From positions 2,232,001 through 2,296,000 of the forward strand of contig NZ_CP019343.1 of NCBI RefSeq assembly GCF_002117105.1: a stretch of 64,000 nt of DNA. The letters are read 5' to 3'. Below the pieces are notes generated by a model that saw only the letters and a program-made list of their open reading frames with translations, did no database searches and was not told where the DNA came from. This stretch comes from Oceanicoccus sagamiensis (GTDB taxonomy: Bacteria; Pseudomonadota; Gammaproteobacteria; Pseudomonadales; Dasaniaceae). Shown in pieces: positions 1 to 64,000 of the stretch; the first letter of the stretch is position 1; the number at the start of each line of letters is the position of its first letter. A program made the translations under genes and the position numbers.

Positions 1-51
1 CCGGCACCAAGCAATGTTGCGGAAGCAATCATTGCGAAAAATATGGGTTAA
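1..51 (+). CDS. fusA: Elongation factor G, C-terminal end (partial)
   Basis: The window opens inside a reading frame that gives PAPSNVAEAIIAKNMG and then TAA at 49-51. This matches the usual C-terminal tail of EF-G, the ribosomal translocase GTPase, and tuf follows 82 bases later, as in the str operon (rpsL-rpsG-fusA-tuf). Only 16 residues are visible, so the assignment rests on the tail motif and on position. The rest of the gene lies upstream of the window. Confidence 0.8.
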   Translation, partial: PAPSNVAEAIIAKNMG

Positions 52-133
52 GTTTGGCGGTTTTGCTCAGTAAAGCTGTTAGGCGAAACATGGTTAACTT
101 TAATTTTTTAAACAATTGACGAGGTAATTAGCT

Positions 134-1357
134 GTGGCTAAGGAAAAATTTGAACGCACCAAACCACACGTCAACGTTGGTACTATCGGACACGTTGACC
201 ATGGTAAAACTACTCTAACAGCGGCTTTGACTCGCGTAGCTTCCGAAGTATTCGGCGGTGAAGCGGTAGATTTCGCTAACATCGATAACGCTCCTGAAGA
301 GCGCGAGCGTGGTATCACTATCGCAACGTCTCACGTTGAGTACGATACGCCAGATCGCCACTACGCCCACGTAGATTGCCCGGGACACGCGGATTACGTT
401 AAAAACATGATCACAGGTGCTGCTCAGATGGACGGCGCTATCCTGGTATGTGGCGCGACTGACGGCCCAATGCCTCAGACTCGTGAGCACATCCTGCTGT
501 CACGTCAGGTCGGTGTACCTTACGTTGTCGTATTCCTGAACAAAGCTGACCTGCTAGCTGAAGATTGCGGCGGTGCCGGTTCTGAAGAATACCTGGAAAT
601 GCTTGAGTTGGTAGAAATGGAGCTGCGTGAGCTTCTGGATACTTACGAATTCCCAGGCGATGACACGCCAATCATCCCAGGTTCTGCGTTAATGGCTCTA
701 GAAGGCAAAGACGACAATGAACTGGGTACAACTGCGGTTAAGACACTGCTTGAGACTCTGGATTCTTATATCCCTGAGCCAGAGCGTGCGATCGATGGCG
801 ACTTCATTATGCCTATCGAAGACGTATTCTCAATCTCTGGTCGTGGTACGGTTGTTACCGGTCGTGTTGAGCGCGGCATCATCAACACTGGCGACGAAGT
901 AGAAATCGTTGGTATCCGTGAAACACAGAGCACTACCTGTACGGGTGTTGAGATGTTCCGTAAGCTGCTTGACGAAGGTCGTGCGGGTGAGAACATCGGT
1001 GCACTACTGCGTGGTACCAAGCGTGAAGAAGTAGAGCGCGGTCAGGTTCTTTGTAAGCCGGGTTCAATCAAGCCACACACCAAGTTCGAAGCAGAAGTGT
1101 ATGTGTTGGGTAAAGATGAAGGTGGTCGTCACACGCCATTCTTTAAAGGCTACCGTCCACAGTTCTACTTCCGTACGACTGATATCACCGGTGCTTGTGA
1201 ATTGCCAGAAGGTACAGAAATGGTCATGCCAGGTGACAACGTACAGATGGTAGTTACCCTGATCAACCCAATCGCGATGGACGAAGGTTTACGCTTCGCT
1301 ATCCGTGAAGGTGGTCGTACTGTTGGTGCGGGTGTTGTTGCCAAGATTATCGAATAA
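134..1357 (+). CDS. tuf: Elongation factor Tu
   Basis: This 407-residue GTPase delivers aminoacyl-tRNA to the ribosomal A site. The P-loop GHVDHGKT is near residues 19-26, followed by the switch region [13 protein letters not shown] and the guanine-specificity motif NKAD. Domains 2 and 3 follow, ending in GVVAKIIE. The start is GTG at 134 with a GAGG ribosome-binding site about 9 bases upstream. It is the distal str-operon gene after fusA. It is closed by its own terminator, so the S10 operon is not simply read through from here. Confidence 0.98.
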
Positions 1358-1378
1358 GTTCGAGTCTTGATGCTATAC

Positions 1379-1410
1379 CAAAAGAGGCTGCCTTCGGGTG
1401 GCCTTTTTTA
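1379..1410 (+). terminator. Rho-independent terminator after tuf
   Basis: AAAGAGGCTGCC, a TTCG tetraloop and GGTGGCC followed by a run of T form a GC-rich hairpin plus U-tract about 20 bases after the tuf stop. Two G-U pairs occur in the stem. It separates the str operon from the accessory locus downstream. Confidence 0.85.
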
Positions 1411-1683
1411 TTGCCTTTTTGGCCATCTCCCCCTGTTACCCCCCCTTCTTTCTGTTAGCCCTCTATTTATCAATCAATATTCCCTATTAGGCAATTTTCC
1501 ACCACCTGCTCTCGGGCGGTGTGAATTCTTGGCTAAACCCGATAGAATAGGGTTGTTATAGAGCTGGCTATATTGGATATGGCGGCCGATCTATAAGGTA
1601 GCCGTGATCAAGTTAATGATCAGTTAAATCAGTTGAATAGTGCTGGCTATTACCCAATTAATAATAAATGACGGAACCATTCA
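1411..1683. other. Intergenic region between tuf terminator and kinase gene
   Basis: No convincing gene is seen. The start is rich in C and T and the end is AT-rich. A weak candidate promoter for the kinase gene is TTGAAT (1633-1638), a 17-base gap, then AATTAA. A GGA-type ribosome-binding site (around 1673) precedes the ATG at 1684. Nothing here resembles an integrase site or a tRNA. Confidence 0.4.
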
Positions 1684-4239
1684 ATGTCTGACGAATTCGA
1701 CGCAAAAACCCAGATACGCGATGGCGAAGAGCCCGGCACAGCCAAGGATGCAGAAGCAGCCTTAGCTTCAGCGCCAACCAATATACGCTCCCATATTGAA
1801 GATGATGATTCAGATAAAACCGTTGTTATTGGCGGTGGTGTCAGCAGTAGCAGTGATGCTACGGTTGTATTGGGTGCTGGTGACGTACCTCAGAGTGGTG
1901 CGCCGACGCTGACATTGGGTAATACCAAGGTTATTAATGATCGCTTTGAGCTGCTTGATGTATTGGGTTCAGGCGGTATGGGTGTGGTATTCAAGGCCCT
2001 TGATCGACGTAAAGTTGAGGCCAAAGACCGTGACCCCTATGTGGCTATCAAGCTGCTAAATGATGATTTTAAAGTCCACCCTCATTCTGTTATCTCCTTA
2101 CAGCGAGAAGCCCGGCGCTCTCAAAAACTGGCGCACCCCAATATTGTAAATGTCCATGATTTTGATCGCGATGGTGATCAGGTGTTTATGACCATGGAGT
2201 GTTTGCAGGGTAAGCCGCTGGATGAGTTGATTAAAGCCAATGGCAACAAGCCTCTGGAGATGGAAGCTGCTCATCGTATTGTGAAAGATATGACGGCTGC
2301 GATGATCCACGCACATAAAAACAATATAGCTCATTCGGATTTTAAGCCGGGCAATATTTTTGTGACCGATGCGGGGCAGGGCAAGGTTCTTGATTTTGGT
2401 ATTGCCAGGGCGGTAACTTCGGGGCTGGGTGATGAGAAAAGTGGCAATGAAAATACCCTGTTTGACCCCGGCAGTCTGGGAGCCCTGACGCCCGCTTATG
2501 CCAGTAGGGAAATGCTAACCGGGCAGTTGCCCGAAATTGGTGATGATGTCTATGCCATGGGCTGTGTTGCCTACGAGCTATTTACCGGGCATCACCCGTT
2601 TAAAAAGAAAAATGCGGTCGACGCCAAAAAAGCAGGTATGCGGCCCGCAAGAATTAAGTCTCTCTCTGCAAGACAGTGGAAGGCGTTGCGCAAGGCGCTG
2701 GCCTTTAAGCGTGAAGACCGCTATGCCTCAGCAACCGATTTTTGGGAAGATTTTGATCGTCATGTCAGTCCTATCTGGTGGGTTGCAGCTCTGGTGGTAG
2801 TGATTGCTGGTGGCGCTGCCGTATGGTCAGTGGAGCAGCGCTCTCAGTTTGAGGCTGTTGATGAAGATGCTATTCGCCTGCAAGCCGATCAGGACAATGC
2901 CTATAGTAATTTGCAGGCATGGATTGCGCGGGAGCCTGTGAGTAGTGTTGAAGCGGATATACGTGCCGCTTATGAAACGTATCAGGGCATGGTAGGTGAG
3001 GCTGATGAAAAACTATTGGCCAGCAGAAAGACTATTGTTGACCTCTATATCAAGGAGGCAGGCAATTTAAGGCTGGAGAAAAAACTGGAGCTGGCTCAAT
3101 CAACGCTTGCAGCTGCATTGACATGGGACGCGGATGCTGGGCAGAGAGAGGATTATTTATCGCTGAATGCCGGTATTGTGCAAGATATAGAGGCCGAGCG
3201 TCAGCGATTAATGGCTGAACAGAAAGAGCGAGAGCGGCAGGCAGAGTTGGCCCAGGCCCAGGCTGACAAGGCCGAGCGTGCCCGTCGCTTGCAGGAGCAA
3301 CGGGCGGTTGCTGAGGCCGAAGCCAAGGCCCGCGAAGAAAGTTATCAACGCAGCTTGGCGGCGGTAGAGAGCGTTTTAAGTTGTCAGGCGTTTCCGGATT
3401 TTGATGCGTTAACTACCCAGCTGGATAATATGCGCACTCTGGACGAAGCTCGCTACCAGCAAAAAATGCCGGCTTTTAGTGAGCGTATGGCTATCTGTAT
3501 CAAGCGTATAGGCAGTAGTAACCCGGTTGCAGGTAAAGCGGCACAAACATCGGCGCTGGCGGTATTTCCCAATAGCCCATTGCTAAAAGATATTGTGATT
3601 GACCCCTGTGCCAGTTCAAAGTTAGGGCCGGGTAGTGGCCGCCGCGATGGCAAGTTCTGCTACGACTCGCTGTCAGGCTCTGTAAACGGTCCCAAAATGG
3701 TTGTCGTTCCGGGTGTAGATGGTGGCGCCTCTTATGCGGTAGGTAAATATGAAGTAACGGCAAAAGATTTTGGTGCGTATTGTAAGGCTGGCAATGACTG
3801 TGCTGGTATCACCGATACCCAAAGTGATTTGCCGGTTAGGCAGCTATCTGTGGCGCAGGCCAATGCCTATGCGCAATGGTTAAGTAGTGAGTCGGGTTTT
3901 AGTTATCGTTTGCCCACTTATACTGAGTGGCTTAATGCGGCTGTCGCTACAGGCAGGAAAAAAAATCTGGACCCCAACTGCACGGTTAAACGAGTAAACG
4001 GCACTCGCGGTGGAGATGAGCTGCGGGTAGCGGGTGGAGCTTTTAATGATTGGGGGCTTTATAACGTGATTGGCAATGTGCAGGAGTGGGCTACCGACGG
4101 GGGATCTCTGTTGGCGGCTGGTGGTCAGCATACTGATCGTCTGGCAGACACGGCTTGCTCTGTAGAGGCTAAGGTAAGCCATAGCGGCAGCCCTGATAAA
4201 ACAACAGGTTTTAGGTTGGTAAGAAAAATAGAACGCTAG
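1684..4239 (+). CDS. Membrane Ser/Thr protein kinase with C-terminal formylglycine-enzyme-like (SUMF1) domain
   Basis: This 851-aa protein has a disordered acidic N-terminus with two TVV(I/L)G motifs (DKTVVIG near 44-50, DATVVLG near 58-64). A Hanks-type kinase domain follows at about 86-360: glycine loop GSGGMGVV (96-103), ATP lysine in AIK (123), catalytic loop HSDFKPGN (217-224, Ser where Arg is usual) and DFG (237-239). A single membrane segment lies at about 364-383. An alpha-helical, Glu/Arg-rich coiled-coil stretch covers roughly 490-570. A C-terminal FGE-sulfatase/SUMF1-like domain (about 675-848) has YAVGKYEVTAKDFGAYC, YRLPTYTEWLNA, NVIGNVQEWATDGG and GFRLVR. Topology would place the kinase in the cytoplasm and the SUMF1 domain in the periplasm. 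It is followed closely by tpsB and tpsA, so it may regulate or sense secretion of that adhesin. That link is inferred from position only. Confidence 0.88.
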   Translation: MSDEFDAKTQIRDGEEPGTAKDAEAALASAPTNIRSHIEDDDSDKTVVIGGGVSSSSDATVVLGAGDVPQSGAPTLTLGNTKVINDRFELLDVLGSGGMGVVFKALDRRKVEAKDRDPYVAIKLLNDDFKVHPHSVISLQREARRSQKLAHPNIVNVHDFDRDGDQVFMTMECLQGKPLDELIKANGNKPLEMEAAHRIVKDMTAAMIHAHKNNIAHSDFKPGNIFVTDAGQGKVLDFGIARAVTSGLGDEKSGNENTLFDPGSLGALTPAYASREMLTGQLPEIGDDVYAMGCVAYELFTGHHPFKKKNAVDAKKAGMRPARIKSLSARQWKALRKALAFKREDRYASATDFWEDFDRHVSPIWWVAALVVVIAGGAAVWSVEQRSQFEAVDEDAIRLQADQDNAYSNLQAWIAREPVSSVEADIRAAYETYQGMVGEADEKLLASRKTIVDLYIKEAGNLRLEKKLELAQSTLAAALTWDADAGQREDYLSLNAGIVQDIEAERQRLMAEQKERERQAELAQAQADKAERARRLQEQRAVAEAEAKAREESYQRSLAAVESVLSCQAFPDFDALTTQLDNMRTLDEARYQQKMPAFSERMAICIKRIGSSNPVAGKAAQTSALAVFPNSPLLKDIVIDPCASSKLGPGSGRRDGKFCYDSLSGSVNGPKMVVVPGVDGGASYAVGKYEVTAKDFGAYCKAGNDCAGITDTQSDLPVRQLSVAQANAYAQWLSSESGFSYRLPTYTEWLNAAVATGRKKNLDPNCTVKRVNGTRGGDELRVAGGAFNDWGLYNVIGNVQEWATDGGSLLAAGGQHTDRLADTACSVEAKVSHSGSPDKTTGFRLVRKIER

Positions 4240-4274
4240 TGTGAGTGTTCATCATAAAAATAATCGATACAGCT

Positions 4275-4305
4275 ACAACCACTCCTGAAGGTTGGTTGTG
4301 TTTTT
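4275..4305 (+). terminator. Possible terminator or attenuator between kinase gene and tpsB
   Basis: ACAACCA (4275-4281) and TGGTTGT (4293-4299) can pair around an 11-base loop and are followed by GTTTTT. The stem is only 7 bp, so this is a weak terminator. It could partly uncouple the kinase gene from the secretion genes. Confidence 0.4.
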
Positions 4306-4327
4306 GATATCTTGTAGGTGTTTATAA

Positions 4328-6358
4328 ATGCGAAGGTTACTCGCCTTTTTTTTATTGCCCATGATGGGTACTGCGGTCGCGCAAATTGACGATCGGGGCT
4401 ATAACGTTCCACCAGCGAGCGGTCAGGGTGTTGATTTTTCTTTTGGGGAGGAATCATACCTGACGGCAGATACCGATATCCCGCCTGTTAGCGAACGTGA
4501 TGAAGGCCCCAGCATAGAAGTGACTGAATTTCAGTTTGAGTCAGTGCCGGAATTTCCCGAGTTGGGCATTACCCGGGCAGCCGTTGAAGAATTGGCGGAA
4601 AGTTTGCGTCAGGAATATAGCCAAAAGCCCAATCAGTTGGCCAGTGGTTATACCGAAAAAGAACTGCAGCTATTGGCAGAACTATTACCGACCCCTGATG
4701 ATAAGCGTTATACCTTGTCTATCTCTGAGTTAGAGCAAATTGCAGATTATATTCTTTCCGTTAGTGATGGTGATGCGCTGGGTGGTTTGCGTCAGTACGA
4801 AGTGAAAGGTTTGGTTGATTTGTTGGCGGCGCAGCGCAGCAATAAAAACCTTGAGGCCAGGGATGATTTAAAGACGATTAATTCCCTGTTGCTGGATGAC
4901 CTGATTCGATTAATCAAACGTCAGCGGGCAGAGCGAGGTATCAACTTTTATGAGTTGGAAGATATCGCGGCAAAAATTTCAGCCTTCTACCGCTCCAAAG
5001 GTATTTTCCTGGCCAAGGCCTATATTCCTGTACAGCAGGTCGAAGATGGCATAGTGACTTTCGGTATTTTGGAAGGCGTGCTAGGTGGTTTGACGGTTGC
5101 AGGTAATCAGGGTTATAGCAGCGAAAAAATTACCCAGCCATTTCAGCCCTTGGTTGGTAAGGCGGCTAATAGTGAGTCTATAGAAGAGGCGTTATATCTG
5201 GTTAATGACTATCCGGGTTTAGTCTTGCAGGGTTCTTTATCCTCCGGTGAAAATATTGGTGAAACTTCGCTGGATCTCAATGTTGTCGAAGAAAAATCCT
5301 GGCGAGCAACCGTTACTGCTGATAACCATGGCGCAGTATTTACCGGTGATAATCGATTGTTGACCATGGTTGATTTTTTTAATCCTACCGGTAGGGGAGA
5401 TATTCTTACCGTCGGCTATTTAAAATCCTGGTCGCCGTTAAATTCTGATGTTGCCGTCTTTCAATATCGTGCTCCGGTATATGATGAACGAACCTTTGTT
5501 TACGTCTCTGCCGATGTTAATGATTTTACCGTGGATGGTGATGGCGATAGAAATATTGATGATTTGAATATAGAAGGCACCAATACCAATTATACCTTGG
5601 GCATGGATCGTTGGTTTAAGCGTACCCCTGGTCTTGGTATTAGCGGCGGCTTTGCTATCACAGAAAAAGAAACCGATATTGATGCTGATGTTGACCTGCC
5701 CAGTGATGGCGACAAGGTGCAAGGTCTGGAGTTTAATTCCTCCTTTAACCAGATTAGTAAAAAGTACGAGTTAATGAATATCGCCATGATGTCGATTCAG
5801 TATGGCGACTTTAAAAACGACCAGATTGAAAACCTGAATCAAGATGAAGATTTTTATAAGTTGGCGATCGATTGGTCAACATTAAAATTGCTTAATCTAC
5901 CTTTCACGGACTATTCCTCTTATATTTTAGCTACCACCAAAATTCGCTATAGCGAATCAGGGCTGCCTGCGTTTGAGCAGCTGCCTTTGGGTGGCGCTGA
6001 TGCAGTCAGGGCGTTTGATGTCAGTGAATTTTCTGCTGATCAGGCGGGCTATATCGGGCTTGAATGGTATGTTGAATTTCCCATCACATGGATTTCAGAG
6101 TCGATAGAAGACAAGCTAAAGGTAGCCTTGTTTGTTGATGGTGCTTACGGCTCAACCAATATTGAAATCAATAGCCGCTCCGATGACTGGGTTAATATGT
6201 CGGGTGTTGGTGTTTTGTTTAAGTTTAACTGGAATGAAATGTTAGGGACAAAAATCAGCGTTGCCAAGCCGACGGGTAGTAAATCCAATATGGATGACTT
6301 CGGTGATGATGCAGATTCTGTACAAACGTTTGTTGAAGTTACGTTTGTTTACGATTGA
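4328..6358 (+). CDS. Two-partner secretion outer-membrane transporter (TpsB, ShlB/FhaC family)
   Basis: This 676-aa protein has a signal peptide (MRRLLAFFLLPMMGTAVA-Q). The POTRA_2-like domain starts near residue 200 with INFYELEDIAAKISAFYRSK and continues through the GVLGGLTVAGNQGYSSEKI region. The rest is a beta-barrel of the ShlB/FhaC type, ending in a C-terminal strand with terminal aromatic residues (FVEVTFVYD). The family secretes one large partner protein across the outer membrane. It is longer than typical TpsB proteins (about 550-590 aa) because about 180 residues of acidic, helical sequence, with no clear homology that I recognise, precede the POTRA domain. The cognate substrate gene follows after 15 bases. 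Confidence 0.9.
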   Translation: MRRLLAFFLLPMMGTAVAQIDDRGYNVPPASGQGVDFSFGEESYLTADTDIPPVSERDEGPSIEVTEFQFESVPEFPELGITRAAVEELAESLRQEYSQKPNQLASGYTEKELQLLAELLPTPDDKRYTLSISELEQIADYILSVSDGDALGGLRQYEVKGLVDLLAAQRSNKNLEARDDLKTINSLLLDDLIRLIKRQRAERGINFYELEDIAAKISAFYRSKGIFLAKAYIPVQQVEDGIVTFGILEGVLGGLTVAGNQGYSSEKITQPFQPLVGKAANSESIEEALYLVNDYPGLVLQGSLSSGENIGETSLDLNVVEEKSWRATVTADNHGAVFTGDNRLLTMVDFFNPTGRGDILTVGYLKSWSPLNSDVAVFQYRAPVYDERTFVYVSADVNDFTVDGDGDRNIDDLNIEGTNTNYTLGMDRWFKRTPGLGISGGFAITEKETDIDADVDLPSDGDKVQGLEFNSSFNQISKKYELMNIAMMSIQYGDFKNDQIENLNQDEDFYKLAIDWSTLKLLNLPFTDYSSYILATTKIRYSESGLPAFEQLPLGGADAVRAFDVSEFSADQAGYIGLEWYVEFPITWISESIEDKLKVALFVDGAYGSTNIEINSRSDDWVNMSGVGVLFKFNWNEMLGTKISVAKPTGSKSNMDDFGDDADSVQTFVEVTFVYD

Positions 6359-6373
6359 TAGACGGCTAAAAAA

Positions 6374-9300
6374 ATGAAAAATATTCGGCAGATGAAAAAA
6401 CTATCCTTGGCTATCAAAGCTAATATATTGGCGGTCTCTATTGCGTGTACGCTCTCTCCGCTGGTGGCTGCCGGGCCACAAGGTGGTGCTGTCGCAGCGG
6501 GTAGTGGTGCTATTTCTGTCAATGGAAAAACCACCTCTATCGATCAGTTGTCAAACCGTTTATCCCTCGATTGGCAAAGCTTTGATGTGGGTGCTGATGA
6601 AGTTGTGCGCTTTAATCAGCCCGGGAAAAATTCTATCGCATTAAATCGTATTTTAAGTAACAGCCCCAGTACTGTTATGGGCTTGATTGAAGCGAATGGC
6701 CGTATCATTCTTGCCAACCCTTCCGGCATATTATTTACCGAAACTTCCAGTGTTAATGTTAATGCCTTAATAGCCAGTGGCTTGGATATTGCCACTGAAG
6801 ATTTTATGAATGGTAGCCTGCTTTTCAAAAGTCTGGAAGGGACTGACGGTTTTATTGTTAATCGCGGTTTAATTAGTGCGACCACCAGTGTTTCCCTGTT
6901 AGGTGATAGTGTGGCCAACCAGGGTGCGACGGCTTTGATTCAGGCTGAGCTGGTTAATCTTAATGCCGCTTCTGAAGCACTGTTAACCTTTGATGTTGGC
7001 GGCATGATTGGTGTGAAAGTGAATAAAGAGGTTCTGCAAAATACGCAGGGTCTGGAATCGGCGGTTTCTAATAGCGGAGAAATTATTGCCGGTTCTGTTT
7101 TGGTTGCAGCTGATATCGCAGCTGATTTATTTGATAAGGCGGTGAATAACGAAGGTGTTATTTCTGCGGCGGGTATAGATACCTCTGGCGGCGTTATTCG
7201 TTTATCGGGCCGAGGTGGCGACACTTTTACTAGTGGCAGGTTGGATGTTAGTTCACAGCAGGCCGAAGGTGGTCGAGTAATCGTTGAAGGTGATCGAGTT
7301 GCCTTGGTAGCCAATGCTGTCATTAACGCTTCTGGTGTGCAGGGCGGTGGTGAGGTTCTGGTCGGTGGTGACTACAAAGGTAACAACCCTTTGATCCGTA
7401 ATTCATCGAACACCTATATAGGTATTGATGCTGATATTCAGGCCAACTCGGAGCTGGGTGGTGACGGTGGTCGGGTCATTGTCTGGGCTGATCAAACCAC
7501 TGAGTTTCATGGGACCATTGATGTGAGAGCGCTGGGTGAAACCGGTGACGGCGGCTTTATCGAAACATCGGGTGCGGAAAATTTAGTGGTATCCGCCAGT
7601 GCTTCGGCATTAATGAGTGCTAATCAGGGCGTTGCCGGGCAGTGGTACCTTGACCCTGGTGAAGTTACGATTGATACCAGTAGTGCTTTTAATGTGGTCG
7701 AGGGTGATGGCAGTAATGCTACGCCTTTTTCGTCGGCAGATGCAGATACCCAGTCCTTCCTTGATGTCACCGTTCTTGAGGCCGCACTTGGCGATGGTGG
7801 TGACGTATTCGTTGATACTACCAGCGGTGCAGCGGGCAGCGGCGACATCATTATCCTTACCGATATTGACCTCGATTCCAGTGCTGACGGCAAGTTGATA
7901 CTGGTTGCTGATAACGATATTAAAATTGGCGATAACTCTGATGATGTCACCATTAGTGATACCGGTAGTACCTCGGCAAGTATCTCGCTAGACTTTCGCG
8001 CGGATGGCTCCATCCTTCTTTATGCCGGCAGCAGTATTGATACCAAAGGTGGCGACATTCTTCTGACCGCTGACTATAACAACGATGGTGTTGACCTTAG
8101 TGCCGGGGCTGTCAGTATCGATCTATCAGGTACAGTTGTCAGCGGTGGCGGTAATATCACACTTAGCCTCGACGAGAACAACGATGGCACTGCAACAGGT
8201 TCCATCACTATTAGCAATGATATTGTGACCTCCGGTGGAAGCTTCCTGGCCAAGGCCTCATCTTTTACTGATGGTGCCAATAATGTAGCCATTAACACCA
8301 ATGGTGTTAATGGAGCTGATGGTGCTGATGGCGCTAGCGGTAATGGTGATAATGGTGTAGCCGGCAGTAATGCGGGCAGTATCACGATGCTAATTGATGG
8401 TGATATTGATATTGGCTCACTGTCTGCAGTTGGTGGCAATGCTGGTAGTGGTGGTGCGGGCGATAACAATTCTGCGGATACGGGTTATCAAGGTGGTGAC
8501 GGTGCAATAGCGGGTAGCGGTGGTGCAATTACCCTTGCCAGTGATACCGGTACGATAGAAGTAAGCTTGGGTGTCACCAGTGCGGGTGGCCTTGGAGGTA
8601 ATGGTGGTGCTGGCGGCAACGGTAACTCCAGAGACGATGTTGCCGGTGCTGGCGGCAGTGCCGGGGCCGGAGGTGCTGGAGGCAATATTTCAATCACCAC
8701 TGCTGCCGCGCTGGATGCCGACGATCGAATTAATACGGGTGCGGCGATAACTGCCAATGGTGGTGCTGGTGGTACAGGCGGTGCGGGTGCCGGTCAGGCC
8801 AATGGTGGTGGTGGTTCTGGTGCGTCTGGTGCAGGTGGTGCTGGCGGTAATGGCGGTGCTGGTGGTTTATCCGGGTCAATCGCGCTGAATGCAGTCAGTG
8901 ACGATATTCTTATTGTTGGAGGCTTGTCTGCCAATGGCGGCGGCGGTGGCGGTGGCGGACTTGGCGGCGCCCTTGTTGGTTCAGGCACCGCTGGCGTTGA
9001 CGGTAGTGATGGGGCTGATGGTAGCGGCAGTACCATTGATATTACTGCGGTGAATATACTCGTTAATACGATTAGTTCAGTCGATGGTTCCAGTGAAGTG
9101 ACCGGCGGTGGCTTAGTCACATTGACCGGCGATATTGTTACTGATGGTGCTGCCTTTACAGTCAATGCCAATGGCTTGAATGCGGCCGGGATTGATACCA
9201 GCAATGCCACCGTTAATACAGATGGTGGTGACATTACCATTCAGTCGGGCGCTTCTGTTGCTGTCACCGGTGCTATTGACACACGTGATACCGAAGGTAG

Positions 9301-12300
9301 TGGTGGTGGAGATAGCGGTGCTGTAGCAATCGAGTCAACCACCGGTGCTGTTTCAGTACTTGCTATTGATACGGACACTGCCGTCACTCCTGATGATGGC
9401 GTGGTTGATATCGATGCTGCGACTACAGTAACCATAGCGGGTGATATCAATTCAGGCTCTGCTGCCTTTACTTCCGATTCAGTTAGCTTTGATAGCTCGG
9501 CAGGTTCCGTAACAGCGGGTGCGGTGACAGTGAATGTGGGGTTAGGCGATACGGCTAGTACCAATGATTTGGGTAACATGACTTCCGCAGGCTCTATTCA
9601 AATCAATGGTGGTAGCAATGACGACCAGTTTACCCTCAGTGGGTCACTGGCCGCAGTAACAACGAATCAGATAGATGCTAATGGTGGTACTGATACGATT
9701 ATTGGTGATGGCGCCGGCAATACCTATACATTAAATACTACGGCTAATTCCCTACTTACAGAGGGTATTACCATTGTAGAAATAGAAGCTGTTAATGCGG
9801 GTGCGGCGGGTAATGATAGTATTATCGGCACCAGCAGTACTGAAAATTTTGCCATCCAAAATTCGCAAGCCGTCACTGTTTCGGGTATTGCTTTCACCAA
9901 TGTGGAATCGGTAGATGCTGGAGGAACCAATGCTGATAGCATTACTGGGCGAAGTGCCGATGAAACATTTACCATTGATGGCACGAATAATCTAACGACG
10001 GCAGGTATAGCCTTTACCGATATTGAAGCCGTGGATGCGGGTACGGATACTGGCGACACGGATAATATTGTGGGCCGCGCCGCTGATGAAACCTTTACTA
10101 TTACAGGTACGAATAATGTCACCACCGCGGGTATTGCCTTTACCGATATCGAAGCGGTGGATGCGGGCACCGATACCGGCGACACGGATAGTATTGTTGG
10201 CCAGGCGGCAGATGAAACGTTTACCATTGATGGCACAAATAATGTAACCACATCAGGTATTGCCTTTACCGATATTGAAGCCGTGGATGCGGGCACCGAT
10301 ACCAGCGATACCGATAATATTGTAGGCCGTGCCGCCGATGAAACCTTTACCATTACCGGTACAAATAATGTCACCACCGCGGGCATTGCTTTTACGGATA
10401 TTGAAGCCGTTGATGCGGGCACCGATACCAGTGATACCGATAGTATTGTGGGTCAGGCGGCGGATGAAACGTTTACTATAAATGACACAAACGACTTAAC
10501 CACATCGGGCATTGCTTTTACGGATATTGAAGCGGTGGATGCGGGCACCGATACCAGCGACACGGATAATATTGTAGGCCGTGCCGCTGATGAAACGTTT
10601 ACTATAAATGACACAAATGATTTAACCACTGCCGGTATTGTCTTTACGGATATTGAGGCCGTGGATGCAGGTACGGATACTGGCGACACGGATAATATTG
10701 TGGGCCGGGCGGCCGATGAAACCTTTACCATTACGGGTGCTAACAGCCTAACGACGGCAGGTATTGCTTTTACCGATATTGAAGCGGTGGATGCGGGCAC
10801 CGATACCAGTGACACGGATAGTATTGTTGGCCAGGCGGCAGATGAAACCTTTACCATTGATGACACAAACGATTTAACCACCGCGGGTATTGCTTTTACG
10901 GATATTGAGGCGGTGGATGCGGGCACCGATACCAGCGATACGGATAGTATTGTAGGCCGTGCCGCTGATGAAACGTTTACTATAAATGACACAAACGATT
11001 TAACCACTGCCGGTATTGTCTTTACGGATATTGAGGCGGTGGATGCGGGCACCGATACCAGCGACACGGATAATATTGTGGGTCGAGCCGCTGATGAAAC
11101 GTTTACTATAAATGACACAAATGATTTAACCACTGCCGGTATTGTCTTTACGGATATTGAGGCTGTGGATGCGGGGACCGATACCAGCGATACGGATAAT
11201 ATTGTGGGTCGAGCCGCGGATGAAACCTTTACGATTACGGGTACAAATAATGTCACCACCGCGGGCATTGCTTTTACGGATGTTGAAGCCGTTGATGCGG
11301 GCACCGATACCAGTGATACCGATAGTATTGTGGGTCGAGCCGCTGATGAAACGTTTACTATTAATGACACAAATGATTTAACCACTGCCGGTATTGTCTT
11401 TACGGATATTGAGGCCGTGGATGCGGGCACCGATACCAGCGATACGGATAATATTGTGGGTCGAGCCGCTGATGAAACCTTTACCATTACCGGTACAAAT
11501 AATGTAACCACTGCGGGCATTGCTTTTGCGGATATTGAAGCCGTTGATGCGGGCACCGATACCAGTGATACCGATAGTATTGTGGGTCAGGCGGCGGATG
11601 AAACCTTTACCATTAATGGCACAAATAATGTAACCACATCAGGCATTGCCTTTACCGATATTGAAGCGGTGGATGCGGGCACCGATACCAGCGACACGGA
11701 TAATATTGTAGGCCGTGCCGCTGATGAAACCTTTACCATTGATGACACAAATGATTTAACCACTGCCGGTATTGTCTTTACGGATATTGAGGCCGTGGAT
11801 GCGGGTACGGATACTGGCGACACGGATAATATTGTGGGCCGCGCCGCTGATGAAGCCTTTACTATTACAGGTACGAATAATGTCACCACCGCGGGTATTG
11901 CCTTTACCGATATCGAAGCGGTGGATGCGGGCACCGATACCGGTGACACGGATAGTATTGTTGGCCAGGCGGCAGATGAAACGTTTACCATTGATGGCAC
12001 AAATAATGTAACCACATCAGGTATTGCCTTTACCGATATTGAAGCCGTGGATGCGGGCACCGATACCAGCGATACCGATAATATTGTAGGCCGTGCCGCC
12101 GATGAAACCTTTACCATTACCGGTACAAATAATGTCACCACCGCGGGCATTGCTTTTACGGATATTGAAGCCGTTGATGCGGGCACCGATACCAGTGATA
12201 CCGATAGTATTGTGGGTCAGGCGGCAGATGAAACGTTTACTATAAATGACACAAACGACTTAACCACATCGGGCATTGCTTTTACGGATATTGAAGCGGT

Positions 12301-12514
12301 GGATGCGGGCACCGATACCAGCGACACGGATAATATTGTAGGCCGTGCCGCTGATGAAACGTTTACTATAAATGACACAAATGATTTAACCACTGCCGGT
12401 ATTGTCTTTACGGATATTGAGGCCGTGGATGCAGGTACGGATACTGGCGACACGGATAATATTGTGGCCGGGCGGCCGATGAAACCTTTACCATTACGGG
12501 TGCTAACAGCCTAA
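6374..12514 (+). CDS. Giant TpsA exoprotein (filamentous haemagglutinin-like), N-terminal part, frame-interrupted
   Basis: The first 2,046 codons of what should be one ~4,130-aa gene running to 18764. A signal peptide occupies about residues 1-33. The two-partner-secretion (haemagg_act) domain follows, with DWQSFDVGADEVVRFNQPG, NRILSNSPSTVMGLI and the hallmark ANPSGILF. Next are beta-helix-type Asp/Thr/Ser-rich repeats, a Gly-rich section (about 680-885) and, from residue 1196, the 42-aa tandem repeats. I see no cysteine after the signal peptide, as is common for TPS substrates. The frame ends at 12514 because one G is missing near 12474 compared with the equivalent repeat near 10710; restoring it joins this frame to the next segment. 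The likely role is adhesion or biofilm matrix. No strong ribosome-binding site is visible; ATG 6374 and ATG 6392 are both possible starts. Confidence 0.88.
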   Translation: MKNIRQMKKLSLAIKANILAVSIACTLSPLVAAGPQGGAVAAGSGAISVNGKTTSIDQLSNRLSLDWQSFDVGADEVVRFNQPGKNSIALNRILSNSPSTVMGLIEANGRIILANPSGILFTETSSVNVNALIASGLDIATEDFMNGSLLFKSLEGTDGFIVNRGLISATTSVSLLGDSVANQGATALIQAELVNLNAASEALLTFDVGGMIGVKVNKEVLQNTQGLESAVSNSGEIIAGSVLVAADIAADLFDKAVNNEGVISAAGIDTSGGVIRLSGRGGDTFTSGRLDVSSQQAEGGRVIVEGDRVALVANAVINASGVQGGGEVLVGGDYKGNNPLIRNSSNTYIGIDADIQANSELGGDGGRVIVWADQTTEFHGTIDVRALGETGDGGFIETSGAENLVVSASASALMSANQGVAGQWYLDPGEVTIDTSSAFNVVEGDGSNATPFSSADADTQSFLDVTVLEAALGDGGDVFVDTTSGAAGSGDIIILTDIDLDSSADGKLILVADNDIKIGDNSDDVTISDTGSTSASISLDFRADGSILLYAGSSIDTKGGDILLTADYNNDGVDLSAGAVSIDLSGTVVSGGGNITLSLDENNDGTATGSITISNDIVTSGGSFLAKASSFTDGANNVAINTNGVNGADGADGASGNGDNGVAGSNAGSITMLIDGDIDIGSLSAVGGNAGSGGAGDNNSADTGYQGGDGAIAGSGGAITLASDTGTIEVSLGVTSAGGLGGNGGAGGNGNSRDDVAGAGGSAGAGGAGGNISITTAAALDADDRINTGAAITANGGAGGTGGAGAGQANGGGGSGASGAGGAGGNGGAGGLSGSIALNAVSDDILIVGGLSANGGGGGGGGLGGALVGSGTAGVDGSDGADGSGSTIDITAVNILVNTISSVDGSSEVTGGGLVTLTGDIVTDGAAFTVNANGLNAAGIDTSNATVNTDGGDITIQSGASVAVTGAIDTRDTEGSGGGDSGAVAIESTTGAVSVLAIDTDTAVTPDDGVVDIDAATTVTIAGDINSGSAAFTSDSVSFDSSAGSVTAGAVTVNVGLGDTASTNDLGNMTSAGSIQINGGSNDDQFTLSGSLAAVTTNQIDANGGTDTIIGDGAGNTYTLNTTANSLLTEGITIVEIEAVNAGAAGNDSIIGTSSTENFAIQNSQAVTVSGIAFTNVESVDAGGTNADSITGRSADETFTIDGTNNLTTAGIAFTDIEAVDAGTDTGDTDNIVGRAADETFTITGTNNVTTAGIAFTDIEAVDAGTDTGDTDSIVGQAADETFTIDGTNNVTTSGIAFTDIEAVDAGTDTSDTDNIVGRAADETFTITGTNNVTTAGIAFTDIEAVDAGTDTSDTDSIVGQAADETFTINDTNDLTTSGIAFTDIEAVDAGTDTSDTDNIVGRAADETFTINDTNDLTTAGIVFTDIEAVDAGTDTGDTDNIVGRAADETFTITGANSLTTAGIAFTDIEAVDAGTDTSDTDSIVGQAADETFTIDDTNDLTTAGIAFTDIEAVDAGTDTSDTDSIVGRAADETFTINDTNDLTTAGIVFTDIEAVDAGTDTSDTDNIVGRAADETFTINDTNDLTTAGIVFTDIEAVDAGTDTSDTDNIVGRAADETFTITGTNNVTTAGIAFTDVEAVDAGTDTSDTDSIVGRAADETFTINDTNDLTTAGIVFTDIEAVDAGTDTSDTDNIVGRAADETFTITGTNNVTTAGIAFADIEAVDAGTDTSDTDSIVGQAADETFTINGTNNVTTSGIAFTDIEAVDAGTDTSDTDNIVGRAADETFTIDDTNDLTTAGIVFTDIEAVDAGTDTGDTDNIVGRAADEAFTITGTNNVTTAGIAFTDIEAVDAGTDTGDTDSIVGQAADETFTIDGTNNVTTSGIAFTDIEAVDAGTDTSDTDNIVGRAADETFTITGTNNVTTAGIAFTDIEAVDAGTDTSDTDSIVGQAADETFTINDTNDLTTSGIAFTDIEAVDAGTDTSDTDNIVGRAADETFTINDTNDLTTAGIVFTDIEAVDAGTDTGDTDNIVAGRPMKPLPLRVLTA
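8419..9030 (+). repeat. Glycine-rich coding region in TpsA
   Basis: The coding sequence here is dominated by Gly, Ala, Asn and Ser, with runs such as GGAGGTGGAG and eight consecutive Gly. Nucleotide composition is rich in GGTGGT/GGCGGC codons. It resembles Gly-rich loops in other large surface proteins and separates the TPS domain from the 42-aa array. It is low-complexity, not an exact repeat. Confidence 0.75.
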
Positions 12515-12855
12515 CGACGGCAGGTATTGCTTTTACCGATATTGAAGCGGTGGATGCGGGCACCGATACCAGTGACACGGATAGTGTTGTTGGCCAGACG
12601 GCAGACGAAACCTTTACCATTGATGGCACAAATAATGTAACCACATCAGGCATTGCCTTTACCGATATTGAAGCGGTGGATGCCGGTACGGACACCAGTG
12701 ACGCCGATAATATTGTCGGTCGTGCGGCAGATGAAACCTTCACCATTGACGGTGCTAATAACCTAACGACAGCGGGCATTGCCTTTACCGATATTGAAGC
12801 AGTAGATGCCGGGACCGATACCGGTGATGATGATACTGTTATTGGTGTTGATGGC
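9959..12855 (+). repeat. Tandem array of about 23 copies of a 126-bp (42-aa) repeat in TpsA
   Basis: Each unit reads approximately DETFTI(T/D/N)(G/D)TN, then a TT(A/S)GI(A/V)FTDIEAVDAG core, then TDT(S/G)DTD(S/N)IVG(Q/R)AA. I count 23 units; the spacing between units is 126 bases throughout except for one deleted base near 12474. Units vary at a few fixed positions (NNV or NDL; SIVGQ or NIVGR), so at least three variants are shuffled along the array. Flanking units (before 9959 and after 12855) are more diverged, as expected for expansion from the centre. Confidence 0.95.
11792..12593 (+). repeat. Near-identical second copy of an ~800-bp block of the tpsA array (first copy about 10028-10830)
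   Basis: Bases 11795 onward repeat bases 10031 onward at an offset of 1,764 bp, exactly 14 repeat units. Reading both copies side by side I find about four substitutions and one missing G over roughly 800 bases. Adjacent repeat units differ much more from each other. This points to a recent block duplication or gene conversion inside the array. Confidence 0.88.
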
Positions 12856-15800
12856 AGTGAGACCTACCAACTCAATAGCGCTAATTCCGTGACGACTTCA
12901 GGTATTGTTTTTGCAGATATTGAATCAGTCGATGCGGGTGGTGTTGGCACTGATACGGATAGCATTCTAGCGGCAGCGGGCGGCTCGAGCTTTGCATTTA
13001 GCAGTGCAGCCTCTGTTGTTGATGGCATCAGTTTTACCAATGCAGAAGCTTTTACGGGTGGCGTAGGGGCTGACACTTTCGCGACGGATGGAACCCTAAC
13101 TCTGTCAGTTGATGCGGGAGGTGGCAATGATATCTATACCGGCGTTGCAGGCTCGGAAACGATGCTTATCCAGGCCAGTGAGCATATTCTGGTTAACAAC
13201 CTTACGCTGACTGATATTGAAATTGTTAACGCGGGTGGCGTTGGTACGGATACAGTAACCGGTTTGGCGACAGATCAAACTTATACGCTGACTGGCGCTA
13301 ATGCTGTTACGGCCTCAGGCATTGCATTTAGCGAGGTCGAAGAAGTTGATGCCGGTGTCGGTACTGACGATATTGTTGGAACCTCGGCGACAGAAAGCTA
13401 TGCCCTTCAAGGTAATCGTGCTGTCACTGTTTCAGGTATTGCTTTCACCGGTATTGAAGCGGTGGCTGCCGGTGGAACCAACCCGGATAGTGTTACGGGT
13501 TTAACGACCGGAGATACTTTCACCTTAAGTGGTAGCAATGCTTTCTCAACAGCGGGAATTGATTTTACCGGTATAGAAAGTGTCGATGCAGGTGATGGCA
13601 GTGATGATATTGTCGGTACTTCAGCCACAGAAAATTATGCCATTCAGGGCACTCGCGCCGTTACTGTCTCGGGTATTGCCTTTACTAATTTGGAAGCGGT
13701 TGCTGCCGGTGGAACTAACCCGGATAGCGTTACGGGTTTGGCTGGCAGTAATACTTATACGCTTGCCGGTAGTAATGCGTTAGCAACTTCTGGTATTGAT
13801 TTTACGGGTATAGAAAGTGTTGATGCGGGCGGTGCAGGTTCTGATAATGATGAAATTGTCGGTACTTCAGCCACAGAAAATTATGCCCTTCAAGGTAGTC
13901 GTGCTGTCACTGTGTCGGGTATTGCTTTTACCAATGTTGAGTCGGTCGCTGCAGGCGGAACCAATCCTGATAGTGTTACGGGTTTGGTGGGTAGTGAGAG
14001 TTATACGCTGAATGGTGCCAATGCTGTCACAACGTCTGGCATTGCTTTTACGGGTATTGAAAGTGTTGATGCAGGCAATGGCAGTGATGATGTTGCTGGT
14101 ACTTCGGCGGCAGAAAATTATGCGCTCCAAGGTACTCGTGCTGTCACTGTGTCGGGTATTGCTTTTACGAATGTTGAAGCAGTCGCTGCAGGCGGAACCA
14201 ATCCTGATAGTGTTACGGGTTTGGCAGGTAGTGAGACTTATGCGTTGAACGGTGCTAACGCTGTCACAACGTCCGGTATTGCTTTTACGGGTGTTGAAAG
14301 TGTCGATGCAGGCAATGGCAGTGATGATATTACTGGTACTTCGGCGGCAGAAAATTATGCGCTCCAGGGTACTCGTGCAGTCTCTGTATCGGGTATTGCT
14401 TTTACGAATGTTGAAGCGGTCGCTGCAGGCGGAACCAATCCCGATAGTGTTACGGGTTTGGCGGGTAGTGAGAGTTATGCGTTGAACGGTGCCAACGCTG
14501 TCACAACGTCCGGTATTGCTTTTACGGGTGTTGAAAGTGTCGACGCAGGCAATGGCAGTGATGATATTGCTGGTACTTCGGCGGCAGAAAATTATGCGCT
14601 CCAGGGTAGTCGTGCTGTCACTGTGTCGGGTATTGCTTTTACGAATATTGAAGCGGTCGCTGCAGGCGGAACCAATCCTGATAGTGTTACGGGTTTGGCA
14701 GGTAGTGAGAGTTATGCGCTGAACGGTGCCAACGCTGTCACAACGTCCGGCATTGCTTTTACGGGTGTTGAAAGTATTGACGCAGGCAATGGCAGTGATG
14801 ATATTGCTGGTACCTCTGCTTCAGAAAATTATGTCATTAATGGCAATGGTTCTGTAACTGCTTCAGGTATTGCATTTACTAATATTGAGGCCGTTGCCGC
14901 AGGCGATGTTAATACTGATAGCGTGACGGGCCAAAATAGCAATGAAAGTTATGTGATGGACGGTGCTGGTGGTTTTGCCGCTTCGAATATCGCCTTTACT
15001 CAAATTGAGTCAGTGGCTGCCGGCACCGGTGATAGTGATACCGTGACAGCGGCGGCTAGTGGTTCAAACTTTGCTCTGGTATCGGCATCGGCAGCAACCG
15101 TTGATGGTGTTGCGTTTACTGAAGTGGATACTTTTGCGGGTGGAGCGGGTAATGATGCATTTTCTATGGTGGGCACTATTGCTACTACGATTGATGCAGG
15201 TGCTGGCGACAATACGTTTACCGGCTCCACGGCTAGTGAGAGTTACCAGTTATTAAGTGGTGACAGGGTTCAGGTCAATGGTCTGTTATTCAGTAATTTA
15301 GATCGTGTTATCGCTGGTGAAGACAGTGCCGCTACCGATACGGTGGTGGGTCAGGGAGTCAGTGAAAATTTTATGCTGCAGTCCTTTGAAAGTGTAACGG
15401 TCGGCAGTCTGACGTTTACAGAAATAGAGGCCGTTGATGCCGGTGATGCGGCGGCGGATACCGATAGTATCTCAGGTCTTGCCAGTAGTGAAAGCTATAG
15501 GCTGCTGGGGACTGGCAGTGTTGCTGTTCAGGGTATAGATTTTAGCAATATCGAGTCGGTTGATGCCGGTGGAGTGGGTACCGATACAGTGCTTGGTTTG
15601 GCTGGTGCTGAAACCTATAGCTTGCAGGGTAGCGATGGCGTCCAGGCAGTCGGTATTGATTTCGCAGGTGTGGAGGCGATCAATGCCGGTGCTGGTGACG
15701 ATACTTTCAATTGGGTCGCTGAGTCAGCCATTGCATTGGATGGGGGTGAGGGTCTCGAGGTGTCGGGAGATACCTTGGCTGGAGGCTCTAGCTACATCAT

Positions 15801-17856
15801 TAATACAGTTGATGGCGGCACAGTTGATGGCGAAAGCTTTAGCAATATAGAAAATTTAACTGGCAGCGCTGCTGCCGATAGTTTTGATCTGACTGCCGGA
15901 AGTATTGGTCAGTTGGATGGTGCGGGGGGCAATGATACCTTTGCTCTCGGTGGTGCTAGTGCAGAGGCTATTAATGGTGGCTCCGGTAGTGGGGATATGT
16001 TGCTTGGTGGTTCAGCCTATGATGTTGATGGGACTAACGCGGGTGATGTGGATGGTATCAGTTTTAGCCATATCGAAAATCTGACCGGCACTGCTGGTGA
16101 AGATAGCTTTATTTTAAGCTCAGGAAGTATTGGTCTTCTTGCTGGAGCTGACGGCGATGATCGCTTTGTGATAGTCAATGCCAGTTTCTCCGGAATTGAT
16201 GGCGGTGCGGGCAGCGATGAAATTCGCGGTGGTGCCAACTATGTTGTGAGTGCTCCTGATGCAGGCACGGTTGATGATATTGTCTTTAGCGGTGTTGAAA
16301 ATTTGATAGGTCGTGCAGGGCTTGCTGATAGCTTTGCTTTTAGTGGTTTATCCTTGCTCAGTGGTTCCGTTGATGGTCTGGGCGGCGGTGATAGCTTGAA
16401 TATTATTGCTTCTGCGGGATCCGTTAGTATCAATGTTGGCAGTAAGTTGCGCGTGAATAATGCTGATGTGGGTTTTGCGGGTATTGAGAAAGTCACCGCT
16501 AACGGCGCCAATGATACGCTGGCTGGCTTTAGCCAATATACCATTGATGGGGAGGATAGCGGCTTCATTAATGAAGACGGCATTAACTTTGTGGGTTTTG
16601 AGAACCTTACTGGCACCAATGGTGACGACACGTTTAGTTTTGCCAGTGGTGGTTCGTTATCGGGTGTGATTGATGGTCTTGATGGCACCGGTGATGAAAT
16701 CGACTATTCCTTGCTATCTGACTTGACTCTGGATATTACCGCCGACCTAACCAATATCGAGCAAGTGCGCGGTGGTGGTACAGGTTTTACTTTAATAGGT
16801 AGTGACTCTTATAACATTAGCGGTGCTAACGAGGGCATGGCCGCTGGTTTGAGATTTGTTGGTTGGTCCAACCTCATTGGTACTGAAGGCAATGATAGTT
16901 TTGTCTTTACTTCAGCGGGTAGTCTGGATGGTGTGATCTCTGGTTTGGGTGGGGTAGATACTATTGACTATTCAGCACTAGGCGCTATGACTGTTGATTT
17001 GGCGGCAGGAACAATTAACACCATAGAAAACCTGCTAGGTGCTGGCACTGACTTTGCCATTAGTAGCGTCAGCGCCGCCGAAGTCAGCGGTGACAATCAG
17101 GGTATTGCCAATGGTATCGCATTTTCAGGCTGGTCAAGTTTGCAGGGCACCAGCGGCGCAGATACTTTTGTAATGGCGGGAGGTTCTCTCAGTGGTTCTC
17201 TTGATGGTGTGGCGGGTAGTGATCAATTGATCGGTGCTGATGGTTTGGCACATAGCTTTGAATTTACTGCGGATAATACCGCTATCGTTAACAGCACCCA
17301 AGTATTCAATATTGCTAATTACCAGGGCGGTAACAGGGCAGATACCTTTGCCTTTAATAATGATGCAGCTGTGGGTGATATTAATGCGGGTGCTGGTAAT
17401 GATCAGTTTACTATTGGCGCCTCTATTGATGCGGTCTCGATTAAAGGCGGCAGCGGCGATGATGTATTTACCCTTGGCAGCGCTGCGGTGTTGGTATCGT
17501 TATCCGGTGATGCGGGGCAGGATCTGGTGCGTTTTGTGGGTGATGAGTCGAGCTGGGTCTTTACTGAAGCACAGACATCGTTAAATGGTGTGGATTTGCA
17601 GTTGATGGAGCGCTATGACGACCGATCCACGGTGGCGTTAAATCTGCTAACAACAGGAACGGCTGAATTTATTAGCCTGATGGATAGCGATGTTATTCGT
17701 ATGTTTGACCGGGAGCTGAGTTATTTGGCGGCGGGTGATCTGTTTGTCGATGCTGCTGGTATTGTGATTAATCAACTAAGCCGCAGTGGCGATGTGAGCT
17801 TACAAGCTGACTTTATTCGCAAAGCTATGGGGGGGATATTAGTGCTTCCAACTTGA
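12550..17856 (+). CDS. Giant TpsA exoprotein, middle part (after first frameshift)
   Basis: Continuation of the adhesin in the next frame, open from just after the missing G near 12474; the first start-like codon (GTG 12550) is probably not a real start because it lies inside a repeat unit. The segment finishes the 42-aa array, then carries the 79-aa composite repeats, then looser units with ENLTG...(G/A)(D/A)DSF and D-G-x-G-G-N-D-type loops (about 15690-17500). These could bind calcium as RTX-like loops do, but the exact RTX nonapeptide is not seen. It stops at TGA 17854-17856 just after a run of seven G (17829-17835). One more G would carry the frame into the C-terminal segment. No cysteine is visible. 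Confidence 0.82.
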   Translation: MDAGTDTSDTDSVVGQTADETFTIDGTNNVTTSGIAFTDIEAVDAGTDTSDADNIVGRAADETFTIDGANNLTTAGIAFTDIEAVDAGTDTGDDDTVIGVDGSETYQLNSANSVTTSGIVFADIESVDAGGVGTDTDSILAAAGGSSFAFSSAASVVDGISFTNAEAFTGGVGADTFATDGTLTLSVDAGGGNDIYTGVAGSETMLIQASEHILVNNLTLTDIEIVNAGGVGTDTVTGLATDQTYTLTGANAVTASGIAFSEVEEVDAGVGTDDIVGTSATESYALQGNRAVTVSGIAFTGIEAVAAGGTNPDSVTGLTTGDTFTLSGSNAFSTAGIDFTGIESVDAGDGSDDIVGTSATENYAIQGTRAVTVSGIAFTNLEAVAAGGTNPDSVTGLAGSNTYTLAGSNALATSGIDFTGIESVDAGGAGSDNDEIVGTSATENYALQGSRAVTVSGIAFTNVESVAAGGTNPDSVTGLVGSESYTLNGANAVTTSGIAFTGIESVDAGNGSDDVAGTSAAENYALQGTRAVTVSGIAFTNVEAVAAGGTNPDSVTGLAGSETYALNGANAVTTSGIAFTGVESVDAGNGSDDITGTSAAENYALQGTRAVSVSGIAFTNVEAVAAGGTNPDSVTGLAGSESYALNGANAVTTSGIAFTGVESVDAGNGSDDIAGTSAAENYALQGSRAVTVSGIAFTNIEAVAAGGTNPDSVTGLAGSESYALNGANAVTTSGIAFTGVESIDAGNGSDDIAGTSASENYVINGNGSVTASGIAFTNIEAVAAGDVNTDSVTGQNSNESYVMDGAGGFAASNIAFTQIESVAAGTGDSDTVTAAASGSNFALVSASAATVDGVAFTEVDTFAGGAGNDAFSMVGTIATTIDAGAGDNTFTGSTASESYQLLSGDRVQVNGLLFSNLDRVIAGEDSAATDTVVGQGVSENFMLQSFESVTVGSLTFTEIEAVDAGDAAADTDSISGLASSESYRLLGTGSVAVQGIDFSNIESVDAGGVGTDTVLGLAGAETYSLQGSDGVQAVGIDFAGVEAINAGAGDDTFNWVAESAIALDGGEGLEVSGDTLAGGSSYIINTVDGGTVDGESFSNIENLTGSAAADSFDLTAGSIGQLDGAGGNDTFALGGASAEAINGGSGSGDMLLGGSAYDVDGTNAGDVDGISFSHIENLTGTAGEDSFILSSGSIGLLAGADGDDRFVIVNASFSGIDGGAGSDEIRGGANYVVSAPDAGTVDDIVFSGVENLIGRAGLADSFAFSGLSLLSGSVDGLGGGDSLNIIASAGSVSINVGSKLRVNNADVGFAGIEKVTANGANDTLAGFSQYTIDGEDSGFINEDGINFVGFENLTGTNGDDTFSFASGGSLSGVIDGLDGTGDEIDYSLLSDLTLDITADLTNIEQVRGGGTGFTLIGSDSYNISGANEGMAAGLRFVGWSNLIGTEGNDSFVFTSAGSLDGVISGLGGVDTIDYSALGAMTVDLAAGTINTIENLLGAGTDFAISSVSAAEVSGDNQGIANGIAFSGWSSLQGTSGADTFVMAGGSLSGSLDGVAGSDQLIGADGLAHSFEFTADNTAIVNSTQVFNIANYQGGNRADTFAFNNDAAVGDINAGAGNDQFTIGASIDAVSIKGGSGDDVFTLGSAAVLVSLSGDAGQDLVRFVGDESSWVFTEAQTSLNGVDLQLMERYDDRSTVALNLLTTGTAEFISLMDSDVIRMFDRELSYLAAGDLFVDAAGIVINQLSRSGDVSLQADFIRKAMGGILVLPT
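13380..14940 (+). repeat. Composite 237-bp (79-aa) tandem repeats in TpsA
   Basis: About six to seven units alternate two related halves: one with GTSAxENYALQGxRAVTVSG and one with TGLAGSESYALNGANAVTTSG, each followed by IAFTxxE. Successive units from about 14000 to 14800 are close to identical. Both halves share the GIAFT-(D/N/G)-(I/V)-E core with the 42-aa array, so the two families have a common origin. A single diverged pair of the same type (STENFAIQ..., near 9838) sits immediately before the 42-aa array. Confidence 0.88.
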
Positions 17857-18764
17857 CCCTGGAAAGCGGGGGCGATGTTGAGTTGGGTGTAGTCGCTGCT
17901 TCTGGAGTAGCTATTAGTGCTGATGGCCTGATCAATATAGCGCAAGTGGATACCAGTGGAGATCTGGTGCTTACTCAATCGAGTGGTGTTCAGTTGGGTG
18001 CTGTATCGGCATCGGATGTCAGCATCAGCAGTGAAGGTGAGGTCAATGTCGATGCAGTGGATGCTACCGGAGACTTGCTGGTTTCGCAGGCAGGCAGTGT
18101 TAGCTTAGGGGCTGGCCCTATGCCTATGGTGGCGGCAGCTAGCATTGATATTACTGCGCAGCGTGATGTTTCGGTGGCTACGTCGGGTGCTGGTCCAGTT
18201 TCTATCAATAGTAGCCAGGGTGATATTGAGGTAATCAGTACCGCGGGTCTGGATCTGGCTGAGGTTCGTACCCAGGGCAATAACGCCAGTATCAATATTC
18301 AGGCGAAAGAGAGTATCCGGCTGGCTGCAGTTGCAACGCAGTCGCGTACTAATGGTGTTGTGTCTATTCGCACGGCAGAGGGCAGTATACAGGCTAGCCG
18401 TGACCTGGGGGCTGCGGTCAATGGTGAGGGGGATGTGACCTCGGGCAGTATCAATCTGGATTCGCCTTTTGGTCAGGTGGGTACGTTTGTGCGCCCAATC
18501 CTGATTAATACAGGCAGTGCGGCGACTATTCTTAATGCTCAGCCGTTTGTGAGTGGTCAGGGTGCTACGCCTGCTCCGGTAGTTACCGGTGGTGTGCTGG
18601 GTTCCAGTGCTTTGGATGTCGCCTCGTCCTCAGGTTTGAGTAGTGCGGTTCAAACCATGATTGATACCCTGGCTGATATTGATCCCGGCGTGTTCAAAAA
18701 TGATGAGTTGGTGGAGCGTGATAGTACTTCATTGGCTCTGCCGGACTCGCAGCAGTCAGAATAA
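17853..18764 (+). CDS. Giant TpsA exoprotein, C-terminal part (after second frameshift)
   Basis: This 303-aa frame continues the adhesin. Read upstream of its nominal TTG start it gives GGDISASNLTLESGGDVELG, a typical filamentous-haemagglutinin motif that spans the frame junction, so it is not an independent gene. It has short beta-helix repeats (SGDLVLTQSSGVQLG, TGDLLVSQAGSVSLG, NNASINIQAKESIRLAAV) and then a Ser/Ala-rich tail ending at TAA 18762-18764. No C-terminal anchor, PEP-CTERM motif or cysteine hook is visible, so how the protein stays on the surface is unknown. Confidence 0.82.
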   Translation: MTLESGGDVELGVVAASGVAISADGLINIAQVDTSGDLVLTQSSGVQLGAVSASDVSISSEGEVNVDAVDATGDLLVSQAGSVSLGAGPMPMVAAASIDITAQRDVSVATSGAGPVSINSSQGDIEVISTAGLDLAEVRTQGNNASINIQAKESIRLAAVATQSRTNGVVSIRTAEGSIQASRDLGAAVNGEGDVTSGSINLDSPFGQVGTFVRPILINTGSAATILNAQPFVSGQGATPAPVVTGGVLGSSALDVASSSGLSSAVQTMIDTLADIDPGVFKNDELVERDSTSLALPDSQQSE

Positions 18765-18774
18765 GGGTGTTTTT

Positions 18775-18811
18775 TGCTGCATCTATATATAGGTACTATA
18801 TAGATGCAGCA
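18775..18811. terminator. Perfect 15-bp inverted repeat after tpsA
   Basis: TGCTGCATCTATATA (18775-18789) pairs perfectly with TATATAGATGCAGCA (18797-18811) around a 7-base loop, and TAGATGCAG is repeated just after. It lies 10 bases past the tpsA stop. There is no clear U-tract behind it on the plus strand (five T precede it), so it may be a transcript-stabilising hairpin or a weak terminator. Confidence 0.55.
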
Positions 18812-18944
18812 TAGATGCAGTACTCCTCTGTTGGTGCTTTCCTTCTATCTTATTGTTTTTTAAAGATATTTTTATATCAGAGCTGGGCTGCCAGCCGGTT
18901 TTGGTACAAATGCCCATAACACTACAAAATAGATAGAAATAGTG

Positions 18945-18973
18945 TTGACAGTCCTTGGGTCAGTCATTAGAAT
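18945..18973 (+). promoter_or_regulatory. Strong sigma-70-type promoter of the S10 operon
   Basis: TTGACA (18945-18950), a 17-base spacer and TAGAAT (18968-18973) are a perfect -35 and a near-perfect -10 box. Transcription would start near 18980, giving a leader of only about 67 bases before rpsJ. That is much shorter than the E. coli S10 leader, where L4 acts. Confidence 0.85.
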
Positions 18974-19043
18974 GCGCCTTCCTTTTTTCGGGTAGCCCCA
19001 GCCAATGTTGGTGAGCCCCTGTTAAAACACGATTGGAGTTTGA

Positions 19044-19358
<315 letters not shown>

Positions 19359-19526
19359 GCCTTTTAAGGTTTTAGCTCACTAAGCGAATTAATATAGTAT
19401 TTTTTTAAAGTTAGACCCGCTCGGGGGTCACCCCTGAGTCGTGTAACGTTCTCTCAGCAGATTGAATAGATCTTATAGAGAGTTCGGCCATAGAGGGTTA
19501 AGCCCCGTACACTGTGAGGTTGTAAG
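19359..19526 (+). promoter_or_regulatory. Possible structured region between rpsJ and rplC
   Basis: The gap holds CTCGGGGGTCACCCCTGAG (about 19419-19437), able to form a GC-rich hairpin with one bulge, and further pairing segments (CTCTC...GAGAG). It is wide for this operon. It might be a site of ribosomal-protein feedback or RNA processing, but no known leader motif is recognised. Confidence 0.3.
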
Positions 19527-20225
19527 ATGACAATTGGTTTAGTCGGCCGCAAAAGCGGCATGACCCGCGTCTTTACCGACGACGGCATATCTATCCCGGT
19601 AACGGTGGTTGAGGTTAGTCCCAACCGTGTTACTGGTGTCAAAACAAGCGAGAGCGATGGCTACTCTGCGATCCAGGTTACTACTGGTGAGCGCAAGGCT
19701 TCTCGCGTATCCAAAACTGAAGCCGGTCAGTTTGCGAAAGCAGGCGTTGAAGCTGGTCGCGGTCTTTGGGAATTCCGTTTAGAGGATGGTGATGAAGCTC
19801 CTGAAGTAGGCGCCGAGTTAACTGTTACTACATTTGAAGCTGGTCAGAAAGTTGATGTGACTGGTCAATCAAAGGGTAAGGGTTTTCAGGGCGGTATCAA
19901 GCGTTGGAATTTCCAAATGCAAGATGCTACTCACGGTAACTCTATCTCTCACCGTTCAAATGGTTCTATTGGTCAGTGTCAGACTCCAGGTCGCGTTTTC
20001 AAAGGTAAGAAAATGTCGGGCCATATGGGTGCTGAGAAAGTGACCATCCAGACTCTTGAAGTGGTTCGTGTTGATGAGGCGCGTAACCTGATTTTAATCA
20101 AGGGTGCTGTTCCAGGTGCTCCAGGCGGCGACGTTATCGTTAGTCCCGCTGTTAAAGTGAAGGGGCCTAATCATGGAATTAGCAACTTTTACTGTAGGAA
20201 AGAAAAAGCCAACAGGTGCTGTTGA
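19527..20225 (+). CDS. rplC: 50S ribosomal protein L3
   Basis: As read it is 232 aa against about 211 in relatives. [33 protein letters not shown] and [27 protein letters not shown] are diagnostic. The protein normally ends close to VKVKG, but here the frame runs on for another 20 residues ([10 protein letters not shown]...) and overlaps rplD by 53 bases. One extra G in the run at 20162-20165 would give VKVKGA and a TAA at 20168-20170, two bases before the rplD start. Either a G is missing in the sequence or this strain has an extended L3. The first is more likely. Confidence 0.96.
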
Positions 20226-20793
20226 AGTCTCTGAAGGTACTTTCGGCAAAGAATTTAATGAAGACCTGGTTCACCAGGTTGTTACTGCCTATTTGGCAGG
20301 TGCTCGTCAGGGTACTCGCGCTCAGAAAAACCGTGCTGCGGTGTCTGGTGGCGGTAAAAAGCCTTGGCGTCAAAAAGGTACTGGCCGCGCTCGTGCTGGT
20401 ACTATCCGTTCGCCAATCTGGCGTTCTGGTGGTGTGACTTTTGCGGCTCAGCCACAAGATCACTCACAGAAAGTAAACAAAAAAATGTATCGCGCAGCTC
20501 TGCGTTCAATCCTGTCTGAACTGTCTCGTCAAGAGCGTTTGGTGGTGGTTGATGCGCTGGAGATCAAAAAGCCCAAAACCAAAGCTTTAGTTAAAGTTTT
20601 AGACGGTTTTGGTACGCAAAGCGCCTTACTGATTTCAGAAGAAGTTTCTGAGAATCTTTACCTGGCATCACGCAACTTACATAAAGTCAGTGTGGTAGAT
20701 GTTGAAGGTGTTGATCCAGTAAGTCTAGTTGATGCAGATAAAGTGATTATCACTGTTACTGCGCTGAAGAAGTTTGAGGAGATGCTGGGATGA
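20173..20793 (+). CDS. rplD: 50S ribosomal protein L4
   Basis: 206 aa. Core motifs are [47 protein letters not shown] and RSPIWRSGG, the extended loop that lines the exit tunnel. In E. coli L4 also represses the S10 operon. The start ATG 20173 has AAGGGG seven bases upstream. The end overlaps the rplW start by four bases (ATGA), implying translational coupling. Confidence 0.98.
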
Positions 20794-21077
20794 ATGCAGA
20801 AAGACTGTATACGGTTCTAAAAGGCCCTCATATTTCTGAAAAAGCAGCGATGGGCGAAGATCAAGTGGTTTTCCGTGTTGCGGTTGACGCAACCAAGCTT
20901 GAAGTTAAGCACGCTGTAGAGAAATTATTCAAAGTGACTGTCGAAAACGTTCAAACTGTGAATGTTAAAGGCAAAGTTAAGCGCAACAAGTTTGGCCTTG
21001 CGGCTAAGCCTAGTTGGAAAAAAGCTTATGTTCGTTTGGCACAAGGTCAAGACATTGACTTTGCGTTGATCGATTAA
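20790..21077 (+). CDS. rplW: 50S ribosomal protein L23
   Basis: 95 aa. [23 protein letters not shown] and the [26 protein letters not shown]-like segment are typical. L23 sits at the tunnel exit and docks trigger factor and the signal recognition particle. It overlaps rplD by four bases. Confidence 0.97.
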
Positions 21078-21114
21078 TTAGCGTCACTAAAGGTATAGGT
21101 AGAGAGAAAGTCAG

Positions 21115-21942
21115 ATGGCAATTGTAAAAGCAAAACCGACATCTCCAGGGCGCCGTCATGTAGTTCGCGTTGTACACGCTGATCTGCATAAAGGTGCTCC
21201 TTATGCGCCCTTGCTGGAAAAGAAAAGCAAGAGTGGCGGTCGTAACAACAATGGTCGTATCACTACCCGTCATATCGGTGGTGGTCACAAGCAGCACTAT
21301 CGCTTAATCGACTTTAAGCGTAATAAAGATGGTATCCCAGCGACTGTTGAGCGCTTGGAATATGATCCAAACCGTAGCGCGAATATCGCTTTGGTTTTGT
21401 ATGCTGACGGTGAGCGTCGCTACATTATTGCGCCTAAAGGTGTTTCTGCTGGTGATCCGATCATGTCTGGTGATGCATCACCTATCAAGCCGGGTAATAC
21501 ATTGCCATTGCGCAATATCCCTGTTGGTAGTGTTGTTCACTGTATCGAAATGAAGCCTGGCAAGGGTGCACAAATTGCACGTTCAGCCGGTACTTCTGCG
21601 CAGCTAGTCGCTCGTGAAGGTCAGTACGTAACATTACGTCTGCGTTCAGGCGAAATGCGCAAAATCTTGTCAGAGTGTCGTGCAACCTTGGGCGAAGTAT
21701 CTAACAGTGAGCATAGCTTGCGTAAGTTAGGTAAAGCTGGTGCTTCACGCTGGCGCGGTGTTCGTCCTACCGTTCGCGGTGTGGCAATGAACCCGGTTGA
21801 TCACCCGCATGGTGGTGGTGAAGGTCGTACTTCGGGCGGTCGTCATCCTGTTTCACCTTGGGGTATGCCAACTAAAGGTTATAAGACGCGTAAGAATAAG
21901 CGTACTAACAAGTTAATCGTACGCAAGCGTAACGCTCGCTAA
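21115..21942 (+). CDS. rplB: 50S ribosomal protein L2
   Basis: 275 aa, normal length. [38 protein letters not shown] and the C-terminal [29 protein letters not shown] motif near the peptidyl-transferase centre are all present. An AGAGAGAAAG-type ribosome-binding site precedes the ATG. Confidence 0.99.
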
Positions 21943-21973
21943 TAGCTAAACGAATTTAAGAGAGGAAGGTGCT

Positions 21974-22246
21974 GTGCCACGTTCACTAAAAAAAGGTCCA
22001 TTTATTGATCTTCACTTGATGAAGAAGGTCGAGACAGCGATCGAAAGTAATGATAAGCGTCCCATTAAAACCTGGTCGCGTCGTTCAATGATCTCTCCGG
22101 ATATGGTTGGTTTGACCATTGCTGTTCATAATGGCCGTCAGCATGTCCCAGTATTTGTTACCGAAGATATGGTTGGTCACAAATTGGGTGAATTCGCTGC
22201 TACTCGTACTTATCGCGGCCACGTCGCTGATAAGAAAGCGCGCTAA
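21974..22246 (+). CDS. rpsS: 30S ribosomal protein S19
   Basis: 90 aa, GTG start with GAGGAAGG upstream. [42 protein letters not shown] and [16 protein letters not shown] are characteristic. S19 lies in the 30S head near S13. Confidence 0.98.
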
Positions 22247-22269
22247 GAAGCAGTTAATAGAAGGTATAG

Positions 22270-22611
22270 ATGATGGAAGTTTCAGCGAAATTAACTGGTG
22301 CGCAAATCTCTCCGCAAAAAGTGCGTTTGATTGCTGACCAGATCCGTGGCAAAGAAGTTGAAGAAGCTCTTGATATGCTTGAGTTCAGCAACAAAAAAGC
22401 CGCTGACATTGTTAAGAAGTTATTGAACTCTGCTATTGCTAACGCAGAGCATAACGAAGGTGCAGACGTAGATGAGCTAAAAGTATCTACCATCTTTGTT
22501 GACGAAGGCAGAACATTAAAGCGTCTTCGTCCACGGGCTAAAGGTCGTGCAGATCGCATCCTTAAGCGTTCTTGTCACATTACCGTTAAAGTTAGCGACA
22601 GCGAAGACTAA
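22270..22611 (+). CDS. rplV: 50S ribosomal protein L22
   Basis: 113 aa from ATG 22270; the next ATG (22273) gives the more usual MEVSAKL start. [22 protein letters not shown] and [18 protein letters not shown] are diagnostic. The tunnel-lining beta-hairpin is intact. Confidence 0.97.
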
Positions 22612-22626
22612 TTAGGAGACGACCAG

Positions 22627-23304
22627 ATGGGTCAGAAAGTACACCCAACAGGCATACGTTTAGGTATCACCAAAGAGCATACTTCAGTTTGGTATGCAGA
22701 TGGCTCAGCCTATTCTGAAAACCTGATCAACGATCTAGAAGTTCGTGAATACGTTGCCAAGAAGCTTGAAAGTGCTTCTGTAAGCCGCATCGTTATCGAG
22801 CGTCCAGCACAGACTGCGCGTATCACTATTCATACAGCGCGTCCTGGTATCGTTATCGGTAAAAAAGGTGAAGACGTTGATAAGCTGCGTAAAGAGCTGT
22901 CCGTCAAAATGGGTGTGCCTGTGCACATCAATATCGAAGAAATTCGTAAGCCTGATTTAGATGCAAAATTGGTTGCACAGAATGTAGCTGGCCAGTTAGA
23001 GCGTCGTGTTATGTTCCGTCGTGCGATGAAGCGTGTTGTTCAAAACGCTATGCGTCAGGGCGCACAGGGCATCAAAGTTCAGGTAAGTGGTCGTGTTGGT
23101 GGTGCAGAGATTGCACGTACTGAATGGTATCGTGAAGGTCGTGTACCTCTTCATACTCTTCGCGCTGATATTGATTACGCCACTTATGAAGCAGCCACTA
23201 CTTACGGCATTATCGGTGTCAAAGTATGGATCTTCAAAGGTGAAGTGATTGGCGGTGTTGAAGAAGTAGAACAGAAGCCAAAAGGTAAGAAGGGTGCTGC
23301 ATAA
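22627..23304 (+). CDS. rpsC: 30S ribosomal protein S3
   Basis: 225 aa. [16 protein letters not shown], the KH-domain segment [19 protein letters not shown] and [30 protein letters not shown] are present. The C-terminus is a basic lysine tail (KPKGKKGAA). An AGGAG site precedes the start. Confidence 0.99.
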
Positions 23305-23366
23305 TTAATTCCTGGAATTAATGGCAGGCACAAAAAGAATTTAGATAAAGGGTAAGGGTTCAGCAA

Positions 23367-23780
23367 ATGCTACAACCTAAACGTACAAAATTTCGTAAGA
23401 TGATGAAAGGTCGCAATCGCGGCTTGGCACATCGTGGCAGCAAAATCAGTTTCGGTGAATACGGCCTAAAAGCTGTTGGCCGTGGCCGAGTAACTGCTCG
23501 TCAGATCGAAGCCGCACGTCGTGCGATGACTCGTCACATTAAGCGTGGCGGTAAAATTTGGATTCGTGTGTTTCCAGACAAGCCAATTACCGGTAAGCCT
23601 TTAGAAGTTCGTCAAGGTAAAGGTAAGGGTAATGTTGAGTACTGGGTAGCACAGGTTCAGCCAGGCAAAGTTCTTTATGAAGTGCAGGGCGTGAGCGAAG
23701 AGTTGGCGCGTGAAGCTTTTGCTTTAGCGGCAGCCAAGATTCCAGTTGCAACCACTTTTGTTAAACGGTCGGTAATGTAA
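23367..23780 (+). CDS. rplP: 50S ribosomal protein L16
   Basis: 137 aa, normal length. [28 protein letters not shown] and [27 protein letters not shown] are typical. The stop shares one base with the rpmC start. Confidence 0.98.
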
Positions 23781-23971
23781 TGAAAGCTTCAGAATTACGT
23801 GAAAAATCTGTAGAAGAGCTAGGCGCTGAGTTAGTTAAACTGCGTGAAGACCAGTTTAAGCTAAACATGCAAAACGCTACAGGTCAGTTGGGTCAATCCC
23901 ACCTGTTGAAACAAGCTCGTAAAGATATCGCACGGGTAAAAACTGTGCTTTCAGAAAAGGCAGGTAACTAA
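23780..23971 (+). CDS. rpmC: 50S ribosomal protein L29
   Basis: 63 aa, helical hairpin protein: [25 protein letters not shown]-type middle and [12 protein letters not shown]. It overlaps the rplP stop by one base and ends one base before rpsQ. Confidence 0.97.
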
Positions 23972-23972
23972 G

Positions 23973-24239
23973 ATGTCAGCAAAAGAAAGCGGAGCTCGTA
24001 CAGCGACGGGTAAAGTCGTTAGCGACAAAATGGATAAAACAATTACTGTTCTTATTGAGCGTAAAGTTAAACATCCTATCTACGGCAAATATTTGATTCG
24101 TTCATCCAAGCTTCACGCTCACGATGAAAACAACGAATGCAAAGCTGGTGATGTTGTCACTATCAGCGAGACAAAGCCATATTCCAAGTCTAAGACCTGG
24201 AAGTTGGAAAAGATTGAAGAGAGTGCCGTACAGGTATAA
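23973..24239 (+). CDS. rpsQ: 30S ribosomal protein S17
   Basis: 88 aa. [28 protein letters not shown] and SKTWKLEKI identify it; it is an OB-fold protein of early 30S assembly. In E. coli it closes the S10 operon, and the 66-base gap that follows fits that boundary. Confidence 0.97.
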
Positions 24240-24305
24240 CGCGCCTCTGGCTTGCCTTGCTAACTAAGGGCTGGCTGGAATCGATAAGAAGGTTTGGAGT
24301 AGAAG

Positions 24306-24674
24306 ATGATTCAAACAGAATCGTATTTAGATGTAGCAGATAACAGCGGCGCACGTCGTGTTATGTGTATCAAAGTACTGGGTGGTTCACACCGTCGTTA
24401 TGCGCGTATTGGTGACCTGATCAAGGTGACTGTGAAGGAAGCGATTCCTCGCGGTAAAGTTAAAAAAGGTCAGGTAATGACAGCGGTTGTAGTACGTACC
24501 AAAAAAGGTGTACGTCGCGGTGACGGCTCGATGATCAAGTTTGACGATAACGCTGCAGTTATCCTGAATGCTCAGGATGCGCCAATTGGTACTCGTATCT
24601 TTGGCCCAGTAACCCGCGAACTGCGCGGTGAAAAATTTATGAAGATTATCTCTCTGGCCCCTGAAGTACTTTAA
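24306..24674 (+). CDS. rplN: 50S ribosomal protein L14
   Basis: 122 aa, the normal length and first gene of the spc set. [37 protein letters not shown] and [22 protein letters not shown] are diagnostic. An AGGTTTGGAG site precedes the ATG. Confidence 0.99.
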
Positions 24675-24713
24675 GTACTGGTTTAGAGAAGCAGAGAGAG
24701 TAGAGGATCGGAA

Positions 24714-25028
24714 ATGCGTAAAATTATGCGAGATGACGAAGTCATCATCCTGGCAGGTAAAGACAAAGGCAAGCGTGGCAAGGTTGTTAGCCAGGTTGGC
24801 GAAGATCGTCTGATTGTTTCTGGCATCAATATGATGAAGAAGCACCAGAAGCCTAACCCGCAAGCAAATGTACCTGGCGGCATTATTGAAAAAGAAGCGC
24901 CGATTCAGATTTCAAATGTAGCGATTTTTAATAGCGCTACTGCGAAAGCGGATCGTGTAGGTTTTAAAGTTGAAGGTGGCAAGAAAGTGCGTATCTTCAA
25001 ATCAAACGGCGAACAGATTGACGCGTAA
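24714..25028 (+). CDS. rplX: 50S ribosomal protein L24
   Basis: 104 aa with the KOW motif [18 protein letters not shown] at the N-terminus and [17 protein letters not shown] in the middle. A small UUCG-loop hairpin follows the stop. Confidence 0.98.
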
Positions 25029-25048
25029 TCTTCTCCTTCGGGAAGATT
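25027..25048 (+). other. UUCG-tetraloop hairpin between rplX and rplE
   Basis: AATCTTCTCC, loop TTCG, then GGAAGATT form a small stem with a bulge, beginning at the rplX stop codon. There is no T-tract, so it is more likely an mRNA-stability or processing element than a terminator. Confidence 0.4.
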
Positions 25049-25082
25049 TACAGTGGCAACATAGAGAAAGCTGAGAAAAGAA

Positions 25083-25622
25083 ATGGCGAATTTGAAAGAA
25101 AAGTACAACACAGAGTTAAAGGCACAGCTTAAAGAAGAGCTGAAGCTGGACAATGTGATGGAAGTTCCGGCAATTACCAAGATCACCCTGAATATGGGTG
25201 TAGGTGAAGCACTGGGCGACAAGAAAGTTCTTGAGCATGCAGTAAGCAATATGGAACAAATTAGCGGCCAGAAAGTTGTGGTCACTAAGGCGCGTAAATC
25301 TATCGCTGGCTTTAAAGTCCGTGAAGATTGGCCGATCGGTTGTAAAGTTACATTGCGTAGCGACCGTATGTACGAATTCCTGGAACGCTTAATCAGCATC
25401 TCAATTCCACGTATTCGCGATTTCCGCGGCATTAGCCCGAAATCATTTGATGGTCGCGGCAACTTTGCCATGGGTGTTTCAGAGCAGATTATCTTCCCTG
25501 AAATCGACTATGACAAAATTGATAAAATCCGTGGTATGGATATTACCATTACCACTTCAGCACGGAACAACGAAGAAGGTTTGGCCCTGTTGAAAGCATT
25601 TAATTTCCCTTTTAAGAACTAA
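25083..25622 (+). CDS. rplE: 50S ribosomal protein L5
   Basis: 179 aa. [42 protein letters not shown] and [36 protein letters not shown] are typical. L5 binds 5S rRNA. Confidence 0.99.
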
Positions 25623-25637
25623 TTTAGGTATAGCGGC

Positions 25638-25943
25638 ATGGCAAAGAAATCGATGATCGCCCGCGAAGCAAAGCGTGCAGCAACTGTTAAAAAGTTTGCA
25701 GCAAAACGCGCTGAGCTTAAAGCACTGATCCTGGATCCAAACGCGAGTGATGATGACAAGTGGGCTGCGCAGATCAAACTGCAAAAGCTTCCACGTGATG
25801 CTAACCCGGTTCGTCAGCGTAACCGCTGTCAGGTTACCGGTCGTCCACACGGTGTTTATCGCAAGTTTGGTTTATGTCGTAACAAATTACGCGAAGCTGC
25901 TATGCGCGGCGACGTACCTGGTCTAGTTAAGGCTAGTTGGTAA
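25638..25943 (+). CDS. rpsN: 30S ribosomal protein S14 (zinc-free form)
   Basis: 101 aa. The long form without the CxxC-CxxC zinc ribbon. [26 protein letters not shown] and [18 protein letters not shown] are characteristic. Confidence 0.98.
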
Positions 25944-26004
25944 ATCTTGTCTTTGTTGACATTGTTGAAAGCAGAAAGAAGACAGAGGCTTTAGGAGCAA
26001 AAAT

Positions 26005-26400
26005 ATGAGTATGCAAGATCCCGTAGCGGATATGCTAACCCGGATTCGCAATGCACAGATGGCTGGTAAGCCTGAAGTTGCGATGCCCGCTTCAAAATTA
26101 AAAGCAGCTTTGGCTGGTGTGTTACAGGAAGAAGGCTTTGTAGCTGGTTCTCGTAACGAAGCGGTAGATGGCAAGCCCAACTTGGTTGTAGAGCTTAAGT
26201 ACTACAACGGCAAGCCAGTTATTGTTGAAATTGACCGTGTAAGTCGCCCTGGTTTGCGCTCTTACGTCGGTAAAGATGAATTGCCAAAAGTACGTGGTGG
26301 TTTAGGTGTTGCGATTGTCTCTACCTCTAAAGGTGTGATGACTGATCGTGCAGCACGTGCTGCCGGTGTTGGTGGTGAAGTACTTTGCACAGTTTTCTAA
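26005..26400 (+). CDS. rpsH: 30S ribosomal protein S8
   Basis: 131 aa. [22 protein letters not shown] and the C-terminal [26 protein letters not shown] identify it. In E. coli S8 is the spc operon repressor, acting near rplE. A TTTAGGAGC site precedes the start. Confidence 0.99.
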
Positions 26401-26437
26401 GAAAACTGTCACTTAAATAGAGTCAGAGTTTAAGACT

Positions 26438-26971
26438 ATGTCTAGAGTAGCAAAAAGCCCAGTGGCTATCCCAGCAGGTGTTGAGGTGAAAATTAACGGT
26501 CAGGAAGTGACTGTTAAAGGCGCCAAAGAATCCATGTCTTGGGGTGTGCACGAGAAGGTAGAAGTTAAACAAGAAGAAAACAAGTTAGTGTTTTCTGGTC
26601 GTAACGATGCGAAAGACGCCTGGGCCCTGGCCGGCACTACGCGCGCATTAGTTAACAATATGGTGATTGGTGTTAGCACTGGCTTTCAGAAAAAGCTTGA
26701 GCTAAACGGTGTTGGTTATCGTGCCAAATCAACAGGTAATGTTTTGAACCTGACTTTAGGTTTCTCACACCCGGTTGATTACGAATTACCTAAAGGCGTT
26801 AGCGCTGAAACACCTTCTCAAACCGAGATCGTGTTGAAAGGCGCAGACAAGCAACAAATTGGACAGGTAGCTGCTGAAATTCGCGCCTTCCGTCCACCTG
26901 AGCCTTATAAAGGTAAAGGTATTCGTTATTCCGACGAGTATGTTCGTCGTAAAGAAGCTAAGAAGAAGTAA
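26438..26971 (+). CDS. rplF: 50S ribosomal protein L6
   Basis: 177 aa. [34 protein letters not shown] and the C-terminal [18 protein letters not shown] are diagnostic. L6 sits near the GTPase-associated centre. Confidence 0.99.
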
Positions 26972-26983
26972 TAGGTAACTAGT

Positions 26984-27334
26984 ATGAGCGACAAGAAAAC
27001 ATCAAGATTGCGTCGTGCTCGCCGAGCCCGCGCCAAGATGCGTGAGTTAGGTGCTAATCGCCTTAGCGTTCACCGCACTTCGCAGCACATTTACGCACAA
27101 ATTATTGGCCCAGAAGGCGATAAAGTTTTAGCTAGTGCTTCAACACTGGATAAAGACTTGCGTTCAGGTAGCACCGGTAATGCCGATGCCGCAGCCAGTG
27201 TTGGTAAGTTGATAGCAGAGCGTGCAAAGGCCGCCGGTATTTCCGACGTAGCTTTTGACCGTAGTGGTTTTAAATACCATGGCCGCATTAAGGCTTTGGC
27301 AGAGGCAGCCCGCGAAGGCGGCCTACAATTCTAA
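26984..27334 (+). CDS. rplR: 50S ribosomal protein L18
   Basis: 116 aa. [34 protein letters not shown] and [26 protein letters not shown] are typical of this 5S rRNA-binding protein. Confidence 0.98.
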
Positions 27335-27370
27335 CGATTCAAGCGATTGAATTAGAGTCAGGGTTAAACG

Positions 27371-27883
27371 ATGTCATTTAATGATTCAAAAAAGCAGGAC
27401 GATTCTGAAGGCTTACAAGAGAAGCTGGTTCAGGTTAACCGTGTTGCAAAAGTGGTAAAAGGTGGTCGTATTTTCGGTTTCACTGCGCTGACAGTAGTCG
27501 GTGACGGTAACGGTAAAGTCGGCTTTGGTCGTGGTAAGGCTCGCGAAGTGCCAGTAGCTATCCAGAAAGCTATGGAAGCGGCTCGTCGCAATATGATCGA
27601 CGTTGACCTGAATGGTGACACTATTCAGTATCCGATCAAAGCTAACCACGGTGCTTCAAAAATCTACATGCAGCCTGCATCACAGGGTACTGGTGTTATC
27701 GCCGGTGGCGCAATGCGTGCTGTATTGGAAATGGCTGGTGTACATAACGTACTGGCCAAGAGCTACGGTTCTACTAATCCGGTAAACGTTGTTCGCGCAA
27801 CTTTTAAAGCGCTTGAAACAATGGCTTCGCCTGAGCAAGTAGCGAATCGTCGCGGCAAAACAGTAGAAGAAATTTTAAATTAA
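27371..27883 (+). CDS. rpsE: 30S ribosomal protein S5
   Basis: 170 aa. [34 protein letters not shown] and [26 protein letters not shown] are present. S5 influences decoding fidelity and mRNA unwinding. Confidence 0.99.
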
Positions 27884-27928
27884 GTAGTGAATCGGTGGTG
27901 AACACCGCCGAGCATTAGGGTTGCAGAA

Positions 27929-28111
27929 ATGGCCAAGAAGACAGTTAAAGTAACGCTGGTACGTAGTACTAACGGTCGCAGACAGGCGCACAAAGCCTCA
28001 GTTGCCGGTTTGGGTTTACGTCGCATTAATCACACCGTTGAAGTGGAAGATACACCTTCAACACGCGGTATGATTAACCAAGTCAGCTATTTGCTACGGG
28101 TTGAGGATTAA
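27929..28111 (+). CDS. rpmD: 50S ribosomal protein L30
   Basis: 60 aa, matching the short bacterial family. [36 protein letters not shown] is typical. It is followed after two bases by rplO. Confidence 0.97.
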
Positions 28112-28113
28112 TC

Positions 28114-28560
28114 ATGACTGAAGAATTACGTTTAAATACATTGAGCCCGGCACCTGGTGCCAAGCACAGCTCAAAGCGTGTTGGTCGTGGTATCGGTAGC
28201 GGCTTAGGTAAAACCGGTGGCCGTGGTCACAAAGGTCAAAAAGCTCGCAGTGGCGGTAGTGTTCGTCCAGGTTTCGAGGGTGGCCAGATGCCAATGCAGA
28301 AGCGTTTGCCGAAGTACGGCTTCACTTCTCGCGTAGCTCGGGTAACCGCTCAGATCCGTACTAGCGAATTAGCAGCAGTTAAAGATGATGTGATCGATCT
28401 AACAGCGCTTAAGCGTGCTGACCTGGTTGGTACTAATATCGAACGTGCAAAAATCTTTTTGTCAGGCGATGTAAACAAAGCTGTGACTATTAAAGGTTTA
28501 GGTGTAACCAAAGGCGCTCGTGAAGCAATCGAGAAAGCCGGCGGAAAGATTGAGGAATAA
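28114..28560 (+). CDS. rplO: 50S ribosomal protein L15
   Basis: 148 aa. The glycine- and basic-rich N-terminal segment [27 protein letters not shown] and [18 protein letters not shown] are diagnostic. The gene ends six bases before secY. Confidence 0.98.
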
Positions 28561-28566
28561 TCCATA

Positions 28567-29892
28567 GTGAATACAGGGCTGCTATCCGGCGGAAAGCAAT
28601 CTGGACTAGGCGAGCTTATGGCTCGCCTTCGTTTTGTTCTGATTGCCATAATTATTTATCGAATTGGTACGCATATTCCGGTACCAGGTATTAATCCAGA
28701 CCAGATTGCAGCCATGTTTAACCAGAACCAGGGTACGGTTCTTGGTTTATTCAATATGTTCTCGGGTGGTGCGCTTGAGCGTATGAGTATATTGGCATTG
28801 GGTATCATGCCGTATATCTCAGCTTCCATCATTATGCAGCTGATGAGTGCCGTTAGCCCTCAGCTGGAAGCATTAAAGAAAGATGGTGAAGCTGGTCGTC
28901 GTAAGATAAGCCAGTACACCCGTTACCTGACAGTGATTTTAGCCACTGTACAGGGCACCGGTATGGTGGTTGGTTTAGCCAATTCCGGTATGGCCTACAG
29001 CATGGGGCTATCGTTCTACTTTATCGCGATTGTATCGTTGGTAACCGGTGCGGTCTTTATGATGTGGTTAGGCGAGCAGGTGACTGAGCGCGGTATTGGT
29101 AACGGTATATCGTTATTAATCTTTGCAGGTATTGTTGCCGGTTTACCATCAGCCGTTGGTCAATCGATTGAACAGGCAAGACAAGGCGAACTCAATATCT
29201 TGATATTGTTGCTGATCTTAGCCTTGGCGATTGCCGTTGTTTACTTAGTGGTATTTATTGAGCGCGGTCAGCGTCGTATCACAGTGAACTACGCCAAGCG
29301 CCAGCAAGGTAACAAAGTGATGCAGGGGCAGCAGAGTCATTTGCCCATGAAGGTCAATATGGCGGGTGTTATCCCGGCGATATTTGCCAGCTCACTGTTA
29401 TTATTCCCAGCGTCTATTGCCCAGTGGTTTGGTCAGGGTGAAGGCATGGAGTGGTTGCAGGAAGTATCATTGGCGATTGGCCCGGGCCAGCCTTTGAATA
29501 TTTTACTGTTTACCATGTTGATTGTATTTTTCTGTTTCTTCTATACGGCGTTGATGTTTAACCCGAAAGAAGTGGCCGATAATTTAAAGCGCTCAGGAGC
29601 GTTCTTGCCAGGGATTCGTCCCGGTGAGCAAACAGCCAACTATATTGATAGCGTGTTAACTCGCTTAACGATCTTTGGTTCTTTGTATATTGCCCTGGTC
29701 TGCTTGTTGCCACAGTTTCTGGTGGTAATGTGGAATGTACCGTTCTACTTAGGTGGTACTTCCCTGTTGATTGTTGTGGTCGTGGTTATGGACTTTATGT
29801 CCCAGGTTCAGTCTCATCTGATGTCTCATCAGTATGAAGGCATGATGAAAAAGGCCAACCTCAAAAGTTATGGTAAGGGCAAAGGCGGTTAA
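28567..29892 (+). CDS. secY: Protein translocase subunit SecY
   Basis: 441 aa and ten predicted membrane helices; it forms the SecYEG channel. Recognisable parts are [28 protein letters not shown], the plug/pore region, [17 protein letters not shown] in the cytoplasmic loop, and [22 protein letters not shown]. The start is GTG 28567; no strong ribosome-binding site precedes it, so coupling to rplO is likely. Confidence 0.98.
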
Positions 29893-29942
29893 TCTCCCCC
29901 TTAGCCAGAACCGGTTTATTAAAGTAGTAGTGGAGAAGTGAA

Positions 29943-30059
29943 ATGAAAGTTCGTGCTTCTGTAAAGAAAATCTGTCGTGACTGCAAAGTCGTGCGCCGCA
30001 AAGGTGTTGTTCGTGTTATCTGTAACACAGAGCCTCGCCACAAGCAGCGTCAAGGCTAA
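29943..30059 (+). CDS. rpmJ: 50S ribosomal protein L36
   Basis: 38 aa: [19 protein letters not shown] then [19 protein letters not shown] and TAA. The zinc ligands C11, C14, C27 and H33 are all present, so this is the zinc-binding (C+) form. A TGGAGAAG site lies just upstream. It is the last gene of the spc operon. Confidence 0.97.
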
Positions 30060-30084
30060 GATCGGGCCATTTGGCCTATCTTAA
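30057..30084 (+). terminator. Hairpin after rpmJ (end of spc operon)
   Basis: AAGAT, GGCC, loop ATTT, GGCC, ATCTT form a stem with small mismatches beginning at the rpmJ stop. The following sequence is AAAATG, not a T run, so it is a weak or partial terminator, or an mRNA-end stabiliser. Confidence 0.4.
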
Positions 30085-30102
30085 AATGTAGTAACGATCA
30101 GG

Positions 30103-30131
30103 TTGATTTTTTATTAATCTGGCGCTAAACT
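30103..30131 (+). promoter_or_regulatory. Candidate promoter of the alpha operon
   Basis: TTGATT (30103-30108), a 17-base spacer and TAAACT (30126-30131) match sigma-70 boxes at four of six positions each. It would give a leader of roughly 105 bases before rpsM, the region where S4 binds in E. coli. Confidence 0.45.
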
Positions 30132-30244
30132 GTCGCGCCTTTTGCGCAGTGGCTCAATTTTAGTGGTTTTTAGCCTGAAATTGAGCAAATCACAGTCAAA
30201 AGGCCGTGTTAAGCGTTAAAAATGAAAGTTTTGGAGTAATTTGG

Positions 30245-30601
30245 ATGGCTCGTATAGCTGGTGTCAACATCCCCGACCATAAACATGCGGTGATCTCGTT
30301 GACCTATATCTACGGTATTGGTCGCCCTACAGCCAAGCAGATTTGTGCTGCTGCGGGTGTTGCTGAAGATACTAAAATTGGTTCTCTGTCAGAAGAGATA
30401 CTGGATACCATCCGTGCTGAAATCGGCAAGGTTAGCGTAGAAGGTGATCTTCGTCGTGAAGTGTCCATGAACATCAAGCGTTTATTGGATTTAGGTTGTT
30501 TCCGTGGCTTGCGTCACCGTAAGAACCTGCCACTTCGTGGTCAGCGTACCAAGACTAATGCCCGGACCCGTAAAGGTCCTCGTAAACCCATTCGTAAGTA
30601 A
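30245..30601 (+). CDS. rpsM: 30S ribosomal protein S13
   Basis: 118 aa from ATG 30245, where the protein begins [20 protein letters not shown] as in all relatives; an upstream in-frame start at 30206 would add 13 foreign residues and is rejected. A TTTTGGAG site lies about 9 bases upstream of 30245. [28 protein letters not shown] forms the C-terminal tail. Confidence 0.97.
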
Positions 30602-30610
30602 TACTTTTTG

Positions 30611-30667
30611 CCCTATTTAGGGTAATAGGTTTACCTAAGAAGAAATAAGTAATTGATTCAATTACTT
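30611..30667. repeat. Inverted repeats in the rpsM-rpsK gap
   Basis: CCCTATTTAGGG (30611-30622) is a 5-bp stem and AAGTAATTGA-T-TCAATTACTT (30647-30667) is a perfect 10-bp inverted repeat with a one-base centre. They occupy the 115-base gap between rpsM and rpsK, wide for this operon, and may shape or protect the mRNA. Confidence 0.5.
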
Positions 30668-30716
30668 TAGTGTAGCTACATCACTTTTGTAGTGCTGATA
30701 TTAGAGTAGGAAGAAA

Positions 30717-31106
30717 ATGGCTAAAGATACTAAGCCGGCCCGTAAAAAGGTCAAAAAGACTGTTGTGGATGGCATTGCGCATATCCACGCGTCTTTTAAC
30801 AACACCATCATTACCATCACAGACCGTCAAGGTAACGCACTCAGCTGGGCAACCGCTGGTGGTTCCGGTTTCCGTGGTTCGCGTAAATCTACCCCCTTCG
30901 CTGCGCAGGTTGCTGCTGAGCGTGCGGGTATCGCAGCCCAGGAATACGGTCTGAAAAACTTAGACGTTGAAGTCAAGGGCCCAGGTCCTGGTCGTGAATC
31001 TGCGGTTCGCGCACTGAACAATGTCGGTTACAAGATTGGTAGCATTAATGACGTTACGCCGATTCCACACAATGGCTGTCGTCCTCCCAAGAAACGTCGC
31101 GTTTAA
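30717..31106 (+). CDS. rpsK: 30S ribosomal protein S11
   Basis: 129 aa. [50 protein letters not shown] and [10 protein letters not shown] are diagnostic of this 30S platform protein. A TAGGAAG site precedes the ATG. Confidence 0.99.
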
Positions 31107-31128
31107 TTAAGAATACAGGAATACAACA

Positions 31129-31749
31129 ATGGCTAGATACTTAGGCCCTACATGTAAGCTGTCCAGAAGAGAAGGTACAGACCTGTTCTTAAAGAGCGGT
31201 GTTCGTCCTCTGGATTCAAAATGTAAAGCAGAAGCCGCTCCCGGTTTCCACGGCGCCCGTCGCGGTCGTCTGTCGGATTACGGTGTACAGCTTCGTGAAA
31301 AGCAGAAAGTTCGTCGTATCTACGGCGTACTGGAAAAGCAATTTCGCAACTACTATAAAGAAGCTGCTCGTCTGAAGGGCGCAACGGGTGAAAACCTGCT
31401 GCAACTTCTGGAAAGCCGCTTGGATAACGTTGTTTATCGTATGGGTTTCGGCTCAACACGTTCTGAAGCACGCCAGCTGGTTTCTCATAAAGCCATCCTG
31501 GTTAACGACAAAGTCGTTAATATTGCTTCATACCAGGTAAAAGCGGGTGACAAAGTGTCAGTTCGTGAAAAAGCCAAAAATCAATTGCGCGTTAAGAACG
31601 CTCTTGAACTTGCCGGACAGCGTGGCGAGCCAGAGTGGATCGACATTAACGCAGGCAATATGGAAGGTACTTATAAGTCTCAGCCAGATCGTGCTGACCT
31701 TTCTTCCGAGATTAACGAAAACCTGATTGTTGAATTGTACTCTAAGTAA
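31129..31749 (+). CDS. rpsD: 30S ribosomal protein S4
   Basis: 206 aa. [24 protein letters not shown], the S4 RNA-binding domain [30 protein letters not shown] and C-terminal [11 protein letters not shown] are present. S4 starts 30S assembly and represses the alpha operon in E. coli. Confidence 0.99.
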
Positions 31750-31810
31750 TCGTCAGATTACTTAGACTCCAAATCTCAATCTAAAGGACTAATACTACAC
31801 AGGTGTCCAT

Positions 31811-32815
31811 ATGCAGAGTGCAGTAAACGAATTTTTAACGCCACGCGTTATCGATGTAGACGAAGTAAGCTCAACCCGCGCCAAGGTAACTCTTGAGCCA
31901 TTAGAGCGTGGCTTTGGTCATACTTTAGGTAATGCCTTGCGTCGTATTCTGTTGTCTTCCATGCCCGGTTGTGCCGTGACTGAAGTTGAGATCGACGGCG
32001 TGTTGCATGAGTACAGTGCTATTGAAGGTGTTCAGGAAGATGTGATTGAAATCTTGTTGAACCTGAAGGGTGTATCAATTTTGATGCACGGAAAAGACGA
32101 AGCCGTATTAACCTTAAGCAAGTCTGGCGCAGGTCCTGTGACAGCTGGCGATATCCAGGTTGATCACGAAATTGAAATTTCTAACCCTGATCATGTGATT
32201 GCCAACTTAAACGAAGCTGGTTCATTAAACATGAAGCTAACCATCGGCCGCGGCCGTGGTTATATTCCTGCGGATGCTCGTCAAAATGACGAAGAAGAAA
32301 CTCGCAGCATTGGTCGTTTACAGTTAGACGCTTCTTTCAGCCCAGTACACCGCGTCGCTTACGTGGTAGAAAACGCTCGTGTAGAACAGCGTACTGACCT
32401 TGATAAACTGGTTCTGGATCTTGAGACCAACGGTACTATCGATCCTGAAGAAGCGATTCGTCGTGCAGCAACCATCTTACAGCAGCAGCTGTCAGTATTT
32501 GTTGACCTTGAAAGTGAAAAAGAAGCTGAGCCAGAGGAAGAGGAAGACGAAGTCGATCCAATTCTACTGCGTCCGGTTGATGATCTTGAGTTAACTGTAC
32601 GTTCAGCCAACTGTCTGAAAGCAGAAAATATTTACTACATTGGTGACCTTGTTCAGCGCACAGAAGTTGAGCTGCTGAAAACCCCTAACTTGGGTAAGAA
32701 GTCACTGACAGAAATTAAAGACGTTTTGGCGTCACGTGGTTTGTCTTTAGGTTTACGCCTGGACAATTGGCCACCTGCCAGCCTTAAAAACGATGACAAG
32801 CTGTTAGCTTCTTAA
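31811..32815 (+). CDS. rpoA: RNA polymerase alpha subunit
   Basis: 334 aa. The N-terminal domain has [26 protein letters not shown] (dimer and beta contact) and the C-terminal domain [23 protein letters not shown] and [19 protein letters not shown], which contacts UP elements and activators. An acidic linker (EPEEEEDE) joins them. Confidence 0.99.
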
Positions 32816-32892
32816 TAACAGCTGCTTAATCGTAACGTCATAGTATTAACCGGGATAGGTAAACTATCCCGAAAGAAATAGGAAATAGACCC

Positions 32893-33285
32893 ATGCGTCA
32901 TCGTCATAGTGGCCGCCAGCTAAACCGTAACAGCTCACATCGCAAAGCGATGTTCCGCAATATGGTTAATTCATTAGTTGAGCACGAGCTGATTAAAACT
33001 ACATTGCCTAAGGCAAAAGAATTGCGTCGTCATGCCGAGCCGCTAATTACTTTAGGTAAAACTGATTCAGTAGCAAACCGTCGTTTGGCTTTTGATCGTA
33101 CTCGCGATAAAGCTACCGTGGGTAAATTGTTCTCTGACCTTGGCCCGCGTTACCAGGAGCGTCCAGGAGGTTACATCCGTATCCTTAAGGCTGGCTACCG
33201 CACCGGTGACAAAGCGCCAATGGCCTATGTTGAGTTGGTAGATCGCCCAGAAGTAGATGATATCTTCGAGGACGATGAGGATTAA
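32893..33285 (+). CDS. rplQ: 50S ribosomal protein L17
   Basis: 130 aa. [46 protein letters not shown] and [24 protein letters not shown] are diagnostic. An acidic tail (DDIFEDDED) ends the protein. It is the last alpha-operon gene, followed by a strong terminator. Confidence 0.98.
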
Positions 33286-33315
33286 GATCCAAGCCTGATG
33301 GCTGGGTCGATCCTT

Positions 33316-33345
33316 AAAAAACCGGACTTTTTAGTTCGGTTTTTT
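33316..33345 (+). terminator. Rho-independent terminator of the ribosomal operons
   Basis: AAAAAACCGGAC (33316-33327) pairs with GTTCGGTTTTTT (33334-33345) around TTTTTA, with one G-U pair and a T-tract. The A and T runs on both sides make it potentially bidirectional. Confidence 0.92.
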
Positions 33346-33392
33346 ATTGCCTGTCAATCAGAGATGCAGAGACGATAATAGAAAGGTTAACC

Positions 33393-34415
33393 ATGAAAGC
33401 GATACAGGTACATACGTTTGGCGGCCCTGAACAACTGGTCTATTCAGACACCGTTACCACCCCGGAACCTGGTGCCACTCAAGTCCTAATACAAAACAGC
33501 TACGCAGGATTAAATTTTAAAGATACCTTGACCCGCAGTGGTGCCTATCATGGTGGCAATCCTGATCTGCCTTTTATTCCTGGTATAGAAGCCTCAGGTG
33601 TTATTACTGCCGTAGGTGATAAGGTCAGTCAGTTTGCGGTGGGAGACCGGGTCGCCTATATGACCGGCACCATGAGTACCAAAGAAAACAACTGTTACGC
33701 GCAATACACAGCTTTTGATGCAGGCTCCAATATAGTCAAGATACCCGATGAGATAAGCATGGAACAAGCCTGTGCCTGTATGGTGCAGGGCCTGACCGGC
33801 CATTACCTGACGACTGATGCTTATCGAGTGAAAACAGGGGACTGGGTGTTAATTCATGGTGCCGGTGGCGGCTTGGGTATGATGCTGACTCAGTTATGTA
33901 AAAGAGCGGGAGCTACAGTGATTGGTACCTGTGGCAGCGTCAGCAAAGCTAAACAGGCCTTGGAGAATGGTTGCGACTTTGCCATTGATTACTCAGCCGA
34001 GGATTTTGTCGCACAAGTAAAGAGCCTCACTAAAAACCGAGGTGTTAATGCCGTTTATGACGGTATTGGCAAAACTACCTTTCTACCCGGTCTGGATACG
34101 TTGGCCAAACGGGGTACGATGGTGCTGTTTGGCAATGCCTGTGGTGAGCACCCCGACCCTATTGCGCCTACGTTATTAGCCCAGAAAGGCTCGCTTAGCT
34201 TAATTCGGCCAGCACTCTACGATTACCTGTTATCGCAACAGGAAATGCAAATTCGCGCTACTGACTTGTTTGGTTTTATACAAGAGGGCAGTTTGAATAT
34301 TCCTGTCAGCGCATATTATCCGTTGGATCAGGCTGCACAAGCCCATCGTGATTTAGAGCAGCGCTCGGTCATAGGCAAGGCTCTGTTCAGTATCGATGAC
34401 GGTAGCACTTGCTAG
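33393..34415 (+). CDS. NADPH:quinone oxidoreductase / zinc-independent alcohol dehydrogenase family
   Basis: 340 aa, medium-chain dehydrogenase/reductase of the quinone oxidoreductase (QOR) type. The N-terminal GroES-like part has AGLNFKDTLTRSGAYHGGNP and FIPGIEASGVI. The nucleotide-binding loop is HGAGGGLGMMLTQLCKRAG (about 151-169). No zinc-binding cysteines are apparent. A GAAAGGTTAACC-type site precedes the ATG. It stands alone after the rplQ terminator. The substrate is unknown; reduction of quinones or enals is the family norm. Confidence 0.88.
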   Translation: MKAIQVHTFGGPEQLVYSDTVTTPEPGATQVLIQNSYAGLNFKDTLTRSGAYHGGNPDLPFIPGIEASGVITAVGDKVSQFAVGDRVAYMTGTMSTKENNCYAQYTAFDAGSNIVKIPDEISMEQACACMVQGLTGHYLTTDAYRVKTGDWVLIHGAGGGLGMMLTQLCKRAGATVIGTCGSVSKAKQALENGCDFAIDYSAEDFVAQVKSLTKNRGVNAVYDGIGKTTFLPGLDTLAKRGTMVLFGNACGEHPDPIAPTLLAQKGSLSLIRPALYDYLLSQQEMQIRATDLFGFIQEGSLNIPVSAYYPLDQAAQAHRDLEQRSVIGKALFSIDDGSTC

Positions 34416-34561
34416 AAGATGGGCTTCCAATGATAGGAGAGGGTGTAAATAATACACATTCATGCCTTTTACTTAACTGGTTCTATAAGAGGGTTGCTTG
34501 AAATTTGTGCTGCTCTATGTAAATCTCAGTATCGAACAATAATAATTAAACGGAGTTATTT

Positions 34562-35236
34562 ATGAAAAAACTAATAAAACACACCCTTTTTCTATCCTTG
34601 CCCTTGGTTTTATCTTTTGCCTCTTCAGCTTTTTCCGCCGTCATTTTAGTGTCCGATGACCGCAGTTATGAATATGCGGGTAGTGGTGGCAGCGGGGCTT
34701 ATTCGCCCTCGACGCCTTTTGCCCTTTGGCAGCGTGGTTATCAGGGAAGAAGCCAGACATCTGTCATTAGCACTTCGGGTTTTTCTGCCTCGGGTTCAGC
34801 GGATGCTTATTCGGACTATGACTGGTCACAGTCAGAGTCTATTTTCGATTTTACCTTTCAGTTGACGTCCCATTACCGCTTAACGATTACCGGTCTGGTT
34901 TGGGGGCAAGAAGAGCAGTGGGGTGAGGGTAATGCCTCCAGTAAGCTGTATGAAGGTAGCCAGACCACTAGTTCTAATGCCTTATACAGCGTCAGTGTGT
35001 CGGCAGGTTATGGCTATGAAGAGGCAGCGGTTAATTATTCAGATATATTAGGGCCGGGTGTTTATCGTTTTAAAACCATTGCCAATCCCTATACCATGAT
35101 TGCCTCTTCCGGTTTCAGTGTATCGGGCAATTTTGTTTCAGTGCCGGCACCGCCTTCAGCAGTCCCTGTTCCAGCCGCTGCCTGGCTTTTTGGTTCGGCG
35201 CTACTGGGTTTAATAGGTGTGCGTCGTAGCAAGTAA
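34562..35236 (+). CDS. Exported protein with VPLPA-CTERM-type sorting signal
   Basis: 224 aa. A signal peptide (KLIKHTLFLSLPLVLSFASSAFS) is followed by a Ser/Tyr/Gly-rich beta domain. The C-terminus has AVPVPAAAWLFGSALLGLIG and then VRRSK, the tripartite pattern (Pro motif, hydrophobic helix, basic tail) of VPLPA-CTERM proteins processed by exosortases. Such proteins are linked to exopolysaccharide and matrix export, and the XrtA-type polysaccharide genes at the window end fit. The exosortase is not in the window. An ACGGAG site lies upstream of the ATG. Confidence 0.85.
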   Translation: MKKLIKHTLFLSLPLVLSFASSAFSAVILVSDDRSYEYAGSGGSGAYSPSTPFALWQRGYQGRSQTSVISTSGFSASGSADAYSDYDWSQSESIFDFTFQLTSHYRLTITGLVWGQEEQWGEGNASSKLYEGSQTTSSNALYSVSVSAGYGYEEAAVNYSDILGPGVYRFKTIANPYTMIASSGFSVSGNFVSVPAPPSAVPVPAAAWLFGSALLGLIGVRRSK

Positions 35237-35275
35237 CTACAGGGCTTTTAGCAGAATTTGTGCAGCTGGTAGCTA

Positions 35276-35644
35276 TTACTGGGCAACCCGGTGTTTGATA
35301 TAAGATCGCTTGGAGGTGATTTTATTACCCGCAAAGGTAAAAATATCACAGCCATCGATTTCTACCGCGCTACCATCAGTGCGGTTACCGACAAAAGTCC
35401 ATTCTGAGCAGCCGTGATTGCCCTGTACAAAGTGCAGGGCATCGATAAATCTTACTTCGGGTATCTCCGTCCATACCTCAATAAAGCGTGCCCTGACGGC
35501 TTCATAGCCCTTAATGCGAGTGCCGTACTTTTCGGTACCGCCACCGGTTTCAAACACGCAGTCTTCGGACATAAAACTCATGATAGTGTCGATATCATGA
35601 GCGTTCCAGGCATCACTGTAGTGAATCAGGTCATCAGTCGTCAT
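35276..35644 (-). CDS. NTF2/SnoaL-like protein
   Basis: About 122 aa from ATG 35644, preceded on the minus strand by AGGAAA five bases away; longer in-frame starts exist but lack such a site. The fold is suggested by the sequence MTTDDLIHYSDAWNAHDIDTIMSF, FETGGGTEKYGTRIKGYEAVRARF and GCSEWTFVGNRTDGS. Members are small catalytic or ligand-binding barrels. It is transcribed divergently from the metallo-beta-lactamase-like genes. Confidence 0.8.
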   Translation of the reverse strand: MTTDDLIHYSDAWNAHDIDTIMSFMSEDCVFETGGGTEKYGTRIKGYEAVRARFIEVWTEIPEVRFIDALHFVQGNHGCSEWTFVGNRTDGSAVEIDGCDIFTFAGNKITSKRSYIKHRVAQ

Positions 35645-35792
35645 GGTCTTTCCTGCATCGGGTTTATTATTCCTAAGCATATCGCCGGCTATCGCTAGCG
35701 ACAAGCGCATTAAACCTACCTCTAAGCTTGGCCTGGTTAGACTTCATCTTTGCTTATGGGGTATTCTGCTTATTGCCCACTGGAGACCCATA

Positions 35793-36695
35793 ATGAAAAT
35801 AATCTTTTATCTCCTGCTTCTCTGTATCGCCACACCTGTTTACAGTACGGCAGCTAATACTAACCGTTACCAGCTTGAACCCCTGGCTGAGGGCCTGTTC
35901 AGCTTTCGCTATGGCACTGACCGAACTCTGGTGGTGGTGGGTGAAAAAGGCGTAGCAATAACCGATCCGATTAATGCGGATGCTGCCAGGGCGCTACAGC
36001 AGAGTCTGGTTGATATCACTAGCCTTCCGGTGACCGATATTATCTACACCAATTCATTTTTTAATCGAGTGGCAGGTGCCCGGAGTTTTAAACAGCAGGG
36101 CGCTCGTATTACTTCGCAGCAGCGTTGTGCTGATAATTTGCAGAAAACCCCCGGCAAAAATATTGTGCCGGTCGATACAGTTTATCAAGACACTTACCGT
36201 GTTGATGTCGGTGGTGCCAAACTGGATTTATATTATTTGGGTGAAAGTTATGGCACCTGTTTATCAGTGGTGATTGCCAGACCAGCTAATATAATGATGA
36301 TCTTTGGCCTCGTTAATAGCGATGCGGCCGCAGTCCCCAGCGACCCAACTCTGGCTAATTATTATTTGCATAATCTCTTACCCTTTTTTGATCGGGTTGA
36401 GGCCTTGGCACAGGCTGAAAATATTCAGGCTATCGTGGGCAGCTATGCCAGACCAGGGGGGACACCGGTGGTTTATAGTCAGGCACTTGGTCCGGTCAGT
36501 CTCGTGTCAGAACAGAAAAAGTTTTGGCAGCTCTTATTAGGCGCCGTTGAAAAGGATTATCAGCAGCAAATATCTGCTCGGGCCCTGGGTAATCGTTTGG
36601 ATATGGACACCTTTTCTGGCTTTGCGGATTTCGATGAAAAGCGGCTAAAGATAATGACAAGAAGAGTGTATTCACTCTACCGGATAGGGCGTTGA
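35793..36695 (+). CDS. Metallo-beta-lactamase-fold protein lacking all metal ligands (pseudoenzyme)
   Basis: 300 aa from ATG 35793, where TGGAGA and a signal peptide (MKIIFYLLLLCIATPVYS) support this start rather than the longer open frame. The fold matches its downstream paralogue: SFRYGTDRTLVVVGEKGVAITDPINADAARAL, then IIYTNSFFNRVAGARSFKQQG. Where the paralogue has HSHWDH, this one has NSFFNR; the later His and Asp ligands are also replaced (GESYGTC, IFGLVN, GSYARPG). So it should not bind zinc. It is exported and one base separates it from the paralogue, which suggests a partner or regulatory role. Confidence 0.82.
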   Translation: MKIIFYLLLLCIATPVYSTAANTNRYQLEPLAEGLFSFRYGTDRTLVVVGEKGVAITDPINADAARALQQSLVDITSLPVTDIIYTNSFFNRVAGARSFKQQGARITSQQRCADNLQKTPGKNIVPVDTVYQDTYRVDVGGAKLDLYYLGESYGTCLSVVIARPANIMMIFGLVNSDAAAVPSDPTLANYYLHNLLPFFDRVEALAQAENIQAIVGSYARPGGTPVVYSQALGPVSLVSEQKKFWQLLLGAVEKDYQQQISARALGNRLDMDTFSGFADFDEKRLKIMTRRVYSLYRIGR

Positions 36696-36696
36696 T

Positions 36697-37674
36697 ATGA
36701 ATTATTCCAAATCGCTGATTATCTTTTTGCTATTGCTATTTTCTCTACAGACGGTTGCAGGTTTGCATGCAGGCAAAACACGGAAAATGTTTATGCCCGG
36801 TGTACCCTTTTATGAAACCGAGGACTTGGGCGGTGGGCTTTATGCGTTTCGTTATGGCCCTTACCGCAATATTTTTGTGGTAGGTGATGATGGTGTGATT
36901 GCTACTGACCCGATTGATGTTCGCGCGGCCAAGCCACTGCGTGAAGAAATTGCAAAAATTACTGACCTGCCGGTAAAGTATGTTGCCTATTCCCACTCCC
37001 ATTGGGATCACGCCTCAGGTGGTCAGATTTTTAAACAGGCGGGTGCCGAATTTGTAGCGCAGCAGGAATGCGCTAAGAATATGTCCGAAACACCGCATCC
37101 TGATGTCGTCCCTCCCGATATCACCTTTGATCAGCAATACAGCATTAAGCTGAAAAATGCTTCGCTGGATATGTATTACTTTGGCCCCAGCCATGATGAC
37201 TGTATGGTGGTGATGATTGCCAAACCCGCCAATATTTTATTTGTGGTGGACATTACCAGTGCGCCTACCGGCTGGGAAATGGAATATAACCCGACTATGG
37301 CTGAAGGCTATCTGTTTAATATGGTGCCTTATTTAAAAGCGGTGGAAGCCCTGGCTGATCGAGAAGGTGTTAAGCAAATCGTTAGCGGCCATATGGCCAT
37401 CGGCTATAACGATAAAAACCGTATTTTTGTACAGCCTTCAGTCGGGCCCATTGATGCGGTGCGTGAAAAACGTATTTTTTGGGAAATTTTATTTGCATCA
37501 GTAGAACGTGAGTTGGCCAAAGGGACTTCGCTGGATAATATGCCGGATAAGTTATTAGCTTCACCGCAATTCAAAGAAGAGTTTTTAGATAATCTGCACA
37601 AGCGTAATTGGCGCGATAGTGAGATGTGGATTTTATTACGAAGAGTAGGTACCTATGTTACTACGGGCCGCTAA
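36697..37674 (+). CDS. Exported metallo-beta-lactamase-fold hydrolase
   Basis: 325 aa with a signal peptide (LIIFLLLLFSLQTVAGLHA). The zinc motif HSHWDHASGG (about 103-112) is intact, as are later ligands in GPSHDDC, FVVDIT and SGHMAIG. It resembles SoxH/quinoprotein-relay-associated or hydroxyacylglutathione-hydrolase-like periplasmic enzymes, but the substrate cannot be read from the sequence. It follows the pseudoenzyme by one base (stop TGA then ATG), and a VOC and an NTF2-like gene follow in the same direction, likely as one operon. Confidence 0.86.
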   Translation: MNYSKSLIIFLLLLFSLQTVAGLHAGKTRKMFMPGVPFYETEDLGGGLYAFRYGPYRNIFVVGDDGVIATDPIDVRAAKPLREEIAKITDLPVKYVAYSHSHWDHASGGQIFKQAGAEFVAQQECAKNMSETPHPDVVPPDITFDQQYSIKLKNASLDMYYFGPSHDDCMVVMIAKPANILFVVDITSAPTGWEMEYNPTMAEGYLFNMVPYLKAVEALADREGVKQIVSGHMAIGYNDKNRIFVQPSVGPIDAVREKRIFWEILFASVERELAKGTSLDNMPDKLLASPQFKEEFLDNLHKRNWRDSEMWILLRRVGTYVTTGR

Positions 37675-37692
37675 AGTTTATAGGGGGAAATT

Positions 37693-38145
37693 ATGATTGT
37701 AGGTGTGCATCATATAGCGATTGGCGTTGATGATTTTGACAAAGGGCTGAAATTTTATACCGAGGCTTTGGGCTTTGAAGTGGTTCAGCAAGCTGAGATA
37801 AAAGATAACCCCTTGGCTGATGGTGCTATTGGCCTGGAAAATATTCAGGCACAAATGGCGATGCTAAAAGCCCCCAATGCTTATCTTGAATTATGGCAGT
37901 ACAGCAATCCTGCGCCTAAAGATTTGCGTTCCAGACCTTGCGACTATGGTTACCCTCATATCGCATTGCAGGTCGATAATATTCAGCAGGAATATGACCG
38001 TTTAAAACAACATGGTATGGAATTTGTGGGTGAGGTAGCTCACTTTGAAGATAAAATTTCTGCCATCTATGGGCGTGACCCCTGCGGTAATATCATTGAG
38101 CTCTATGAGATTAAGTCCGATGAATTCGCTCAGTTGGCACGTTAG
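37693..38145 (+). CDS. VOC (glyoxalase/dioxygenase superfamily) protein
   Basis: 150 aa with two beta-alpha-beta-beta-beta modules: VGVHHIAIGVDDFDKGLKFYTEALGFEVV, YPHIALQVDNIQQEYDRLKQHGMEFVGE and GRDPCGNIIELYEI. The likely metal ligands are H6 or H7, H in YPHIAL and E in IIELYE. The superfamily covers glyoxalase I, extradiol dioxygenases and epimerases, so the reaction is open. An AGGGGGAAATT site precedes the ATG. Confidence 0.84.
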   Translation: MIVGVHHIAIGVDDFDKGLKFYTEALGFEVVQQAEIKDNPLADGAIGLENIQAQMAMLKAPNAYLELWQYSNPAPKDLRSRPCDYGYPHIALQVDNIQQEYDRLKQHGMEFVGEVAHFEDKISAIYGRDPCGNIIELYEIKSDEFAQLAR

Positions 38146-38168
38146 AACAATTATACCGGGGTCGATCT

Positions 38169-38648
38169 ATGAGTGATGATATTTTGCTAAGGCTGCAAAG
38201 GTTGGAAGATATTGAGGCTATCCGCAGCCTAAAACATGCTTACTGTTATGCCTGTGATGATAACTACAATACCGAAAAACTCAGGCAAGTTTTTGCGCCC
38301 GATGCGGTATGGGAGGCCGAGGGCTTTGGTCAATATAGTGGGGTAGAGGCCATCTGTGATTTTTTTGACCAGGTCTCGAAGGATATTGTGGCAGCCGCCC
38401 ATCTGGTAATGAATGATGTTATCGAGATTGCTGATGATGGCTTAACGGCGAAAGGGGTATGGAGAAATTGTCAGCCGGTGACGACGGTTGAAGCCGGTAA
38501 TTATCAAGCGGCCTGGATGTTGGCTCGTTATGATGAAATATATACCAAGGTAGAGGGGCGCTGGCTGATCAAAAAACTGGTGGCTTCTATCCAGTTTACC
38601 GCGCCTTATAAAGAGGGCTGGGCCGATTTATGGCCGCAACCCTGTTAA
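38169..38648 (+). CDS. SnoaL-like / NTF2 family protein
   Basis: 159 aa. RLQRLEDIEAIRSLKHAYCYACD and LRQVFAPDAVWEAEGFGQYSG fit the SnoaL_4/hydratase-like pattern seen in steroid and aromatic degraders. WAMLARYDEIY-like and GRWLIKKL strands follow. Located downstream of the VOC gene by 23 bases. The stop is six bases from the convergent DUF3604 gene end. Confidence 0.82.
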   Translation: MSDDILLRLQRLEDIEAIRSLKHAYCYACDDNYNTEKLRQVFAPDAVWEAEGFGQYSGVEAICDFFDQVSKDIVAAAHLVMNDVIEIADDGLTAKGVWRNCQPVTTVEAGNYQAAWMLARYDEIYTKVEGRWLIKKLVASIQFTAPYKEGWADLWPQPC

Positions 38649-38654
38649 AGCTGA

Positions 38655-40541
38655 TCAGGGTTTGTACCAGATAGCAGAAGTGATGGCTCGCTCCTGAATC
38701 GTTGTCGGCTCCATCGGGGTAGTGCCCAATTTAGCCGCATCATAAGTAGACCAGCGCGGGGTGGGGATTTCTAACACCCGCACATAGTAAAACGCTTCCT
38801 GCTGCGGATTAAAATCAGGGTCCTGCCAGAACGCTAAAATTGATGAGCCGCCAATCGTGTTGCTATAGCTGGGCTCGTCAATATTAACTGTATTGCCCAC
38901 AGCGGGCAGTTTGTTAGTTTTAGGGTCGAGCTGGCGTTGATCGGCGGCGGCAATATCAAACACTTGTTCCTGACTTACCCCTTCGCTATCCAGCCAGGCT
39001 TTAATCACCTGTGCGCGATCCAGATTAGCGCCCTGTGGGTCTTTCATGGTCATAATTAAAAAGCTGGGTGCTTTGCCGGTGGGTGCTTGGGTTAAGTCCC
39101 CTCCCATAGGTACACCGTTAGCATAGGCCTGGCTGACCATATCCTCTTGTGCCAGTTGCTGCTCGGTAAAATCCCAGCCGCCAAAAAAACGCACTAAAAT
39201 GCGTGGGCCTGAAGTCGCAAAGGTTTCTTTGCGTTGCAGGGCATCATAGAGTGATTCCCGTGTATTGGACTCTGCCCAGACCCCGGCCAGGCCGCCGGAG
39301 CTCCAACGAGTAACGGGGTTCATGCTGTTAGGTAATAGCAGCGACTTACCGGTTCTTAAACCGGCGCTACCATCCAGCATGGGCAGTTTGCCGGTGTAAT
39401 CACTTTCTTCAGTTGGAGAGCTGGCATTATGGCTATCGCTGGCGCCGATAACACCAAATTTAAACGGGTTAAACCCTTCGTTATGGGAGAACTCCATGCC
39501 CATTCTCAAGGCGTCACGGACATAGCTGCCTTTATAACTGGTAGGTAGAGACCCTTGGGTAAACAGGGATTCGCCCAACAATTCGAAATCGGCAAAGTCA
39601 TCTTCGCTGGAAAGCACTGGGTGTGTTTCCGAGCTGCCTTTTATTTGCACCACTTCACTGATCGGTTCATAGCGCATACGCATGTCAGCATATTCTTTGG
39701 TGAGAGGCTTGCCTGCAAAGTCAGCGGAGGCATACATATAGCCGCGGCTAAAGTTACCATTATGGGGAATCGACATGGCCACTTTACCCTGTTGGTTTTC
39801 CTTATCAAGAAATGCCCATAAGTCTTCCGGGTTATGGCTGTCCAAAGAGCTATAGGGAAGGTCTGAGACCAGATTATTCCGGTAAATCACATTGCGATGC
39901 AGGTGGGCAGTAATATCCCCGGCATTGGCCGACCATTCATAGCCGATAAAGGTAGTAAATAAACCGGGCTGGTAATGTTCTTCTGCGGCATCGATGGTTT
40001 GTTGCCAGGCGTTTTTATTCACGGTGCGATTAATGGCTTCGCCATTGGGGGCAAAACCGTGTTCAGGGATTTCCTGGCTGGATTGCAACCAGGCGGCGGT
40101 AATACTGAAGACATTGCCCGTTTTTAATATTTCGGCCAGGGTTTTCTGGGTGGTAGGAATATCAATTTCAGCCAATCGTGCCTGTCCCATATATTCGGCA
40201 TGGTCGGTTACCGCGGCAAAGTCCAATGGCCGGGTAATTTGAATGGGGTAACCCGCAGCGTGTTCAATAACCTTGCCCTTGGCAAATTTATAGACATCCA
40301 CAGGTTCAGTGCGAACCCCTAAAATATAAGCATCGGTCGACAGGCCGGTATGTATATGCAGGTCGCCAAAGTAGGCCTGTCGGTTGGCGTCATAGGGTAC
40401 CTCTGCCGGCGCTGGCTGGCTGGGTAAGTCTTTGAGGTTGTTTGCTGGAGTGAGTGAAGGGTCGTTATTGCCACAACCAGCCAAAATCAATAAGGGAAGG
40501 ACCAGGGCCGCTTTATAGTTGCTGCAGGGTAGGAGTGTCAT
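38655..40541 (-). CDS. DUF3604 lipoprotein (PHP-like fold)
   Basis: 628 aa. A lipoprotein signal ends in LILAGC (Cys 23). The mature part begins with QAYFGDLHIHTGLSTDAY (about 55-72), a PHP-like metal motif, and has the DUF3604 features AVTDHAEYMG, GYEWSA, SIPHNGNFSRG, FGVIGASDSHN and TSGPRILVRFFGG. The family is often found near catabolic genes but has no settled function. Probably membrane-anchored in the periplasm. It lies on the strand opposite the preceding operon. Confidence 0.87.
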   Translation of the reverse strand: MTLLPCSNYKAALVLPLLILAGCGNNDPSLTPANNLKDLPSQPAPAEVPYDANRQAYFGDLHIHTGLSTDAYILGVRTEPVDVYKFAKGKVIEHAAGYPIQITRPLDFAAVTDHAEYMGQARLAEIDIPTTQKTLAEILKTGNVFSITAAWLQSSQEIPEHGFAPNGEAINRTVNKNAWQQTIDAAEEHYQPGLFTTFIGYEWSANAGDITAHLHRNVIYRNNLVSDLPYSSLDSHNPEDLWAFLDKENQQGKVAMSIPHNGNFSRGYMYASADFAGKPLTKEYADMRMRYEPISEVVQIKGSSETHPVLSSEDDFADFELLGESLFTQGSLPTSYKGSYVRDALRMGMEFSHNEGFNPFKFGVIGASDSHNASSPTEESDYTGKLPMLDGSAGLRTGKSLLLPNSMNPVTRWSSGGLAGVWAESNTRESLYDALQRKETFATSGPRILVRFFGGWDFTEQQLAQEDMVSQAYANGVPMGGDLTQAPTGKAPSFLIMTMKDPQGANLDRAQVIKAWLDSEGVSQEQVFDIAAADQRQLDPKTNKLPAVGNTVNIDEPSYSNTIGGSSILAFWQDPDFNPQQEAFYYVRVLEIPTPRWSTYDAAKLGTTPMEPTTIQERAITSAIWYKP

Positions 40542-40772
40542 TAGTTCGCCTTATTATTTTTTGGGTCTGGCTGGGATTGTAGCACCATAAAATCATTAGC
40601 TAAGTGTCCTTTTTGGCCAGAACCGGCACGGTTTAAAAAACAGTTATAGACTTTTTTACTATTGATCGATGGCTAGAGGTGGGGATTTTTGCTTTTAGAG
40701 TGTCTTACTAGAGATACCCCGACAGATTGCCCAGAATGAAAGGGGGAATAACAACGATAAGGAGATAAAGTT

Positions 40773-41330
40773 ATGACCGAGCAACAAGACCATAGTAAAC
40801 CAGAGAAAGCACGGGAGCGTTGGTCCAATGCGGAGTGCCCTGAGAGTATCACTTATGAATGTTTTCCTCCCGTTGGCTTTTCCAGGTTGTTACCGCATCA
40901 TTTAAAGTGGTGGCGCAGGCCCTTTTTCTTGCGCTGGTGGTGGCAACTATGTTGCTGTTGCTGCTCCCACCCTCCAGCCACTGCGGCACCACAGCCAGCT
41001 ACTTCCTGTACTGTGGATTTGCAGTTGGAGCCCAATACCTTTGGCCCCGGCAGAAGTATTCATATTGTTGTGGTGGCAGCCCCTTACCAGTATTTTGCCG
41101 AGTTCTACTTACAGTGGACCGCCAGTGGTGCTGGCCAGGTGTTAGTGGATGTGGAGCTGATTGCTGGCCCGGTAGCAACCCCACAGTTGCTGGTGGATGA
41201 TCGTGGCCCCAGTGATCGTTATTTATTGAGTACTAACCGCCCCGGCAGTTATGTATTTCGTGCCACTGCAACAGATGCTCAGGGCAATACCTGTTTTGAT
41301 ACCTTGCAGGTAGATCTTCCCGGTATTTAG
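40773..41330 (+). CDS. Hypothetical protein with Trp/Cys-rich segment
   Basis: 185 aa; not recognised. It starts with a good AAGGAGAT site and ATG 40773. The N-terminus is polar. Residues about 45-64 read KWWRRPFFLRWWWQLCCCCC, with five consecutive Cys. The C-terminal 110 residues look like a beta-sandwich with a likely disulfide (Cys79-Cys174) and end DTLQVDLPGI. In the same DNA, a second frame gives a convincing hydrophobic helix (ALFLALVVATMLLLLLPPSS), so the W/C-rich part might be a frame error or double-coding segment. It is either a membrane-anchored surface domain or a partly misread gene. Confidence 0.6.
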   Translation: MTEQQDHSKPEKARERWSNAECPESITYECFPPVGFSRLLPHHLKWWRRPFFLRWWWQLCCCCCSHPPATAAPQPATSCTVDLQLEPNTFGPGRSIHIVVVAAPYQYFAEFYLQWTASGAGQVLVDVELIAGPVATPQLLVDDRGPSDRYLLSTNRPGSYVFRATATDAQGNTCFDTLQVDLPGI

Positions 41331-41395
41331 CGAAAAAAAGCTGTGTCGTGGGCGATACAGATAGTATTATGGTGGTAGTTTTTAATGCCGTGCTG

Positions 41396-41415
41396 GCTGT
41401 TTTGCCGTAAACAGC
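41396..41415 (+). other. Perfect hairpin upstream of hfq
   Basis: GCTGTTT (41396-41402) pairs with AAACAGC (41409-41415) around TGCCGT, 33 bases before the hfq ATG. It may be a leader hairpin. Hfq is known to autoregulate through its leader in E. coli, but nothing proves that here. Confidence 0.35.
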
Positions 41416-41448
41416 TATGCTTGGTTAAGAATAATCAATGAGGTGTTT

Positions 41449-41694
41449 ATGGTAGATAAAGCGCAGAAGATCCAGGAGCCTTTTCTCAATGCACTACGCA
41501 AAGAGCGTATCCCCGTGTCTATTTTTATGAAAAACGGGATTAAGTTGCAGGGCACTATAGAAAGCTTTGATCAGTTTGTAGTGATGCTAAAGAATGTATC
41601 GACTCAGGTGGTGTTTAAGCATGCTATTTCTACAGTGGTTCCGTCCAGAAATGTGCGTTTGCCTGTAGAGGGTGAGGAAGCATCGGGTAAGTAG
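41449..41694 (+). CDS. hfq: RNA chaperone Hfq
   Basis: 81 aa from ATG 41449 (GAGG six bases upstream). An in-frame GTG six bases earlier is less likely. The Sm core is clear: [37 protein letters not shown], and [12 protein letters not shown]. Proximal-face residues Gln8, Phe42, Lys56 and His57 (E. coli numbering) are kept; Tyr25 and Tyr55 are both Phe here. The C-terminal tail is short. It is not next to miaA or hflX, the usual partners, so it may be a second hfq or a relocated one. A strong terminator follows. Confidence 0.92.
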
Positions 41695-41708
41695 CGTATC
41701 AACTCTAT

Positions 41709-41745
41709 AAAAAAGGCGTATGGGGAAACCCATACGCCTTTTTTT
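41709..41745. terminator. Strong bidirectional terminator after hfq
   Basis: AAAAAAGGCGTATGGG (41709-41724) pairs perfectly with CCCATACGCCTTTTTT (41729-41744) around GAAA. It sits between hfq and the convergent monooxygenase gene and can act on both strands. Confidence 0.93.
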
Positions 41746-41762
41746 ATATCTCAGTAACAGGC

Positions 41763-42074
41763 TTACATCTCGGGGAAGGGCAGCTCCTGTGCAACCTCAT
41801 AGAGTTTTACATCCATGGATTTGGGGGGATAACCGGCCATGGCTTTCTGAAAAGCGGCCATATGTGGGGTGGTGAAGTGCTCTTTTAGGGCATCCATGGA
41901 TTGCCATTTCTCAACAATATGCATCGTACTGGGGTTGGCAATTTCGGTGGTAAAGGTATAGGAGATATTACCCGGCTCAGTCTCTATCGTGGCGGTCTGC
42001 ATATCCACAATGGCCTGGTGCAGGTTGTTAATATCTTCGGTAGTGGATTCTACGGTAGCTAATACAATAATCAT
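41763..42074 (-). CDS. Antibiotic-biosynthesis-monooxygenase-like protein
   Basis: 103 aa. MIIVLATVES, PGNISYTFTTE, HIVEKWQSMDALKEHFTTPHM and YEV are the pattern of ABM/YgiN-type quinol or heme monooxygenases, small ferredoxin-like dimers. The substrate is not deducible. Confidence 0.82.
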   Translation of the reverse strand: MIIVLATVESTTEDINNLHQAIVDMQTATIETEPGNISYTFTTEIANPSTMHIVEKWQSMDALKEHFTTPHMAAFQKAMAGYPPKSMDVKLYEVAQELPFPEM

Positions 42075-42124
42075 TTTTTATCCTTGCTGTTCTACTGTTA
42101 AGCGTTGCCTATAGCTTAAAAGGC

Positions 42125-43006
42125 TTAGGGCTTAATGGCAATGATATCGGTATGGAGTCGGCTTAAAATGCCCTCTACCGTATTGCCCATCAGCTTACCT
42201 TTGATGCCTTTTCTGGCCACAGTGCCGGTAACCACTACATCGGCTTTGAGTTTATTAGCAATACTGGGGATCACTTTATCCGCAGGGCCGGCTTTTAGGT
42301 GCACACAGCTGGTATCGAGGCCATATTCTTTGCAGAAAGCATCTGAGACGAGTTTAATCTCTTTGCGGCGTTTACTGATATAGTCTTTGGCGTTGATAAT
42401 ATCCATGTCAATCAGAGCCTGGGGCATGGTGATGGCATGGGCAATATGCACTTCCTGGCCCAGTGCCTCGGCCAGTTCCTGCGCATGTTTAAAGACTTTG
42501 TGGTTTAACGCGATTTTGGCTTTAAGCTTGGTTGAGAAATCCAGTGAGGCCACAATGCGTGGCTTTTTCTTCCAGCTCTTGCTGGCGGTAATCATCACTG
42601 GAGGCGCACACGTTCTTAATAGCTGCCAATCGGTCGAGGTATAGAGAAAGGTCTCACTTCGATGGGCGGATTTAATCACCATATCGATCTTATGCTTGTT
42701 GCACAGGGTCGTAATAGCCTGGGAGATATCTTTGCCCCAAACAGCCTTGATATCGATATTTTTGGGTTTGATTTTTAGCTGCTTGGCGATTTTTTCCAGC
42801 TCTTGCTGGCGTTTGGCAACCACTTGTTTCTCAAGTTGGCTGCGGCTGAGCTTGGCAAGCTTTAAGTCTTCGGGGTTGTGGATATTGACATAGCAATAGC
42901 CTCGCAGAATAATTTTGGCGCCGGTTGCGGCTTGCAGATTGGCCGCTCTGGCCAGGGCTATATTTTTTCCGCCTGTTTTGTCGGCGATGACCAGCAGCTT
43001 TTTCAT
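42125..43006 (-). CDS. Universal stress protein, UspE-like tandem domain
   Basis: 293 aa from ATG 43006, where the minus strand has GGAG seven bases before; a slightly longer start (43021) is possible. Two Usp domains: the first begins KKLLVIADKTGGKNIALARAA, the second ends with GTVARKGIKGKLMGNTVEG, the nucleotide-binding pattern. UspE-like proteins are tied to stress survival and motility. It stands next to the ABM gene on the same strand. Confidence 0.86.
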   Translation of the reverse strand: MKKLLVIADKTGGKNIALARAANLQAATGAKIILRGYCYVNIHNPEDLKLAKLSRSQLEKQVVAKRQQELEKIAKQLKIKPKNIDIKAVWGKDISQAITTLCNKHKIDMVIKSAHRSETFLYTSTDWQLLRTCAPPVMITASKSWKKKPRIVASLDFSTKLKAKIALNHKVFKHAQELAEALGQEVHIAHAITMPQALIDMDIINAKDYISKRRKEIKLVSDAFCKEYGLDTSCVHLKAGPADKVIPSIANKLKADVVVTGTVARKGIKGKLMGNTVEGILSRLHTDIIAIKP

Positions 43007-43138
43007 AGTTTTGCTCCGCATAAGATTTTTGTGTCTATACAGGTTAGCAGTTTATTGCCAATTAGGCGTTGATTCCGGTCATGACTTTTCTATTTTCGTG
43101 ATTGGCCGGCATTAGCAATGATAGATCCAGCTAAAGAA

Positions 43139-44272
43139 TCAATAGCCCCGGTTGATATCAACCGGGTTCAGTAATTTATCACCCTTAAGGTAGCGCCGTA
43201 AATTCTCTTGATACAGGATAAAGCCACGCTGGATAGCCGCCATAGAAAAGCCAGCTGTGTGGGGGGTGATAATCACATTATCCATCGTCCATAGTGGATG
43301 GTCCTTTGGCAGCGGCTCTGGGTCGGTCACATCCAGGCCGGCACCGGCTAAGTGGCCACTTTTCAGAGCTGCCATTAAGCTATCTGTGTGGGTGGTTTTG
43401 CCCCGGCCCACCGAGATATAGCGGCTGCCTTTTTTCATCGCATTAAAAAAAGACTGGTCAATACTGCCCTTTGTTTGCTCCGTTAAAGGCAGGGCATTGA
43501 CTACATAGTCCGCCTCTTTTGCCAGCTGATGCATGTCACTGGCCAGCCCCACCTTATCGACATAGTCAGGGCCGCTGCGGCTGGAATTGCGAGTGGCGAT
43601 AACGCGCATACCTAAAGCGTTAGCCCGTTTGGCCACTTCGTTGCCGATACCGCCTAAGCCGAGAATTAGCATGGTTTTACCACCCACCTCATTATCACTC
43701 AGGCTTTGCGCCTGCCGTTGCCATTGGCCCTCTAATTGCTGTCGTTGGTAAACCGCTAAGCTGCGGCTAAGTGCCATAGTTAGAGCAATAGCATGTTCAG
43801 CAATGGCAGGGGCCGCCATCTTGCGGGTATTGGTCAGTAAAAAGTCGGTTTTATTTAAGCCGGCGGTGGCGGTACAGCCTTCACTGCCAGAGCTATAAAT
43901 TTGCATCCAGGTCAGTTGCGGGAGTTGGTTAAGCAGATCTTTACTGCAAAAAGCAAAAACCACTTCGGATTTTTGCAAAAATGCGGGTGCTGCTTGCTTG
44001 GGGTTGGGGATATAAGTATTGAGGGGAATATCACCCGCCACGGCTTTTAAGCTCCCTACCAAAGGTTTTGCAATCGGCCCAAATTGTGGCGGTATCACCA
44101 CAGTAATACTATCCGGTTTTTTCCAGCGGGGGTGTTGACTGCTGGGTTGATCGCTTTCTTGCAGCTTAAAGGTTTTTATTAGTTGCTCGGCCTTGCTCGA
44201 TGCTTCGGCCGAAGCCATCGTTATACCCAGCAGTGACAGGCTGATGGATAAGGCTAGTCTTGGTAACAACAT
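43139..44272 (-). CDS. D-2-hydroxyacid dehydrogenase with signal peptide
   Basis: 377 aa. A signal peptide precedes the enzyme: MLLPRLALSISLSLLGITMA with a likely cut after SA (about residue 22). The NAD-binding loop GLGGIG is at 205-210. Catalytic Arg290 (SVGRGK), Glu319 (DPEPLP) and His338 (TPHTAG) are present. Family members act in the cytoplasm with NAD(P)H, so export is unusual. It follows uvrA by 31 bases on the same strand. Substrate not known. Confidence 0.85.
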   Translation of the reverse strand: MLLPRLALSISLSLLGITMASAEASSKAEQLIKTFKLQESDQPSSQHPRWKKPDSITVVIPPQFGPIAKPLVGSLKAVAGDIPLNTYIPNPKQAAPAFLQKSEVVFAFCSKDLLNQLPQLTWMQIYSSGSEGCTATAGLNKTDFLLTNTRKMAAPAIAEHAIALTMALSRSLAVYQRQQLEGQWQRQAQSLSDNEVGGKTMLILGLGGIGNEVAKRANALGMRVIATRNSSRSGPDYVDKVGLASDMHQLAKEADYVVNALPLTEQTKGSIDQSFFNAMKKGSRYISVGRGKTTHTDSLMAALKSGHLAGAGLDVTDPEPLPKDHPLWTMDNVIITPHTAGFSMAAIQRGFILYQENLRRYLKGDKLLNPVDINRGY

Positions 44273-44303
44273 AGTGATTTCCTTTTAAGCTGGCGACAGC
44301 GAT

Positions 44304-47126
44304 TTATTTCAGCATGGGCTTTAAGAACGTTCCGGTATGTGACTTTTTAATCTTGGCCACTTGCTCTGGGGTGCCGGTGGCAATAATTTCGCCGCCGCCG
44401 CTGCCGCCTTCGGGGCCCAGGTCAACCAGCCAGTCGGCAGTTTTGATCACATCGAGGTTGTGCTCAATAACCACAATGGTATTGCCGTGGTCGCGCAGAC
44501 GGTGCAATACCGTTAGCAGTTGCTGGATATCATGGAAGTGCAAGCCGGTAGTGGGTTCGTCAAGAATATAGAGCGTTTTACCCGTATCGCGTTTTGACAG
44601 CTCTTTAGAGAGTTTAACGCGCTGGGCTTCACCGCCCGATAAGGTGGTGGCCGCCTGCCCTAAGCGAATATAGGATAAACCTACGTCCACCAGTGTTTGC
44701 AGTTTTTTAGCAATGGCTGGAATATTGGTAAAAAATTCACTGGCTTCTTCGATCGTCATATCGAGTACTTCGTGAATGCTTTTGCCTTTATAACGAATTT
44801 CTAAGGTTTCACGGTTATAGCGTTTGCCTTTGCAAATATCGCAGGGTACATAGACATCCGGTAGAAAGTGCATTTCTACTTTGGTCACACCATCGCCCTG
44901 ACAGGCTTCGCAGCGGCCGCCTTTGACATTAAAGCTAAAGCGCCCCGGTTTATAGCCCCGTGACCGCGCTTCCTGGGTGCCGGCAAATAATTCTCGTACT
45001 GGCGTAAAAATACCGGTATAGGTTGCAGGGTTGGAGCGCGGAGTTCTGCCGATGGGGCTCTGGTCAATATCAATACACTTATCGACTTGATCCAACCCGG
45101 TAATTTCTTCAAAGGGTGCCGGTGTTAATGTGGTGGCGCCATTCAATTCGGTGGCGGCAATGGGGTAGAGCGTACCATTAATCAGGGTTGATTTGCCGGA
45201 GCCAGAAACGCCAGTAACACAGGTCATCAAACCAATTGGAATTTCCAGTGTTACATTTTGCAGGTTATTGCCGTTGGCACCAGTTAATATTAGTTGTTTA
45301 TCTTCGTTGTTGGGGGTGCGCTGTTTCGGTATGGCGATTTCTTTTTTACCGGATAGATATTGGCCAGTTAAAGATTTTTTCGATTTGATAATATCTTGAT
45401 AGACGCCTTGGGCGACTACTTCACCGCCGTGAACGCCGGCGCCGGGGCCGATATCAATAATATGGTCGGCCAGACGGATGGCTTCTTCATCGTGTTCTAC
45501 CACCAGTACGGTATTGCCTAAATCTCGAAGGTGAATCAGCGTTTTTAATAAGCGCTCATTATCTCTTTGATGTAAGCCGATAGAGGGTTCATCTAAAATA
45601 TACATAACACCGACCAGTCCCGCACCGATTTGGCTGGCGAGACGAATGCGCTGGGCTTCGCCACCAGACAAAGTTTCTGCACTGCGATTAAGGGTTAGGT
45701 AGTTGAGGCCTACATCGACCAAAAAGGTAAAACGATCGCGCAGCTCTTTTAAAATTTTATCGGCGATTTTTCCTTTGCGGCCGGGCAGTTTTAATTTTTC
45801 AAAATAATCTCTGGCTTCGCCAACCGGCAAAGCCACAATGGAGGGCAGGTCGCGGTTTTTAATAAACACATGGCGCGCTTCGCGCTTTAAACGTGTGCCG
45901 TCGCAGTCGGGGCAGTGTTGCGTGCTTAAAAACTTTGCCAGATCTTCGCGCACTGATTGTGATTCTGTATCACGATAGCGGCGTTCCATATTGGGAATAA
46001 TGCCCTCAAAGGTGTGGGTGCGTTGAAACACATCGCCGCGGTCATTGATATAGCTAAAGCTGATTTCTTCTTTGCCGGAACCCTGCAAAATAATTTTCTT
46101 ATGTTTTTTGCTCAGTTTTTCAAAGGGTGTATCGATGTCAAAATCATAATGTTCCGCCAGCGATCTCAGCATATGAAAATAATACACACTGCGACGGTCC
46201 CAGCCGCGAATCGCCCCTTCGGCCAGGCTGGCTTCCGGGTGATGTATCAGGCGATCCTGGTCAAAGAATTGTTTAACGCCGAGGCCATCGCAACCGCCGC
46301 AGGCACCGGCGGGGTTGTTAAAAGAAAATAATCGAGGCTCCAGTTCACTAATACTGTAGCCACACTGGGGGCAGGCAAATAAGGCAGAAAAAACAATATC
46401 GTCGTTATCGCCATCCATATAGCTGATGGTGGCGGTGCCGCTGGTTAGTTCAATCGCGGTTTCAAAGGATTCGGCCAGACGAATCTGCAAATCATCACGG
46501 ACTTTAAAACGGTCAACCACCGCTTCGATAGTGTGCTTTTTATTTTTTTCCAGCTCGGGTACGTCGTCGAGGTCGTGAACCAAGCCATTAACTCGTGCTC
46601 GCACAAAACCATTGGATCTCAGCTGGTCAAATACCTGTAGGTGCTCCCCTTTGCGTTCTTTAACAATCGGGGCAAGTAACATCAGCTTGCTACCTTCCGG
46701 CAGGGCGAGGACCGCATCGACCATCTGGCTAATGGTCTGTGCCTCTAATTTGGCGTCGTGGTCAGGGCAGCGAGGCTCGCCAACACGGGCAAATAATAAA
46801 CGCAGGTAGTCATAGATCTCGGTAATGGTGCCCACGGTGGAGCGGGGATTGTGAGAGGTGGATTTTTGCTCAATCGAAATAGCGGGAGACAGACCCTCGA
46901 TATGGTCGATATCCGGCTTCTCCATCATCGACAAAAACTGCCGGGCATAGGTTGATAGCGATTCTACATAGCGCCGCTGGCCTTCCGCATAGAGCGTATC
47001 GAAGGCGAGTGAGGATTTTCCTGAGCCGGACAGTCCGGTAATTACCACCAGTTTATCGCGGGGAATATCAAGGTCGATATTTTTGAGATTGTGGGTGCGT
47101 GCGCCCCGAACGAGAATTGTATCCAT
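44304..47126 (-). CDS. uvrA: Excinuclease ABC subunit A
   Basis: 940 aa, normal length. Two ABC ATPase domains: Walker [20 protein letters not shown] and [15 protein letters not shown], each with an LSGGEAQR signature. Zinc modules CPQCGY...CGGC and CEACQGDG...CDIC are intact. UvrA finds bulky lesions for nucleotide excision repair. It is divergent from ssb, as in E. coli, but separated by 709 bases holding repeats. I do not see a convincing LexA box (CTG-N10-CAG type) in that gap. Confidence 0.98.
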
Positions 47127-47242
47127 GTATCACTATACCTGTCAGACCCGCTGTCGGATCACTACTGCAAACCGCATATTATATGTCCCTGTGCTTGTCT
47201 TAAGCAAAGCCGGAGAGGTTTATTTTTAATGCCCGAGTGATT

Positions 47243-47464
47243 GTAGGGTGGATTACAATCCACCAATCTGTGCTCCGAACGGTCACAGCTGTCAGTCTTT
47301 TGCATACTCTGGGAGCGAACTGCACAGTCCCGCAAACCCCTACCAAGTACAGCTCTGGCATCACGTTTACGCTTTCTTTCAAATGGTTAGCCCGTAGGGT
47401 GGACTATAATCCACCGGTATATAGATGCTAATGGCTGGGCTTGGTGGATTGTAATCCACCCTAC
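47243..47464. repeat. Three copies of a palindromic repeat (GTAGG / GGTGGATTATAATCCACC family)
   Basis: Copies lie at 47243-47264 (plus orientation), 47394-47415 (plus) and 47443-47464 (minus; ends in CCCTAC). The core is self-complementary, GGTGGATT(A/G)(T/C)AATCCACC with small variations, preceded by GTAG on one side only, which gives it a direction. The second and third copies face each other across 27 bases, so together they form a 71-bp element with inverted ends. It looks like a small REP or MITE-type repeat. Confidence 0.85.
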
Positions 47465-47500
47465 GATACTCGTTTCAACAAACTTGAAAGCATGCGTGAT

Positions 47501-47624
47501 CTTAAGGCAGTGAGGGGGCTGTTTTCAGGGGTGTCAAATGCAGGACGCATTTTGTCGAGCACCCAGAGCTGGTTTGCAGCGTCCTCTGAAAACAGACGCC
47601 TCACCTTAGCGAAAACCCCTTAAG
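47501..47624. repeat. MITE-like element with nested inverted repeats
   Basis: The left end CTTAAGG (47501) faces CCTTAAG at the right end (47618-47624). Inside, GTGAGG...CTGTTTTCAG on the left pairs with CTGAAAACAG...CCTCAC on the right, and AGGACGC (47542-47548) pairs with GCGTCCT (47579-47585). The right arm is longer than the left. No coding sequence is present. Its origin is unknown. Confidence 0.65.
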
Positions 47625-47710
47625 ATTCATATTCTGAACACACCTGACTCGACTCCCTCAGCACCACTAAAGACCCAAACCAACCAAAGGTATAAATGCA
47701 TAAGACTGCC

Positions 47711-47728
47711 GTGGATTATAATCCACCC
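47711..47728. repeat. Single palindromic repeat copy upstream of ssb
   Basis: GTGGATTATAATCCACCC is a partial copy of the family at 47243-47464, missing the GTAGG end. It lies 107 bases before the ssb start. Confidence 0.75.
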
Positions 47729-47835
47729 GACGGGCCTGTTTTAGGCAAAGCCTTTTGTTTCATCTCTGGTCAGATTGGGCTGGTCGCGGTATAGTTCGGG
47801 GCATAACTTAATTGATTGTATTGTTGGAGAGCTTC

Positions 47836-48387
47836 ATGGCGCGTGGCATAAATAAAGTGATTTTGGTGGGTAATTTGGGTAATGAGCCTGAAACGCGTAC
47901 CTTTCCTGATGGCGGTAGTTTGACCAATATCAGTGTTGCTACCTCGGAGAGCTGGAAAGACAAGCAAACCGGCCAGCAGCAGGAGCGCACCGAGTGGCAC
48001 CGCGTTACCTTTAATGGCCGTTTGGCGGAGATCGCAGCACAATATTTGCGCAAAGGGTCCAAGGTTTATATCGAAGGTTCTTTGCGTACTCGCAAGTACC
48101 AAGACAAGCAGACCGGTGCTGACCGTTATTCAACCGATATCGTAGCCCGTGAAATGCAAATGCTGGATGCGCGTCAGGATAATATGGGTGGTGGTCAGGG
48201 TGGCGGCTATCAGCAGCCCCAGCAGCAACAGGGTGGCTATCAGCAGCAACCGCAACAGCAGCAGGGCGGTTATCAGCAGCAGCCTCCACAACAACAGCAA
48301 GCACCACAACAGCAAGCACCACAACAGCAGCCGCAAGCTGCCCCCGCTGGTAATTTCGACGATTTTGACGACGATATCCCTTTCTAA
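47836..48387 (+). CDS. ssb: Single-stranded DNA-binding protein
   Basis: 183 aa from ATG 47836 (TTGGAGA upstream); a longer in-frame start at 47812 is rejected because the protein begins [19 protein letters not shown] in relatives. The OB fold runs to about residue 110. The linker is Gln/Gly/Pro-rich (QQQGGYQQQ blocks, partly from CAG/CAA repeats). The C-terminal tip DDFDDDIPF, which recruits repair and replication proteins, is intact. Confidence 0.97.
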
Positions 48388-48428
48388 CTCCCCTGGTATA
48401 TAAGGCTTGAATAGACGGTAGTTACTCA

Positions 48429-49319
48429 GTGAAAGTTCTGATCATTGCTCTGGATCACCAGATTCGCAATGCGCTAGAGGCGCAGTTGGATATTCGTGGC
48501 CGTGAGTATGAGTCCGTGGGTCTGGAGTGGATTAAGCACGAGGGCCCCGTTGACGTCCAAAATCCCCCTTTAAGGATTCCTAACGATATTTCCGTAGTGG
48601 TTAACGCTCTGAGCCTGGAGTGCCTTGAGCAACATCTGGCTGATGAGGAGTTGATCGAGTCTCTGGCGCTGGTCGCCCAAGCCTGTGAGCAGGCGGCGAT
48701 CCCTATTTTGCAGTTATCCAATAGCCAGGTCTTTGATGGCACCGAAGGAGGACGTTATCGTGAGACTGATGAGGTGGTTCCGGTCAGTCGTATTGGCGCC
48801 TTGCTATCGCGAATGGAAGAGCTGTTAAGGGGCAGTTGTCATCGCCATATTATTTTGCGCACCGGCCCCTTATTTAGCGCTGTGGGTGATAATTTGGTCA
48901 CCCTGTTACTGGCTGAGTTTCAACAGGGTGAAACCCTAAGACTTTGCAATGGTGCCAGCAGCTGTCCCATGCATGCTCAGGATTTGGCCCGTGTCGTCTC
49001 CGCTATTATTGACCAGCTTAGCTGTGGTTGTGAGAGCTGGGGCACTTATCACTATTGCAGCTCTGACCCCGCCAATGAATATCAGTTTGCGGAAACTGTA
49101 CTGGCCGTTGCCTCCCAATATACCCAGTCCTCTGAGCACCCCTTAAAGCTGGAGCCTAATGAGTCGTCAGAGTCCGATTGGCCAAGGCCCTTAATGAACT
49201 GCGAAAAAATTCTCCATACTTTTGGGATTAAGCAGTTGCCATGGCGCGCATTTGTAGTGCCTACGGTAAAGACCATCTTTCAACCAGAATCAACCGAGGA
49301 CAAAACCGATGAGCAATAG
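48429..49319 (+). CDS. RmlD-like NAD(P)-binding-fold protein with degenerate active site
   Basis: 296 aa. The overall pattern is that of dTDP-4-dehydrorhamnose reductase-like proteins: MKVLIIALDHQ, ISVVVNALSLE, IPILQLSNSQVFDG, HIILRTGPLFS. The usual catalytic YxxxK is replaced (SRIGALLSRMEELL), and the N-terminal glycine loop is not of the normal GxxGxxG form. It may be a pseudoenzyme or have another role. It starts with GTG at 48429. Its end overlaps the moaB start by 11 bases. Confidence 0.72.
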   Translation: MKVLIIALDHQIRNALEAQLDIRGREYESVGLEWIKHEGPVDVQNPPLRIPNDISVVVNALSLECLEQHLADEELIESLALVAQACEQAAIPILQLSNSQVFDGTEGGRYRETDEVVPVSRIGALLSRMEELLRGSCHRHIILRTGPLFSAVGDNLVTLLLAEFQQGETLRLCNGASSCPMHAQDLARVVSAIIDQLSCGCESWGTYHYCSSDPANEYQFAETVLAVASQYTQSSEHPLKLEPNESSESDWPRPLMNCEKILHTFGIKQLPWRAFVVPTVKTIFQPESTEDKTDEQ

Positions 49320-49845
49320 CTCCGGCAGTGAAAAACAGAGTTTGGGTGTGGCGGTATTAACCGTGTCCGATACCCGCACAGAAGCCAATGATACGTCGGG
49401 TCAATATCTGGTCGATAGCTTAGTGCAGGAAGGTCATCGGCTGGCGGATAAGCAGATTGTGATCGATGATATTTATTTAATTCGGGCAGTGATTTCCCAG
49501 TGGATTGCCAGTGATACTGTGCAAGCGATTTTGGTGACGGGGGGCACGGGTTTTACCGGTCGCGATTCTACGCCAGAAGCGGTCAGTGTGTTATTTGATA
49601 AAACGGTAGAAGGCTTTGGCGAGCTATTTCGCCATTTATCCTATGATGAAATTGGTACTTCAACCGTGCAGTCACGCGCGATTGCCGGTCTGGCCAATGA
49701 AACTGTGATCTTTTGTATGCCGGGTTCAACCAGTGCCTGTCAGACTGCCTGGGGAAAAATTATTCGTGAGCAATTGGATAGTACTTACCGCCCGTGTAAT
49801 TTTGTGGGTGTACTAAAAACCCGTGCCGAGCAGAACAATGCCTAA
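49309..49845 (+). CDS. moaB: Molybdopterin adenylyltransferase / MoaB
   Basis: 178 aa, MogA/MoaB family, for molybdenum cofactor synthesis. VAVLTVSDTRTEANDTSGQYL, ILVTGGTGFTGRDSTPEAV and AIAGLANETVIFCMPGSTSA (MPT-binding region) are present. It overlaps the upstream gene by 11 bases and the moeA start by 8 bases. Confidence 0.93.
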   Translation: MSNSSGSEKQSLGVAVLTVSDTRTEANDTSGQYLVDSLVQEGHRLADKQIVIDDIYLIRAVISQWIASDTVQAILVTGGTGFTGRDSTPEAVSVLFDKTVEGFGELFRHLSYDEIGTSTVQSRAIAGLANETVIFCMPGSTSACQTAWGKIIREQLDSTYRPCNFVGVLKTRAEQNNA

Positions 49846-51067
49846 GGCCATTAAAACCAGAGCGCCGCTAATGCCAGTGGAAGATGCTCTGGCTGCTATT
49901 CTTGGCGCTGCCACACCGATTACCGAAATAGAGACCGTGCCTTTATTAAAGGCGCTGGGCCGTGTACTGGCCGCCGATCAATCATCCGCCGTTGACGTAC
50001 CGCCCTGCGATAACAGCGCCATGGATGGCTATGCCATTCGCTATAGTGATTTGGCCGCTGGCGCAGCGCTGGCGGTTAGTCAGCGTATCCCTGCTGGAAC
50101 GATGGGGGAGTCGCTGGCGGCAGGTACAGCGGCGAGAATTTTTACCGGCGCTGCCATTCCCGACAACGCCGATACAGTGGTCATGCAAGAAGATACCGAA
50201 TCGGCCGGTGAGGGTAGTGGTGAGGGTATTACAGTCACCGCTGAGATTAAGGTGGGTCAACATATTCGCCCCAAGGGGCAGGATATCCGTTATGGCAGCG
50301 TTGTTATTGCTAAAGGCAAGCGGCTACAGCCCCAGGATATTGGTCTGCTAGCCTCAATAGGCGCTACCGAGGTAGACGTGTTTAGGCCTTTAAAAGTTGC
50401 GGTGTTATCCACTGGCGACGAGTTGGTAGAGCCGGGCACCCCTTTGGCTGAAGGCCAGATTTATAATTCTAACCGATACACCTTATCCGCTCTGCTGACG
50501 GCCATGGGGTACGAGGTGATGGATGGCGGTATTGTCGCCGATGATTTTGATATCACCTGCCAGCAACTACAGACTCTGGCTGAGAGGGCGGATATTATTA
50601 TTTCTTCCGGTGGTGTATCCGTGGGCGAGGAAGATCATGTGAAGGCGGCGGTAGAGTCTTTGGGTGAATTAGGGTTATGGAAGTTAAATATTAAACCAGG
50701 CAAGCCTTTGGCGTTTGGCTCGGTGAGCGGTACCCCGTTTTTTGGTTTGCCGGGTAACCCGTCCTCCGTGTTTGTCACCTTTTCCCTGTTGGCTCGTCCC
50801 TATTTATTACGTTATCAGGGGCAGGCTGAGGTTGCGCCGATTATCACTAAAGCCGAAGCGGGGTTTGATTGGCAAAGAGCGGGTACTCGCCAGGAATATC
50901 TGCGGGCTAAAGTGCAGGGTGGCAAGGTTGAGTTATATCCCAATCAAAGCTCTGGTGTGTTGGCGTCTGCAAGCTGGGCGAATGCATTGGTAGTGTTACC
51001 CCCCAATACCAAGGTAGCCACCGGTGATCAAGTTCAGGTGATTTTGCTGACAGAGCTGTCAGGCTAA
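49838..51067 (+). CDS. moeA: Molybdopterin molybdenumtransferase
   Basis: 409 aa from ATG 49838; a GTG five codons earlier (49823) is also open. MPVEDALAAILGA, DNSAMDGYAIR, AGTAARIFTGAAIP, NSNRYTLSALL, ISSGGVSVGEEDHVK and GLPGNPSSVFVTF are hallmark motifs. MoeA inserts molybdate into molybdopterin. It overlaps moaB by 8 bases, so the two are coupled. Confidence 0.95.
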   Translation: MPKAIKTRAPLMPVEDALAAILGAATPITEIETVPLLKALGRVLAADQSSAVDVPPCDNSAMDGYAIRYSDLAAGAALAVSQRIPAGTMGESLAAGTAARIFTGAAIPDNADTVVMQEDTESAGEGSGEGITVTAEIKVGQHIRPKGQDIRYGSVVIAKGKRLQPQDIGLLASIGATEVDVFRPLKVAVLSTGDELVEPGTPLAEGQIYNSNRYTLSALLTAMGYEVMDGGIVADDFDITCQQLQTLAERADIIISSGGVSVGEEDHVKAAVESLGELGLWKLNIKPGKPLAFGSVSGTPFFGLPGNPSSVFVTFSLLARPYLLRYQGQAEVAPIITKAEAGFDWQRAGTRQEYLRAKVQGGKVELYPNQSSGVLASASWANALVVLPPNTKVATGDQVQVILLTELSG

Positions 51068-51072
51068 TATAC

Positions 51073-51165
51073 GTAGGGTGGATTATAATCCACCAGCCCC
51101 CAATGCCAATAAAAATGCCGGACTTAAAAAGCCCGGCATTGATGGTGTATTTTAATCCACCCTAC
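51073..51165. repeat. Inverted pair of palindromic repeats with a hairpin (93-bp MITE-like unit)
   Basis: The left end (51073-51094) is a full copy of the GTAGG / GGTGGATTATAATCCACC palindrome in plus orientation; the right end (51144-51165) is an inverted, slightly changed copy ending CCCTAC. Between them AATGCCGG and CCGGCATT form a stem around about 11 bases. It lies between the convergent moeA and fabB genes and may also end both transcripts. Confidence 0.82.
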
Positions 51166-52373
51166 ACTTTCTGGAAGACTACGCTGGCGTTGGTGCCACC
51201 AAAACCAAAGCTATTAGACATAGCCCGAGTAATCGTTACATCATCTTTACGCTCAGTCACAATATTCAACTTGGCCGCTTCTGGGTCCAGATTCTCGATA
51301 TTGGCCGAGGCACACACAAAGTTGTTTTCCATCATCAGCAATGAGTAGATCGCTTCCTGAACCCCGGTAGCGCCTAGAGAGTGGCCGCTCAGGGATTTGG
51401 TGGAGCTGATCATTGGAGAATTATCACCAAAGGCCTCCACAATTGCTTTAAGCTCCTGGATATCACCGGCAGGGGTAGACGTGCCGTGGGAGTTAATATA
51501 ATCCAGCGGGCCGTCAACGGTAGCCAGGGCTTGTTCCATGCAGCGCACGGCACCTTCACCGCTGGGGGCAACCATATCGTAGCCATCAGAGGTGGCGCCA
51601 TAGCCAACCACTTCCGCGTAGATTTTGGCGCCGCGAGCTTTCGCGTGTTCGTATTCTTCGACCACTACCATACCGCCGCCACCGGAGATAACAAAACCAT
51701 CGCGGTCTGCATCATAAGCCCTTGAGGCTTTATCGGGGGTGTCATTATATTTGGTAGAGAGTGCGCCCATGGCATCAAACAGGCAGCTTAGGGTCCAGTG
51801 TTCTTCTTCACCGCCACCGGCAAAAATCACATCCTGCTTGCCCAGTTGGATTTGCTCCAGCGCAGTGCCAATACAGTGGGCACTGGTGGCGCAGGCGGAG
51901 GATATAGAGTAGTTAACGCCTTTGATTTTAAACGGTGTCGCCAGACAGGCTGATACGGTGCTGCCCATCGTTTGGGTTACTCGGTAGGGCCCAATACGTT
52001 TCAGACCGCGATCGCGCAGGATATCGGCTGACTCGATCAGGTTGGCAGAGGATGCACCACCGGAGCCAGCGATAATACCGGTGCGAGGATTGGATATTTG
52101 CTCTTCGGTCAGGCCGGAGTCTTTAACGGCTTCCTGCATAGAGATATAGGCATAAGCCGCGGCATCACCCATAAAGCGAAGCTGCTTGCGGTCAATATGT
52201 TCTTTAAAGTCGATATCAATGGTACCGGCAATATGGCTGCGCAGGCCCATTTCTTTATAGTCTTCACGGTACTGGATACCCGATTTCCCTTCTTTCAGGG
52301 ATTCCAGTACTGCGTCTTTGCCCGTACCAATGCAAGATACAATGCCTAGCCCGGTAATTACTGCTCTTTTCAT
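51162..52373 (-). CDS. fabB: 3-oxoacyl-ACP synthase I (KAS I)
   Basis: 403 aa. [16 protein letters not shown], catalytic Cys in [15 protein letters not shown] (about 163), His in [12 protein letters not shown] (about 298) and [11 protein letters not shown] (about 333) are all present. FabB extends the cis-decenoyl chain made by FabA for unsaturated fatty acids. It ends inside the repeat unit (its stop overlaps the last bases). It is 80 bases downstream of fabA on the same strand. Confidence 0.97.
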
Positions 52374-52453
52374 AGCTGCCTCGTTTAGCTGCCTTGTTGT
52401 CGTTCAAGGAGGGCGCGACCAGAGGTGCGCCAGGTTAAAATAAGTTTCGTGGT

Positions 52454-52978
52454 TTAAAAAGCCATATTTTCAGGCTGGAATACACCAACACGCAAATCTT
52501 TAGCGGTATAGATGACTTTGCCATCAACAGCAACGGAGCCATCAGCGATTCCCATTATTAGCTTACGTTCAATAACTCTTTTAAAATCAAGCTGATAGGT
52601 GACTTTTTTGGCGTCGGGCAGGATTTGACCGGTAAATTTAATCTCGCCAGCCCCCAGTGCGCGACCGCGACCTTTATTGCCTCTCCAGCTTAGGAAGAAA
52701 CCGACCAATTGCCACATGGCATCCAGGCCAAGGCAGCCGGGCATAACAGGGTCGTCTTTAAAGTGGCAGTCAAAAAACCAAAGGTCAGGGTTAATATCAA
52801 GCTCAGCGGTGACTTCCCCTTTACCGTAGAGTCCGCCGTCGTTGGTCATATTTAAGACTCTATCAATCATTAACATATTGTCAGAGGGTAAACGGGCAAA
52901 TTCTTCACCAAATAAAGTGCCTTGGCCTGAGGCGATTAGCTCTTCTTTAGTGAACGAGTTTTGATTGTGGGAAGACAT
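52454..52978 (-). CDS. fabA: 3-hydroxydecanoyl-ACP dehydratase/isomerase
   Basis: 174 aa from ATG 52978, where relatives begin ([20 protein letters not shown]); an open frame extends further upstream but is not expected to be translated. The catalytic His is in [25 protein letters not shown] and the Asp in the same motif. FabA makes trans-2- and cis-3-decenoyl-ACP. It is divergent from ugd. Confidence 0.97.
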
Positions 52979-53041
52979 AAAAGGTTCCAATTTAGGGACT
53001 TTGTTAGGGGCTTTACAAGCATGGGTGTGTGAAAAGTGCGC

Positions 53042-53071
53042 ATTGTAATCTATGGCGGCCTCGCAAGCCAA
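53042..53071 (-). promoter_or_regulatory. Candidate promoter of fabA-fabB
   Basis: Read on the minus strand: TTGGCT (53071-53066), an 18-base spacer and TACAAT (53047-53042), then about 64 bases to the fabA ATG. The -10 box matches five of six consensus bases. Confidence 0.5.
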
Positions 53072-53118
53072 TAATTGCCACATTTAAGGTGTTGATTGCA
53101 CTGGGAATATAGGAGGGC

Positions 53119-53146
53119 TTGATATAGGATGTTGCGTCGTTACGAT
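53119..53146 (+). promoter_or_regulatory. Candidate promoter of ugd
   Basis: TTGATA (53119-53124), a 16-base spacer and TACGAT (53141-53146) fit sigma-70 boxes moderately; the gene starts 50 bases later. Confidence 0.35.
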
Positions 53147-53196
53147 AATAAATTTAATAGGTTAGCGGCTGTTTGGTGAGATATAAGGGGATATAA

Positions 53197-54540
53197 TTGA
53201 AAGTTGCAGTGGTAGGTACAGGGTATGTAGGCCTGGTGACAGGTGCTTGTTTTACGGAAATGGGCAATCATGTGGTTTGTATCGATATTGATGAGGCCAA
53301 GTTGGACCGGTTGCGAGCCGGTGAAATCCCTATTTTTGAGCCTGGTTTGGATGCCGTTGTTAGTTCGGGTATTGAGGCTGGCTTACTGCGTTTTAGTTCT
53401 GATATCGCTGAGTCGATTAAAGATGCTGAGTATATCTTTATTGCTGTGGGTACACCTCCCGGCGAGGATGGTTCGGCGGATTTGCAGTATGTTTTGGCCG
53501 TGGCCAAAAGTATTGGCGAACATTTGAAAAATTATGCGGTCGTTATCGATAAGTCCACCGTACCCGTTGGCACCGCGGATAAAGTGCATGCTGAAATTAG
53601 CTCACAGTTAGCGCTTAGAGACGCTGATATCGATTTTGATGTGGTCAGCAACCCTGAGTTTTTAAAAGAAGGGGCGGCCGTCAATGACTTTATGCGTCCT
53701 GACCGTGTCGTTGTCGGCACCAATAGCGAAAAAGCTCGCCAAAAGATGACCGAGCTGTACAGTCCCTATCTGAGATCCAGCGACCGCCTGATGTTTATGG
53801 GGGTGCGTGATGCCGAAATGACTAAATATGCGGCTAATGCCATGCTGGCGACTAAAATTTCCTTTATGAATGAGGTTGCAGGCCTCTGTGATGAGCTTGA
53901 CGTTGATGTTGAAAATGTCAGACGCGGTATTGGCTCTGACAGCCGTATTGGTTACTCGTTTATTTACCCCGGCTGTGGTTATGGTGGCTCCTGTTTTCCC
54001 AAAGATGTAAAGGCTTTGGTGCACACCGCTGAGCAATCGGGCTTTGAGCCCACCCTATTGGCTGCGGTAGAAAAGAGAAATAACAGCCAGAAGCATAAGC
54101 TATTTAGTAATATATCCGGCTACTTTAAGGGTGACCTTAAAGGTAAGCGCATTGCTGTTTGGGGCCTGGCCTTTAAGCCGGGTACGGATGATATGCGTGA
54201 GGCGCCTTCAATTGTCTTAATTAATGCCCTGATTGAAGCGGGTGCGCAGGTTTGTGCCTTCGACCCAGTGGCGAAAGAAACAGCGGCCAGAGAGTTTCCA
54301 GAACAGTGGTTGGCCGATGGTCAGTTGCAGATGGTGGATTTTCAGTACGATGTTTTAAAGCAGGCCGATGCTCTGGTATTAGTCACCGAATGGAAGCGCT
54401 TTCGCCAACCTGATTTTGAAGCGATGAAAGAGCTAATGAATGATGCGATTATTTTTGATGGTCGCAACCAATATGATCCCGATTATTTAAAATCTATTGA
54501 GTTTAAATACAGTGGTATTGGGCGTAACAATTTTAAATAA
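53197..54540 (+). CDS. ugd: UDP-glucose 6-dehydrogenase
   Basis: 447 aa from TTG 53197 with AAGGGG six bases upstream. NAD loop VVGTGYVGLVTGACF, VPVGTADKV, NPEFLKEGAAVNDFMRPDRVVVG and catalytic Cys in YPGCGYGGSCFPKDVKAL are present. It oxidises UDP-glucose to UDP-glucuronate. It is first in a plus-strand group (ugd-manC-galU-manB) that supplies sugar nucleotides. Confidence 0.96.
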   Translation: MKVAVVGTGYVGLVTGACFTEMGNHVVCIDIDEAKLDRLRAGEIPIFEPGLDAVVSSGIEAGLLRFSSDIAESIKDAEYIFIAVGTPPGEDGSADLQYVLAVAKSIGEHLKNYAVVIDKSTVPVGTADKVHAEISSQLALRDADIDFDVVSNPEFLKEGAAVNDFMRPDRVVVGTNSEKARQKMTELYSPYLRSSDRLMFMGVRDAEMTKYAANAMLATKISFMNEVAGLCDELDVDVENVRRGIGSDSRIGYSFIYPGCGYGGSCFPKDVKALVHTAEQSGFEPTLLAAVEKRNNSQKHKLFSNISGYFKGDLKGKRIAVWGLAFKPGTDDMREAPSIVLINALIEAGAQVCAFDPVAKETAAREFPEQWLADGQLQMVDFQYDVLKQADALVLVTEWKRFRQPDFEAMKELMNDAIIFDGRNQYDPDYLKSIEFKYSGIGRNNFK

Positions 54541-54559
54541 ATTTTTATATTAGGAATAT

Positions 54560-55969
54560 ATGTTAATTCCAGTTTTATTGTCAGGTGGTGTTGGTAGCCG
54601 TTTGTGGCCGTTATCTCGAGAGTTAAACCCCAAGCAATTTTTACCCTTGGCCGGTAGCTTAAGTTTACTCGAGCAAACGATGGAGCGTACCAAGAGTCTG
54701 GATGCCGGTGCGCCGATTATTGTGTGTAATGACGAGCATCGTTTTACCGTAGCGGAGCAAATGCGTGGTATAGGTACCAATCCTGACGCAATTATTCTTG
54801 AACCGATGGGGAAAAACACCGCACCTGCCGTTGCCGTTGCTGCTTTACAAGCCATTAAGCAAAGCCCTGAGGGTGTTATGCTGGTGATGCCTGCTGATCA
54901 TGTAGTCAGGGATGTGCCAGCTTTCTCAGCAGCGGTAGCGGCTGGTATGACGGAAGCGCAACAGGGTAGGTTGGTGACCTTTGGTATCGTGCCTGAATCT
55001 CCTGAGACAGGTTATGGTTATATCCGTCGTAATGCTGAGGTATCACCGGGGAATTATGCAATTGCCGAGTTTGTAGAAAAGCCGTCTTTGGAAATTGCCC
55101 AGCAATATGTCGACAGTGGTGACTATTATTGGAATAGTGGCATGTTTTTGATGGGTGCCCAAACCTATTTGGACGAACTACAGGTTTTGGCTCCCGCTAT
55201 GTTATCAGCCGCCAAGGCCGCATTCGACGCTGCCAATGATGATCTTGATTTTGTTCGTCTTGGTGCTGAAGAGTTTTCCCGTTGCCCCAGTGATTCCATT
55301 GATTATGCTGTGATGGAAAAAACAGAGCAAGGCGTGGTAGTGCCGTTATCCTGTGGTTGGAGTGATGTCGGTGCCTGGTCGAGTTTGTGGGAGGTGGGTG
55401 ATAAAGATACCTCTGGCAATGTCATGGTTGGCGATACTTTATTGCACAATACTGAAAATAGTTATGTGCACAGCAATTCACGCTTAGTCACAACAGTGGG
55501 TGTTGATAATATTGTAGTGGTTGAAACTCCGGATGCCGTATTGGTTGCCGACAAAGATCAAGTGCAAGATGTGAAAGCGATTGTTAATAGCTTAAAGGCT
55601 GCGGACAGGACTGAAGCGACAGCACATACTAAAGTCTATCGTCCCTGGGGGTCTTATGAATCTCTGGCGATTGCTGAGCGTTTTCAAGTTAAGCGTATTG
55701 TTGTTAACCCGGGCCAGAAGCTTTCGCTGCAATTGCATCATCATCGTGCAGAACATTGGATTGTAGTGAGTGGTACGGCTGTTGTTACCTGCGGCGACAA
55801 AGAGTTTGTTTTATCGGAAGATCAGTCAACCTATATTCCATTGGGAACCAAACATCGTCTGGCCAACACCGGTGTTATACCGCTGGAGCTTATCGAGGTT
55901 CAAAGTGGTAGTTATTTAGGTGAAGATGATATTGTCAGATTTGAAGATGTTTACGGACGCAGTAATTAA
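54560..55969 (+). CDS. manC: Mannose-1-phosphate guanylyltransferase / mannose-6-phosphate isomerase
   Basis: 469 aa, two-domain type II enzyme (AlgA/ManC-like). The nucleotidyltransferase domain has LSGGVGSRLWPLSRELNPKQFLPL, MPADHVV and FVEKPSLE; the C-terminal cupin (isomerase) domain has LSLQLHHHRAEHWIVVSG and the terminal GEDDIVRFEDVYGR. It makes GDP-mannose. The gene lies 20 bases after ugd. Confidence 0.95.
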   Translation: MLIPVLLSGGVGSRLWPLSRELNPKQFLPLAGSLSLLEQTMERTKSLDAGAPIIVCNDEHRFTVAEQMRGIGTNPDAIILEPMGKNTAPAVAVAALQAIKQSPEGVMLVMPADHVVRDVPAFSAAVAAGMTEAQQGRLVTFGIVPESPETGYGYIRRNAEVSPGNYAIAEFVEKPSLEIAQQYVDSGDYYWNSGMFLMGAQTYLDELQVLAPAMLSAAKAAFDAANDDLDFVRLGAEEFSRCPSDSIDYAVMEKTEQGVVVPLSCGWSDVGAWSSLWEVGDKDTSGNVMVGDTLLHNTENSYVHSNSRLVTTVGVDNIVVVETPDAVLVADKDQVQDVKAIVNSLKAADRTEATAHTKVYRPWGSYESLAIAERFQVKRIVVNPGQKLSLQLHHHRAEHWIVVSGTAVVTCGDKEFVLSEDQSTYIPLGTKHRLANTGVIPLELIEVQSGSYLGEDDIVRFEDVYGRSN

Positions 55970-55992
55970 AATTTTTAAAAGGTTTTTTATTC

Positions 55993-56817
55993 ATGATTAA
56001 TAAATGTTTATTTCCGGTTGCGGGTTATGGAACGCGGTTTTTGCCAGCTACGAAATCCATGCCGAAAGAAATGCTGCCGGTGGTTAATAAGCCATTGGTG
56101 CAATACGGTGTTGAAGAGGCGATTGCTGCGGGCATGAATCAAATGGCTTTTGTGACTGGGCGTGGTAAGCGTGCGATCACTGATCACTTTGATATTAGTT
56201 ATGAGTTGGAGCACCAAATTGCAGGTAGTGCGAAAGAAAGCTACTTAACCAGTATTCGTGGCGTACTTGATCAGGCTACCTTTACTATGACTCGCCAACG
56301 TGAAATGAAAGGTTTAGGGCATGCTATTCTGACGGGTGAGACGCTGATCGGTAATGAACCCTTTGGCGTCGTCTTGTCCGATGATTTATGTCTCAATAAT
56401 GGCGATGCTGTTTTGGCGCAGATGGTGAATTTGTATAAGCAGTTTCGTTGCAGCATTGTTGCCATTCAGGAAGTGCCCAAAGACCAGACTGAAAAATACG
56501 GGGTGATTTCCGGCGAAGCGTTGAAAGATGGCTTGTACCGTGTTGATGATATGGTTGAAAAGCCCAGTCCGGAAGATGCGCCATCTAACCTGGCGATCAT
56601 TGGTCGCTATATATTGACACCAGATATTTTTGATATTTTACGTGATACTCCACCAGGCAAAGGGGGTGAGGTACAGCTGACAGATGCGCTCTTGACGCAG
56701 GCTAAAAATGGCTGTGTGATGGCCTATAAATTTGAAGGTCAACGCTTTGATTGCGGCAGTGTTGATGGCTTTGTTGAAGCTACCAACTACGTTTATGAAA
56801 ATGTCTATAAAGCCTAA
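55993..56817 (+). CDS. galU: UTP--glucose-1-phosphate uridylyltransferase
   Basis: 274 aa. FPVAGYGTRFLPATKSMPKEMLPVVNKPLVQYGVEEA is the substrate-binding N-terminus; VVLSDDLCLN, MVEKP and FEGQRFDCGSVDGFVEA follow. It makes UDP-glucose, the substrate of Ugd encoded just upstream. Confidence 0.96.
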   Translation: MINKCLFPVAGYGTRFLPATKSMPKEMLPVVNKPLVQYGVEEAIAAGMNQMAFVTGRGKRAITDHFDISYELEHQIAGSAKESYLTSIRGVLDQATFTMTRQREMKGLGHAILTGETLIGNEPFGVVLSDDLCLNNGDAVLAQMVNLYKQFRCSIVAIQEVPKDQTEKYGVISGEALKDGLYRVDDMVEKPSPEDAPSNLAIIGRYILTPDIFDILRDTPPGKGGEVQLTDALLTQAKNGCVMAYKFEGQRFDCGSVDGFVEATNYVYENVYKA

Positions 56818-56834
56818 TAAAGAGAACGCGCTAG

Positions 56835-58187
56835 ATGCCTACTGAGTTAACCTGTTTTAAAGCCTATGATATTCGGGGCCGTGTCCCTGACGAATTAAAT
56901 GCAGATATTGCCTATGCAATTGGCCGTGCCTATGCCGAAGTAGTCAAGCCTAAAAAAGTTGTGGTGGGTCATGATATTCGCTTAACCAGCCAGGAAATCA
57001 AAGCTGCGGTTTCCCAGGGTTTGATGGACGCCGGTGTTGATGTTTATGATATTGGCCAGTGCGGTACCGAAGAAATTTACTTTGCTACCTTTCATGCCGA
57101 AATGGATGGCGGTATAGCGGTTACTGCCAGTCATAACCCTAAAGATTACAACGGCATGAAGTTTGTCCGTGAAGGTTCCAAACCGATTAGTGGCGATACC
57201 GGCTTATTTGATATCAAACAATTAGCTGAGGAAAATAACTTTCCTGAAGTCGCTAGCAAAGGGCAGTTGTTCCCGCTGGATTCGGCGCAGGCCTATATCG
57301 AGCATTTGTTATCCTATGTCGATGCCGCTGCGTTAAAACCTTTAAAGGTTGTCGTGAATGCAGGTAATGGTGGCGCCGGTGCAGTGATTGATCGTATTGA
57401 ATCAAAACTGCCTTTTGATTTTATTAAATTGCACCATGAGCCGGATGGCCATTTTCCTAATGGTGTGCCTAACCCCTTATTAGTTGAGAACCGCCAAATC
57501 ACTATTGATGCCGTCAAAGAGCATAATGCAGATTTAGGTATTGCCTGGGATGGTGATTTTGATCGCTGCTTTTTCTTTGATGAAAATGGCGAGTTTATTG
57601 AAGGTTATTATGTGGTTGGCCTTTTGGCTGAAGCCTTTTTGCTCGGTAGCAGTGGTGAGAAAATAGTCCATGACCCTCGTTTGACCTGGAATACGATTGA
57701 TATTGTTGAGTCTAATGGTGGTGCTGCCGTTGAAAGTAAAACCGGCCACGCCTTTATTAAAGAACGTATGCGCCTTGAAAACGCGGTCTATGGTGGCGAG
57801 ATGAGCGCCCACCATTATTTCAGGGATTTTGCCTACTGTGATAGCGGTATGATTCCCTGGTTATTAGTGACCCAATTAATTTCAAACCGTGGCCAGACGC
57901 TTTCTTCGATGGTGGCAGAGCGCATGCAGGCCTTTCCATGTAGTGGCGAAATCAACCGGAAAATTGAGGACCCCGCTGCAGCTATTGCTAACGTTGAGGC
58001 GCATTTTGCCGCTGAGGCAAAAACGGTAGAACGAGTGGATGGTTTAAGCATGAGCTTTGGTGAATGGCGTTTTAATTTAAGAATGTCTAATACCGAGCCG
58101 GTGGTTAGATTGAATGTAGAGAGTGCTCAGAACCCCTCATTGATGAATGAGAAGACTGAGCTACTGTTATCGATGCTCAATGGTTAG
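56835..58187 (+). CDS. manB: Phosphomannomutase (ManB/CpsG type)
   Basis: 450 aa. [19 protein letters not shown], phosphoserine loop [15 protein letters not shown], metal loop [11 protein letters not shown] and sugar-binding [13 protein letters not shown] are present. It converts mannose-6-phosphate to mannose-1-phosphate, feeding ManC. It ends this operon, and a terminator follows. Confidence 0.95.
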
Positions 58188-58202
58188 TATTTAACCGGGT
58201 GA

Positions 58203-58233
58203 TAAAAAAAGGAGCTTTAAGCTCCTTTTTTTA
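58203..58233. terminator. Bidirectional terminator between manB and the epimerase gene
   Basis: AAAAAAAGGAGCTT and AAGCTCCTTTTTTT form a perfect stem around a single base in the convergent gap, with A and T tracts at both ends. Confidence 0.9.
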
Positions 58234-58252
58234 TGACTGCATATTACCGGAT

Positions 58253-59260
58253 TTATATTTGATAGTAGTCACGGTACCACTCTACAAAGTTTTTAACCCC
58301 GCTTTCTATGGGTGTTTCAGGTTTGTAGTCGACGTCTTTGATTAAGGCGTCCACGTCTGCATAAGTGTCAGGCACATCCCCGGGTTGCAGAGGTAGCAGG
58401 TTCATTTCTGCTTTCTTACCAAGGCAGTCTTCCAGGATTTCGATATAGCGTAATAGCTCGCAGGGTTTGTTACTGCCGATATTGTACAGGCGGTAGGGTG
58501 CTTTTGACGTGGCGGGGTCCGGGCTGTCGCCATTCCAGTCCTGGTTGGGTAGCGCTACGTTATCCAGTGTTCTGATGACCCCTTCAACAATGTCATCGAT
58601 ATACGTGAAGTCACGACGGTGGTTGCCGTAATTGAAGACATCAATAGGTTCTCCGGCCAGAATTTTGCGAGTAAACAGAAATAGGGCCATATCCGGACGT
58701 CCCCAGGGGCCGTAGACGGTAAAGAAGCGAAGGCCAGTAGTCGGTATATCAAAGAGGTGGCTGTATGTATGCGCCATCAATTCATTGGATTTTTTGCTGG
58801 CAGCATAGAGGCTAACAGGGTGGTCAACATTGTTATGCACTGAAAAAGGCATGGCAGTATTGGCGCCATAGACCGAACTACTGGACGCATATACCAAGTG
58901 TTTGGTGCCGTGGTGTCTACATCCCTCAAGGATATTTAAAAAGCCCGTAATATTGGCATCAATATAAGCTTGAGGGTTTTCGAGCGAATAGCGCACTCCG
59001 GCCTGAGCGGCGAGGTTGACCACTTTATCCGGTTGGTGGTCACTGAAAACTTTGTCTATACCTTTGGCATCTTCAATGCCAAGACGAATATCGGTAAAGC
59101 CTTTGTGGGGGGTGAGCTTGGCAAGGCGGTCTTTTTTTAGCTGTACGTCATAGTAATCATTGAGATTGTCTACGCCAATGACTTCGTCGCCTCTGGCAAG
59201 TAGACGTTGCGCTAATGTAGAGCCGATAAAGCCGGCTGTACCGGTAATTAAAATTTTCAT
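58253..59260 (-). CDS. NAD-dependent sugar-nucleotide epimerase (UDP-glucuronate 4-epimerase-like)
   Basis: 335 aa, short-chain extended dehydrogenase. [40 protein letters not shown], catalytic [19 protein letters not shown] and [22 protein letters not shown] are typical. It would epimerise a UDP-hexuronate. It is 22 bases downstream of the TviB-type dehydrogenase on the same strand, so the pair probably makes one acidic sugar. Confidence 0.9.
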
Positions 59261-59282
59261 AAATTATTGTTCCTAATACTTT

Positions 59283-60560
59283 TTATAATCGGCCATCCAC
59301 TTGTTCTTTGGGTAATATATTTTTCACATCAAAAAGAACGTGCTTGTTATTGCCTAGCGCCCTAATAGCCGAAGCCCCCATTGCGGCGAATTGGTCATGG
59401 GCGACACAGAGTATGATGGCGTCATAATGGCCTTTTCGGGGCGAGGCCACCAGATCGTAACCGTAGGTTTCTTGTGCTTCCTGAGCAGAGGCCCAAGGGT
59501 CGTGGATGTCAATATTAGCATGATAGGTTTGCAATTGGGCGACAATGTCGACAACCCTGGTATTGCGTAAATCAGGGCAGTTTTCTTTAAAGGTCAGGCC
59601 AAGAATCAGTATATTGGCATCTACAATATGAATACGTTTTTGGGTCATGAGTTTAATGACATTGTCAGCCACATAATTGCCCATGCTGTCATTGATACGC
59701 CGGCCGGACATAATGACTTCGGGGTGGTAGCCAATTTCCTGAGCCTTATGCGTCAGATAATAAGGGTCAACACTAATGCAGTGGCCACCGACCAGACCGG
59801 GCCGAAATGGAAGGAAGTTCCATTTGCTGCCGGCAGCTTCCAATACCTCCAGAGTATCAATATCGAGGCGGTTGAAGATTAGGGCTAGTTCATTAATTAG
59901 CGCAATATTAACATCCCGCTGGGTATTTTCGATGACTTTGGCCGCTTCGGCGACTTTGATGCTGCTGGCTTTATGGGTGCCCGCGGTGACGATTCTCTGA
60001 TATAGCTGGTCAATATAATCGCTGGCTTCGACCGTAGAGCCAGAGGTGACTTTGATAATATTGCTGACTCGGTGTTGTTTGTCGCCTGGGTTGATTCGTT
60101 CCGGGCTATAACCAGCATAGAAGTCACGATTAAAGTCCAGCTTTGATAAGTTCTCAATAATCGGGATGCAAATTTCTTCAGTGCAGCCGGGGTAAACGGT
60201 TGATTCATAAATCACAATATTCCCCTTCGATATAATGCCTCCAATCAGTTCGGATGCCTTTATAAGGGGGGTTAAATTAGGTTGCTTGTTGTTATCTATC
60301 GGCGTGGGCACTGTAACGATATAAATATCGCAATCTTGAAGTTCAGCGGCACTGCTAGTGAAGGACAGGTGAGCCGCCGTCGCCAGTTCTGCTTCGCTGA
60401 GTTCCAGGGTGGTGTCATTGCCCGCTTTTAGCTCGTTAATGCGCTGTTGATTAATATCGAAGCCTAGGCATGGCAGGGTTTTGCCGAACTCCGCGGCAAG
60501 GGGTAATCCGACGTAGCCGAGACCTATGATCGCGATTTGCGGATGTTCCTTAAATGTCAT
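59283..60560 (-). CDS. tviB: UDP-sugar 6-dehydrogenase of the TviB/VipA type
   Basis: 425 aa. NAD loop [62 protein letters not shown] and catalytic Cys in [15 protein letters not shown] fit the UDP-GlcNAc/GalNAc dehydrogenase branch (as in Vi capsule synthesis) rather than UDP-glucose dehydrogenase. An AGGAG site precedes the start. The precise UDP-sugar used is not proven by sequence. Confidence 0.86.
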
Positions 60561-61048
60561 GTATTACTCCTATAAATATACTGCTTTTGCGCCATCAATA
60601 AGTGCGGAGATGGCCCTGTCCACTGGCCTGCTAACGCTGTTGCTGCTGACCACCAAGGGACTCTGTTAGTGCAGGGCTGTTCTATTATAGTCAATGATGA
60701 CCCAAGAGGTGGCGCGGTCGATATCCAGTGAGGGGCAGATTGGTAAAAGTTGGCAATATTTACTGCTAATTGGTCAATAATTGCTCATTCATTATGTGGG
60801 GAGCTTCTCGTTGATTAAAGCTTAATTGGCATAATTACCAGTAAAGATGCAGAGCATTGAATACAGACTATATTAAAATGGTTTAGCGATTAAATAAGAG
60901 TGTAATAGATCCTGAGAAACGGGGCTTAATCAATAGAATATTCTGGTTTGGTGGCTCAGGTTCTTTTGCCAATAAATAACAAGTGATAACTCGCGTATAA
61001 TGGCTTAACACGAGTGATTGGTGCTCAATGAGGGAGTAACTTAGCTAA
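60561..61048. other. Intergenic region before the exopolysaccharide operon
   Basis: About 490 bases, AT-rich, no gene found. It is flanked by divergent genes, so promoters for both directions are expected. On the plus strand a perfect TATAAT (60996-61001) lies 48 bases before the GTG start at 61049, but the -35 position is poor (TAAATA), so an activator may be needed. No obvious riboswitch is seen. Confidence 0.5.
60973..61001 (+). promoter_or_regulatory. Candidate promoter of the exopolysaccharide operon
   Basis: The -10 box is perfect (TATAAT, 60996-61001); the -35 region 17 bases upstream (TAAATA) is weak. Confidence 0.4.
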
Positions 61049-62461
61049 GTGGCACATATTCAAGTCTTTAATCATCATGTTCAGCTGCCCTATATTTTCT
61101 TATCGATTGTAGAATTTTTTGTGCTTGGCCTGACTGCCTATATAGGCTTGGCCTATAGCACCCTCGGTGTCGATCTGTTTTTCTATAGCCCGTCCCCTCA
61201 GACAACGCAATATGTACTGATTTACGCCTCTGTCATGCTGTTATCTACCTACGCTATGGGGGTGTATGGTGCCGGTATCTCCGAGGGTTTTGGCAGTATG
61301 TTTATCCGGACGGTAGTCAGTTACTGTCTTTTGGGTGCAGCTTCGCTGGTGTTACTTAGTTATGTATTGATAGGCCTGACCGAGAGTCGGGGGGCCTTAT
61401 TTGCTTCTGCGACCCTATCTTTACTCGGGGTGGCGCTGGTGCGCTGGTTCTTCTATTCGATAGTCGATGCGAGTCAGCTTAAACGTCGTATATTGGTATT
61501 GGGTGCAGGTCAGCGTGCCGCCAAGATTATCCAGCGTATTGAGGCTGAGCAGTTTATCGGTAGTGAAATTATTGGATTTATTCCATCTGATCCTGATGAG
61601 CCGGTCGTTGACAGGTCTTTGCTGTTAGACCCGGTAGCAGGGCTTAGGGAGTTAGTGGAGCGCCTGGAGATAGATGAGATCCTGGTGGCCATTGATGAGC
61701 GCCGTCGCGATAAAGGTAGCTTCTTTCCTTTGCAAGAGCTGCTGGATTGCAAACTGTCTGGCACCCGCATTACCGAGGTTGTTGAGTTTTACGAGCGTGA
61801 ATTCCTAAGGATTGAGCTGGCAGAGATTACTACTAGCTGGATGTTGTTTCGCAATCAGTTCCGTTATAGCCAAAGCCGTGATAAGACGAAACGGGTCTTT
61901 GATATTGCCATAAGTTTGGCCTTGCTGTTCTTGGTATGGCCGCTGATGTTGCTGACGGCTGTTGCGGTATTTCTGGAAACCGGAGCGCCTATTTTTTATT
62001 CCCAGCAGCGTGTTGGTTTTAAAGGGAAGATATTTAAAATCTATAAGTTTCGCAGTATGAGGCAGGATGCCGAGAAAGGTGGCAAGGCTGTGTGGGCGCA
62101 AGCGAATGATAGTCGGGTGACCCGAGTGGGGGCTTTTATTAGAAATACCCGGCTCGATGAGCTGCCGCAGCTGTTTAATGTGATTAAAGGCGAGATGAGC
62201 TTTATTGGGCCCCGCCCTGAGCGACCTGAGTTCGTAGAATCCTTGTCAAAAGAAATCAAACTTTACGATATACGCCATAGGGTGAAGCCGGGTTTGATGG
62301 GGTGGGCACAGCTCAAATATTCCTATGGCGCCTCTGTAGATGATGCTGCTAATAAGCTAGTCTATGACCTATACTACGTAAAGAATCACAGTATTCTGCT
62401 GGATATATTAATCGTTGTGCAAAGTGTAGAAGTTATTCTGTTAGGTAAGGGAGTTAGATAG
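61049..62461 (+). CDS. Undecaprenyl-phosphate sugar phosphotransferase, XrtA/PEP-CTERM-associated type
   Basis: 470 aa. Four to five N-terminal membrane helices precede a nucleotide-binding-fold domain (RRILVLGAGQRAAKIIQRIEAEQF). The catalytic C-terminal domain begins after a helix (ISLALLFLVWPLMLLTAVAV) with YSQQRVGFKGKIFKIYKFRSM, TRLDELPQLFNVIKGEMSFIGPRPERPEF. It primes polysaccharide synthesis by moving a sugar phosphate to undecaprenyl phosphate. The full-length pattern is that of the EpsB-type enzyme found with exosortase A. GTG start with GGGAG about 12 bases upstream. It is first of a plus-strand operon. Confidence 0.9.
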   Translation: MAHIQVFNHHVQLPYIFLSIVEFFVLGLTAYIGLAYSTLGVDLFFYSPSPQTTQYVLIYASVMLLSTYAMGVYGAGISEGFGSMFIRTVVSYCLLGAASLVLLSYVLIGLTESRGALFASATLSLLGVALVRWFFYSIVDASQLKRRILVLGAGQRAAKIIQRIEAEQFIGSEIIGFIPSDPDEPVVDRSLLLDPVAGLRELVERLEIDEILVAIDERRRDKGSFFPLQELLDCKLSGTRITEVVEFYEREFLRIELAEITTSWMLFRNQFRYSQSRDKTKRVFDIAISLALLFLVWPLMLLTAVAVFLETGAPIFYSQQRVGFKGKIFKIYKFRSMRQDAEKGGKAVWAQANDSRVTRVGAFIRNTRLDELPQLFNVIKGEMSFIGPRPERPEFVESLSKEIKLYDIRHRVKPGLMGWAQLKYSYGASVDDAANKLVYDLYYVKNHSILLDILIVVQSVEVILLGKGVR

Positions 62462-62462
62462 T

Positions 62463-63119
62463 ATGAAACGCATACAATCCAATCATTTTTTAGCGGGTTT
62501 AGCAGCGTGGTCGTCATGGCTGTTGCTGACTATGGTTGTCTTACTTTCTGCCTGTAGTAGCAATACCTCCCAGCCAATCATGGCACCTGAAGATATTCAG
62601 GAATACAGTGCGGAGCCTTATAAAATTGGCGTAGGTGATATCATAAAAGTTGATGTCTGGGGCAACGAGAAATTGAGCCTTGAAGTACCTGTGAGGCCCG
62701 ATGGAAAAATATCCATGTCGCTGGTAGGTGATGTGTTGGCGGCTGGTTTTACCACAGAGTCGTTGGCTGAGTCAGTGTCAGAAAAATTATTAGAGTATAT
62801 CAAGAACCCTCAGGTAACCGTTATTGTCACCAACCCCAGTAGCTCAGATTTTCAGCAGCGCATTCGAGTGACGGGTGCGGTGCAAAGTCCGCAGTCAGTC
62901 CCCTATAGAAAGGGTATGACTGTATTAGATTTGGTGTTATTGGCAGGTGGCCCCAATGAGTTTGCAATCAGTAATGATTCCAAGCTTTATCGTAAAGTAC
63001 AGGGGCAGGTTAAGGTCTACCCCATTTATCTGGAAGATATCTTGAGGTCGGGAAAGCTTGATACCAATTATATGTTAGTTCCATCTGACATAGTGACTGT
63101 TCCAGAACGATCGTTTTAG
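62463..63119 (+). CDS. Outer-membrane polysaccharide export lipoprotein (Wza-like, XrtA-associated)
   Basis: 218 aa. Lipoprotein signal with LLSAC (Cys about 31). The export domain has YKIGVGDIIKVDVWGNEKLSLEVPVRPDGKISMSLVGDV and the SLBB-like part RIRVTGAVQSPQSVPYRKGMTVLDLVLLAGG. It is shorter than Wza (about 370 aa) and lacks the C-terminal helix, as is usual for the exosortase-linked group. It begins one base after the preceding stop. Confidence 0.9.
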   Translation: MKRIQSNHFLAGLAAWSSWLLLTMVVLLSACSSNTSQPIMAPEDIQEYSAEPYKIGVGDIIKVDVWGNEKLSLEVPVRPDGKISMSLVGDVLAAGFTTESLAESVSEKLLEYIKNPQVTVIVTNPSSSDFQQRIRVTGAVQSPQSVPYRKGMTVLDLVLLAGGPNEFAISNDSKLYRKVQGQVKVYPIYLEDILRSGKLDTNYMLVPSDIVTVPERSF

Positions 63120-63138
63120 GAGGTAGGAAATTTAGAAG

Positions 63139-64000
63139 ATGGAAACTAGCTATTATACAGAGCTTTTAACGGCTGTTGTTCGTGAGTTGATTGAGTGGCG
63201 AAATTGGGTCGTTGGGGTATTCCTTGTTGTGGTTTTCACTGTGCTGGGTGTTGGCTTTTTTTGGCCGGAGCGTTATGAGACCAGTGCCATGCTCTACGCT
63301 GATGTAACAAATATTATTCAGCCTCTATTGAAAGGCCGGGCCGAGTTGACCGCTATTGATCGATCGGAGCAGGCCAGAGAGCAAATCTATACCCGAAAGA
63401 TCATGCTTAAAGTCGCTAATGAAATTGGCATGATTGACAGCTTTACCACTGTTGAAGAGCAAGAGGGAAAGATTGCAAGCTTAAGAAAAAACATTGGTAT
63501 AAAAAATGAGGGGAAGAATTACTTTAGGGTTAATTATTCAAATCATAACCAGGACACCTCCTTTAATGTGCTCAATGCTGTTGTCGATTCTTTTATTAAG
63601 GAAACCTCAGAGAAAAGACGAAAGGAAAGTCGTAGTGCTTATGAGTTTATTGAGCAGCAGGTTGTTTCCTATAAGCGTCAGTTGTTATTGGCGGAAACAC
63701 AGTTAAAAGAATTCAAATCAAAAAATCTGGATGGCGATCAGCGCTCAGTGTCTGCACGAATTAATCAGTTACGTTTACAGATTGAAGAGTTGAAACTTAC
63801 TATTGGCGAAACAGATGCTAGAGATAAATCACTTCGTGAGCAGATGAAAAATGAAAGCGAGTATCTTTCTGCAAAAAGCAAAGTTGATGAAGAAAAGGCC
63901 AGGCTGGCTATGCTAAAAGAGGCTCTTGATAAATTGCGGTTAAGCTATCAAGAAACCTACCCGGATATTGTTACGTTGAAGCAGCAAATTTCAGCTCAGC
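63139..64000 (+). CDS. Polysaccharide chain-length determinant protein (Wzz/GNVR, XrtA-associated), partial
   Basis: At least 287 residues, cut by the window end. METSYYTELLTAVVRELIEWRNW is followed by the first membrane helix (GVFLVVVFTVLGVGFFW), ERYETSAMLYAD, and long coiled-coil segments (about 165-285) with YPDIVTLKQQI near the end. It sits in the inner membrane and sets chain length with the export protein upstream. An AGGAGGT site lies 16 bases upstream. The frame is open to base 64000. Confidence 0.9.
   Translation, partial: METSYYTELLTAVVRELIEWRNWVVGVFLVVVFTVLGVGFFWPERYETSAMLYADVTNIIQPLLKGRAELTAIDRSEQAREQIYTRKIMLKVANEIGMIDSFTTVEEQEGKIASLRKNIGIKNEGKNYFRVNYSNHNQDTSFNVLNAVVDSFIKETSEKRRKESRSAYEFIEQQVVSYKRQLLLAETQLKEFKSKNLDGDQRSVSARINQLRLQIEELKLTIGETDARDKSLREQMKNESEYLSAKSKVDEEKARLAMLKEALDKLRLSYQETYPDIVTLKQQISAQ

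Follow-up and report, generated by a model that had tools for sequence, protein, structure and literature searches.

The window analysed here comprises 64,000 bp (bases 2,232,001-2,296,000) of the 4.47 Mb genome of Oceanicoccus sagamiensis (a single contig, completeness 100), referred to as G000 in the comparisons below. The near-universal genes tuf and rpsJ are separated at this locus by a kinase gene and the two components of a two-partner secretion (TPS) system, with the following features:

134..1357, + strand: tuf (EF-Tu), left neighbour; Pfam GTP_EFTU domains
1380..1409, + strand: terminator-like hairpin 3' of tuf, 13 pairs and a T tail; also at the empty site of G002 and G006
1412..18930, no strand: insert relative to the empty tuf-rpsJ site of G006 (blastn)
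1684..4239, + strand: Ser/Thr kinase with a SUMF1-like C-terminus, 851 aa, open throughout; Pfam Pkinase (PF00069) and FGE-sulfatase
1813..1866, + strand: DKTV and DATV motifs resembling those of TssL N-termini, in the N-terminal stretch ahead of the kinase domain
2770..2832, + strand: hydrophobic segment, presumed transmembrane helix, judged by eye from the sequence
3727..4221, + strand: SUMF1/FGE-like domain, presumed periplasmic
4328..6358, + strand: TpsB outer-membrane transporter, 676 aa, with a long region ahead of the POTRA match; Pfam ShlB (PF03865) and POTRA_2 (PF08479)
6374..12514, + strand: TpsA open frame 1, N-terminal part, 2046 aa, frame 2
6476..7207, + strand: TPS secretion domain; PF05860 at residues 35-278 (E 3.3e-26), TIGR01901 (E 1.3e-21)
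9959..12822, + strand: 126-bp tandem repeat array, 22.7 copies, spanning frame break 1
12550..17856, + strand: TpsA open frame 2, 1768 aa, frame 1; start codon set mechanically
13365..14905, + strand: 237-bp tandem repeat array, 6.5 copies
17853..18764, + strand: TpsA open frame 3 with the conserved C-terminus, 303 aa, frame 3
18945..18973, + strand: rpsJ promoter-like site, TTGACA-17-TAGAAT, 11/12 sigma-70 match
19047..19358, + strand: rpsJ (S10), right neighbour; Pfam Ribosomal_S10

This layout agrees with most of an initial annotation made from the sequence, which had placed a kinase-SUMF1 gene, a TpsB and a giant TpsA between a tuf closed by a terminator and an rpsJ with its own promoter. 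The terminator-like hairpin and the promoter-like site were both found, Pfam confirmed the kinase-SUMF1 gene and the TpsB, and the three genes do run in one direction with small gaps of 88 and 15 bp. The annotated borders proved near-exact: the DNA in common with the empty site of G006 stops at 1411 and restarts at 18931, and the trio thus lies, with clean edges, between a terminator and a promoter that both genomes share. As shuffled sequences are expected to contain 1.1 sigma-70-like sites ahead of rpsJ and one was found, the weight of this site rests on its conservation; a TTGAC-type site precedes rpsJ in all nine relatives in which the gap was read (see below) and in G003, a genome of the same genus. 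Between 1300 and 6700, 13 promoter-like sites were counted against 9.0 (sd 3.1) in shuffles, and the scan therefore assigns no promoter to the trio.

Sequence features of the kinase and the TPS pair

The catalytic motifs of the kinase (GxGGMG, K123, HxDxKPxN and DFG) are invariant columns in alignment A2, in which T46 of the N-terminal DxT-motif stretch is likewise invariant and D44 nearly so. Its C-terminal domain has the FGE/SUMF1 fold and contains one cysteine, after GNxQE, that is invariant in alignment A4. Human formylglycine-generating enzyme reportedly uses a catalytic pair of cysteines, 336 and 341, and mutants of both are said to have been studied. Presumably, the SUMF1 domain of the kinase resembles TagR; that TagR is absent among the matches listed in the fold searches does not count against this. 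The last of these searches barely covered the part of the modelled region that is helical, one half of it. The kinase matched no NCBIfam family above cut-off. It gave no vWA match at E 0.001 and carries FGE-sulfatase in its place, unlike PpkA of Pseudomonas aeruginosa, for which the accessible part of one report describes a C-terminal vWA domain (PMC1262709).

TpsB combines POTRA and a ShlB/FhaC barrel and adjoins tpsA. Its structure model is strand-rich with a mean pLDDT of 73.8 (residues 1-56 under 50), and its profile matches CdiB structures. The O. sagamiensis genome contains a second TPS locus, whose TpsB is also split; this split may be real.

The TPS domain at its N-terminus (PF05860, TIGR01901) bears out the identity of TpsA. 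The 'giant TpsA' does not, however, form the single gene that had been described, as the assembly holds three open frames (frames 2, 1 and 3) in place of one intact passenger gene. Break 1, at about 12.47 kb, lies within the 126-bp tandem repeat, and break 2, at about 17.83 kb, falls on seven consecutive G. Neither Pfam nor NCBIfam matched open frame 3, near whose end a stretch AV[QNH]...DP[AG][IV]F is kept in 8/8 aligned TpsA C-termini. The breaks may stem from assembly error, decay or phase variation. We give even chances to the view that both are sequencing errors in a whole gene: they sit in G-rich runs or repeats and the conserved C-terminus falls in the third frame, but the genome is one contig of completeness 100, and the split at the second TPS locus also speaks against it.

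Recurrence of the trio and its relation to the T6SS

A kinase search over 95 genomes (own included) returned some kinase match in 82. We examined the kinase regions of 19 other genomes, which were among the best kinase matches and not a random draw. Six of them (G003, G016, G024, G030, G064 and G067) have the same-strand order kinase-TpsB-TpsA, with TpsB split over two frames in G067 and a broken kinase in G003. Five others (G039, G043, G075, G077 and G079) carry the kinase within a T6SS cluster with no TPS adjoining; in G057, the order differs, with TpsB-TpsA ~2 kb before the kinase; and the other seven have neither TPS nor a T6SS cluster by the kinase within the stretch examined. In G039 and G077, the kinase is separated from a close TpsB-TpsA pair by 200 kb or sits on another contig, which we count against a kinase-TPS link. 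In some T6SS-bearing relatives, the kinase resides inside TagH-TssJKLM-TagF-PppA clusters.

A profile built from eight TpsB proteins yielded 20 named loci (14 from Microbulbifer, two from Exilibacterium, one from Endozoicomonas, one from a Pseudomonadales MAG and two from one BD1-7 isolate), three of which (L163, L164 and L166) equal in length contigs of G016, G030 and G024, respectively. Gene labels at these loci were transferred with tblastn from Pfam-checked representatives. At every one of the 20, TpsB is preceded by the kinase and followed by TpsA on one strand, and 17 adjoin T6SS genes. At all 14 Microbulbifer loci a VgrG gene is divergent from the kinase, with a labelled Hcp too in 11; L155, L160 and L163 have TagH, TssK, TssL and TssM; and no T6SS gene was seen at L164, L168 and L170. 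The tandem kinase-TpsB-TpsA was also found outside the order of the window's genome, in G257, where it follows TssL-TssM.

To extend the comparison across the class, we used 369 genomes, own included. TpsB at E 1e-60 or better was present in 21 genomes, and the C-terminal half of the kinase at better than 1e-48, a cut chosen once the list had shown a jump from 8e-49 to 9e-31, in 32. The kinase occurs in 19 of the 21 TpsB genomes as opposed to 13 of the 348 others (18/20 when the own genome is left aside; 15/17 by family), with a Fisher's P of ~2e-20 that overstates the true strength because kinship was left in. Among the 13 kinase genomes lacking TpsB at E 1e-60, six (G100, G221, G257, G259, G423 and G453) have TPS genes near the kinase; the remaining seven, some at contig ends, have none in the stretch examined and count against the link. 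The 23 non-own TpsB places have the kinase within ~17 kb in eight cases and Hcp-VgrG directly downstream in seven. Neither is in view at the last eight, four of them on 6-11 kb contigs, and these also count against it. The relatives, the named loci, the distant G257 and the strong class-wide co-occurrence together support a recurrent unit of the three genes.

TssK, the sole T6SS marker scored in this set, went unmatched in 12 of the 19 genomes that carry kinase and TpsB, spread over nine families. Judged by these TssK matches, the pairing thus does not require a T6SS. O. sagamiensis lacks a match to TssK, and both it and G003 lack one to TssC and Hcp; five T6SS-bearing genomes searched for TssC and Hcp had both. 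Several TssK-negative genomes have a PP2C phosphatase and an FHA-nucleotide cyclase as neighbours, as seen in Pfam-checked examples. The trio itself includes no PppA or FHA gene, which counts against the model proposed below.

In a tree of the kinase domain only, the window kinase clusters with those of G067 and G030 at 99/96, with a bootstrap that had not settled, and the TpsB tree leaves its deep forks without resolution. The kinase tree is compatible with one or several trio origins.

Suggested gain and loss at the tuf-rpsJ site

Intact, compact tuf-rpsJ sites do exist in relatives. The gap measures 204-690 bp, counted to a few codons inside rpsJ, in the nine genomes in which it was read (G002, G006, G008, G018, G032, G039, G054, G064 and G077). 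rpsJ was matched in 83 of the 95 genomes (own included), and at 28 rpsJ loci besides those of G000 and G003, tuf, or a contig-edge part of it, lies at most 1.5 kb upstream in 22 and not in six. Among the sites examined, only G000 and G003 carry the trio between tuf and rpsJ. The position is therefore not supported as part of the unit, and is probably an incidental permissive site for the trio.

The initial annotation had regarded the locus as inserted rather than ancestral. Empty sites agree with this, but a tree of ~1.2 kb of rpsJ-rplC DNA groups G000 with G002 and G006, whose sites are empty (94.5% identity, support 100/100), to the exclusion of G003, nesting the empty sites inside trio-bearing lineages and suggesting an older gain. 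G002 and G006 (completeness 92 and 96) have no close kinase or TpsB match elsewhere in their genomes. On this phylogeny, the simplest reading suggested is one gain before the split of G000 and G003, followed by loss in G002 and G006; two separate gains at the site may also have occurred. The TpsB proteins of G000 and G003 share 70% identity, within the range of 35-91% over 11 matched frame pairs from another region, as vertical descent predicts. A scar test found no match between the trio and the 510 bp that replace it in G006, so the case for loss in G006 rests on the rpsJ-rplC tree. That the trio can be lost follows from the broken frame of TpsA in O. sagamiensis and the lack of a close trio match in G002 and G006, and counts against the model proposed below.

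The annotated absence of integrase, tRNA and direct-repeat borders held in checks of each. No tRNA lies in the 64-kb window; the longest border direct repeat is 10 bp, compared to a mean of 8.8 in 30 shuffles; and neither the three genes nor the antisense frames (10 scanned out of 13 with 100 aa or more) yielded an integrase-type match; those frames matched small unrelated families only, always below cut-off. At 0.44-0.54 per 1.5 kb, the GC content of the insert extends to either side of the flanking range (0.45-0.49). We therefore rejected a recent mobile insertion, there being neither integrase, tRNA, att-like repeat nor GC contrast. A duplicated tuf 3' end in G003 was considered as an integration scar and dropped; because the other tuf copy of G003 carries the same duplication, it is uninformative on the insert.

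A possible link between surface adhesion and kinase signalling

In our reading, the kinase is PpkA-like and of the T6SS threonine-phosphorylation type, a kinship that the initial annotation had not mentioned, and it repeatedly occurs together with a two-partner secretion adhesin whether or not a T6SS is present. It shares with the PpkA-PppA-Fha pathway of the T6SS, in which TagR or RtkS is the periplasmic activator, a Ser/Thr kinase, here with a membrane segment and a periplasmic part that are both presumed. DxT motifs occur at the N-termini of both kinase and TssL, as in T6SS threonine phosphorylation, and relatives of the kinase lie in TagH-TssJKLM-TagF-PppA clusters. In contrast to that system, the SUMF1-fold end belongs to the same chain as the kinase, the kinase gene is followed by TpsB-TpsA, and the kinase is encoded with a T6SS in many relatives, while O. 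sagamiensis has no TssK, TssC or Hcp match.

The TPS pair resembles the adhesin systems FhaC/FhaB and CdrB/CdrA in its TPS domain, NPXG-type N-terminal model, ShlB/POTRA transporter and long repeat-rich passenger, and differs in having a Ser/Thr kinase gene at the head of the set and a TpsB whose POTRA match is preceded by a long conserved region. CdiB/CdiA employ the same TpsB/TpsA secretion route. The shared architecture and the matches of the TpsB profile to CdiB structures notwithstanding, we consider a contact-dependent inhibition system with a C-terminal toxin very improbable, and rejected this reading on the conserved TpsA C-terminus: open frame 3 revealed no toxin domain in Pfam or NCBIfam, and what comes next is rpsJ rather than an immunity gene.

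Retention of the kinase-TPS pair in many relatives, some of them without detected T6SS genes, hints that surface adhesion is linked to kinase signalling. The link is genetic, and its direction is inferred; the kinase may sense or control the surface protein, as the initial annotation had proposed. In the model that we put forward, at roughly balanced odds, the locus encodes a two-part envelope module composed of a TpsB/TpsA surface adhesin and a PpkA-like kinase with its own SUMF1 domain, whose input is tied to the adhesin. The TpsB/TpsA pair would export a giant adhesin, rich in repeats, to the cell surface. The kinase, presumably in the inner membrane, would present its SUMF1-fold domain to the periplasm, uniting kinase and activator-like fold in one polypeptide, and this domain could read the state of TpsB or TpsA, i.e., transit, retention or ligand binding. 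The kinase would then phosphorylate D-K/R/A-T motifs, including those at its own N-terminus, and the mark would be read by an FHA-domain protein. The reader in T6SS-bearing relatives would be TagH/TssL, with T6SS assembly at contact sites as output; the FHA-nucleotide cyclase nearby may take this role in several relatives that lack a T6SS.

TPS systems and PpkA-type kinases are each already known, and the new element is their pairing. Among the titles and abstract beginnings of the matches listed, in a search that most subscription papers fall outside, we found no report of this pairing or of its persistence without a detected T6SS. The T6SS is a bacterial harpoon, and what triggers its threonine-phosphorylation kinases is an open question, as is how bacteria sense that they touch another cell. 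The class-wide kinase-adhesin pairing offers a concrete candidate for the missing kinase input, and genomes without a detected T6SS a clean setting in which to probe it. If true, a Ser/Thr kinase would join the known regulators of TPS systems, which in passages of a TPS review comprise two-component, c-di-GMP, phosphate, iron systems and the like, with no Ser/Thr kinase named there (PMC5422565).

Three other readings bear on the same observations. A T6SS-independent family, in which the TPS is the sensory input, the state of transporter or adhesin gates the kinase via the periplasmic SUMF1 domain, and FHA proteins such as TagH and the FHA-nucleotide cyclase are interchangeable outputs, is a tentative idea that we rate below an even chance. 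Alternatively, the kinase might serve only the T6SS and the TPS be a T6SS-linked contact adhesin, so that the trio would be a decaying remnant in a genus from which the T6SS has gone. This would explain why most named trios adjoin T6SS genes, why O. sagamiensis lacks TssK, TssC and Hcp matches, why TpsA is broken at two places and why G002 and G006 have no close kinase or TpsB match. However, the kinase and TpsB frames are open in O. sagamiensis, the identity of TpsB to that of G003 stays within the range of other frame pairs, and the TssK-negative genomes with both genes belong to nine families; we thus find a remnant unlikely. To a similar degree, we doubt that kinase and TPS are mere co-travelling neighbours, e.g., both in contact-competition clusters, with no mutual action. 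Each does cluster with Hcp-VgrG islands and their order varies across the class, being divergent in G133, G212, G213, G226, G273 and G338 and with TpsB-TpsA ahead of the kinase in G057, as against the tandem of the window, but the two genes co-occur also where TssK has no match, and the tandem order is kept in every one of the named loci.

The tuf-rpsJ site in relatives

Where Oceanicoccus sagamiensis carries the trio of a Ser/Thr kinase with a SUMF1-like C-terminus, TpsB and TpsA, the tuf-rpsJ gap of the relatives G002 and G006 (L102 and L103) comprises ~510 bp that are unrelated to the trio. In the assembly of the congener G003, which harbors the trio at this site, the kinase, fusA and rimO are each broken across frames (L041, L042 and L144). 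As all three genes are split, frame breaks in this genome are poor evidence. Both tuf copies of G003 possess a duplicated 3' end.

Further kinase and TPS genes of O. sagamiensis

Elsewhere in the genome, the trio kinase has a distant paralogue of 734 aa, likewise combining kinase and SUMF1. The product of the gene divergent from it shows FHA matches (both genes within L149:7224-10685; G000:C1:4297224-4300685). The genome also encodes another TpsB/TpsA pair of two-partner secretion (TPS), with no adjoining kinase (L143:7892-12394; G000:C1:775892-780394), whose TpsB is broken across two frames. G002 and G003 contain pairs resembling it with the same neighbour genes, and G006 has a TpsB there at a contig edge. 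Within the window, short tandem repeats with a period of 15 to 33 bp occupy 48202-48331, inside an open frame at 47812-48387.

TPS genes with kinases or type VI secretion genes

At eight loci (L226-L230, L252, L263 and L264), TPS genes cluster with a long SUMF1 kinase and an FHA-nucleotide cyclase and/or a PP2C phosphatase. No type VI secretion (T6SS) genes were in view around these clusters, and a search for the T6SS marker TssK, which among the eight covered only the genomes of L226-L230 and L252, gave no match. Hcp-VgrG effector islands are located directly downstream of a TpsB gene at L233, L235, L241, L246, L250, L253 and L254; in five of these seven loci, a frame labelled TpsA precedes TpsB. 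The T6SS islands adjacent to the trio in Microbulbifer encode a DUF6931 protein next to VgrG, at L166:684-1262 and at corresponding positions in other loci of this genus; its identity was checked by Pfam in L166 only.
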